From the NCBI RefSeq assembly GCF_014822185.1, contig NZ_QVLR01000065.1, positions 1 through 38,033 on the forward strand: 38,033 bases of DNA, read 5' to 3'. The notes below the pieces were generated by a model. The model saw only the letters and a list, made by a program, of their open reading frames with translations, was not told the DNA's origin and made no database searches. This document shows positions 1 through 38,033 of the stretch, one piece after another; position 1 is the stretch's first letter; each line of letters starts with the position of its first letter. Source of the DNA: Azoarcus sp. Aa7 (lineage in GTDB: Bacteria > Pseudomonadota > Gammaproteobacteria > Burkholderiales > Rhodocyclaceae). A program made the translations under genes and the position numbers.

Positions 1-5
1 CCGCC

Positions 6-208
6 GTGCGGGGCCGTCTTCAGTCGCGCTACGCGCTCCTTTCGACGGCCCCGCACAACGACCGGAAAAGCAACCGGTTCGGTACAACGACACAATACAA
101 GGGCGGAAAAGCGAAGCGCCTTCCGCCACGCGGCGGTTGGGTTTGAGCGGCCGATCATACGGCGGTTCAGCTGGCAACATCGGCCTACGGCTCATCCGCC
201 CTACGAAC
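6..208. repeat. Intergenic inverted-repeat cluster
   Basis: This gene-free left end holds several inverted repeats. A perfect 13-bp pair (6-18 with 44-56, 25-nt loop) is the largest. A second pair, GGCGGAA at 102-108 and TTCCGCC at 121-127, flanks a GC-rich core. The stretch CGGCCTACGGCTCATCCGCC at 181-200 resembles the GGCGGAT-type intergenic repeats common in proteobacterial genomes (known from memory, not searched). Nothing follows that looks like a T-tract, so a classical terminator for the adjacent minus-strand gene is not evident, although the hairpins lie just downstream of its stop codon. Confidence 0.5.
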
Positions 209-963
209 TACAGGATCAGCCTGCCCCCTGGCAGGCTTCCGGCCTGCTCCAGCCGGGTGACGGTGGGGCCGAGGTCCAGGCCGGCCTTTTCCTTTAACGC
301 ACGGGCGCGTTCGCGCAGTTCAGTCACCGGAATGTCGATCCCGTCGCCCGCTGCACCGAAGGCGACGACGTTGCCGCTGTCGCAGGATGGGAACGCGATC
401 GCACGGTCGTCGAAGGCGGTGACGATGCGCTCGACGCTGGCGCGGAAGCCGCGCGAGCGTCCGAAGAGATTCACCGACATCAAGCCCTGTTCCGATAATC
501 GGGTTCGTGCAGCCGCATAGAACGGCGCGGTATCCAGCGCACCTGCGCGGGCGTTGCGATCGAAGCCGTCGACGAGGATCAGGTCGAATTTGCGCTCGGT
601 CTCCATCACGTAGCGCACGCCGTCGCCGACGTGGATCGCGAGCCGTTCGTCCTCGTCCGGGAGCTTGAAGAACTGGCGCGCTGCGGCGACGACGCGCGGT
701 TCGATCTCGATGACCTGGGTGCGCGTCTGCGGGCAATGATGGTGCAGGAAGCGCGTCAGCGATGCGGCGCCGAGGCCGATTACGAGCGCGGTCCGGGGCC
801 ACTCTTCGGCCTCGCGCAGCAACAGCCCCGCCATCATCTCCCGTGTGTAGGCGAGTTCGAGCGCGTTGGGGCGGCGAATGCGCATCGCGCCCTGGACCCA
901 CTCGGAACCGAAATGCAGGTAGCGGACGCCGCCGTCTTCGCTGATGTCGATCGGCGTGCTCAT
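208..963 (-). CDS. Spermidine synthase-like methyltransferase-fold protein
   Basis: A 251-residue protein of the polyamine aminopropyltransferase/spermidine synthase superfamily. The Rossmann SAM-type fold shows as [13 protein letters not shown] followed by an acidic loop ([16 protein letters not shown]), a VGDGVRYV segment and LILVDGFD. It lacks the length of a full SpeE (about 280-290 residues), so the substrate is uncertain and polyamine synthesis is not proven. The start chosen, ATG at 963, overlaps the TGA of mutS in an ATGA junction, which indicates translational coupling and co-transcription with mutS. A longer open frame extends upstream inside mutS but is a shadow of that gene. Nothing links it to the catabolic genes farther right. 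Confidence 0.75.
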
Positions 964-3563
964 GCGGTCATCCGCTTCAGCGCATAGAGGTGTTCGAGCG
1001 CCTCGCGCGGGCTGAGGCTGTCGGGATCGATCTCGGACAGTGCGGTGAGCGCCGGATGTGACAGCGGCTCGTCTTCCGCTTCGGGCAGCGCGGCGAAGAG
1101 GTCGGCCTGCGGGCCGGCGCCGACTTCGCGGTTTTCCAGCGCGCGCAGGCGGCGCTTGGCGTCGCGGATCACCGAGCCGGGGATGCCCGCGAGGGCCGCG
1201 ACCTCGATCCCGTAGCTCTGGCTCGCGGGGCCTTCCTCGACGGCGTGCAGGAAGACGATGCGGTGCGCGTGCTCGACCGCGTCGAGGTGCACGTTCGCGC
1301 ATTCGGGATAGTCGGCGTTGAGGCGCGTGAGCTCGAAGTAGTGGGTGGAAAAGAGCGTGAGGCAGCGGTTCTTCTCGAGCAGGTGGCGCGCGATCGCGAA
1401 GGCCAGCGCGAGGCCGTCGAAGGTGGAGGTGCCGCGCCCGATTTCGTCCATCAGCACGAGGCTCTGGTCGGTGGCGCCGTGCAGGATCGCCGAGGCCTCG
1501 GTCATCTCGACCATGAAGGTCGAGCGTCCCGATGCGAGGTCGTCGGAGGCGCCGATGCGCGTGAAGATCGCGTCGAGCGGGCCGATGCGCGCGGCCTGCG
1601 CGGGCACGAAGGCGCCGACGTGGGCGAGCAGCGCGATGAGCGCGACCTGGCGCATGAAGGTCGATTTACCACCCATGTTCGGGCCGGTGATCATCAGCAT
1701 GCGGCGCGTCGGCGCGAGGCTGCAGTCGTTGGCGATGAAGTTCTCGACCTGGCGCTCGACGACCGGGTGGCGGCCGCCGACGATGTCCATACCGGGTTGG
1801 TCCGAGAACTGCGGGCAGACGTAGCCGTAGCGCACGGCCGCCTCGCCGAAGGCGCCGAGGCCGTCGAGGCAGGCGAGGGAGCGGGCGATGTGCTGCAGCG
1901 TCGGGATGTGGGCGGCGAGGTTTTCGAGCAGGGCCTCGTAGAGCATCTTCTCGCGGCCGAGCGCGCGCTCCTGTGCGGACAGCGCCTTGTCCTCGAAGGC
2001 CTTCAGTTCCGGGGTGATGTAGCGTTCGGCGTTCTTCAGCGTCTGGCGGCGGCGGTAGTCGTCGGGCACCTTGGCGGCGTTCGCGTGGCTGACTTCGATG
2101 TAGAAGCCGTGCACCTTGTTGAACTCGACCTTCAGGTTCGCGATGCCGCTGCGCTCGCGCTCGCGCGCCTCGAGCGCCATCAGGAACTCGCCGCAATTGG
2201 TCTGGATGCCGCGCAGCTCGTCGAGTTCGGCGTCGAAGCCGGCGGCGATCACGCCGCCGTCGCGCACTGCGGCGGCCGGTTCGGGGGTGACCGCGCGCAC
2301 CAGCAGGTCGAGGGCGGCTTCCGGCACGCCGAGCGCGCCCACGAGCTGGGCGAGCAGTGCGGATTGCGGACGGCCGAGCACGTCGTGCAGTTCGGGTAGG
2401 CGTGCGAGGCTGTCGCGCAGGGCCGCGAGATCGCGCGGGCGGGCGCTGCGCAGTGCGATGCGCGCGGTGATGCGGTCGACGTCCGCGACGCCGCGCAGCG
2501 CCTGGCGGGCGTTCGACAGCATGCGTGCGTCGCCGGTGTCGTTGCCGATCAGCTCGCTGACGGCGCCGTGGCGCGCGGCGGCGTGATGACGGTCGCGCAG
2601 CGGGTGGTGCAGGGCGTGGCGCAGCCAGCGCGAGCCCATGCTGGTGACGCAGGAGTCCAGCAGCGAGAGCAGGGTGGGCGAGGGCTCGCCGCGCAGCGTC
2701 TCGGTGAGTTCGAGGTTGCGCCGCGTCGCCGCGTCGAGGCGGAGATATTCCGATTCGCGCTCGACCTTGAGGCTGGTGACGTGTTCGAGGCTCTGGCGCT
2801 GCGTGCTGCGCGCGTAGTCGAAGAGGGCCGCGGCGGCGCCCAGCGCGACCGGCATGCCTTCCACGCCGAAGCCGGTCAGGTCGCGCGTGCCGAAATGGGC
2901 GGTGAGCAGTCGCTCGCCGGTTTCGCCTTCGAATTGCCAGTCGGCAAGGCGGCGCAACACCGGCGACAGCGTCTCGACCAGCGGTAGCGCGAGGCCGTCG
3001 GGCACCAGTACCTCGGCCGGACGCAGGCGCTCGAACTGGGCCTGCAGGTGCTCGGCGGGGCATTCCATCACGCGCAGGTCGCCGTTCGCGAGGTTCAGCC
3101 ACGCGAGGCCGAGCACGCCGCGGTGCAGGTTCGCCGCGAGCAGCAGCGAATCCGAGCGGTCGTCGAGGAGGGCCGCGTCGGTGAGCGTTCCGGGCGTGAC
3201 GATGCGGCTGACCGCGCGCTCCATGGGGCCCTTGGTCGCACCGGGGTCGCCGACCTGTTCCGCGATGACGACCGATTCGCCGAGTTTCACCAGCCGCGCG
3301 AGGTATTGCTCGACCGCGTGGAAGGGGACGCCGGCCATCTTGATCGGCTGCCCCGCGGACTGTCCGCGCGTCGTCAGTGTGATGTCGAGCAGTCGGGCCG
3401 CCTTCTCGGCGTCCTCGAAGAACAGCTCGTAGAAGTCGCCCATCCGGTAGAAGAGCAGCGTGTCGGGGTGCTGCTGCTTGATCCGGAGGTACTGGACCAT
3501 CATCGGAGTATGGCCGGCGAACTCGTCATCGTTCAGCGGCTTGGGTAATGTTTCTTTTTTCAT
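960..3563 (-). CDS. mutS: DNA mismatch repair protein MutS
   Basis: Full-length MutS of 867 residues, within the family's usual 850-870. It recognises base mismatches and small loops and recruits MutL using ATP. The N-terminal mismatch-binding domain begins near residue 20 and carries the [15 protein letters not shown] segment, which includes the conserved Phe-X-Glu motif that stacks on mispaired bases. The C-terminal ATPase has a Walker [14 protein letters not shown] near residue 625, [16 protein letters not shown] (Walker B and signature) and the FSTHYFELT switch. The start has no obvious ribosome binding site, so an internal start cannot be excluded. The gene is divergent from purU across a 318-bp spacer and coupled to the downstream spermidine-synthase-like gene. 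It is a core housekeeping gene that marks the left limit of the catabolic region. Confidence 0.97.
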
Positions 3564-3881
3564 TCAATAGCTTGATTGATTCTGTCGACGACTTTCCGAT
3601 CACCTGCGCCATCTGTCGCCGGTCTTTGTCGCTGGGGGGGATTCCCGTGGATCGTTGGGGCGCTCCGCTGGCCGGGTCCGGTCCGCGACGGAAAAGTTCG
3701 TATTGTCTTCGAAGAGCACCCCGCACGCGAGCGCCAGATCATCGACGACGCGGTCGACTCTGCGCAGTCGCGATCCCCCGCCGCCGGTCTCGCGTCGAAA
3801 AATGAGGAGCTGCTGTCGCGTGCAGGCAAGTGGCCTCCCGACGACTCACGTAACTTGAGGGCGCATAACCGGAGGAGAGAC
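3564..3881. other. Divergent mutS-purU intergenic region
   Basis: This 318-bp spacer separates mutS (minus) from purU (plus), so it must carry both promoters. The purU frame stays open back to 3576, but the strong GGAGGAGA ribosome binding site at 3871-3878 and the usual family length place the real start at 3882. I found no convincing sigma-70 promoter pair, riboswitch or terminator here. Confidence 0.5.
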
Positions 3882-4751
3882 ATGCACAACACACAAGAAA
3901 AGCGCTGGACGCTGACATTTTCATGCCCCAGCGCTGCAGGCCAGGTCGCCGCGATTTCGGGCTTTCTTGATCGTCAGGGCTGCTACATCAACGAGTTTTC
4001 GTGTTTCGACGACGACCTCAGCGATCGTTTCTTCGTGCGTTGCGTCTTCAGCCGTGAAACCGAGGGCGCGGTCGACGTGGCGACCTTGCGGCACGAGTTC
4101 GCGCCGCTGGCGAAGCGCTTCGACATGGACTGGGCGATGCACGCGCTGTGCGAGCGGCCCAAGGTCCTGATCATGGTGTCGAAGCTCGATCACTGCCTGC
4201 GCGACCTGCTATACCGCTGGCGCATCGGCGAGTTGCCCATCGACATCGTCGGCGTCGTGTCGAATCACCCCGACCTGGAATCCCTCGCCGCGGCCGATGG
4301 CCTGCCGTTCCACCATCTGCCGGTGACCGCCGAGACCAAGCCGCAGCAGGAAGCGAAGCTGATGGCGATCGTCGTGGAGACAGGTGCCGAGCTGGTGGTG
4401 CTGGCGCGCTACATGCAGGTCCTGACCGACGACCTGTGCCGGCGTCTGCACGGCCGTGCGATCAACATCCATCATTCCTTCCTGCCCGGATTCAAGGGGG
4501 CGAAGCCCTATCACCAGGCGCATGCGCGCGGCGTGAAGCTGATCGGCGCCACGGCCCACTATGTGACCGGCGACCTCGACGAGGGGCCGATCATCGAGCA
4601 GGTCGTCGACCGCGTGACGCATGCGCACAGTGCCGAGCAGTTGCTCTCGGTCGGTCGTGACATGGAATGCCAGGCGCTCGCGCGGGCCGTGCTGTATCAC
4701 GTCGAGCGTCGCGTCTTCCTCAACGGTACCCGTACGGTCGTCCTGCCCTGA
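3882..4751 (+). CDS. purU: Formyltetrahydrofolate deformylase PurU
   Basis: PurU hydrolyses 10-formyl-tetrahydrofolate to formate and free tetrahydrofolate in the cytoplasm. The 289-residue product has the usual layout: an N-terminal ACT domain (about residues 8-90) and a C-terminal formyltransferase-type domain. The catalytic triad is visible as Asn195 and His197 in INIHHSFLPGFKGAKPY and Asp233 in GDLDEGPII. The start follows a strong purine-rich ribosome binding site at 3871-3878. In glycine betaine and sarcosine catabolic clusters of pseudomonads a purU paralogue sits with the sarcosine oxidase genes (family knowledge). Here it would recycle folate loaded by sarcosine oxidation, as in those clusters. 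It stands 87 bp upstream of a GlxA-type regulator in the same direction. Confidence 0.93.
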   Translation: MHNTQEKRWTLTFSCPSAAGQVAAISGFLDRQGCYINEFSCFDDDLSDRFFVRCVFSRETEGAVDVATLRHEFAPLAKRFDMDWAMHALCERPKVLIMVSKLDHCLRDLLYRWRIGELPIDIVGVVSNHPDLESLAAADGLPFHHLPVTAETKPQQEAKLMAIVVETGAELVVLARYMQVLTDDLCRRLHGRAINIHHSFLPGFKGAKPYHQAHARGVKLIGATAHYVTGDLDEGPIIEQVVDRVTHAHSAEQLLSVGRDMECQALARAVLYHVERRVFLNGTRTVVLP

Positions 4752-4838
4752 TCGTGTCGATTCCATCGGCCGGCGCCTTGATGGCGCGGGCGGTGCGTAT
4801 AGACTTCGAACAGGAACTACGACTTTCAGGGTATCTCG

Positions 4839-5870
4839 ATGAGCAATGCGATTCCCGGCCAGGGGCCGGGCCACTGGGCCGGGCGGGGCGGCGATGCGCC
4901 GATCCGCTTCGGCTTTCTTCTCGTTCCCGACTTCACGCTGATCGGCTTCGGCGCGGCGGTCGATCCTCTGCGTCTTGCGAACATGGTGGCGCGCAGGAAG
5001 CTGTACGAGTTCGTGACGATCACGATGGACGGCGAGCCGGTGCGTTCGAGTGCCGGCATCTGCGTGCAGCCCGACTATGCGGCGGCCGATGCGACCGACC
5101 TCGACGGCATTTTCGTGGTCGGCCCCAATCCGCTGCCGATCACCGGCACCGAGCCGATCCAGCGCTGGCTGCGCACGCTCGCGGGGCGCGGCGTCGCGCT
5201 TGGCGGGGTGGATACGGGCAGCTATTTCCTCGCCTGCGCGGGGCTGCTCGACGGACATCGCAGCACGATCCACTGGGAAGACATGGACGCGCTGCTCGAC
5301 CGCTTCCCGCGCCTGGTGGTGTCGAACAAGCTCTACGAGGTCGACCGCAACCGTTGTTCGTGCAGCGGCGGTATCGCGCCGGTTGAGATGATGATCCACC
5401 TGATCGGCCTCGGCGGAGGAGGGCGCAAGGTGGCGAAGGCGGTGGCGGAGCTGCTGATCTACGAGTGCCGCGGGCCGGACGAGAAGCAGAAGACCTCGTT
5501 GCGCGACGTCTCCAACGCATCGCATCCCAAGCTCGTCGAGGCGATCAAGCTGATGGAGTGCAACATCGAGGAGCCGTTGTCGATGGAGGAGCTGGCGGCC
5601 CACATGCAGTTCTCGGCGCGCCAGCTCGAACGCCTGTTCCGCGAGACGCTCAACTGCACGCCGCGGCAGTACTACCTGCAGATCCGCCTCGAGCGCGCGC
5701 GCCAACTCCTCACGCGCACCAACCGTCCGATCGCCGACATCGTGATGGCCTGCGGATTCGTGTCCTTCGCGCATTTTTCGCATCGCTACCACGCCGGCTT
5801 CGGCATCTCGCCGAGCGCCGAGCGGCGGCGTCACACTGCAGACGCGGCAGGGGCGGCCAAGCCGGCCTGA
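4839..5870 (+). CDS. GlxA/GbdR-type AraC-family regulator (copy 1)
   Basis: A 343-residue transcription factor with an N-terminal DJ-1/PfpI-like (class I glutamine amidotransferase-like) sensor domain (about residues 20-200) and a C-terminal AraC double helix-turn-helix (about 230-330; EEPLSMEELAAHMQFSARQL and ADIVMACGFVSFAHFSHRY). At the nucleophile elbow the sequence reads GGVDTGSYFLA, so the catalytic cysteine of true amidotransferases is replaced by Thr. This fits a ligand sensor rather than an enzyme. Known relatives such as GbdR, SouR and CdhR respond to betaine, sarcosine or carnitine and activate catabolic operons. It lies between purU and the creatinine uptake/hydrolysis genes, so I infer that it senses creatinine, creatine or a product and activates the promoters at about 6020 and 13975. 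A terminator at 5927-5959 separates it from the permease. Confidence 0.88.
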   Translation: MSNAIPGQGPGHWAGRGGDAPIRFGFLLVPDFTLIGFGAAVDPLRLANMVARRKLYEFVTITMDGEPVRSSAGICVQPDYAAADATDLDGIFVVGPNPLPITGTEPIQRWLRTLAGRGVALGGVDTGSYFLACAGLLDGHRSTIHWEDMDALLDRFPRLVVSNKLYEVDRNRCSCSGGIAPVEMMIHLIGLGGGGRKVAKAVAELLIYECRGPDEKQKTSLRDVSNASHPKLVEAIKLMECNIEEPLSMEELAAHMQFSARQLERLFRETLNCTPRQYYLQIRLERARQLLTRTNRPIADIVMACGFVSFAHFSHRYHAGFGISPSAERRRHTADAAGAAKPA

Positions 5871-5926
5871 GTCGCGCTGCAGTCTCCGTTTCCCTCTCCC
5901 ACGGTCGTTCGGCGACCGGGTTGCAC

Positions 5927-5959
5927 GCCTCCGGCCGGTTTCGGTCGGAGGCTTTTTTT
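5927..5959 (+). terminator. Rho-independent terminator after the regulator
   Basis: A 10-bp GC-rich stem (5927-5936 with 5943-5952, one G-U pair), a 6-nt loop and a run of seven T (5953-5959). It lies 57 bp after the regulator stop codon. This is the clearest intrinsic terminator in the window and shows that the downstream permease gene has its own promoter. Confidence 0.85.
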
Positions 5960-6023
5960 CGTCGTTTTCACGAAACAGACTGTCGGCAGCCGGATATCAA
6001 CGCAGGACGCCCGTCACTAGGAT
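5960..6023 (+). promoter_or_regulatory. Putative activator site and -10 box, class I
   Basis: The sequence CGTCGTTTTCACG (5960-5972) is followed, after exactly 44 nt, by CTAGGATA, whose TAGGAT (6018-6023) is a plausible -10 box without a good -35. The same 13-mer and the same 44-nt spacing to CTAGCAT recur upstream of creatinase at 13916-13979. Matching bases inside the spacer include GTCG and CGGA-AT at equal offsets. I infer a common activator-dependent promoter, most simply controlled by the adjacent GlxA-type regulator. Confidence 0.6.
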
Positions 6024-6134
6024 AGGGTTAAATACAGCCGGCCTGGCGGCGGTACCGAGCGCAGCGTTGCGTGACGGATGAAGCCAGCCGTGCAGGATGA
6101 CCAGGGAGCTGGTGCTCAAAGACTCCCAGCATCA

Positions 6135-6162
6135 CCGCATCGCCCCTTCGGGGGCGATGCGG
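6135..6162 (+). other. 12-bp hairpin with TTCG tetraloop in leader
   Basis: A perfect 12-bp stem (6135-6146 with 6151-6162) closed by the very stable loop TTCG. It lies about 110 nt after the proposed transcription start and 30 nt before the AAAGGAGG ribosome binding site of the permease. No T-tract follows, so it is more likely an mRNA-stabilising or processing structure than a terminator. Confidence 0.6.
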
Positions 6163-6207
6163 CAAAACAAATACAAGGCAGCAAGGCCACACAAAGGAGG
6201 CAGTACG

Positions 6208-7590
6208 ATGGAGTACGGTACAGCGAGAATCCCGCACGACAAGCGGGAATACGGGTTCGTCGACACGGTATTCACGTGGTTCGGATCCGGGGTCAATACG
6301 GGATCGTGGGTGTTCGGCGGCATGGCGGCCGCCCTCGGGATGTCGTTCGTGTGGTGGTACAGCGCCGTGTACCTGCCGCTGATGATGATCCCGTGGGCGA
6401 TGGTGGCCTGGATCGGGTGGAAGCACGGCGCGTCCACGGTGACGTCGACGATTCCCTCGCTCGGTGTGAAGGGCGCCCGCTTCATGGGTGTCGGCGAATT
6501 CCTCGGGCTCATCGGCTGGCCCAGCATCAACACCTTCATTGCGGCAATCTCGCTGACGCATGTGTTCCATGCGATGTTCGACTGGCCTGCCTACGGCTCG
6601 CCCGGTTCCACGTGGCCGCTGGTCGCCGGCATCCTCGTGACGGCGCTGTTGCAGGGCATCATCGTGTGCATCGGTCACAGCGCGATCAAGTACCTCGAAT
6701 GGCTGGCGGTGGTGCTGCTGCTGGTCCTCGGCATCTGGGAAACCAAGGTTGTGCTCGAGCATTGGGACTACGACAAGATCGCGAACTTCACCTTGCCCGC
6801 GGCTCAGCACTCGCCGGCGTTCTACATCGACCTGGCGTTCGGGTTCTGCTGGGGCTGGGCGCAGATCTGCGACTTCTCCCGTTTCTCGAAGAGTTCCGCC
6901 TCGGCCACCGTCGGCAGCTGGATCGGCGTGAACCTGGGGCAGGGGTGGTTCATGCTCGTCGGTGCGATCGGTGTCATCGGTGTCGTCCTCGAAACCGGTG
7001 TGTTCGATCCGAACAATGCCGATCCGAGTTCGACAATCGCTTCGCTCGGTCTGGGCATGGTGGCCTTCCTCGTGATCTTCTTCGCCACGGTGAGCACCAA
7101 CGTCACGGTCCTCTACGGGGCCGGCATGGGGCTGGTCGGCGCCTCGCGCACGTCGAATCCGCGCAAATTCCTGTATTTCATCGCGGTCCTGCAGCTGGTC
7201 ATGTGCTTCCTGCCGCTTGCGTTCAAGAACTTCATCCATTATTTCGAGTTCTTCCTCGGCATCGTCGGCGGCGTGTTCATCCCCTTGTGGACCCTTGTGG
7301 TGCTCGACTACTTCGTGGTGCGGCGAGCGCGCGTCCGCGACGAGGACCTCTTTGCCGGTGAGGACGCCCTCGGGCGCACCAAGAGTGCACTGGGCGACTG
7401 GAACATCTGCGGGTGGGTTGCGATGGTTGTGGGGCTGGCGGTGTTCTATCTGCTGCACTACGGGTTCAATGAAATCGCCATCGTAACGACGGCCTCGCTG
7501 CCCGCCATCGTGGCCACCGCCGCGACCTACCTGCTGCTGGTTGCCGTCAAGGGCGTTCCTGCGCAGCATCGGGTCGTCAAGCGCGCCTGA
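6208..7590 (+). CDS. NCS1-family permease, probable creatinine transporter
   Basis: A 460-residue inner-membrane protein of the nucleobase:cation symporter-1 family, closest in character to cytosine permeases (CodB-like). About twelve hydrophobic segments are visible from near residue 25 to the C-terminus. Family-like segments include GSGVNTGSWVFGG near the first helix and GFCWGWAQICDFSRFSK in the middle. The start follows AAAGGAGG at 6193-6200 with an 8-nt spacer; a longer frame from 6097 is rejected. The gene directly precedes creatininase (86 bp gap), a pairing known in pseudomonads. I infer uptake of creatinine, a small cyclic base like cytosine, by cation symport. The substrate is not proven by sequence alone. 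Confidence 0.85.
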   Translation: MEYGTARIPHDKREYGFVDTVFTWFGSGVNTGSWVFGGMAAALGMSFVWWYSAVYLPLMMIPWAMVAWIGWKHGASTVTSTIPSLGVKGARFMGVGEFLGLIGWPSINTFIAAISLTHVFHAMFDWPAYGSPGSTWPLVAGILVTALLQGIIVCIGHSAIKYLEWLAVVLLLVLGIWETKVVLEHWDYDKIANFTLPAAQHSPAFYIDLAFGFCWGWAQICDFSRFSKSSASATVGSWIGVNLGQGWFMLVGAIGVIGVVLETGVFDPNNADPSSTIASLGLGMVAFLVIFFATVSTNVTVLYGAGMGLVGASRTSNPRKFLYFIAVLQLVMCFLPLAFKNFIHYFEFFLGIVGGVFIPLWTLVVLDYFVVRRARVRDEDLFAGEDALGRTKSALGDWNICGWVAMVVGLAVFYLLHYGFNEIAIVTTASLPAIVATAATYLLLVAVKGVPAQHRVVKRA

Positions 7591-7676
7591 TCAGCAGCGA
7601 CGGATTGGAACGGCCCGATGCACGCGTGCAGCCACGGCAGCGTCGTCGGGCCAACAACATTCAAGGAGACGATTCG

Positions 7677-8447
7677 ATGAAGAGTGTTCATATATCCGAG
7701 CTCGCGTGGCCGGAATACGATGCCCTGGTCCGCGATGGGCGCACCCCGGTGCTGATTCCCGTCGGCGCGCTCGAGCAGCACGGGCCGCACATGTCGATGA
7801 ACCCGGACGTGCTGCTGCCCACGGCCATCTCGGAGCGGGTCGCCGATCGCATCGGCGCGCTGGTCGCGCTGCCCATCGCCTACGGCTACAAGTCGCAGCA
7901 GAAGAGCGGGGGCGGCAACCACATGCCCGGCACGACCAGCCTCGATGGCAGCACCGTGACGAGCACGATTCGTGACGTGCTGAAGGAACTCGCCCGGCAC
8001 GGCGTGCGGCGCACGGTCCTGGTCAACGGCCACTACGAGAATTCCGCATTCATCGTCGAAGGCGTTGACCTGGCGCAGCGCGAGCTGCGCTGGGACGGCA
8101 TCCGCGATTTTTCGACGGTCGTTTTGTCATATTGGGATTTCGTGACGCAGGAAGCCATCGACGCGATCTACCAGGGTGAATTCCCGGGTTGGGCCGTGGA
8201 GCATGGCGGGGTGCTGGAGACGTCGCTGATGCTGCATCTGCATCCTCATCTGGTGGATATGGATAAGGTCTGCGACCACGCGCCGGCGCAATTCCCGCCC
8301 TATGACTTCTTCCCGATCAAGCCCGAATGGACGCCGGCATCCGGTTGCCTGTCATCCGCGAAGCGCGCGAGCGCACAACATGGCGAAACCTTGCTGAAGG
8401 TTTGTGTAGACGGCATCAGCAGGGAATTGATGTCCGCCTTCGAGTGA
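7677..8447 (+). CDS. Creatininase (creatinine amidohydrolase)
   Basis: A 256-residue enzyme that reversibly hydrolyses creatinine to creatine with a binuclear metal site. It aligns along its whole length with the well-studied Pseudomonas putida creatininase as I recall it. Metal ligands are visible as Glu33 and His35 in VGALEQHG, Asp44 in NPDVLLPTA, and His119 and Glu121 in NGHYEN. Also conserved are KSQQKSGGGNH, the SYWDFV tryptophan segment and the WAVEHGGVLETSLML stretch. Creatininase-superfamily relatives (for example MftE-like proteins) lack this combination, so true creatininase is favoured. The start ATG follows AAGGAGA at 7663-7669. It is probably co-transcribed with the upstream NCS1 permease. 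A strong hairpin at 8489-8533 follows. Confidence 0.95.
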   Translation: MKSVHISELAWPEYDALVRDGRTPVLIPVGALEQHGPHMSMNPDVLLPTAISERVADRIGALVALPIAYGYKSQQKSGGGNHMPGTTSLDGSTVTSTIRDVLKELARHGVRRTVLVNGHYENSAFIVEGVDLAQRELRWDGIRDFSTVVLSYWDFVTQEAIDAIYQGEFPGWAVEHGGVLETSLMLHLHPHLVDMDKVCDHAPAQFPPYDFFPIKPEWTPASGCLSSAKRASAQHGETLLKVCVDGISRELMSAFE

Positions 8448-8488
8448 TCCCGCCGCGCCGCGCCGCCCCGGCGTTGCCGCTGAATTGA

Positions 8489-8533
8489 AATCGGCCCTGT
8501 CTGCGTCATGCGACGACGCAGACAGGGCCGATT
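8489..8533 (+). terminator. Perfect 19-bp hairpin after creatininase
   Basis: Arms at 8489-8507 and 8515-8533 are perfectly complementary over 19 bp with a 7-nt loop (8508-8514). It lies 41 bp after the creatininase stop. Only a short GCCGTTT follows the stem, so intrinsic termination would be weak by the classical rule. The position still favours a terminator or a 3'-end stabilising structure. Confidence 0.6.
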
Positions 8534-8904
8534 GCCGTTTACGTCCGATGCAATTTCCCTCTTCTTTCGCTGATTCACCGACGAGTCGCTGAATCGATTT
8601 GGTGTGCGCCTTTTCGACAATCAGTCCGATGTCGTCAGCACGACAAGGCTTGTCGATATCAGGAAATGCGTCGGGGCTGCGCATTTCCATACTTGCCTCC
8701 ACCGGATCCAGAAAAGTACAGCAACAAATAATTCGGATCGGGCAGGGTGCGCCGCAGGCGCCGGGCGACTCTCGTTTGATGAGGAGGAATTTGCGCAGAT
8801 CGATTCGCGTGTCGGGCCAAAAACATTCCGGATGGCCATCGAGAACTGCAAGAGCAGTCGTGCCACGGAAATCAAAACAATGAATTAACACCAAAGGAAA
8901 GCGA
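8534..8904. promoter_or_regulatory. Porin upstream region with CGACA/TGTCG cluster
   Basis: This 371-bp gap is visibly less GC-rich than the flanking genes. Short frames on both strands show no recognisable protein. It contains CGACA (8615-8619), TGTCG (8630-8634), CGACA (8641-8645) and TGTCG (8651-8655), which form two overlapping small palindromes and could be an operator. The porin ribosome binding site AAAGGA lies at 8893-8898. A clear -35/-10 pair was not found. Confidence 0.35.
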
Positions 8905-9732
8905 ATGAAGAGCATTGGACGGAAATCCGGGACCGCCTTTATTGCGGGCTGCTGCGTTGCTCTGGGGATGGTCGCAGGAAAAAGTGCGTTCGCCACGGAA
9001 AGCTGGCAGAACACCAACGTGACCGTCGGATATACGACGGAATCGAAATTCGATCCGGTATTCGGCACCGGCACGGCCGACAAGAAATTGACGACCGTGC
9101 GCCTCGAGCATTTCGGTGTGCATGAATACGGCGACAACTATTTCTTCTTCGATACCTATCACGGCAAGGAAGTCGGCAGCTTTTTCGGCTTCGGCGCAGG
9201 CTCATTCGGCGAGCAGACCAAGGACCAGTACTTCGGCGTGTGGAATCCGCGGCTGAGCCTCTCCAAGATCACCGGCGCGAATCTCTCGTTCGGATTCATT
9301 GCGGATGTGAATCTCGCAGCGCGTCTCGAACGCGGTTCCTATGCGAACTTCCGTGCGAACAATTTCGGCATTGCCTTCGACCTGAAAGTGCCGGGTTTCA
9401 GTTTCTTCGAAACGGACCTCTACGCACGCAGCGCGAGGTTTACGGGCGACGGAGGAAAGGACATCCACACGCTGTTCTGGCGCACGTTTGCGATGCTGCC
9501 GTTCGAGATCGGCGGGTTCAAATTCACCTGGTCGCCGTTGCTGCTCGTGAACTTCAACAACAAGCAGCGCGACAACACCGTCTTCGTTCAGCCCGACTTG
9601 TGGCTGAAACTCAACAAGCATTTCGACATCGGCTATCGGCACGAATACGCGACGTACAAGAAGACGCCTGGTGAAGGCGGGGGTACGTACTCGCGCACCA
9701 CGCCGACGCTGCAGGTGCGCTGGAACTTCTGA
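8905..9732 (+). CDS. Tsx/OmpK-like outer-membrane channel (copy 1)
   Basis: A 275-residue protein with an N-terminal signal peptide (positively charged start, hydrophobic stretch about residues 10-25, likely cleavage after SAFA near residue 31). The mature part is rich in alternating aromatic/polar strands and ends in VRWNF, the C-terminal Phe that serves as the outer-membrane assembly signal. The segments DNYFFFDTYHGKE and the SKITGANLSFGF region resemble the Tsx/OmpK nucleoside-channel family. A paralogue is encoded at 26721-27530. I infer a substrate-specific beta-barrel for creatinine or creatine entry, feeding the nearby permease or ABC system. Confidence 0.8.
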   Translation: MKSIGRKSGTAFIAGCCVALGMVAGKSAFATESWQNTNVTVGYTTESKFDPVFGTGTADKKLTTVRLEHFGVHEYGDNYFFFDTYHGKEVGSFFGFGAGSFGEQTKDQYFGVWNPRLSLSKITGANLSFGFIADVNLAARLERGSYANFRANNFGIAFDLKVPGFSFFETDLYARSARFTGDGGKDIHTLFWRTFAMLPFEIGGFKFTWSPLLLVNFNNKQRDNTVFVQPDLWLKLNKHFDIGYRHEYATYKKTPGEGGGTYSRTTPTLQVRWNF

Positions 9733-9873
9733 TTTTCCGCTGACCACGATCGGCCGCCACCGCATGCAGGTTCGCGGCCGACCGCCAATGTTTTCCGAAT
9801 ATTCGTCGTCTGGTCACGAGAGCTGCCTCAGCAGCCGCGGCCTGCCGATCCGTTCGTGCCAAAGGAGATCGAA

Positions 9874-11028
9874 ATGAAAGAGGAAGACAAGAACCTGTTG
9901 TCGCCGTTCCGCCGCCGCTTCCTGCAGGGCAGCAGCGCCCTCGCCGTGGGCAGCGCACTGCCGCTGTCGCTCGTTTCCGCGAGCAGCAACGCGCAGACCG
10001 CCGGGCAGCCGCGCACGCTGACGATGCTGGCGTGGTATGGCCATGCCGAGCCGGACGTCGTTGCCGAGTTCGAGGCGAAGCACAACGTCAAGGTGAAGCC
10101 GAAGTACTACACCGGCGGCGACAACATGCTGGCGCTGATCTCGCAGTCGCCGGCCGGCACCTATGACCTGATCCTGTCCGACGCGGAGTATGTGCCGCAG
10201 CTGCGCAAGGCGGGCTACCTCGAGCGGCTCGAGGCGAAGGACTACGCGTTCGACGACTATTTCCCCGAGTTCCAGAAGTTTCCGGGGCACTGGGACGGCA
10301 ACGACCTGTACGCCGTGATGGTCCGCTTCGGCTTCCTCGGCGTCGCGTACAACACGGATGCGGTGCCGGAGAGCAAGGCGCGCTCGTTCAAGGTGTACTG
10401 GGATCCGGCCTACAAGGGCAAGGTGGGGCACTTCGACTGGTATCTGCCCAACATGGGGGAGCTCAGCCTGTACGCCGGCCACAAGGCGCCCTACAAGCTG
10501 GAAGGGGATCAGTTCGCCAAGTTGAAGAGCGTGATGAAGTCGCTGCGTCCGCAGGTCGCGGGCTTCTTCGATTACGGCGGCACCTTCAGCGGCCTGAAGA
10601 ACGGGCAGCTCCAGCTCGTGTGCGGCATCGGCGACTGGATCACCGGCACGCTGGCGCGCTCCGGGGCCAAGGTGAGTTCGGTCGTTCCCGACGAGGGCGG
10701 CCTGCAATGGACGGAGTCGCTGTCGATCGGCAAGGGCACGCGCAATCGCGATCTCGCCAACGCCTTCATCCAGTACATCACCTCGGCGCAGGGGCAGGTG
10801 AAGTCCGCGAAGATGGCCGCGTATCCGGCGCTGATTCCGAACCGCAAGGGCTGGGAGCTGCTGGGGCAGAGCGACCCGGCCGAGGCGCGCCGCCAGGGCA
10901 TGGTGCTGCAAGGGCATAGCGTCATGGACGACATCCGCTCCGGGAAGATCGTCTTCCGCCAGTTGCCGGTGCAGCAAAGTATCGAGGACTGGAACGACTT
11001 CTGGTCCGAGTACAAGGAAAGAGCCTGA
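9874..11028 (+). CDS. ABC transporter substrate-binding protein (polyamine type)
   Basis: A 384-residue periplasmic binding protein of the PotD/PotF type (extracellular solute-binding family 1-like). The N-terminus has FRRRFLQGSSALAVGSALP, a likely Tat-type signal, with cleavage near SNAQTA. The mature protein begins TLTMLAWYGHAEPDVVAEFE, typical for the family, and contains DLILSDAEYVPQLRKAG. ATG 9874 is chosen because AAAGGAG (9861-9867) lies 6 nt upstream; ATG 9856 would overlap that site. It heads a four-gene operon with two permeases and an ATPase. Its position between creatininase and creatinase suggests uptake of creatine or another guanidino compound (inference). Confidence 0.88.
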   Translation: MKEEDKNLLSPFRRRFLQGSSALAVGSALPLSLVSASSNAQTAGQPRTLTMLAWYGHAEPDVVAEFEAKHNVKVKPKYYTGGDNMLALISQSPAGTYDLILSDAEYVPQLRKAGYLERLEAKDYAFDDYFPEFQKFPGHWDGNDLYAVMVRFGFLGVAYNTDAVPESKARSFKVYWDPAYKGKVGHFDWYLPNMGELSLYAGHKAPYKLEGDQFAKLKSVMKSLRPQVAGFFDYGGTFSGLKNGQLQLVCGIGDWITGTLARSGAKVSSVVPDEGGLQWTESLSIGKGTRNRDLANAFIQYITSAQGQVKSAKMAAYPALIPNRKGWELLGQSDPAEARRQGMVLQGHSVMDDIRSGKIVFRQLPVQQSIEDWNDFWSEYKERA

Positions 11029-11088
11029 GCCTTCCCGCCACGCCGGGCGGGCCTCGCGCCCGTCCGGCGGCATTCCGGAGCCATCACC

Positions 11089-11931
11089 ATGTCGTCCAAT
11101 ACCAGCCGTCGGCGGTGGCCGCTGCTGCTGCCTCCCCTGCTGTGGCAGTTGACCTTCTTCCTGCTGCCGCTGCTTTTCCTTTTCGTCATCTCGTTCTGGA
11201 GTGTCGTCAATTTCCGGCTCGAACCGGACATGACCCTGAAGAACTGGGACTTCATGCTGAGCCGCAGTTCCTTCTGGTCGGCCTACGGCCATACCTGGGC
11301 CTTGGCCCTGGGGGCGGCGGTCGTCACGACCTGCTGCTCCTTTCCCGCGGCCTGCAGCCTCGCTTTCACCGTGTCGGAGCGCACGCGCAAGCTCGCGCTG
11401 ATGTTCCTGGTGGTGCCGTTCTTCACCAGCTACCTCGTGCGCGTGTACTCGTGGCAGGCCTTCCTGTCCGACAACGGCATCGTCAATGCGCTGCTGTCGC
11501 TCGTGGGCCTGGACGGGCTGCCGATGCTCAATTCCGATTTCGGTTCGCTGGTCGGCTACGTGACGCTGGCGCTGCCGCTCGTGACCTTGGTGCAGACGAT
11601 GGGGCTGGCGCAGATCGACCGCAATCTGATCGAGGCGGCGCACAACCTGCGCGCCGGGCCGGTGCGGACGCTGTTCGAGGTGATCATGCCGCTGGCGAAA
11701 CCCTCGCTGGTCGTGGGAGCGCTCTTCGCGTTCATCCTCGCCTTCGGCGATTTCGTCGCGCCGACCTATCTCGGCGGCGGTGCTCCGCCGACCTTGAGCA
11801 ACCTGATCATCGACACCACCAAGTCCGGCCAGCAGTGGCCGCGTGCGGCGGTGGTCGCGATCGTGATGATCCTCACCCTCGTCGTCACCTCCCTCGCGGC
11901 GGTGCGGCTCGCCTACGGGAGGCGCAAATGA
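11089..11931 (+). CDS. ABC transporter permease (PotB/PotH-like)
   Basis: A 280-residue inner-membrane subunit with about six transmembrane segments. The cytoplasmic coupling helix (EAA motif) is visible as EAAHNLRAGPVRTLFEVIMP around residues 184-203. The family also shows in SYLVRVYSWQAFLSDNGIVN, characteristic of PotB/PotH proteins, and in AFGDFVAPTYLGGG. Its stop codon overlaps the start of the next permease (ATGA), which indicates translational coupling. It would form a heterodimeric channel with that permease, powered by the ATPase at 12791-13879. Confidence 0.9.
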   Translation: MSSNTSRRRWPLLLPPLLWQLTFFLLPLLFLFVISFWSVVNFRLEPDMTLKNWDFMLSRSSFWSAYGHTWALALGAAVVTTCCSFPAACSLAFTVSERTRKLALMFLVVPFFTSYLVRVYSWQAFLSDNGIVNALLSLVGLDGLPMLNSDFGSLVGYVTLALPLVTLVQTMGLAQIDRNLIEAAHNLRAGPVRTLFEVIMPLAKPSLVVGALFAFILAFGDFVAPTYLGGGAPPTLSNLIIDTTKSGQQWPRAAVVAIVMILTLVVTSLAAVRLAYGRRK

Positions 11932-12782
11932 TGTTGAGACTCGGCCGTTGGTTCGGGTGGGCCTACACGGGCTACACCTTCCTTTTCATCCTGGCGCCGA
12001 TCGCCGCCAGCCTGGTGTTCTCGTTCAACGCGGATCGCTTCCCGTCCTTGCCGCTGAAGGGATTCACGATGGAATGGTACGGTGGCACCTTCACCGATCC
12101 GCTGGTCATCGAGGCCTTCCAGCGCAGCGTGATGGTGTCGATCCCGGTGGCGCTGCTGTCGACGATCCTCGGCTTCTGCGCGGCCTACTGCGACTTCCGC
12201 TTCGATTTCCGCGGCAAGTCGCTGTTCAGCCTGCTGATGCTGCTGCCGCCGACGATCCCCTCGGTCATCATGGGCCTGGGGATGCTGTCCTACCTCTCGC
12301 GCATGAGCCTCGCCGGGGAGGTGTGGGCCGTGCTGATCAGCCATGTCGTGATCGCCTTGCCGTTCGCGATGGCGATGATCCGGCTGCGCCTCGCGCAGAT
12401 GGACAGCGCGCTGGAGGAGGCGTCGTGGAACCTGCGGGCATCGCCCGCGCAGACCCTGTGGCACGTCGTCCTGCCCTTCTGCAAGCAGAGCCTGGTCGCG
12501 GCTTTCCTGATCACCGCGGCGGTGTCCTTCGACGAATTCGCCGTCGCGTGGTTCGTGTCGGGCCTGAACGAGACGGTTCCGGTGCGCGTGCTGGTGTTCC
12601 TGCAGGGGCAGGTCAGCCCGGTGATCAACGCGATCGGCACGGCGGTATTCACCTCTTCGATTCTGCTCGTCGCAGTCGGCATGGCGTTTTCCGGAATGGG
12701 CAAGGCGAAACGCGCCGCCGCCGACACCCCCGCGCAGCCTCCGTGCGGCGTGCTGGTATCCAACAACGGTTTGTCTTTGTGA
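11928..12782 (+). CDS. ABC transporter permease (PotC/PotI-like)
   Basis: A 284-residue inner-membrane subunit, partner of the upstream permease. The EAA loop reads EEASWNLRASPAQTLWHVVL near residues 163-182. Segments typical of PotC/PotI are LLMLLPPTIPSVIMGLGML and TAAVSFDEFAVAWFVSG. The start at 11928 overlaps the previous stop; a second ATG immediately follows at 11931, so the protein may begin one residue later. Eight bases separate its stop from the ATPase start. Confidence 0.9.
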   Translation: MMLRLGRWFGWAYTGYTFLFILAPIAASLVFSFNADRFPSLPLKGFTMEWYGGTFTDPLVIEAFQRSVMVSIPVALLSTILGFCAAYCDFRFDFRGKSLFSLLMLLPPTIPSVIMGLGMLSYLSRMSLAGEVWAVLISHVVIALPFAMAMIRLRLAQMDSALEEASWNLRASPAQTLWHVVLPFCKQSLVAAFLITAAVSFDEFAVAWFVSGLNETVPVRVLVFLQGQVSPVINAIGTAVFTSSILLVAVGMAFSGMGKAKRAAADTPAQPPCGVLVSNNGLSL

Positions 12783-12790
12783 GAGACATC

Positions 12791-13879
12791 ATGAGTGAAG
12801 CACTGGTAGAGATCGATCGCGTAGCGAAGAGGTTCGGCGACTACACGGCGGTGACCGAGACCTCGTTCGGCATCGGGCAGGGCGAGTTCCTCGCGATCAT
12901 GGGCTCGAGCGGCTGCGGCAAGACGACCATGCTGCGCATGCTCGCCGGTTTGGAGGAGCCCAGCGCAGGCGAAATCCGCCTCGAGGGCCGGTCGCAGAAG
13001 GGTCTGCCGCCGTGGCGGCGGGACTTGCCGCTGGTGTGGCAGAGCCTCGCGCTCTTCCCCTTCCTGAGCGTGCTCGACAACGTCGGATTCGGCCTGAAGA
13101 TGCGCGGCGTCGCGAAGGTCGAGCGCGACCGGCGCTCGTTGGCGTGGCTGCACAAGCTCGAGCTCGGCGAGTTCGCGAGCCGCAACGTGATGCAGCTCTC
13201 GGGCGGCCAGCGGCAGCGGGTCGCGCTGGCGCGGGCGCTCGTCACCGAGCCCAAGGTGCTGCTGCTCGACGAGCCATTGAGCGCGCTCGACGCGCACTTG
13301 AGTGTGCGCATGCAGGCCCTGCTGCGTTCCCTGCAGCGCGAACTGGGGATCACCTTCGTGTATGTCACGCACAGCCAGACCGAGGCCTTCTCGATGGCCG
13401 ACCGCGTCGTGATCATGAGCCGTGGCAAGGTGGAGCAGATCGGCTCACCGCAGGCGATCTACCGCCACCCGGCGAACCGTTTCGTCGCCGAGTTCATCGG
13501 CAACGTGACGATCCTGCGCGGCAGCGTCGCGGAAGTCGGGGAGCAGGCGGTGCGGCTGAACACCGCGACCGGCGCGATGAGCGTGTCGCGCGGCAATTTC
13601 GCGGGTTCGCACGGGGCGCCGGCGGACTTCTACGTCAATGCCGACCAGATCGCGATCGGCGACGAGCCACGGCACGAGAACCACGTGCGTGCGCGTTTCC
13701 TGAGCCACAAGTTCATCGGCAACATGGTGACGCTGTTCCTGGAGGTGCCCGGCATCGAGGACGACCTCAAGGTCATCCTGCCCGAGAGGACCTACGACTG
13801 CCTTGGCATGCAGCCCGGCGACTCGGTCGTGGCGTCCTGGCCGGCCGCTGCGGCGCACTTCTTCGGCGGCGCCGCCTGA
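12791..13879 (+). CDS. ABC transporter ATP-binding protein (PotA/PotG-like)
   Basis: A 362-residue ATPase with all family motifs: Walker A GSSGCGKTT (about residues 38-46), Q-loop VWQSLALFPFLSV, signature LSGGQRQRVALARAL, Walker B VLLLDEPLSALDA and the switch histidine in YVTHSQTEAFSMAD. The C-terminal part (about 240-360) corresponds to the TOBE domain common in the PotA/MalK group, which often regulates transport. The first base of the ATG lies 9 nt after the last base of the upstream permease stop, so the four transporter genes form one operon. The terminal gene is followed by the creatinase promoter region rather than a clear terminator. Confidence 0.93.
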   Translation: MSEALVEIDRVAKRFGDYTAVTETSFGIGQGEFLAIMGSSGCGKTTMLRMLAGLEEPSAGEIRLEGRSQKGLPPWRRDLPLVWQSLALFPFLSVLDNVGFGLKMRGVAKVERDRRSLAWLHKLELGEFASRNVMQLSGGQRQRVALARALVTEPKVLLLDEPLSALDAHLSVRMQALLRSLQRELGITFVYVTHSQTEAFSMADRVVIMSRGKVEQIGSPQAIYRHPANRFVAEFIGNVTILRGSVAEVGEQAVRLNTATGAMSVSRGNFAGSHGAPADFYVNADQIAIGDEPRHENHVRARFLSHKFIGNMVTLFLEVPGIEDDLKVILPERTYDCLGMQPGDSVVASWPAAAAHFFGGAA

Positions 13880-13915
13880 CCCCGGGGGGCCGCGTTCCGT
13901 GCGTATTTTCGCCGT

Positions 13916-13979
13916 CGTCGTTTTCACGCAAACGCCCGTCGAAGTGCGGAAATTGGTGGCCTCGTTCCTTCTCTAGCAT
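13916..13979 (+). promoter_or_regulatory. Putative creatinase promoter, class I element
   Basis: CGTCGTTTTCACG (13916-13928) is followed by 44 nt and then CTAGCATG, with TAGCAT (13974-13979) as candidate -10 box. Sequence and spacing match the element before the NCS1 permease at 5960-6023. Within the spacer both sites share GTCG and CGGA-AT at the same offsets. The expected transcription start near 13986 leaves a leader of roughly 70 nt before creatinase. Confidence 0.6.
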
Positions 13980-14058
13980 GGACTCACGTTGTCGGTGCGC
14001 AAGTTCTCAGGCGGCCGGCGATGGTATCCGGAACACCCTACACATATAACAGGAGCGG

Positions 14059-15309
14059 ATGGACATGACGAATCTGGTTACCGGCATTCAGTCGATCAAG
14101 GAGATGAAGGACCTGCTGCGCATCGAGAACGGCGAGAAGGTGAAGCACACCTTTTCCGAGCAGGAGTTCCATAACCGCCAGGCGAAGCTGCGCGCTTACA
14201 TGGCGGCAAACGACATCGACGCGGTGCTGTTCACGTCGATGCACAACATCAACTACTACAGCGACTTCCTGTACTGCTCCTTCGGCCGTCCCTACGGCCT
14301 CGTCGTGACGCAGGAGAAGGTCGTGTCAATCAGCGCCAACATCGACGGCGGCCAGCCGTGGCGTCGCACCGTGGGCGACTACAACGTCGTCTACACCGAC
14401 TGGCGCCGTGACAACTACTTCCGCGCCATTCAGCAGGAAATCCCGAACAAGGGGCGCGTGGGCGTCGAGTACGACCACATCCCGGTCGATCGCCTGGAGA
14501 AGCTGAAGGCGGCGTTGCCGGCGGTCGCGCTGACCGACATCGGCGCGCCGACGATGCGCATGCGCATGGTCAAGTCGGACGAGGAAATCGCGCTGATCAA
14601 GCACGGCGCGCAGGTGTGCGACGTCGGCGGCGCGGCGCTCGCGGCGGCGGTGCATGAGGGCGTGCCCGAGCATGAAGTCGCACTCGCCTCGACGCAGGCG
14701 ATGGTGCGCGAGATCGCCAAGCGCTTCCCCGATTCGGAGCTGATGGACACCTGGACCTGGTTCCAGTCGGGCATCAACACCGACGGCGCGCACAACCCGG
14801 TCACGACCCGCAAGGTGCAGAAGGGCGACATCCTTAGCCTGAACTGCTTCTCGATGATCTCGGGCTACTACACGGCGCTCGAACGCACGATGTTCTACGA
14901 TCATTGTGACGACGCCTCGCTCAAGCTGTGGGAAGTGAACGTCAAGGTGCACGAGGCCGGCCTCAAGCTCGTGAAGCCGGGGGTGCGCTGCTGCGACGTC
15001 GCCGCCCAGCTCAACGAGATCTTCGCCGAGCACGGCCTGCTGCAGTACCGCACCTTCGGCTACGGCCACTCGTTCGGCGTGCTGTCGCACTACTATGGGC
15101 GCGAGGCCGGCCTCGAATTCCGCGAGGACATCGACACCGTGCTCGAGCCGAACATGGTCGTGTCGATCGAGCCGATGATCATGCTGCCCCAAGGAATGCC
15201 CGGCGCGGGCGGCTACCGCGAGCACGACATCCTCGTCGTGACCGAAAACGGCGCCGAGAACATCACCGGCTTCAAGTACGGGCCGGAGCACAACATCATC
15301 CGCCGCTAA
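14059..15309 (+). CDS. Creatinase (creatine amidinohydrolase)
   Basis: A 416-residue enzyme that hydrolyses creatine to sarcosine and urea. It has the pita-bread fold of the M24 peptidase family but without the metal ligands. Active-site residues of the P. putida enzyme are all present with an offset of 13: His245 in TDGAHNPVTTR, Glu275 in YTALERT and Glu371 in VVSIEPMIM. The segment NINYYSDFLYCSFGRPYGLV carries the substrate-binding Phe and Arg, and FGYGHSFGVLSHYYGREAG is also conserved. The ribosome binding site AGGAG (14051-14055) is only 3 nt from ATG 14059 but 9 nt from ATG 14065, so translation may begin at the latter (414 residues). A hairpin at 15322-15347 follows the gene. Confidence 0.95.
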   Translation: MDMTNLVTGIQSIKEMKDLLRIENGEKVKHTFSEQEFHNRQAKLRAYMAANDIDAVLFTSMHNINYYSDFLYCSFGRPYGLVVTQEKVVSISANIDGGQPWRRTVGDYNVVYTDWRRDNYFRAIQQEIPNKGRVGVEYDHIPVDRLEKLKAALPAVALTDIGAPTMRMRMVKSDEEIALIKHGAQVCDVGGAALAAAVHEGVPEHEVALASTQAMVREIAKRFPDSELMDTWTWFQSGINTDGAHNPVTTRKVQKGDILSLNCFSMISGYYTALERTMFYDHCDDASLKLWEVNVKVHEAGLKLVKPGVRCCDVAAQLNEIFAEHGLLQYRTFGYGHSFGVLSHYYGREAGLEFREDIDTVLEPNMVVSIEPMIMLPQGMPGAGGYREHDILVVTENGAENITGFKYGPEHNIIRR

Positions 15310-15321
15310 GTCGACGGAAAC

Positions 15322-15347
15322 CGGCCTGCCGCGCCCGCGGCAGGCCG
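15322..15347 (+). terminator. 11-bp hairpin after creatinase
   Basis: Arms 15322-15332 and 15337-15347 pair perfectly around a GCCC loop, 12 bp after the creatinase stop codon. The following bases are CCAAAAC, with no T-tract. It is a probable transcript 3' structure, but intrinsic termination is not certain. Confidence 0.55.
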
Positions 15348-15400
15348 CCAAAACCATGACTGCCCCGCAAGAGGGCAGCGATCACACCGGAGACACGTTC

Positions 15401-15430
15401 ATGAAAAAAAGCCGCAGGGTCTCGTCCTAG
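15401..15430 (+). other. Nine-codon ORF with ribosome binding site
   Basis: After CCGGAGA (15388-15394) an ATG at 15401 opens a nine-residue frame, MKKSRRVSS, closed by TAG. It starts like a signal peptide (Lys-Lys, Arg-Arg). It may be the broken start of a lost gene, for example a binding protein, or a leader peptide before the MFS gene. The rest of 15431-15612 shows nothing recognisable. Confidence 0.3.
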
Positions 15431-15612
15431 AGCCCCCTTCGCGTCGATCCCCAAGAGGTCGCTGACGACCCGCCTTCCGTGCCGCACAACCGCGGCAGGG
15501 CCGACGCTGCCTGCCCACCCGGATTCAACGTTCCGCGCGCCCGTACCTTTCGGGCTCGCTGTGGCTCGCCGTGCGTGTCGGACGGATTCACACCTGGTTT
15601 CGTGGAGACAAC

Positions 15613-16938
15613 ATGAATACACAACAAGCCGTACTAAGCGGGTTCGCCGTGGATAGCGAACAGCGCCTCGTGCGTCGCGCCGCCGCCGGAAGCTTCATCG
15701 GCAATTTCGTCGAATGGTTCGACTACGCGGCCTATGGCTATCTCGCCACCATCATCGCGGCGGTGTTCTTTCCGAGCGAGGACCGCGCGACGGCATTGAT
15801 GTCGACCTTCGCCGTGTTCGCGATTTCGTTCTTCGTGCGCCCGATCGGAGGGGTGATCTGGGGCCACATCGGCGATCGCATCGGTCGTCGCGATGCGCTC
15901 TCGCTGTCGATCCTGATCATGTCCGGATCGACCTTCCTGATCGCCTTCCTGCCCAGTTACGAGATGGTCGGCATCTGGGCGCCGATTCTCCTGCTAGTCG
16001 TCCGCCTGGTGCAGGGGTTTTCGGCCTCGGGTGAGTACGCCGGCGCTTCGGCCTTCATCGCGGAGTACGCGCCGCCGAAGAAGCGCGGCTTGTACACCAG
16101 CCTGGTCCCGGCCAGCACCGCGGCCGGGTTGCTGTTCGGCTCGCTGCTGGTCGCGTGGATGCACACGGTGCTGACGACCGAGGAAATGCATTCGTGGGGC
16201 TGGCGCCTGCCTTTCCTGCTCGCCGCGCCCTTCGGCCTGATCGGCCGCTGGATCCGCACCAACCTCGAGGACACACCGGCGTTCCGCGCGATGGAGTCGA
16301 AACACGCGCACAACGAGGCCGCGCCGATCGGACTGCTGCTCACCCGCTACCGCCGGACGGTGCTCGTCGCGCTGGGTGTCGCGAGCCTCAACGCGGTCGG
16401 CTTCTACGTGCTGCTGTCCTACATGCCGACCTATCTGAGTACCGAGCAGGGCCTCAGCGAGGCGGCATCCTTCCGCGCCGCGACGATCTCGCTGATGGCC
16501 TACATCGGGTTCATCTTCCTGATGGGCAAGCTCTCCGACATGTTCGGGCGCAAGACGATGCTGATCTTCGCGTCGGTGAGTTTCATGGCCATGAGTGTCG
16601 CGCTGTTCCAGGCCTTGCCGGGGGCCAGTTTCGAGATGATGCTGGCCATCCAGATCATGTTCGGCCTGTTGCTCGCGATGAACGACGGCACGCTCGCGTG
16701 CTTCCTCGCCGAGAGCTTCCCGACCTCGGTGCGCTACAGCGGCTTCGCGTTGAGCTTCAACCTTGCGAACACGCTATTCGGCGGTACCGCCCCGTTCATC
16801 TGCACGTGGCTGATCAAAAACACGGGCAACCCGTTCGCGCCGGCCTGGTACCTGGTCGCAGCCGCGGCCGTGTCGCTGGTCGCGATCCTCGCAACGCGCG
16901 CGCATTCGGGCGAGGATTTCATCGAAGCGAGAACCTGA
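15613..16938 (+). CDS. MFS transporter of the metabolite:H+ symporter family
   Basis: A 441-residue inner-membrane protein of the MHS group (ProP, KgtP and shikimate transporter relatives). Family marks are GNFVEWFDYAAYGYLAT at the first helix, the loop GHIGDRIGRRDAL between helices 2 and 3, LVQGFSASGEYAGASAFIAE near helix 4 and GKLSDMFGRKTML in the second half. Twelve hydrophobic segments are visible. MHS members carry betaine, proline or carboxylates with protons. Its place directly after creatinase suggests creatine, sarcosine or betaine-like uptake (inference). The start has GGAGA at 15604-15608 only 4 nt upstream, which is close but acceptable. Confidence 0.88.
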   Translation: MNTQQAVLSGFAVDSEQRLVRRAAAGSFIGNFVEWFDYAAYGYLATIIAAVFFPSEDRATALMSTFAVFAISFFVRPIGGVIWGHIGDRIGRRDALSLSILIMSGSTFLIAFLPSYEMVGIWAPILLLVVRLVQGFSASGEYAGASAFIAEYAPPKKRGLYTSLVPASTAAGLLFGSLLVAWMHTVLTTEEMHSWGWRLPFLLAAPFGLIGRWIRTNLEDTPAFRAMESKHAHNEAAPIGLLLTRYRRTVLVALGVASLNAVGFYVLLSYMPTYLSTEQGLSEAASFRAATISLMAYIGFIFLMGKLSDMFGRKTMLIFASVSFMAMSVALFQALPGASFEMMLAIQIMFGLLLAMNDGTLACFLAESFPTSVRYSGFALSFNLANTLFGGTAPFICTWLIKNTGNPFAPAWYLVAAAAVSLVAILATRAHSGEDFIEART

Positions 16939-17015
16939 GGGGAATGCGTCGCTGCCGACAAGCACGGGTCGCAGGCCGGCAAGCGACGCGCAGGCCGACT
17001 GCCTATGTTCGATCC

Positions 17016-17042
17016 ACGTCACCGGCCCGGCGCCGGTGACGT
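17016..17042. repeat. 11-bp inverted repeat upstream of the ridA remnant
   Basis: Arms 17016-17026 and 17032-17042 are perfectly complementary, with a 5-nt loop. It lies 78 bp after the MFS gene and 25 bp before the ridA remnant. It could act as a terminator for the MFS transcript, but no T-tract follows. Confidence 0.45.
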
Positions 17043-17066
17043 CCCAATCCCACAGAGACCCCAGCC

Positions 17067-17315
17067 ATGAAATTCATCACCGCTTCCTCCGCCGCATCGC
17101 CCGCCGGACCGTATTCCCCGGCCGTGCAGGCCGACAACCTGCTGTTCGTCTCCGGACAGATCCCGCTCGCCGCCGACGGGTCGGTCGCCGGCGAGGACAT
17201 CACGACGCAGACCCGGCAGGTGTTTGCCAACCTGCGGACCGTCCTCGCGCATGTCGTGAAGACCACCGTGTTCCTGAAGGACCTCGGCGACTTCGTCCGG
17301 TTCGGCCGGTCATAG
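17067..17315 (+). pseudogene. Truncated ridA (RidA/YjgF family) remnant
   Basis: The 82-codon frame starts like a normal RidA enamine/imine deaminase (ASPAGPYSPAVQADNLLFVS, then GQIPLAADGSV and TTQTRQVFANL). RidA proteins are about 128 residues. Here the stretch normally found between NLRTVLA and HVVKTTVFLKDL, about ten residues, is missing. The frame then diverges after KDLGDFV and stops at FGRS. The C-terminal half, which carries the substrate-binding Arg of the family, is absent. I therefore call it a decayed gene: an internal in-frame deletion plus a truncation. A metF fragment lies immediately downstream, so the truncation point is a recombination junction. Confidence 0.75.
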
Positions 17316-17339
17316 TGCGTTCCCGTACCCAGCGAACCC

Positions 17340-17468
17340 GCGCATTTCAAAGTGAAGATCGAGGCCCGTGCGGGTGCCGCGATCACGCAGTATTTCTTCA
17401 ACGCGGACACCTGCGAGGACTTCCTCGAGCGGTGCGCGATGCAGGGCTGCGCCCATGACTATCGTTGA
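17340..17468 (+). pseudogene. metF internal fragment
   Basis: In the frame 17340-17468 the translation AHFKVKIEARAGAAITQYFF, followed by NADTCEDFLERC, matches the internal part of methylenetetrahydrofolate reductase (compare the family segment AITQFFFDVESYLRFRDRC). It lacks a start and the whole N- and C-terminal parts; the frame ends at TGA 17466-17468. An intact MetF is about 280-300 residues. This 43-codon piece is joined directly to the ridA remnant and precedes the first amidohydrolase copy. Folate genes are at home in this pathway, so a full metF may once have been present here. Confidence 0.65.
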
Positions 17469-17514
17469 TTATTGATCTACCTAGGAATAATAAGAGACTA
17501 AAGGTAAATAAACG

Positions 17515-17588
17515 AAGCAATAGTATTGGCTAGTATTCCTCCAGACAAAGACGCCCCGTCGCGAACTTGACCCCAACACTGCCTGGAG
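17515..17588 (+). promoter_or_regulatory. Class II operator/promoter and leader, amidohydrolase copy 1
   Basis: Positions 17515-17555 are identical over 41 nt to 31778-31818 before the second copy. They contain the near-palindrome CAATAGTATTG (17518-17528) and the direct repeat TAGTATT at 17521-17527 and 17531-17537, exactly 10 bp apart. TAGTAT is a plausible -10 box. Farther on, CTCCAGACA (17539-17547) can pair with TGCCTGGAG (17580-17588), which includes the ribosome binding site CTGGAG, with one mismatch. The upstream sequence 17469-17514 is AT-rich and unrelated to that of copy 2. Confidence 0.55.
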
Positions 17589-18202
17589 ATGAATCAAATG
17601 CAAAGCCAACTCAACGACATGCTCAAGCAAGCCTTCGCCGAAGCGACCAAGCTGTACCAGGAGCGCGGCTTCCAGCGCCGCGTGGGCTTCGGCAAGAAGC
17701 CGGCGCTGATCAACGTCGACCTCGCCAATGCCTGGACCCGCCCGGGCAACCCCTTCACGTGCGAGAAGATCGACGACGAGATCATCCCCGGCGTGCAGCG
17801 CCTGCTGAAGGCGTGCCGCGAGAACAACCATCCGGTGATCCACGTGACGACCTGCTACCAGGTCACGGACCGCAACAATCCGCACACCGACATGGGCCTG
17901 TGGCACAACAAGATCCCGGTCGACGTCGTCAATCAGGAAGACGAGAACATCTGGGCGATCGACTCGCGCATCGCGCCGATCGCGGGCGAGCAGGTGCTGA
18001 TCAAGAAGCGCGCGAGCTCGTTCCACGGTACCTACCTCGCCGGTTTCCTGCGTGCGGCGGGCGTCGACACCATCCTCGTGACCGGCGTGACGGCGTCGGC
18101 CTGCGTGCGCACGACGCTGTGCGACGGCCTGGCCGAGGGCTTCCGCACGATCGCCGTGCGCGAGTGCATCGGCGACCGCGTGCCGGGCGCCGTCGAGTGG
18201 AA
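17515..18202 (+). repeat. Long direct repeat, left copy
   Basis: This segment is repeated at 31778-32465 in the same orientation. The first 41 nt are identical, the next 35 nt (17556-17590) are diverged, and 17591-18202 is identical by eye over 612 nt, including synonymous sites. The last 82 nt of the gene differ at several sites. The repeats are 14,263 bp apart. Confidence 0.9.
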
Positions 18203-18284
18203 TCTGTTCGACATCGACGCCAAGTTCGCCGACGTCGAATCGGTCGATCGCTGCGTCGACTACCTCTCCACGGTCAAGGGCTGA
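17598..18284 (+). CDS. N-carbamoylsarcosine amidohydrolase, copy 1
   Basis: A 228-residue cysteine hydrolase of the isochorismatase-like fold, N-carbamoylsarcosine amidohydrolase subgroup. It converts N-carbamoylsarcosine to sarcosine, CO2 and ammonia. The catalytic triad is visible as Asp41 (INVDLANAW), Lys136 (LIKKRASSFHGT) and Cys169 (TGVTASACVRTT), the last preceded by the family's cis-peptide-type VTAS segment. ATG 17598 is preferred over the in-frame ATG 17589: the ribosome binding site CTGGAG directly abuts the latter, and copy 2 has ACG at the corresponding codon. The protein differs from copy 2 only in the C-terminal residues (DYLSTVKG here, DYLYSMKG there). It acts directly downstream of the HyuAB reaction. 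Confidence 0.9.
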   Translation: MQSQLNDMLKQAFAEATKLYQERGFQRRVGFGKKPALINVDLANAWTRPGNPFTCEKIDDEIIPGVQRLLKACRENNHPVIHVTTCYQVTDRNNPHTDMGLWHNKIPVDVVNQEDENIWAIDSRIAPIAGEQVLIKKRASSFHGTYLAGFLRAAGVDTILVTGVTASACVRTTLCDGLAEGFRTIAVRECIGDRVPGAVEWNLFDIDAKFADVESVDRCVDYLSTVKG

Positions 18285-18355
18285 GTCCGGCTTCGTGCAG
18301 CAGCGGGCGCGCGCGGTGCGCCCCCGTCACCCCGAATGGATACGTGGAATCGAAA

Positions 18356-19648
18356 ATGGCAACGCGAGGCACGAATTACCCGGCGCTCCGGCGCGTAGTA
18401 GTGACCGGGCTCGGGCTTGTGACGCCGGTCGGCGTGGGCGTCGAGCACGCATGGTCGCAACTCCTGGCCGGGGCATCCGGCATTCGGCGCATCGAGCGCT
18501 TCGATGTTTCCGATCTCGCGTCACGGATCGCGGGGCTGGTGCCGGAGGCCACCTATGCCGATGGCGGTTTCACAGCGGATGAATGGGTGCCGGTCAAGGA
18601 CCAGCGCAAGATGGACCGTTATGCGATGTACGCACTGTGCGCCGCGGACCAGGCCTTGCGCGACGCCGACTGGCGACCGACGACATCGGCGGCGCGCGAG
18701 CAGACGGGCGTGCTGATCGGCTCCGGCATCGGCGGCCTCCCGGCCATCTCCGAGGGGGCGGTGACATTGCACGAACAGGGAGCCCGGCGCATCTCGCCGT
18801 TTTTCATTCCCTCCACGCTGGTGAACCTCGCGGCCGGCCAGATCGCGATCCGTCACGGTCTGCGTGGCCCCACGCATGGCGTTGCCACCGCTTGCGCGAG
18901 TGGCGCGCACGCAATCGGCGACGCTGCGCGCATGGTCATGCTCGGCGACGCCGACGTAATGGTTGCAGGCGGCACCGAGGCAGCGGTATCGCGTCTCGGC
19001 ATCGCCGGGTTCTGCGCGGCGCGCGCGTTGTCCACTGGCTTCAACGACGACCCGCAGGCCGCTTCCCGACCGTGGGACGCCGCGCGCGATGGCTTTGTGA
19101 TCGGGGAGGGCGCCGGCGTTGTCGTGCTCGAGTCGTATGAGCATGCGCGCGCACGTGGCGCCCGCATTTATGCCGAAGTCCTCGGTTACGGGCTCTCCGG
19201 CGATGGCCATCACATCGCCGCGCCGCCCGAAGACGGCAACGGCGCGGCTCGCGCGATGCGGGCAGCCCTCGCGCGGGCCGAAGTTCCGCCCGGCGAGGTC
19301 GACTACGTCAATGCGCACGCGACCTCGACGCCGCTCGGCGACCTGGTCGAGTTGCGCGCGATCCGCGACGTCTTCGGTGATCATGCGGGCAATCTGTCGG
19401 TGTCGTCGACGAAGTCTGCGATGGGTCACCTGCTCGGCGCTTCGGGCGCAGTCGAAGCGATCCTGTCGGTGCTCGCGCTGCGCGACCAGGTCGTTCCCCC
19501 GACGCTGAACCTCGTGCAGCCGCCGGTGGAATTCGCCGACATGGATTTCGTCCCCGGCCACGCGAAAAGACGTCCCGTTCGCATCGCCTTGTCGAATTCG
19601 TTCGGCTTCGGCGGAACAAACGCGGCCCTGGTGTTGGGAGCCTGTTGA
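18356..19648 (+). CDS. 3-oxoacyl-ACP synthase II-like (FabF-like)
   Basis: A 430-residue condensing enzyme of the KAS II type, which extends acyl-ACP with malonyl-ACP. The Cys-His-His triad is intact: Cys180 (VATACASGAHAIG), His321 (NAHATSTPLGD) and His358 (STKSAMGHLLGASG). The C-terminal SNSFGFGGTNAALVL is also typical. The start lies 71 bp after amidohydrolase copy 1, and no strong ribosome binding site precedes it. No acyl carrier protein, FabD, FabG or other fatty-acid or polyketide gene is nearby, so its presence in a creatinine cluster is unexplained. It could be the end of a transferred segment or have a specialised role. Activity seems likely from motifs. Confidence 0.88.
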   Translation: MATRGTNYPALRRVVVTGLGLVTPVGVGVEHAWSQLLAGASGIRRIERFDVSDLASRIAGLVPEATYADGGFTADEWVPVKDQRKMDRYAMYALCAADQALRDADWRPTTSAAREQTGVLIGSGIGGLPAISEGAVTLHEQGARRISPFFIPSTLVNLAAGQIAIRHGLRGPTHGVATACASGAHAIGDAARMVMLGDADVMVAGGTEAAVSRLGIAGFCAARALSTGFNDDPQAASRPWDAARDGFVIGEGAGVVVLESYEHARARGARIYAEVLGYGLSGDGHHIAAPPEDGNGAARAMRAALARAEVPPGEVDYVNAHATSTPLGDLVELRAIRDVFGDHAGNLSVSSTKSAMGHLLGASGAVEAILSVLALRDQVVPPTLNLVQPPVEFADMDFVPGHAKRRPVRIALSNSFGFGGTNAALVLGAC

Positions 19649-20907
19649 TCGAGCCAAATCGCTCACCCATTCGATGTTTTCGGATTGACGATCCAGATGC
19701 CGTTTTCAAATCAAAACCGCTGAAAACTTTTATCGGCGGACATCCAGACGCCGTCCCGGATATATTTTTCGTCGAGCGCGAGAAGAATTGTCCGTGATGG
19801 TGCAGGATTCGACCAGGAAATCCAGCCTGGTTAGTTCGTGATCGGAAAGTCGAGCATCTGGAAGATATATTTCCAATTCGTAAGTCTTGCCTGAATTAGA
19901 TCCGTTTCCGCATAAACAGAAATGCGCGAAGCAATCATGAAGGGCGAATCCAGTTCGATGTTGGTTCTCAATGTTGCCAATGAAGTCGGGCCGAGATCTC
20001 GTACGTGCGCACTCCGGTTTTCGACGCAAGGAAGCGTCTGAATAACCGGCGGTGCGCTCGCCAAGCAGTGTTCTGCGGCGCCGGGATGTGAGCGTATCTG
20101 ATTGATATTGGGGGAATCCGGCGCGCAATGCGCCTTCCCTTGCGGCCGCTCGCCGCGGCTCTCCAGATTTTCCAGAAGCGACTTGTCCAGTCGAGTCCTT
20201 GCGCTCGCGTGGCTGCATTGCATTCCTTGAAAGGAAGGAAAGCGCCTCTAATTCATCCCCGGAAATCGACGGATTGAATTCGCAAGTCGTCAATCCGTCG
20301 AGATAAACGACAGAGTCGCCATTAAATTTGCGCCCCAAAACGAATCATGAAAATGCAAATCTGCACATGCTTGGTGCGGATTATTGTGGCTGTGAATTTG
20401 GTAATTGCGGACACGTTGCGAAAATTCCGCTGATTTGCGCCATTTTGCCCTGACTTCAATTCGAATTGCATTGATGAATATAGTGGCATGGCAATTGCTG
20501 TGGTTAATTGCCAAGTTATTCGTGAAGTTGTCAGTCGAGGTGAAAAATGCATGGCTGTGATTGTGGGTCTGTCCGAGTTTGCACGTCGTTCCACCGAACT
20601 CCCTGCGATCCGCGGGTACCAAAGGCGCGCGACCGCTGCTCACTCACGCAGGGCCATCTCGTTGGTTCCGTACCTGATTGCAGGTATAGAGGTTCCAGCA
20701 GTCGCTTCCTGGACGGTACCGCGCTGCCATCTCGATAGCCTGCTGATTGTTGCGGTGCATCGGGCCTGCTTTCGGCTTATCGATCGCGTCGGGCTCATCG
20801 GCATTTGCCGGATCGCCAGTCGTGTCCTGGTCAAGCGAATCCGCCGTGCGCGCTCGTCATATGCATGGCACGAGCGGCGGTGTGGAACATAGTGCGCTGC
20901 GAAATGA
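19649..20907. other. AT-richer stretch without recognisable genes
   Basis: About 1.26 kb with clearly lower GC than the flanks. Open frames exist on the minus strand (for example 19730-20338 and 20290-20643) and on the plus strand (20488-20892), but none has a family I recognise, a good ribosome binding site or codon use like the neighbours. Minus-strand peptide stretches such as ARLTNWKYIFQMLDFPITN look less random than the rest and may be decayed coding sequence. A 7-bp inverted repeat GGCAATT/AATTGCC sits near 20490-20513. I read this as a degraded or foreign insert between fabF and hyuA. Confidence 0.45.
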
Positions 20908-20977
20908 ACTATTGAGTAAGGGCGCAATAGTCGGCAGAAAACAGTCAATAGACCAACAAGAATCTGACGCCTAGTAT
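20908..20977 (+). promoter_or_regulatory. hyuA upstream operator and -10 candidate, class II-like
   Basis: ACTATTG (20908-20914) and CAATAGT (20925-20931) form a perfect 7-bp inverted repeat with a 10-bp spacer. CAATA recurs at 20946-20950. CTAGTATCC follows at 20971, with TAGTAT (20972-20977) as candidate -10 box. CAATAGT and CTAGTAT both occur in the promoters of the two amidohydrolase copies, which suggests one regulator for all three, possibly the LysR protein at 30779-31696. Confidence 0.5.
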
Positions 20978-20981
20978 CCGG

Positions 20982-21016
20982 TTTATCTGTTAGCGCTTAT
21001 GTGCTCATTAGATAAA
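20982..21016 (+). promoter_or_regulatory. Inverted repeat/hairpin in hyuA leader
   Basis: Outer arms TTTATCT (20982-20988) and AGATAAA (21010-21016) and inner arms AGCGC (20992-20996) and GTGCT (21001-21005, one G-U pair) fold into a two-part hairpin with a TTAT loop. It begins about where transcription from the proposed -10 box would start, so it could be a 5'-end stabiliser or an operator. The hyuA start lies 85 bp farther on. Confidence 0.45.
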
Positions 21017-21101
21017 TGAATAGGAGTTGCCTGCGGAGTACCAAGCTGTCGCTGCCCATTGAGAGACGAACGCAATAATCAAAGGTGTAAAGGAGAAAGT
21101 A

Positions 21102-23198
21102 ATGGCAAGAATCGGAGTGGATGTCGGGGGAACCTTCACCGACCTAGTTCTCGAGATCGAAGGCGAGAATGGGGCCGGCAATCGCGTCTATGTTCACAAA
21201 GTGCCAAGCACGCCGTGCGATCAGTCCGAAGGCGTGCTGCGGGGCATTCTCGAGATCTGCCGCATCGGCGGCATCTATCCAAGCGACGTGCGCATGATCG
21301 TCCATGGCACGACCGTCGCGACCAATATCACGATCGAACACAACGGCGCCGAAGTCGGCATGCTGACGACGCGCGGTTTCCGCGACATCCTGCACATCGG
21401 TCGGCACAAGCGGCCCGAGAACTTCTCGCTGCAGTTCGACGTGCCATGGCAGTCGCGACCGCTTGTGAAGCGCCGCAACCGCATCGCGATCAGCGAACGC
21501 GTCATGCCGCCGCACGGGGAGGTGACGCAGGCGTTGGCCGAGGAGGAGGTTCGCGCGGCAGCGGAGCTCTTCAAGGCGCGCGGCATCAAGTCCGTGATCG
21601 TCTGCTTCCTCTATTCCTTCCTCAATGCTGCACACGAGCGCCGGGCCAAGGAGATCATCCAGGAAGTGCTGCCCGATGCCTACGTGTCGTGCTCGTCGGA
21701 AGTCGCGAACGTCATTCGCGAGTACGAGCGCTTCTCGACGACCGCGATGAACGCGTACGTCGGCCCGAAGACCTCTCATTACCTGAAGAATCTCGAGCAG
21801 AAGTTGCTCGACGCGGGCATCAAGGCCCATCTGCGGATCATGCAGTCGAACGGTGGGGTGTCGACGGTCGATAAGTGTTCGAAGGAGGCGGTTTCGATCC
21901 TGATGTCGGGGCTTGCCGGGGGCGTGATGGGCGGACGCTGGGCCGGTGCGCTGTCGGAGGAGAAGAACATCATCACCGTCGATATCGGCGGCACGTCGGC
22001 TGACTTCAGCACGATCCCGGATGGCAAGGTGAAGATCATGAACCCGCGCGACACCTACGTCGGCGCATATCCGATCCTCGCACCGATGATCGACCTCGCG
22101 ACGATGGGCGCCGGTGGCGGCTCGATCGCCTATATCGACGAGGGTGGCGCCTTCCGCGTCGGGCCGCGTTCGGCGGGCGCCGACCCGGGCCCGGCCTGCT
22201 ACGGCAAGGGCGGCACCGAGCCGACGGTGACCGACGCGCAGGTCGTGCTGGGGCGTCTCGATCCGGACCATTTCCTCGGAGGTGGCATCCAGATCGACGC
22301 CGAGCTGGCACGCGAAGCGATCCGTACGAAGGTCGCAGAGCCGCTGGGGCTCACGGTCGAAGAGGCCGCGCTCGGCATCATCCGCATCCTCAACTCCAAC
22401 ATGTCGCTCGCGATCCGCGCGAATTCGGTCGCGAAGGGTTATGACCCGCGCAAGTTCGCGCTCGCACCCTTCGGCGGCGCAGGCCCGCTCAATGGCGTGG
22501 CTCTGGCCGAGGCAGTGTCGGCGCGCGAGGTGATCGTGCCGCCGGCGCCGGGCATCACCGCCGCGATCGGGCTGCTCGTCACCGACATGCAGTACGAGTT
22601 CATGCGCTCTGTTCCAACCGTGCTGAAGAACGTCGAGCAACCCGCGCTCGACAAGCTCAACCGCGTGATCGAAGAACTGACCGCGCTGTGCCGCGAGCGC
22701 CTCGACGACGACGGCGTGCCGGCCGAAAACCAGCATTTCGTTCGCATCGCCGAGTGCCGCTATCACGGCCAAGGCTTCGAACTGCGCGCGGACATCCCTG
22801 ATGGTCGACTCGACGGCGAGAAGCTCGCTGCGGTCAAGGAGAGCTTCAAGGCACAGCACAGCCGTGACTACGGTTGGGCCTTCGACGACGTTGATGTCGA
22901 GATCGTCACGATCCGCATCATCGGCATCGCCCGCACGCGTCCGCTCGCCTGGCCGGAACTGGAGGACGCCGCGGGGAGCAGCCTGGATGCGGCCCTGATG
23001 TACGAGCGGCCGACGATCTTCGATGACAAGAAGACCTACGCGACGCCGCGCTACGACCGCAAGAAGCTGAAAGCCGGCCATCAGCTTTCCGGCCCCGCGA
23101 TCATTGTCCAGCACGACTCGACGACGCTGGTGCCGCCGGGCTACGTGGCCAAAGTGTCGGCCAAGGGCAACATCCATATCAATGCGCAGCGCGTCTAA
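21102..23198 (+). CDS. hyuA: Hydantoinase A subunit, N-methylhydantoin amidohydrolase
   Basis: A 698-residue subunit of the HyuA/5-oxoprolinase family. With HyuB it hydrolyses a cyclic imide at the cost of ATP; in this setting N-methylhydantoin to N-carbamoylsarcosine. The N-terminus has the nucleotide-binding GVDVGGTFTDLVLE, and a second ATPase-fold motif ITVDIGGTSADFS lies near residue 293. GAGGGSIAYID and SAGADPGPACYGKGGTEPTVTDA are conserved family blocks. The start follows AGGAG (21091-21095) with a 6-nt spacer. HyuA length of about 680-720 is normal. 5-Oxoprolinase or other hydantoin substrates are possible by sequence; adjacent N-carbamoylsarcosine amidohydrolase genes favour N-methylhydantoin. 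Confidence 0.92.
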   Translation: MARIGVDVGGTFTDLVLEIEGENGAGNRVYVHKVPSTPCDQSEGVLRGILEICRIGGIYPSDVRMIVHGTTVATNITIEHNGAEVGMLTTRGFRDILHIGRHKRPENFSLQFDVPWQSRPLVKRRNRIAISERVMPPHGEVTQALAEEEVRAAAELFKARGIKSVIVCFLYSFLNAAHERRAKEIIQEVLPDAYVSCSSEVANVIREYERFSTTAMNAYVGPKTSHYLKNLEQKLLDAGIKAHLRIMQSNGGVSTVDKCSKEAVSILMSGLAGGVMGGRWAGALSEEKNIITVDIGGTSADFSTIPDGKVKIMNPRDTYVGAYPILAPMIDLATMGAGGGSIAYIDEGGAFRVGPRSAGADPGPACYGKGGTEPTVTDAQVVLGRLDPDHFLGGGIQIDAELAREAIRTKVAEPLGLTVEEAALGIIRILNSNMSLAIRANSVAKGYDPRKFALAPFGGAGPLNGVALAEAVSAREVIVPPAPGITAAIGLLVTDMQYEFMRSVPTVLKNVEQPALDKLNRVIEELTALCRERLDDDGVPAENQHFVRIAECRYHGQGFELRADIPDGRLDGEKLAAVKESFKAQHSRDYGWAFDDVDVEIVTIRIIGIARTRPLAWPELEDAAGSSLDAALMYERPTIFDDKKTYATPRYDRKKLKAGHQLSGPAIIVQHDSTTLVPPGYVAKVSAKGNIHINAQRV

Positions 23199-23208
23199 GG
23201 AGAAGCAG

Positions 23209-25017
23209 ATGAACCCGTCCAGCCCCAAGGTCGACCCGATCACCCTGCAGGTCATCAGCGGCGCGCTGCACACCATCGCCGAGGAGATGGGCCACGTGCT
23301 CTATCGCATGTCCTTCTCGTCGATCATCCGCGAGTCGCAGGACATCGGCGCAGGCCTCTTCGACCTGCAGTTCAACACGCTCACCGAGTCCGAGGGCTCG
23401 CCGCTGCACATCGGCTCGATTCCCGCCTACCTGCGCGGCATCGACCAGTGCTTGCAGGGCGGGGTGTGGAACGAGGGCGATGTCGTCCTGCACAACCACC
23501 CCTATTATGGAGCGAGCCACAGCCCCGACCTGTGCATCGTCGTACCCGTGTTCTGGCGCGGCGAGCTGGTCGCCTTCGCGGCCAACACCGCGCATCACGT
23601 CGACATCGGCGCGGCCACGCCGGGCCTCATCATCGACATCCCCGACGTCTTCGCGGAAGGCATGCTCTTCGCCGGTATCAAGCTCTATGAAGGCGGCAAG
23701 CGCAACGAGGGCCTGTGGCAGTACATCAGCCACAACAGCCGCACCGCGAAACAGACCAAGGACGACATCGACGCGCAGATCGCCTCGGCCATGCTCGGCG
23801 CGCAGCGCATGCAGGAGCTCCTCGACACCTACGGCAAGGAGACGGTGTTCGGTGCGGCCGACCAGCTGATGGACTACACGGAGTCGATGATGCGCGCGCG
23901 CATCGCCGAGATTCCGGACGGCGAGTACTTCGCCGAGGGCTATCTTGACGACGACGGCGCGAACCGCGACAAGCGCCTGCCGATCAAGGTCTGCGTGCGC
24001 GTCACCGGCGACAGCGTCGAGGTCGACCTCACCGGCTCGGCCGACCAGGTGCCGACCGGCTTCAACGTGCCGTTCGAGGGCTCGACGAAACCGGCGTGCT
24101 ACTGCGCCTTCCGCGCGATGCTGACGGACTCCGCCCTGATGGAGGTGAAGCTTCCGCCCAACGAGGGTTCCTTCCGCCCGATCAAGGTCACGGCGCCGAA
24201 GGGGTCGATCTTCAACCCGATTTATCCGGCGGCGGCCGAAGCGCGCTTCACGCAGTGCAACCGCATGATCGACCTCATCATCAAGGCGCTCTCGCCGGTG
24301 ATCCCGCAGCGCGTTACCGCGGGCAACTCGGCGACGCTGTCCTTCGCGGCCTATTCGGGCATCAAGCCGGACGGCGACTACTGGGTGTTCCTCGAGGTCA
24401 ACGAGGGCGCCTACGGCGGCCGGCCGCATTCCGACGGCCCGGACTCGATCGACAACCTGATGGCCAACACGCGCAATAACCCGATCGAGGACCTCGGCAT
24501 GCACCTGCCGATGGTGTGCGACCGCTACGAGCTGCGTGACGACGTGATGCCCGGGGCCGGGCAGTTCCGCGGCGGCATCGGTGTCGTGAAGACGCAGCGT
24601 ATGCTCACCGATGGCGCGATCACGCACGAATCCGAGCGCCATCTCGACGTGCCCTGGGGCGCATTCGGCGGCACCGACGGGGTTGCGGGCAGGGTGGAGA
24701 TTTTCCGCGCGAACGGGACGAAGTACGACACCTACGCGAAGTTTTCGAACCTGCGCGTGGCGGCAGGCGGCGGCATGTCGTACTACGCGCCCTGCGGTGG
24801 CGGCTACGGCGACCCGCTCGATCGTCCGGCCAGTCAGGTGCTGGAGGACGTGATGGACGACTTCTGCACCCTGGAGCACGCCCGCAACGTCTATGGCGTG
24901 ATCATTTCCGAGGATCTCGTCCTCGACGCGGCGGCCACCCAGTCCCGCCGTACGCTGCTCCGCCTGGAGCGGCAGATGGTTGCCTCCCCGCAATCGCCCG
25001 TGACCGCGCCGGCCTGA
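23209..25017 (+). CDS. hyuB: Hydantoinase B subunit, N-methylhydantoin amidohydrolase
   Basis: A 602-residue HyuB-family protein, the second subunit of the ATP-dependent imidase. Recognisable family features are the N-terminal DPITLQVISGALHTIAEEMG, HNHPYYGASHSPDL, the HHVDIGAATPG block and the later RFTQCNRMIDLIIKALSPVI, followed by the glycine-rich RPHSDGPDSIDN region. It begins 10 bp after the hyuA stop with GGAGAAG as ribosome binding site, so the two are one operon and likely made in equal amounts. A 9-bp hairpin lies 42 bp after the stop. Substrate assignment rests on context, as for HyuA. Confidence 0.92.
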   Translation: MNPSSPKVDPITLQVISGALHTIAEEMGHVLYRMSFSSIIRESQDIGAGLFDLQFNTLTESEGSPLHIGSIPAYLRGIDQCLQGGVWNEGDVVLHNHPYYGASHSPDLCIVVPVFWRGELVAFAANTAHHVDIGAATPGLIIDIPDVFAEGMLFAGIKLYEGGKRNEGLWQYISHNSRTAKQTKDDIDAQIASAMLGAQRMQELLDTYGKETVFGAADQLMDYTESMMRARIAEIPDGEYFAEGYLDDDGANRDKRLPIKVCVRVTGDSVEVDLTGSADQVPTGFNVPFEGSTKPACYCAFRAMLTDSALMEVKLPPNEGSFRPIKVTAPKGSIFNPIYPAAAEARFTQCNRMIDLIIKALSPVIPQRVTAGNSATLSFAAYSGIKPDGDYWVFLEVNEGAYGGRPHSDGPDSIDNLMANTRNNPIEDLGMHLPMVCDRYELRDDVMPGAGQFRGGIGVVKTQRMLTDGAITHESERHLDVPWGAFGGTDGVAGRVEIFRANGTKYDTYAKFSNLRVAAGGGMSYYAPCGGGYGDPLDRPASQVLEDVMDDFCTLEHARNVYGVIISEDLVLDAAATQSRRTLLRLERQMVASPQSPVTAPA

Positions 25018-25058
25018 CCGGCGCGGCAGCACCCTCTCTTTAGTCAGCAGCTCCCGCA

Positions 25059-25080
25059 CACCCGGCCGCAAGGCCGGGTG
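25059..25080 (+). terminator. 9-bp hairpin after hyuB
   Basis: Arms 25059-25067 and 25072-25080 pair perfectly around a GCAA tetraloop. No T-tract follows, so it may only partly stop transcription into the permease gene 90 bp downstream. Confidence 0.5.
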
Positions 25081-25169
25081 GGGAGGCGTGCGCGCGCGTT
25101 CCGGCACAGGCCTCCCGTTCTTTGTTCGTCATCCCAGGAAATGTTTCGTCACCGAGGAGAAAGTGCATC

Positions 25170-26681
25170 ATGAACAACGTTGAAGCGGCCACCGCGCCGA
25201 CCGCAGGCGGGGCCACCCGGTCCCACCTGCTCGAAGAATCGATCCTGCCCGTGCTCAGTAGGCAGCGCACCATAGGCACGCTGGGTTTCGTGTGGATCTG
25301 GATCGGGCTCGCCGTCATCATCGCGACCTTCCAGCTCGGCGCGACCGGCGTCGAATCCCTGCCGCTGTGGCAGGTCGTCGCCGTGATCCTTTCCGCCAAC
25401 GTCGCGCTGGCGCTGCTGATGACCCTCACCGCCGATATCGGCACCGAGCACGGCCTGTCGTTCGCGGTGTACCTGCGAGCGCCATTCGGGACGACCGGCA
25501 CGCATCTGCCGGCCCTGTTCCGCGGAGTCGTCGCGGCAGTCTGGTTCGGCATCCAGACCTACCTCGGCGCGCTGGCCATCAACGGCATCGTCGAGTACCT
25601 GACGGGCTTCTCGAACTGGCCGCTGTGGTATGCGATCTTCGCGATCGTGCAGATCTGGAATACCGCGTGCGGCATCAAGGCCGTGGAAAAGCTCGCCGAC
25701 ATCGCCGCACCGGCCATCATCGCGATCTCGATCTGGATGTACTACACGCTCGACGTGATGGCGCAGACCAAGGGCCTCAACATCTGGAACTGGGTCGGCG
25801 GCAAGGACACCACGATCCTGACGCTGTTCCTGGCCAACATGGCGTTCTGGTCGACGCTCGCGGTCGACATTCCCAACATTACGCGCTTCCTCAAGGTGGA
25901 GGAGGGTACGCGCAGCTTCGTGCGGCGCAACCGCCACGTGTTCCTCGCGCAACTCGTCGCGTTGCCGGTCACGCAGACCTGGGTCGCGGTGATCGGTGCG
26001 GCGTCCTTCATCGCGGCCGGCAACTGGGATCCGATCACGGTGATCCAGGGCAGTGCGACCGGGTTTTCGCTCATCCTGCTGCTGGTGATGGTGGTGCTCG
26101 CGCAGTGGTCGACGAACAATGCCGCGAACCTGATCCCGGCTGCGCTCACCTTCGTCAATGCCGGCGCACCGCGCATCGGCTATCGCAGCGCAATCGTGCT
26201 CGCCGGTGTGATCGGGACGCTGTCGATGCCTTGGCTGATCCTCGACAACCTGTTCAGTTTCCTCTTTTCCTACGGTTCGTTCCTGTCGACGATCGGCGGA
26301 ATCATGGTTGCCGACTACTTCGTGATCCGGCGCCGTCGGCTCAATGTGCCCGAGTTGTATGAGGTGCACGGTCAGTTCCGCTTCGTCGGCGGTGTCAATC
26401 CGGCCGGCTTGTTGACCTGGCTCATCGGTGGCGCAGCCGCCTTCTACTCGGGCTCCTGGGCCTTCGTGGTCGGCTTCGCGCTGGGCTTCACGCTGTACCT
26501 GGCGTTGATGTGGCTGTGGGTGCTGCCGCGCTACCCGCAGGCGGAGATCACGTCCCGCTACAGCGACCGCTTCCTTGCGACCACCGTCGCGCACAACTGG
26601 ACCTATTCGGCCGCGCGCGGCTTTGTACGCATCCCGTCCTCCCAACTGAGCGACGCGCACAGCCGTCGTGAAGACCTCTGA
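25170..26681 (+). CDS. NCS1-family permease, probable hydantoin transporter (Mhp1-like)
   Basis: A 503-residue member of the nucleobase:cation symporter-1 family with about twelve hydrophobic segments. Blocks such as LLEESILPVLSRQRTIGTLG, AVVWFGIQTYLGALAING and AFWSTLAVDIPNITRF resemble the hydantoin/allantoin branch (Mhp1, PucI) more than the first NCS1 protein does. The start follows GAGGAGA (25154-25160); the longer frame from 25122 is rejected. It follows hyuAB in the same direction, so I infer uptake of N-methylhydantoin, chemically close to Mhp1's hydantoin substrates. Confidence 0.87.
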   Translation: MNNVEAATAPTAGGATRSHLLEESILPVLSRQRTIGTLGFVWIWIGLAVIIATFQLGATGVESLPLWQVVAVILSANVALALLMTLTADIGTEHGLSFAVYLRAPFGTTGTHLPALFRGVVAAVWFGIQTYLGALAINGIVEYLTGFSNWPLWYAIFAIVQIWNTACGIKAVEKLADIAAPAIIAISIWMYYTLDVMAQTKGLNIWNWVGGKDTTILTLFLANMAFWSTLAVDIPNITRFLKVEEGTRSFVRRNRHVFLAQLVALPVTQTWVAVIGAASFIAAGNWDPITVIQGSATGFSLILLLVMVVLAQWSTNNAANLIPAALTFVNAGAPRIGYRSAIVLAGVIGTLSMPWLILDNLFSFLFSYGSFLSTIGGIMVADYFVIRRRRLNVPELYEVHGQFRFVGGVNPAGLLTWLIGGAAAFYSGSWAFVVGFALGFTLYLALMWLWVLPRYPQAEITSRYSDRFLATTVAHNWTYSAARGFVRIPSSQLSDAHSRREDL

Positions 26682-26720
26682 ATCTTCGGACCATTGAAAA
26701 CGAGAACAGGAATATCTGCG

Positions 26721-27530
26721 ATGAAATTGTCATTTGAATGCAATTGGTCGGGGCGCGTCCTCGCGCGGGGGCTACTGGCGCTGGCGCTGATATCCGGTGC
26801 GGGCCAGTCGGTTGCAGCCGACTGGAGCGAGACGGATGTGCAGGTGATGAACGGCACCCGCTTCCGCGATCCCGGCAACCACGACAATGTGACGAAGACA
26901 ACGGTCACGCTGCAGCACGTGAGCGGCTACGCCTACGGTCGCAACTACTTCTTCGTCGATTCCTACTGGGGAACGAAGAACGCGCCGCGGTCTAACGACA
27001 TCTACGGCGAGTACTACCATTATCTGAGCCTGGGAAAGATCACCGGGGCGAAATTCGGCGAGAGCTTCCTGAAGGACGTCAGCCTGACCGCCGGCGTCAA
27101 CGCCGGGTCATCGACCGGAGGGGCCGGCACGCGCATCCTGCTGTATGGCGTGACGCTGGATTTCGCGGTGCCCGGGTTCAGCTACTTCAACGTCGATCTG
27201 CTCGCCTACGACGACCGGTCGCAATTCGACGGCGTACCGAACCATTACCGCAAGAGTTATCAGGTGACCCCGGTGTGGAGGCTGCCGTTCACCCTGGGGG
27301 GTACGCACTGGAGCTTCGAAGGCTTCTGCGACTTCATCGGTGCGCGCGGGCAGGGCACGGTCAGCCAGGTGCTGTGCCAGCCGCAGCTGCGCCTCGATGT
27401 AGGGCATCTGGTGTCCGGCCGCCGCGACGCGTTCTACATCGGGACCGAGTACCAGTACTGGCGGGACAAGTACGGGATCGACGGCCTGAACGAGAGCTTT
27501 CCCAACGTGATGGCAGTCGTGAAGTTCTAG
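26721..27530 (+). CDS. Tsx/OmpK-like outer-membrane channel (copy 2)
   Basis: A 269-residue paralogue of the porin at 8905-9732, with the same architecture: signal peptide ending near SVAADW (about residue 34), aromatic beta-strand pattern, the shared segments GRNYFFVDSYWG and LSLGKITGAKFG, and a terminal Phe (MAVVKF). ATG 26721 is chosen because AGGA lies 9-10 nt upstream; an in-frame ATG at 26694 sits before that site. It follows the second NCS1 permease by 39 bp. I infer a matched outer-membrane path for N-methylhydantoin. The two porins differ enough to suggest different ligands. Confidence 0.8.
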   Translation: MKLSFECNWSGRVLARGLLALALISGAGQSVAADWSETDVQVMNGTRFRDPGNHDNVTKTTVTLQHVSGYAYGRNYFFVDSYWGTKNAPRSNDIYGEYYHYLSLGKITGAKFGESFLKDVSLTAGVNAGSSTGGAGTRILLYGVTLDFAVPGFSYFNVDLLAYDDRSQFDGVPNHYRKSYQVTPVWRLPFTLGGTHWSFEGFCDFIGARGQGTVSQVLCQPQLRLDVGHLVSGRRDAFYIGTEYQYWRDKYGIDGLNESFPNVMAVVKF

Positions 27531-27811
27531 GCGATTCTGCGTCCGGCCGGCCGGCGCTGGGCAGGGCATCGGCCCACGATGCTGCATGCCCTTCCTGCGG
27601 CGTGCCGGCAAGGCGGATAAGTAGCCGGCCTGAAACCGGCCATGAGGGGGCGGGAGGGACATGGGCATTTGTGGCAAGCGCGTGCCGCGCGCAGGCAGGT
27701 CGCCGCCCAAGTGTTTTGCTGTAGTGGAAAGGTGCCGGGGCATGCCGGCGGAGAGTTCGCCGGGCGCTCCGTGCTCGGTTGTCCCCCGAAAGTTTCCAAC
27801 GGAGAGAAATC

Positions 27812-28831
27812 ATGAAATTCGCAAGACTGAAAAGTGTTCTGGGCGCCGCGTTGTTCGCGGTCGCAGGTCTGGCCGCGGCCGAGACCATCGAGCTGAAGAT
27901 GCACAGCCAGATCGTCGAGTCCCGCCCCGAGGCGAAGTACCTGCAGCAGTTCGCCGACGACGTCGCGGCGCGCTCGAACGGGCGGCTCAAGATCAACGTC
28001 TTCCACGCCGGCTCGCTGGGCCTGAAGGACGCGGACCTGCTGCGCATCATGCAGGTGGGCGCTGTGGACATGGCGATGCTGTACGGCGAGTACTTCACCC
28101 GCGATGCGCCTGAGCTGGGCGTCGTGTACGTGCAGGGCGCAATCCGCTCGCCGCAGCAGCACCTGCAGCTGCTGCCGACGATGCGCGCGATCTACGAGGA
28201 GGGCTACGCGAAGTGGCGCATCCACACCGTCGGCGGCGTCGTGAGTCCGGTGTTCAACGTTGGCGTGCATTGCAAGGAGCCGGTGAACAGCCTCGCGCAA
28301 CTGAAGGGCAAGAAGCTGCGCGTGTGGGGGAGTCACCTCGTCGGCACCTTCCAGGGGCTGGATGTCGCGGCGCAGGTCATCCCGCAGAACAGCATGTACA
28401 TGGCGCTGCAGACGGGGGTCGTCGACTGCGCCTACTACCTGTCGACGGTCGCGAAGACCGTGTCGCTGCAGGAGGTCGCGAAGTACGAGGCCTACATGCA
28501 CCCGTGGGCGGCGGTGCCGTGGATGTTCGGCGTCAGCGACAAGGCGTGGTCGCGCCTGCCGAAGGATCTGCAGACCGTGCTCGTCGAGGCCGGCGAGGCG
28601 ATGTGGGCGAAGACGCGCGACGCCGCGGTGAGCGCCGAGCGCGAGAACGCTGCCGTCGAGGAGCGCAAGGCGCTCGGCATCACGATGCTGCAGCCCTTCT
28701 CGCAGGGCGACGTGAGCACCTTTGTCGCGTCGTCCGACAAGGCCTGGGCGGAGATGGCGAAGTCGGCCGGGCCGAAGGGCATCGAGTACTACCAGCGCAT
28801 GAAGGATGCGATCGCGAAGCTGACGCCCTGA
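27812..28831 (+). CDS. TRAP transporter substrate-binding protein (DctP family)
   Basis: A 339-residue periplasmic protein with signal peptide (hydrophobic GAALFAVAGLAAAE, likely cleavage near residue 23). The mature part begins IELKMHSQIVESRPEAKYLQ and has the DctP blocks NGRLKINVFHAGSLGLKDAD and LKGKKLRVWGSH, the latter holding the Arg that binds a substrate carboxylate in this family. VVDCAYYLST near residue 205 is also typical. It starts after ACGGAGAG with a normal spacer and heads a P-Q-M operon. Because TRAP systems take carboxylates and this one lies beside the N-carbamoylsarcosine amidohydrolase, uptake of N-carbamoylsarcosine or a related acid is plausible (inference). Confidence 0.9.
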   Translation: MKFARLKSVLGAALFAVAGLAAAETIELKMHSQIVESRPEAKYLQQFADDVAARSNGRLKINVFHAGSLGLKDADLLRIMQVGAVDMAMLYGEYFTRDAPELGVVYVQGAIRSPQQHLQLLPTMRAIYEEGYAKWRIHTVGGVVSPVFNVGVHCKEPVNSLAQLKGKKLRVWGSHLVGTFQGLDVAAQVIPQNSMYMALQTGVVDCAYYLSTVAKTVSLQEVAKYEAYMHPWAAVPWMFGVSDKAWSRLPKDLQTVLVEAGEAMWAKTRDAAVSAERENAAVEERKALGITMLQPFSQGDVSTFVASSDKAWAEMAKSAGPKGIEYYQRMKDAIAKLTP

Positions 28832-28907
28832 CGCGACGTTGCAGGGGGGCCGCCGCAATGCGTGGCGGCCGCCCCGATAGTTCCGGAATCAATCGCTGGA
28901 GACCAAG

Positions 28908-29435
28908 ATGCAAGTCCTGATCCGCTGCTTCGAAAGGCTCGCGCTCGGCATGAACCGGCTCGCCGCCGTCGCCGCCGTGCTGATGAGCGTGTTCGTGTTC
29001 CTGGGCGTCGTGATGCGCTATTTCGTCGGCGCACCATTCGCCTTTTCCGATGAATTCATCGGCCTGCTGTTCGCCACGATGGCCTTCCTCGCGATGCCGC
29101 TGGGCCTCGTGATGCGCCGTCATATCATTCTCGACATCGTTACGCGCGGCTTGCAGGGGCCGCTGCGCCACCTCGTCGATGTCGGTGCCACGGTGATCCT
29201 CACGACCTTCTGCGTGTGGTTCCTTGCCCTGTCCTACGACTTCGCGGACTATTCGCGCCTGCTCGACGCGCGCTCCGACATCGGTGCGATGGTGCTGTGG
29301 CCGTGGATGGCGATGCTGCCGCTGTGCACCGTGGTGCTGGTGCTGGTGAGCGTCGGTCAGCTCGTCGACAGCCTGCGCCAGCTCGCCGGCCGACCGTCGC
29401 TGTTCACGCTCGCGAGCGAGGAGGAAGTGTTATGA
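28908..29435 (+). CDS. TRAP transporter small permease (DctQ family)
   Basis: A 175-residue membrane protein with four hydrophobic segments, the usual DctQ layout. The early FLGVVMRYFVGAPFAFSDEF and MPLGLVMRRHIILDIV segments fit the family. It lies 76 bp after the binding protein, and its TGA overlaps the ATG of the large permease (ATGA), so the two membrane subunits are coupled. It forms the small subunit of the Na+-driven symporter. Confidence 0.9.
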   Translation: MQVLIRCFERLALGMNRLAAVAAVLMSVFVFLGVVMRYFVGAPFAFSDEFIGLLFATMAFLAMPLGLVMRRHIILDIVTRGLQGPLRHLVDVGATVILTTFCVWFLALSYDFADYSRLLDARSDIGAMVLWPWMAMLPLCTVVLVLVSVGQLVDSLRQLAGRPSLFTLASEEEVL

Positions 29436-30721
29436 CCTGGGGCATCCTCTCGACCAGCCTGCTGGTGCTGATGGTGACCGGCGCGGTGCTGGGCGCCGCG
29501 CTCGGCCTCACGGGCCTGATCCTGCTGCAGTTCCAGGTCGGTGACGCGACCTCGCTCGCGGTGCAGGCGGTGTGGAACACCTTCACCGACTTCACGCTGA
29601 GCGCGGTGCCGCTGTTCATCTTCCTCGGCGACATCTTGATGGCCAGCGGCATCTCGGGGCGCATCTACAACGGCCTCACGCCGCTGTTCCATCGCTTCTC
29701 GGGCAAGCTGCTGCACACCAACATCGCCGTATGCACGGTATTCGGCGCGGTCAGCGGCTCGAGTTCGTCCACGGCGGCGGCAATCGGATCGGTCGGCTAT
29801 CCCGAGCTGGTGAAGCGCGGCTACGACCCGTCCACGGTGATCGCCTCGCTCGCCGCCGGCGGCACGCTGGGCCTGCTGATTCCGCCCAGCCTGTCGCTGC
29901 TGATCTACGGCGCGACGCAGGACGTGTCGATCGGCAAGCTCTTCCTCGCCGGCATCGTGCCCGGTCTGCTCCTTGCGGGTCTGTTCTCGGTCTATATCGC
30001 GGGCCTATGCTACTTCCGCAAGGACCTGGTGCCCGCGCGCGACGAGCGGCCGAGCTGGGGCGAGATCCTGCTCGGCCTGCGCGCGATCTGGCCGCTGCCG
30101 ATCCTGATCTTCTTCGTGCTCGGGACGATTTACATGGGGCTGGCGACGACGACCGAGGCCGCCGCGCTGGGCGTGGTCGCGGCCACCGCGCTGGGCTTCG
30201 TGTGGGGTGACCTGACGCTGCCGAAGCTGTGGCAGTCGTTCAAGACCTCGGTGCTGATGTTCGGCACGATCGCGATGGTGCTGCTCGGCACGCTGATTCT
30301 CGCGCAGGCGATAAGCATCCTCGGCCTGCCCAAGGAACTGGTCGACTGGGTCGCGAAGATGGGACTGAGTCGCTACGAGGTGCTGCTCGCGATCGTGCTC
30401 GTGTATCTGGTGCTGGGTTGCTTCTTCGACGGCATCTCGCTGCTCTTGATGACGCTGCCGATCGCCTTCCCGCTGATGATGTCGATGCAGTTTGATCCGA
30501 TCTGGTTCGGCATCATCGTCACGATCCTGATGGAGGTCGGCATGATCACGCCGCCGGTGGGGCTCAACCTCTTCGTGCTCGTGACGATCTCCAAGCGCAA
30601 GGTGAGCCTCGGCGAGGCCTCGTGGGCCACGGTGCCCTACTGGCTGATCATGCTCGGCGTGATCGGGCTGTTCACGGTGTTCCCCGAGATCGTCACCTTC
30701 GTGCCGAACCGATTCTTCTGA
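29432..30721 (+). CDS. TRAP transporter large permease (DctM family)
   Basis: A 429-residue membrane protein of normal DctM length with about twelve hydrophobic segments. Family blocks include AVPLFIFLGDILMASGIS, AVCTVFGAVSGSSSSTAAAI, GGTLGLLIPPSLSLLIYG, TEAAALGVVAA and EVGMITPPVGLNLFVL. It is the transport subunit that moves substrate delivered by the DctP protein using a sodium gradient. It converges on the lysR gene, with a 9-bp hairpin between their ends. Confidence 0.92.
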   Translation: MTWGILSTSLLVLMVTGAVLGAALGLTGLILLQFQVGDATSLAVQAVWNTFTDFTLSAVPLFIFLGDILMASGISGRIYNGLTPLFHRFSGKLLHTNIAVCTVFGAVSGSSSSTAAAIGSVGYPELVKRGYDPSTVIASLAAGGTLGLLIPPSLSLLIYGATQDVSIGKLFLAGIVPGLLLAGLFSVYIAGLCYFRKDLVPARDERPSWGEILLGLRAIWPLPILIFFVLGTIYMGLATTTEAAALGVVAATALGFVWGDLTLPKLWQSFKTSVLMFGTIAMVLLGTLILAQAISILGLPKELVDWVAKMGLSRYEVLLAIVLVYLVLGCFFDGISLLLMTLPIAFPLMMSMQFDPIWFGIIVTILMEVGMITPPVGLNLFVLVTISKRKVSLGEASWATVPYWLIMLGVIGLFTVFPEIVTFVPNRFF

Positions 30722-30744
30722 GTTCGTACACGGTCATCCCGTGA

Positions 30745-30775
30745 CGGCCCGCACGTGGTTCTGGCCTGCGGGCCG
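30745..30775. terminator. Bidirectional hairpin between dctM-like and lysR genes
   Basis: Arms 30745-30753 and 30767-30775 are perfectly complementary over 9 bp with a 13-nt loop. It sits in the 57-bp gap between two convergent genes and touches the position just before the lysR stop. No T-tract is present on either side. Confidence 0.5.
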
Positions 30776-30778
30776 CGC

Positions 30779-31696
30779 CTATTCCTGTCCCTCATGTGCG
30801 ATGCCGAATTCGTCCGCGTTGTCGTGGAGGAACTGTGCGAAGCGCTCGACGGTCGGCGTCACGACATCCTTGCGCCAGCAGGCCATGAGTTCCAGCGTCT
30901 TCTGTCGCCCTGCCAGGGGCCGGATCACCAAGCCCTTGCGCTGGATGTTCTCTGCGCAACGCGTGTACAGCGCGACGCCGATGTTGGCCGCGACGAGGCC
31001 GAAGATCCCGTCGCTGGTCGACGCCTCCTGTGCGATTACCGGCGAAAAGTTCGCCGCGTGACACAGCGCGAAGAAATGCACCCGGAAGGCCTCCCATGAA
31101 TCCTTCGAGCCGAGGATGAACTTCTCGTTCATCAGGTCCCGGATCGATATCGACGGCTTTTCCGCGAGGGGATGCGCCGCCGGCAGCAGCACGACAAGTT
31201 CCTCCTTGGCCACGGTCACCTGGCTGATCGTGGGGGACTCGAACGGGCCGATCAGGAAGCCGATGTCGATTCGCGACTCGAGCAGTGCTTCCTTCTGCTT
31301 CGAGCTCGGGAAGTGAAACAGCTCGACCTTGATGCCCGGGTGTGTCTTCAGGAACTTCTCGATGATCGCCGGTAGGATACCGTTGATCGCGAAGTCCATG
31401 TAGGCGATGCGCAGGTAGCCGACCTTGCCGTCGGCCGCCGCTTGCGCGAGCAGCGAGGCCTTCTCGATGTGACCGAGGGCGAGGCGGCATTCGTACAGGA
31501 AGGTGCGCCCGGCCTCCGTGAGTTGCACGACCCGCGTCGTGCGCGACAGCAACTCGGCGCCGACGGCCTCTTCCAGGTGCTGGATCGTGCGCGTGAGCGC
31601 CGATTGGGTCATGTACAGACGTTCGGCCGCGGGGCGGAACTGCAGTTCTTCGGCGACTGCGACGAAGGCGCGCATATGGCGGATTTCGAAACGCAT
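30779..31696 (-). CDS. LysR-family transcriptional regulator
   Basis: A 305-residue LysR-type regulator. The N-terminal winged helix-turn-helix (residues 1-62) reads MRAFVAVAEELQFRPAAERL and SALTRTIQHLEEAVGAELLS. The co-inducer domain follows from about residue 90 with typical segments (RIAYMDFAINGILPAIIEKF, DIGFLIGPFES). ATG 31696 gives the usual start; a longer frame to 31783 would cross the promoter region. It is divergent from amidohydrolase copy 2 over 164 bp that hold CAATA/TATTG repeats. LysR proteins usually regulate the divergent gene, so it likely controls copy 2 and, by shared motifs, copy 1 and hyuAB, with a small carboxylate or hydantoin as co-inducer. Confidence 0.92.
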   Translation of the reverse strand: MRFEIRHMRAFVAVAEELQFRPAAERLYMTQSALTRTIQHLEEAVGAELLSRTTRVVQLTEAGRTFLYECRLALGHIEKASLLAQAAADGKVGYLRIAYMDFAINGILPAIIEKFLKTHPGIKVELFHFPSSKQKEALLESRIDIGFLIGPFESPTISQVTVAKEELVVLLPAAHPLAEKPSISIRDLMNEKFILGSKDSWEAFRVHFFALCHAANFSPVIAQEASTSDGIFGLVAANIGVALYTRCAENIQRKGLVIRPLAGRQKTLELMACWRKDVVTPTVERFAQFLHDNADEFGIAHEGQE

Positions 31697-31771
31697 GGTG
31701 AAATCGGCTCCGGCTGGCGAGGGGCAATGAATAGTGTTTGTATGATGCAATAATAGCTGAGCAATTGTAAA

Positions 31772-31851
31772 TATTGAAAGCAATAGTATTGGCTAGTATT
31801 CCTCCAGACAAAGACGCCTTTGTCGCAACCCGAACCCAACCCTGTCTGGAG
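31772..31851 (+). promoter_or_regulatory. Class II operator and switch-like leader, amidohydrolase copy 2
   Basis: TATTG-N4-CAATA (31772-31785) overlaps CAATAGTATTG (31781-31791), and TAGTATT is repeated at 31784-31790 and 31794-31800. The 41 nt 31778-31818 equal those before copy 1. In the leader, CTCCAGACA (31802-31810) is perfectly complementary to TGTCTGGAG (31843-31851), which covers the ribosome binding site. A competing hairpin, GACAAAG/CTTTGTC (31807-31813 with 31818-31824), shares bases with that pairing, so the two folds exclude each other. If the transcript starts near 31806 only part of the first arm would be present. Confidence 0.55.
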
Positions 31852-32465
31852 ACGAATCAAATGCAAAGCCAACTCAACGACATGCTCAAGCAAGCCTTCG
31901 CCGAAGCGACCAAGCTGTACCAGGAGCGCGGCTTCCAGCGCCGCGTGGGCTTCGGCAAGAAGCCGGCGCTGATCAACGTCGACCTCGCCAATGCCTGGAC
32001 CCGCCCGGGCAACCCCTTCACGTGCGAGAAGATCGACGACGAGATCATCCCCGGCGTGCAGCGCCTGCTGAAGGCGTGCCGCGAGAACAACCATCCGGTG
32101 ATCCACGTGACGACCTGCTACCAGGTCACGGACCGCAACAATCCGCACACCGACATGGGCCTGTGGCACAACAAGATCCCGGTCGACGTCGTCAATCAGG
32201 AAGACGAGAACATCTGGGCGATCGACTCGCGCATCGCGCCGATCGCGGGCGAGCAGGTGCTGATCAAGAAGCGCGCGAGCTCGTTCCACGGTACCTACCT
32301 CGCCGGTTTCCTGCGTGCGGCGGGCGTCGACACCATCCTCGTGACCGGCGTGACGGCGTCGGCCTGCGTGCGCACGACGCTGTGCGACGGCCTGGCCGAG
32401 GGCTTCCGCACGATCGCCGTGCGCGAGTGCATCGGCGACCGCGTGCCGGGCGCCGTCGAGTGGAA
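31778..32465 (+). repeat. Long direct repeat, right copy
   Basis: Same orientation as 17515-18202: 41 nt of identical promoter DNA, a 35-nt part of the leader that differs (31819-31853, counted at equal offset), and 612 nt of identical coding DNA (31854-32465). The unusual conservation stops at the C-terminal 82 nt. The segment between the two repeats holds fabF, hyuAB, the second permease and porin, the TRAP genes and lysR. Confidence 0.9.
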
Positions 32466-32547
32466 CCTGTTCGACATCGACGCCAAGTTCGCCGATGTCG
32501 AATCGGTCGACCGCTGCGTCGACTACCTCTACTCGATGAAGGGCTGA
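31861..32547 (+). CDS. N-carbamoylsarcosine amidohydrolase, copy 2
   Basis: A 228-residue cysteine hydrolase with the same catalytic residues as copy 1 (Asp41, Lys136, Cys169) and identical protein sequence except three C-terminal positions (DYLYSMKG). Only the ATG at 31861 is available, since the codon three positions upstream is ACG. The ribosome binding site CTGGAG lies at 31846-31851. Having its own regulated promoter next to lysR and the TRAP transporter suggests that this copy is the resident one and copy 1 a duplicate, though direction of copying is not proven. The downstream region has the napC fragment and no clear terminator. Confidence 0.9.
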   Translation: MQSQLNDMLKQAFAEATKLYQERGFQRRVGFGKKPALINVDLANAWTRPGNPFTCEKIDDEIIPGVQRLLKACRENNHPVIHVTTCYQVTDRNNPHTDMGLWHNKIPVDVVNQEDENIWAIDSRIAPIAGEQVLIKKRASSFHGTYLAGFLRAAGVDTILVTGVTASACVRTTLCDGLAEGFRTIAVRECIGDRVPGAVEWNLFDIDAKFADVESVDRCVDYLYSMKG

Positions 32548-32741
32548 TCCCGCGCCCGGCGGGGGTGTCGGCGCTCCTGCCGGCCCTTCGGCGGGCGTCA
32601 CGCTTGAATAAACAAGGGCGGTCCGCTGGGGCCGGCGCTTTTCCGGCCCGGATGACTCGCCCGCGCCACCCTCACGGATAGCCAGTCGAGCAGGGCGGAG
32701 CGAAGGAGGGCGGCCTGATCGCGCGCGGCGGCTGCGACATC
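32548..32741. other. Short gene-free spacer after amidohydrolase copy 2
   Basis: GC-rich spacer without a recognisable gene. A minus-strand frame that begins in the napC fragment runs through it (VAAAARDQAALLRSALLDWL and following) to a stop at 32598; I could not place this tail in any family. Confidence 0.4.
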
Positions 32742-32876
32742 CTGCGCTTCCTTGTTGGTCGCTTCCATCGCTGTGTTGAACCCCTGCCACGACCCCGCGC
32801 CGGCTATGAAACCCCCGGTGACGAGTACCCCCAGTCCGATCCTGACGGAGGGCTTGAGGAACAGGTCAGGGGTGTT
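32742..32876 (-). pseudogene. N-terminal fragment of a NapC/NirT-type cytochrome c
   Basis: On the minus strand the translation VRIGLGVLVTGGFIAGAGSW followed by QGFNTAMEATNKEA matches the membrane anchor of NapC/NirT/TorC multihaem cytochromes, which continues in intact proteins with a Cys-X-X-Cys-His haem site. Here the match breaks right after TNKEA, and no haem-binding motif follows. About 45 codons remain, with no start codon in a proper setting. Its left-hand continuation (lower coordinates) is unrelated sequence. It overlaps the last codons of the GlxA-type regulator by about 11 bp, so it is a broken piece captured at a junction. Confidence 0.65.
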
Positions 32877-33966
32877 GCCGGTTCCTGCGTGCCTGGCTCG
32901 GCGACTGGCCGAAGAACTCGCGGTAACAGCGGCTGAAATGCGGCGCCCCGGTGAAGCCGCAGGCGACCGCGATGCTGGTGATCGGGTCGCAGGTCTGCAG
33001 CAGCAGGCGGCGGGCGCGGGTGATGCGCAGTTCAAGGTAGTAGCGCGCGGGGCTTGCGTGGATGTGGCGCTTGAACAGGCGGTCGAGCTGGCGTGCGGAG
33101 ATTTCGGCGTGGCGGGCGAGGTCCTCGATGCAGAGAGGTTCCTCGATGTTGTTTTCCATCAGTTCCAGCACCAGGCGCAGCGGAGCGGGCAGCGCGGGGC
33201 TGTGCGCGAGGGCGGGCATCGCGGTGCTGCGCAGGTCGTCCTTGCCGCGGTCGCACGCGAGGATGTCTTCGATGCCCTGCACCACGTCGTCGCCGTGGTG
33301 GTGGCGGATCACCGCGAGCATCATGCCGAGGGCGCTGTTGGCGCCGGCGCAGGAGATGCGGTTGCGGTCGATGACATAGGGCTGGGACTGGATCTGCACA
33401 CGCGGATGGGACTCCTCGAGGCCGGCGCGGCTCTCCGGATGGACGGTGCAGGCGTAGCCGTCGAGGAGGCCGGCTTGGGCGAGGAGGTAGCTGCCGTTCC
33501 ACAGGCTGCCGAGGATCAGCGGCTGGCGTGCGGCTTCGCGCAGCTTGTCGAGCACCGCGCGCGGCGGCTGCAGGCGCGAGCGGTAGCCGCCGCATACGAT
33601 GAGCATGTCGAGGCCGTGGGGGTCGAGATCGGCGAGCAGGCCGTCCGCCGAGACCTGGATGCCGAGGTCGCTGCGGACCGAAGCAGCGTCCAGGGCCAGC
33701 GTGCGGAAGCGGTACAGCGGGTCGCGGCTCAGCAGGTTGGCTGTGACGATGGCGTCGAGCGCGCCGGTGAAGGCCATCATCGAGAAGTGCTCGAGCAGCA
33801 CGAAAACCACCTGGCGGCTGATCGGGGCGTGTACGTCGTCGCCCGCCGGCTTCTGCAGGAAGGCCTGGTTGCTGTGGCGCAGGGGGCTGCCGAAGAGGCG
33901 TGCCGGCGGATCGGGGAAGTTCATGGCGTTGTCGAAGTTGTCCGTCGGCGGCGAGAAGGCCACCAT
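32866..33966 (-). CDS. GlxA/GbdR/SouR-type AraC-family regulator (copy 2)
   Basis: A second regulator with a DJ-1/PfpI-like sensor domain (beginning RQVVFVLLEHFSMMAFTGAL) and a C-terminal AraC DNA-binding domain (EEPLCIEDLARHAEISARQL and SIAVACGFTGAPHFSRCYR). The elbow residue is Asn in GSLWNGSYLLA, so again no catalytic Cys. The start is uncertain: in-frame ATGs lie at 34083 (with AAGGA 10 nt upstream), 34008, 33966 and 33924. I list 33966 (366 residues) as a compromise. It is divergent from glyA-sdaA-soxB, the arrangement expected of a sarcosine/betaine-responsive activator such as SouR or GbdR (family knowledge); control of that operon is inferred. Confidence 0.85.
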   Translation of the reverse strand: MVAFSPPTDNFDNAMNFPDPPARLFGSPLRHSNQAFLQKPAGDDVHAPISRQVVFVLLEHFSMMAFTGALDAIVTANLLSRDPLYRFRTLALDAASVRSDLGIQVSADGLLADLDPHGLDMLIVCGGYRSRLQPPRAVLDKLREAARQPLILGSLWNGSYLLAQAGLLDGYACTVHPESRAGLEESHPRVQIQSQPYVIDRNRISCAGANSALGMMLAVIRHHHGDDVVQGIEDILACDRGKDDLRSTAMPALAHSPALPAPLRLVLELMENNIEEPLCIEDLARHAEISARQLDRLFKRHIHASPARYYLELRITRARRLLLQTCDPITSIAVACGFTGAPHFSRCYREFFGQSPSQARRNRQHP

Positions 33967-34241
33967 GTTTTTTAGCTTAGGTTCGCCACTCGTTCGCGTC
34001 AAATGCATAGTGTGGCCGCTTTGTTGCGTTTGGGTATAAGAACGTCCGCCTGCCCAATTCTCCGGAATGCTGCTTGTGCACATGGGGCGCCCGTCCTTAC
34101 CCTCGGTCCGTATCAAGCAAACGCGTGACGGATACAGGCAAAAGCGTCGAGGGCGAACTTCCTAACATCTCCTCCCATGAAGCCGCCATCCGCCGCGGCC
34201 GCTGTCGGCAACGACAGTCCCAATCCGAGGAGACACAACGC
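33967..34241. promoter_or_regulatory. Divergent regulator-glyA intergenic region
   Basis: 275 bp that must hold the glyA promoter and the regulator promoter, unless the regulator starts further upstream (up to 34083). I looked for the CGTCGTTTTCACG element and for a glycine riboswitch; neither was convincing. GGGTATAAGAACG near 34030 is a possible -10 region. The glyA ribosome binding site is CCGAGGAGA around 34225-34233. Confidence 0.4.
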
Positions 34242-35516
34242 ATGTTTGCACTGACCGACCGCATTGCCGATTTCGACGACGAGCTGCAGGCGGCGATGGA
34301 CGCCGAGTTCGAGCGCCAGGAATCGCACATCGAGCTGATCGCCTCCGAGAACTACACCAGCCCGCGCGTGCTGGAAGCGCAGGGCAGCGTGCTGACCAAC
34401 AAGTACGCCGAGGGCTACCCGGCGAAGCGCTACTACGGCGGCTGCGAGCACGTGGATGTCGTGGAGCAGCTGGCGATCGACCGCGCGAAACGGCTCTTCG
34501 GCGCGGACTACGCGAACGTGCAGCCGCACTCGGGCTCGCAGGCCAACGCGGCGGTGTACATGGCGCTGCTCGAACCCCACGACACGGTGCTGGGCATGAG
34601 CCTCGCGCACGGCGGGCACCTGACGCACGGCGCCAAGGTGAACTTCTCCGGCAAGCTCTACAACGCGGTGCAGTACGGCCTCGACGAAGCGACCGGCGAG
34701 ATCGACTACGCCCAGGTCGAGGCGCTGGCGCGCGAGCACAAGCCCAGGATGATCGTCGCGGGCTTCTCGGCCTACTCGCGCGTCGTCGACTGGAAGCGCT
34801 TCCGCGAGATCGCGGACCTCGTCGGCGCCAAGCTCTTCGTCGACATGGCCCACGTCGCCGGGCTCGTCGCGGCGGGCCTGTACCCCAACCCCATCCCCTT
34901 CGCCGACGTCGTCACCACCACCACCCACAAGACCCTGCGCGGCCCGCGCGGCGGCCTGATCCTCGCGCGTGCCAACGCCGAGCTCGAGAAGAAGCTCAAC
35001 GCGGTGGTGTTCCCCGGCATCCAGGGCGGCCCGCTGATGCACGTCATCGCCGCCAAGGCCGTCGCGCTGAAGGAGGCGCTGCAGCCCGAGTTCCGCGCCT
35101 ACCAGCAGCAGGTGGTCAAGAACGCGCGGGCGATGGCCGGCGTGTTCATCGAGCGCGGCTACAAGATCGTGTCGGGCGGCACCGACGACCACCTGTTCCT
35201 CGTCGATCTGGTCGCCAAGGGCCTCACCGGCAAGCAGGCCGATGCGGCGCTGGGCGCGGCGAACATCACGGTGAACAAGAACGCCGTGCCCAACGATCCG
35301 CAGTCGCCCTTCGTGACCAGCGGCATCCGCATCGGCACGCCCGCGATCACCACGCGCGGCTTCAAGGAGGCCGAAGCGAAGGAACTCACGCACTGGATCT
35401 GCGACGTGCTCGACCACATCGACCGCGTTGACCAAATCGAGTCGGTGATCGCCGCGGTGCGCGAGAAGGCCAAGGCCTTGTGCGCGCGCTTCCCGGTCTA
35501 CCCGGCCAGCCGCTGA
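34242..35516 (+). CDS. glyA: Serine hydroxymethyltransferase GlyA
   Basis: A 424-residue PLP enzyme interconverting serine and glycine with tetrahydrofolate. In this operon it joins glycine from sarcosine oxidation with methylene-tetrahydrofolate to give serine. The PLP lysine is Lys230 in [14 protein letters not shown]. Other conserved blocks are [40 protein letters not shown] and [16 protein letters not shown]. The length is slightly above the usual 415-420. A longer open frame to 34074 lacks a ribosome binding site. It lies 22 bp upstream of sdaA. A second, housekeeping glyA elsewhere in the genome is probable, as in pseudomonads with such clusters. Confidence 0.96.
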
Positions 35517-35538
35517 GCCGCCACGGGAGCGACACGCC

Positions 35539-36918
35539 ATGGCGATCAGCGTATTCGAGATGTTCAAGGTCGGCATCGGCCCGTCCAGTTCCCACACCGT
35601 GGGGCCCATGCGTGCCGCGCTGACCTTCGCGTCCGGCCTCAAGGACGACGGGCTGCTGCCGCGTGTGCGCCGCATCCGCGCCGAGTTGTACGGTTCGCTC
35701 GGCGCGACCGGCAAGGGCCACGGCAGCGACAAGGCGGTGCTGCTGGGCCTGGAAGGGGAGGCGCCCGACCTCATCGACCCCGACACCATCGACAGCCGCC
35801 TCGCGCGCATCCGCGAGGGCAGGCGCCTGACGCTGCTCGGGCTGCATGCGGTGGCATTCGAGGAGAAGACCGACCTCGTCTTCCTGCGTCGCCAGACGCT
35901 CCCGTTCCACCCCAACGGCATGCGCCTGACGGCCTTCGGCGACGGCGACGCGGAGCTCGCGAGCCGCGTGTATTACTCGGTGGGCGGCGGCTTCGTCGTG
36001 AACGAAGAGGCGGCCGGCGCGGACCGCATCGTCGAGGACGCGACCGAGCTGCCGTACCCCTTCCACAGCGCCGACCAACTGCTCACGCAGTGCGCGGTGA
36101 ACGAACTCTCCATCAGCCAGTTGATGCTGGAGAACGAGAAGGCCTGGAGGAGCGAAGCCGAGACGAGGAACGGCCTGCTGCACATCTGGAAGGTGATGCA
36201 GGCCTGCGTGCGCCGCGGCTGCGAGATCGAAGGCACGCTGCCCGGCGGCATGAAGGTCAAGCGCCGCGCCGCGGCGATGCACCGCACGCTCTCCGGCACC
36301 CCCGAGGCCTGCCTGCGCGACCCGCTCACGACGATGGACTGGGTGAACCTCTACGCGCTGGCGGTGAACGAGGAGAACGCCGCGGGCGGGCGCGTCGTCA
36401 CCGCGCCCACCAACGGCGCGGCCGGGATCGTCCCCGCGGTGCTGCATTACTACTACCGCTTCATCCCCGGCGCGACCGAGGACGGCGTCGTGCGCTTCCT
36501 GCTCACGGCCGCGGCGATCGGCTTCCTGTTCAAGGAGAACGCGTCGATCTCGGGCGCGGAAGTCGGCTGCCAGGGCGAGGTCGGGGTGGCGTGCTCGATG
36601 GCGGCCGGTGCCTTGGCCGAAGTGCTCGGCGGCACCCCCGAACAGGTCGAGAACGCCGCCGAGATCGGCATGGAGCACAACCTGGGGCTCACCTGCGACC
36701 CGGTGGGCGGCCTCGTGCAGGTGCCGTGCATCGAGCGCAACGCGATGGGCTCGATCAAGGCGATCAACGCCGCGCGCATGGCGCTGCGTGGCGACGGCAA
36801 GCACTTCGTGTCGCTCGACAAGGTGATCAAGACCATGCGCGAAACGGGGCGCGACATGAAGGACAAGTACAAGGAGACCTCCCGCGGGGGGCTCGCCGTG
36901 AACGTCATCGAGTGCTGA
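35539..36918 (+). CDS. sdaA: L-serine dehydratase (single-chain, iron-sulfur)
   Basis: A 459-residue enzyme that deaminates L-serine to pyruvate and ammonia with a [4Fe-4S] cluster. The three cluster cysteines expected in the family are Cys344 (EVGCQGEVG), Cys386 (LTCDPVGG) and Cys397 ([10 protein letters not shown]). The N-terminal block [20 protein letters not shown] is the SdaA/SdaB hallmark. The length matches the fused type (about 455). It stands 22 bp after glyA and 19 bp before soxB, so all three are one operon. It provides the last step from sarcosine carbon to pyruvate. Confidence 0.95.
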
Positions 36919-36937
36919 AGATCAGGAGAACAGAGTC

Positions 36938-38033
36938 ATGCAACATTACTCAGGATTCGGGCTCGTCAAGCACGCGCTCACCTACCACGAGAACTGGCAG
37001 CGCGCGTGGCGCAACCCGACGCCGAAGAAGAAGTACGACGTGATCGTCGTGGGTGGCGGCGGCCACGGCCTCGCGACCGCCTACTACCTCGCCAAGGAAC
37101 ACGGCATCACCAACGTCGCGGTGGTCGAGAAGGGCTGGCTGGGCGGGGGCAACACCGCGCGCAACACCACCATCGTGCGCTCGAACTACCTGTGGGACGA
37201 GGCCGCGTGGCTGTACGAGCACGCGATGAAGCTGTGGGAAGGCCTGTCGCAGGACCTCAACTACAACGTGATGTACTCCCAGCGCGGCGTCATGAACCTG
37301 GGGCACACGCTGCAGGACATGCGCGACATCCACCGGCGCGTGAACGCCAACCGCTTGAACGGCATCGACGGCGAGGTGCTCGACGTGAAGCAGATCCAGG
37401 AGATCGTGCCGATCATGGATGTGTCGCGCAACACGCGCTACCCGATCATGGGCGCCTCGTGGCAGCCGCGCGGCGGCGTCGCGCGTCACGACGCGGTGGC
37501 CTGGGGCTTCGCCCGCGGTGCCGATGCGCTGGGCGTCGACATGCTGCAGCAGACCGAAGTCACCGGCATCCGCAAGAGCGGCAACAAGGTGCTGGGTGTC
37601 GAGACCAACCGCGGCTTCATCGCCGCCGACACGGTGGGCGTGGTCACCGCCGGCAACTCCGGCGTGCTCGCCAAGATGGCCGGCTTCCAGCTGCCGATCG
37701 AATCGCACCCGCTGCAGGCGCTGGTGTCCGAGCCGATGAAACCCATCCTCGACACCGTCGTGATGTCGAACAAGGTGCACGGCTACGTGAGCCAGTCGGA
37801 CAAGGGCGACCTCGTGATCGGCGCCGGCATCGACGGCTACAACGGCTACGGCCAGCGCGGCAGCTACTCGACCATCGAGCACACGCTGCAGGCCATCGTC
37901 GAGCTCTTCCCGATGTTCTCGCGCGTGCGCATGAACCGCCAGTGGGGCGGCATCGTCGATACCTGCCCGGACGCCTGCCCGATCATCTCGGCCACGCCGG
38001 TCGGGGGCCTCTTCTTCAACTGCGGCTGGGGCA
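36938..38033 (+). CDS. soxB: Sarcosine oxidase beta subunit (partial, 3' cut)
   Basis: The frame runs open from ATG 36938 (ribosome binding site AGGAG 9 nt upstream) to the window edge, giving the first 365 residues of about 415. It is the large FAD/FMN subunit of heterotetrameric sarcosine oxidase, which oxidises sarcosine to glycine, hydrogen peroxide and methylene-tetrahydrofolate. The dinucleotide-binding motif [16 protein letters not shown] is at about residues 37-52. The family blocks [16 protein letters not shown] and [17 protein letters not shown] follow; His184 in the latter is a candidate covalent flavin-site residue. The remaining subunit genes (soxD, soxA, soxG) would lie beyond the edge. 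Order glyA-sdaA-soxB is not the same as in Pseudomonas, where sox genes often sit between them. Confidence 0.95.

What the first reader, a model, noticed from the sequence alone, without database searches (positions are those of the whole stretch)
3882..38033. Two-branch creatinine/creatine and N-methylhydantoin supercluster running to pyruvate
Seen: creatininase and creatinase on one side, HyuAB and N-carbamoylsarcosine amidohydrolase on the other, then glyA, sdaA, soxB and purU, with five distinct transport systems. Established: these enzymes give sarcosine by two different routes. Inference: the region is a single catabolic island that takes several creatinine-derived compounds and converts all carbon to pyruvate and formate. 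I do not recall a described locus with both complete downstream branches plus dedicated porins and carriers.
Basis: partly seen in the sequence, partly recalled or inferred. Interest (0 to 1): 0.8.

Follow-up and report, generated by a model that had tools for sequence, protein, structure and literature searches.

The report
Creatinine and methylhydantoin degradation gene island
A soil-type bacterium carries, side by side, gene sets for eating creatinine, creatine and N-methylhydantoin; the pathways are known, but the island also holds a repeated enzyme gene whose copies are kept alike and an unexplained fatty-acid enzyme that, in close relatives, shares the island's private on-switch.

Summary
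The contig (an Aromatoleum, Rhodocyclales) carries creatininase, creatinase, a HyuAB closest to N-methylhydantoinase, N-carbamoylsarcosine amidohydrolase (CSHase), glyA, sdaA, a cut soxB, purU, five inner-membrane transport systems and two channel-like proteins. Both routes to sarcosine and on to pyruvate are known biochemistry. No creatinine deaminase lies in the locus, so the second branch probably starts from imported N-methylhydantoin or N-carbamoylsarcosine.

(1) CSHase is present twice, 99% identical, its seven coding differences all within one 73-base stretch near the end; several relatives also hold two, often more alike within a genome than between genomes: gene conversion. (2) An intact beta-ketoacyl-ACP synthase (KAS) sits in the cluster in 8 of 8 Aromatoleum genomes examined that have it, and in six other genera; FabF-like (beta) and FabB-like (gamma) forms are separate clades, so it was recruited twice. 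(3) A 27-base box precedes CSHase, KAS and an M19 dipeptidase gene in Aromatoleum; in six whole genomes all 17 matches fall inside these clusters. The divergent LysR is its likely reader. What KAS does is unknown; I propose that it spares fatty-acid synthesis from inhibition. New variant of a known kind.

The parts
3882..4751 (+). purU, 10-formyltetrahydrofolate deformylase (releases formate)
   Evidence: TIGR00655 over cut-off; start at 3882 with ribosome site
4839..5870 (+). GlxA/AraC-type regulator 1
   Evidence: Pfam HTH_18 + DJ-1_PfpI
6208..7590 (+). NCS1-family permease a, probably creatinine uptake
   Evidence: Pfam Transp_cyt_pur; position beside creatininase; substrate inferred
7677..8447 (+). 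Creatininase (creatinine to creatine)
   Evidence: TIGR04448 351.6 bits vs 235; 1j2t E 1.8e-108
8905..9732 (+). Tsx-like channel 1, outer membrane by inference
   Evidence: PF03502 23.7 bits, below cut-off 27.2; 31% to channel 2; kept in cluster
9856..11028 (+). ABC substrate-binding protein, PotD-like; the true start may lie upstream of 9856
   Evidence: PF13416 over cut-off; PRK09501 below cut-off
11089..11931 (+). ABC permease 1
   Evidence: PF00528
11928..12782 (+). ABC permease 2
   Evidence: frame and similarity to permease 1; 88-95% hits in relatives
12791..13879 (+). ABC ATPase
   Evidence: PF00005
14059..15309 (+). Creatinase (creatine to sarcosine and urea)
   Evidence: 1chm E 1.3e-205, near full length
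15613..16938 (+). MFS transporter, ProP/metabolite-H+ symporter type, probably creatine uptake
   Evidence: best models TIGR00883 and ProP, both below cut-off; substrate inferred
17067..17315 (+). Broken RidA remnant
   Evidence: matches Pfam positions 3-81 of 121; full length in two relatives
17485..17510 (+). Regulon box upstream of CSHase copy 1, degenerate: 2 mismatches to the looser pattern, not found by the stricter one
17598..18284 (+). CSHase copy 1 (N-carbamoylsarcosine to sarcosine, CO2 and NH3)
   Evidence: 99% to copy 2; family by the 1nba match of copy 2
18356..19648 (+). FabF-like beta-ketoacyl-ACP synthase (KAS), catalytic motifs intact
   Evidence: TIGR03150 603.8 vs 493.75; cluster clade in tree
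20925..20950 (+). Weaker regulon box upstream of hyuA, 3 mismatches
21102..23198 (+). HyuA, N-methylhydantoinase subunit
   Evidence: 7hk5 N-methylhydantoinase E 3.8e-199
23209..25017 (+). HyuB, N-methylhydantoinase subunit
   Evidence: 7hk5 E 8.2e-177
25170..26681 (+). NCS1-family permease b, probably N-methylhydantoin uptake
   Evidence: PF02133 over cut-off; kept beside hyuAB in other genera; substrate inferred
26721..27530 (+). Tsx/DUF5020-like channel 2, outer membrane by inference
   Evidence: PF16412 28.8 bits, below cut-off 36.7
27812..28831 (+). TRAP substrate-binding protein DctP
   Evidence: PF03480, NF037995 over cut-off
28908..29435 (+). TRAP small permease DctQ
   Evidence: PF04290
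29432..30721 (+). TRAP large permease DctM; with DctPQ probably N-carbamoylsarcosine uptake
   Evidence: TIGR00786 over cut-off; CSHase-TRAP pairs; substrate inferred
30779..31696 (-). LysR-type regulator, divergent from CSHase copy 2
   Evidence: PF03466, PF00126
31747..31773 (+). Regulon box, exact; the only match within 2 mismatches of the stricter pattern in this genome
31861..32547 (+). CSHase copy 2
   Evidence: 1nba E 2.8e-71
32866..33966 (-). GlxA/AraC-type regulator 2
   Evidence: 39% to regulator 1
34242..35516 (+). glyA, glycine to serine
   Evidence: NF000586 over cut-off
35539..36918 (+). sdaA, serine to pyruvate
   Evidence: TIGR00720 over cut-off
36938..38033 (+). soxB, sarcosine oxidase beta subunit, cut by contig end
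   Evidence: TIGR01373 over cut-off; second copy cut at the same residue on C94

Best explanation
A modular scavenging locus with three entry modules that meet at sarcosine. Module A imports creatinine and creatine (NCS1a, Tsx-like channel, ABC, MFS) and converts them by creatininase and creatinase to sarcosine and urea. Module B imports N-methylhydantoin (NCS1b, second channel), opens it with ATP-dependent HyuAB, and CSHase gives sarcosine. Module C imports N-carbamoylsarcosine by the TRAP system, for CSHase. Sarcosine then goes through sarcosine oxidase, GlyA and SdaA to pyruvate, with PurU releasing formate. The LysR protein most likely turns on a small private regulon through a 27-base box: CSHase, KAS (directly in six relatives; behind CSHase copy 1 here), in two relatives an M19 dipeptidase, and perhaps HyuAB through a weaker box. 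Extra CSHase copies are kept alike by gene conversion and may have served as points where modules were shuffled. The regulon includes a spare KAS whose role is unknown; most likely, I think, it keeps fatty-acid synthesis going when a pathway compound or by-product impairs the housekeeping enzyme. Shown: gene families, duplication, conversion pattern, box specificity, KAS clades. Inferred: substrates of each transporter, LysR as reader of the box, the KAS role.
For: Enzyme identities. Association: of 77 CSHase loci (the best 80 of 256 matches, merged to 77, from 73 genomes; 46 with full 10-kb flanks) hyuA is in 37, NCS1b in 23, TRAP in 16, LysR in 49, KAS in 15, soxB in 17. 8 of the 16 TRAP loci show no hyuA, though L018 has hyuB at its cut end and some loci are short. 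Box: 17 matches within 2 mismatches in six whole genomes, all inside the clusters, none for the backwards control; at least 16 of 18 fixed bases in front of the 14 CSHase starts looked at (one a remnant) and 18 of 18 in front of 6 of 6 LysR-divergent KAS genes (random 400-base windows from the same stretches reach 14 or more in 10 of 2000, some of which may be true sites). Conversion: window copies show no difference in the first 605 coding bases, then 7 within 73 (chance of such clustering about 1e-5, computed after seeing it); G012: 9 differences, all in the first 20 bases (5e-13). Copies pair by genome in Oceanimonas (100/99), Oceanisphaera (100/94), G009 (100/99) and, weaker, Zobellella (91/90). 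Same-genome 96.3 and 97.1% in the first two vs same-position 87.6-92.0%. KAS: two clades, 100/97 and 99/98, apart from the FabF and FabB genes of the same genomes in the tree; KAS in 8 of 8 Aromatoleum genomes with the cluster.
Against: No growth, enzyme or expression data. Transporter substrates rest on neighbourhood alone. soxA was not found in this assembly. In Zobellella the same-genome identity (91.0%) does not exceed the best same-position one (92.0%); in G015 and G005 copies are about as close to other genomes as to each other, and one copy of Pseudomonas L025 is closer to another strain. The window's own pair is not a supported clade in the tree, whose fork there is open. 'One CSHase per module' fails in G012 (two CSHases, no TRAP in the stretch), L018, L019 and L069 (one CSHase, both systems). 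CSHase copy 1's box is degenerate; hyuA's box is 15 of 18 here and only 12-13 of 18 in the six hyuA genes of relatives looked at. KAS is missing in 62 of 77 loci, 31 of the 77 having short flanks.
Confidence: 0.75

Rival explanations
1. HyuAB and CSHase serve other hydantoins or N-carbamoyl compounds (for example plain hydantoin or lactams), and creatinine compounds are only one use of the sarcosine end.
For: NCBIfam's nearest named models are caprolactamase subunits, below cut-off. 70 of 77 CSHase loci show no creatinase or creatininase. No creatinine deaminase was found.
Against: Both HyuA and HyuB match N-methylhydantoinase 7hk5 far better than any other solved chain; CSHase matches 1nba best; sarcosine genes sit beside them.
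Confidence: 0.15
2. The two CSHase copies are simply a very recent duplication by recombination, without gene conversion.
For: 99% identity and shared upstream DNA; in two-copy Aromatoleum genomes the copies lie within 16 kb.
Against: Differences sit near the ends. The alignment stops outside about 800 bases. The same two-copy layout is shared by three Aeromonadaceae genera whose copies still pair by genome.
Confidence: 0.2
3. The KAS gene is a passenger with no part in this metabolism.
For: It is absent from 62 of 77 loci, from 8 of 9 Caballeronia loci, and differs more between Aromatoleum species (80-83%) than HyuA, HyuB, DctM and LysR (89-97%).
Against: It has the private box in 6 of 6 LysR-divergent cases, intact catalytic motifs in all 15 cluster rows of the tree, and was taken up in two different KAS types. 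My rough estimate, from three further KAS hits in 5.39 Mb, is that chance would put one in about one of 77 loci.
Confidence: 0.3

Closest known systems
Creatinine/creatine and N-methylhydantoin routes of Pseudomonas putida and Arthrobacter (recalled; clusters compared in PMC8864220, legend and passages seen)
   Same: Same enzymes: creatininase, creatinase, HyuAB, CSHase, sarcosine oxidase; same end at glycine, serine and pyruvate.
   Different: Here no creatinine deaminase in the locus, two CSHase genes, TRAP and ABC systems, and a KAS tied to the same box.
Azoarcus sp. KH32C plasmid pAZKH locus (L132; by length and place the same as G014:C2)
   Same: Nearly the same gene set in one run: GlxA, M24 creatinase, creatininase, NCS1, channel, ABC, MFS, HyuAB, NCS1, DUF5020, LysR, CSHase, FabF.
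   Different: On a 737-kb plasmid typed mobilizable; one full CSHase followed by fabF; no TRAP and no glyA-sdaA-soxB in the 40 kb shown.
AmtR-controlled creT-crnA, cshA, hyuB genes of Corynebacterium glutamicum ATCC 14067 (PMC8864220)
   Same: creatininase, CSHase and HyuB for creatine and creatinine nitrogen.
   Different: Controlled by AmtR, separate operons, no creatinase, not usable as sole carbon source.

Membership tests
Creatininase (TIGR04448) | Score over the curated cut-off; full-length match to solved creatininase | tested here: met
   351.6 vs 235 bits; 1j2t residues 3-254
Creatinase | Closer to solved creatinases than to prolidases or other M24 enzymes | tested here: met
   1chm 685.9 bits vs best peptidase 85.8 bits
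N-methylhydantoinase (HyuAB, ATP-dependent) | Both subunits closest to N-methylhydantoinase among solved relatives | tested here: met
   7hk5: 666.6 and 592.3 bits; next 426.5 and 226.5
N-methylhydantoinase (HyuAB, ATP-dependent) | ATP-dependent hydrolysis of N-methylhydantoin | not testable with these tools
   needs enzyme assay
N-carbamoylsarcosine amidohydrolase | Closest to 1nba within the isochorismatase superfamily | tested here: met
   1nba 242.7 bits; next 119 bits, also named N-carbamoylsarcosine amidohydrolase
Complete creatinine to N-methylhydantoin branch | Creatinine deaminase gene in the locus | tested here: not met
   no such family among the window genes scanned
Complete creatinine to N-methylhydantoin branch | Creatinine deaminase gene elsewhere in the genome | tested here: inconclusive
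   four of eight Amidohydro_3 hits checked as partial stretches, three without any NCBIfam match; other families not searched
Heterotetrameric sarcosine oxidase | SoxA subunit present | tested here: inconclusive
   not found in this assembly, found in 7 of 7 relatives searched; both soxB copies are cut at contig ends
FabF (TIGR03150) | Score over cut-off and intact Cys-His-His | tested here: met
   603.8 vs 493.75; motifs intact (residue roles recalled)
LysR regulon with a shared operator | LysR protein binds the box | not testable with these tools
   box location and specificity only

The most novel reading that the evidence does not exclude
Breakdown of N-methylhydantoin or N-carbamoylsarcosine creates a need for a dedicated beta-ketoacyl-ACP synthase. 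Two bacterial lineages met that need separately, one with a FabF-type and one with a FabB-type enzyme, and in Aromatoleum it is under the pathway's own genome-unique operator. It would mean an unrecognised link between this pathway and fatty-acid synthesis: inhibition of the housekeeping KAS by a pathway compound or by-product, or a new reaction by the cluster KAS.
Probability: 0.4. Interest if true: 0.7.

Novelty: new variant of a known kind. Interest (0 to 1): 0.5.

Why it matters
The pathways are known, but the locus shows how they are built from interchangeable import-plus-hydrolysis modules with repeated CSHase genes kept alike by copying. The genome-unique box gives a ready handle on the regulon. 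The repeated recruitment of a fatty-acid condensing enzyme is a concrete, testable puzzle: it may reveal a toxic effect of creatinine-type breakdown products on fatty-acid synthesis, or a new KAS reaction. I found no paper that links CSHase or hydantoinase genes with a KAS (open-licence library only; the two papers hold both words but their titles concern enzyme classification and fungal metabolites, and I did not open them).

Tried and rejected
Rejected: creatininase-family look-alikes (MftE and IolN models score 82 and 69 bits, below their cut-offs) and prolidase or ectoine hydrolase for the M24 gene. Rejected: KAS as the misplaced housekeeping gene; the genome has another FabF on C107, 53% identical. 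Rejected as first reading: true loss of soxA, because a second soxB on C94 is cut at the same residue. No tRNA and no Rfam family at gathering score in the window. An even sample of the class to test the KAS link failed: only the own genome of 369 had CSHase at 1e-60, so counts rest on the 77 loci, which favour close relatives of the query; five of them are Aromatoleum and two (L005, L021) hold the same KAS gene. Plasmid search gave 7 records; I read the annotation of two. The box in other genera is only weakly similar (13 to 15 of 18 fixed bases upstream of CSHase in 16 of 72 loci looked at; a further one with 18 is Aromatoleum), so the box claim is limited to Aromatoleum. The gap 19649-21101 matched relatives only in one 90-base and one 38-base piece; not explained further. 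For Halomonas cerina (L058) the 2,705-base perfect alignment is the two overlapping windows matched to themselves and was discarded; its two CSHase copies, 979 bases apart, are 97.2% alike. The CSHase tree used 53 of 57 pieces; four partial pieces of L031 and L036 were left out. The KAS tree used 34 rows; matches without a locus of their own, three further Pseudomonas cluster KAS (L026, L027, L028) and one partial match (L119) were left out, and the labels fabF, fabB, kas2 and kas3 in it are mine.
Full report
WHAT WAS CHECKED. The window is contig C65, 38,033 bases, of a 5.39-Mb draft genome. I called genes by open frames and codon-position GC and scanned them with Pfam and NCBIfam; creatininase, creatinase, CSHase, HyuA, HyuB and the KAS were compared with solved structures.

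GENES. Left to right after mutS: purU; a GlxA/AraC regulator; NCS1 permease; creatininase; Tsx-like channel; ABC system of four genes; creatinase; MFS; broken RidA; CSHase copy 1; KAS; a 1.45-kb low-GC gap; HyuA, HyuB; second NCS1; second Tsx/DUF5020-like channel; TRAP DctPQM; LysR (reverse); CSHase copy 2; second GlxA/AraC (reverse); glyA; sdaA; soxB, cut by the contig end. Identities: creatininase TIGR04448 over cut-off; creatinase 685.9 bits to 1chm against 85.8 to the best peptidase; HyuA and HyuB best to the same solved N-methylhydantoinase 7hk5; CSHase best to 1nba.

PATHWAY. From established biochemistry (recalled; part of it stated in the Discussion of PMC8864220) these enzymes give sarcosine from creatinine or creatine and from N-methylhydantoin or N-carbamoylsarcosine, then glycine, serine and pyruvate. 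A urease alpha-subunit gene lies elsewhere in the genome (C16), so urea from creatinase can probably be used. Missing is creatinine deaminase: none among the window genes; none among ten gap proteins of relatives that I scanned, out of 119 gap frames; none recognised among four of eight Amidohydro_3 hits in the genome, taken as partial stretches, three of which gave no NCBIfam family. So the second branch is probably fed from outside, not from creatinine, but a deaminase elsewhere is not excluded.

MODULES. CSHase of 96% identity or more is in 7 of 16 same-genus genomes searched, besides our own. In these seven the same parts are found in different orders. KAS is present in 8 of 8 genomes with the cluster, window included. 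Creatininase is in the window, G005, G012, G014 and G015; it is not in the 60 kb fetched of G009, and the stretches of G001 and G003 end too early. G015 has two hyuAB modules in a row with different NCS1 permeases (92% and 29% to ours). In 77 loci from 73 genomes, found with CSHase as bait (Aromatoleum gives five of them), hyuA is in 37, NCS1b in 23, TRAP in 16, LysR in 49, KAS in 15, creatinase or creatininase in 7. Eight TRAP loci show no hyuA (one has hyuB at its cut end; some are short); in Fodinicurvata (L034) and Ferruginivarius (L049), both with full flanks, LysR, CSHase and TRAP stand together without hyuAB. That suggests that the TRAP system brings in N-carbamoylsarcosine. The creatininases of two Halomonadaceae loci (L051, L056) pass TIGR04448, so two-branch loci are not unique to Aromatoleum.

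REPEATED CSHASE. The two copies share about 800 bases (112 upstream plus the gene). There is no difference in the first 605 coding bases and there are 7 within the next 73. G012 has 9, all in the first 20 bases. Such end-loaded differences are the mark of gene conversion between older copies. In Oceanimonas, Oceanisphaera and Zobellella the order CSHase-TRAP-CSHase-hyuAB-NCS1-KAS-LysR is shared, yet copies are 96.3, 97.1 and 91.0% alike within a genome against 87.6-92.0% for the same position between genera, and they pair by genome in the tree (100/99, 100/94, and 91/90 for Zobellella). Against: Zobellella's 91.0% is below its best same-position value of 92.0%; G005 and G015 pairs are no closer than cross-genome ones; in Pseudomonas L025 the copies are 82.4% alike and one is 94.7% to another strain; the window pair is not resolved in the tree. 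Often there is one CSHase per import module, but G012 has two without TRAP in the stretch, and L018, L019 and L069 have one with both systems. A CSHase remnant is seen in G015, and broken copies in L031 and L036.

KAS. The window KAS scores as FabF, but is 53% identical to another FabF of the genome and nearest among solved chains to 3e60 and 3kzu (I recall these as alphaproteobacterial). In a tree of 34 sequences, cluster KAS of Aromatoleum (8), Paraburkholderia and Caballeronia form one FabF-like clade (100/97); five cluster KAS of Pseudomonas fulva, P. baetica, Oceanimonas, Oceanisphaera and Zobellella form another clade (99/98), FabB-like (two checked; best model KAS I at 611.8 and 605.9 bits, just below the cut-off of 630). 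Each is apart from the FabF or FabB genes of the same genomes in the tree. Catalytic motifs are intact in all 15. The program warned of long branches, and a non-cluster KAS of P. baetica is sister to the first clade. By open frames KAS follows glyA by 17 bases in Paraburkholderia and precedes MFS and hyuA in P. fulva. Of nine Caballeronia loci, some short, one has it. What it does is unknown. Its absence from 62 of 77 loci suggests that it is not essential to the route.

BOX. Aligning the DNA upstream of CSHase and KAS showed a common element, GCAATAAT-N8-AAYTGTAAATA, followed in most CSHase promoters by a stretch like CAATAGTATTGGCTAGTATTCC and in KAS promoters by a related one. It is in front of the 14 CSHase starts looked at (16 to 18 of 18 fixed bases, one a remnant) and of 6 of 6 KAS genes divergent from LysR (18 of 18). 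A search of six whole genomes with up to 2 mismatches gave 17 matches, all in these clusters, and none for the pattern read backwards. Two of them lie upstream of an M19 dipeptidase gene (G005, G015; the G005 gene, the G015 one by similarity). The window's copy 1 box is too degenerate for that search. HyuA in the window has a weaker copy (15 of 18); in relatives hyuA scores 12-13 of 18 in 6 of 6, against a mean of 9.0 in random windows. In the window KAS follows CSHase copy 1, as in KH32C, where LysR stands divergent to CSHase-fabF. I infer that LysR reads the box, since it is the divergent neighbour; I have no binding data.

SARCOSINE OXIDASE. soxA was not found in this assembly by family or by protein search, though the seven relatives searched have it. 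A second contig, C94, begins in soxB at the same residue, and relatives G005 and G009 hold several soxB and soxA copies. A collapsed repeat is the simplest reading.

LITERATURE. Nine searches of the open-licence library; two searches listed only 20 of 33 and 12 of 1,392 papers. PMC8864220: passages and the Discussion read. PMC4417704: whole text read. The others: listing only. No listed title joins hydantoinase or CSHase genes with KAS. Most subscription papers are not covered.

VERDICT. Observation confirmed; interpretation partly supported. As a pathway it is ordinary and largely known. The additions (repeated and homogenised CSHase, private box, recruited KAS) lift the interest to about 0.5.

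Noticed in passing
17067-17315: RidA (enamine/imine deaminase) gene broken here but open and full length in two relatives (G009, G003).
   Followed up: partly
19649-21101: Low-GC, gene-poor gap between KAS and hyuA with almost no match to relatives apart from the hyuA promoter part.
   Followed up: partly
L106:2418-3485 and G015:C62:63881-64981: M19 membrane dipeptidase gene near CSHase with the exact regulon box upstream; not among the window genes. Its substrate in this pathway is unknown.
   Followed up: partly
L132 (NC_020548.1 8607-49290): In Azoarcus sp. KH32C the two-branch locus lies on a 737-kb plasmid typed as mobilizable.
   Followed up: partly
G005:C6, C16, C20; G009:C1: soxB and soxA are found in two or three identical or near-identical copies in some relatives; in the draft G005 this may partly be an assembly effect.
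   Followed up: no
L058:10001 and 10980: Halomonas cerina carries two CSHase genes in tandem, 979 bases apart start to start, 97.2% alike.
   Followed up: no
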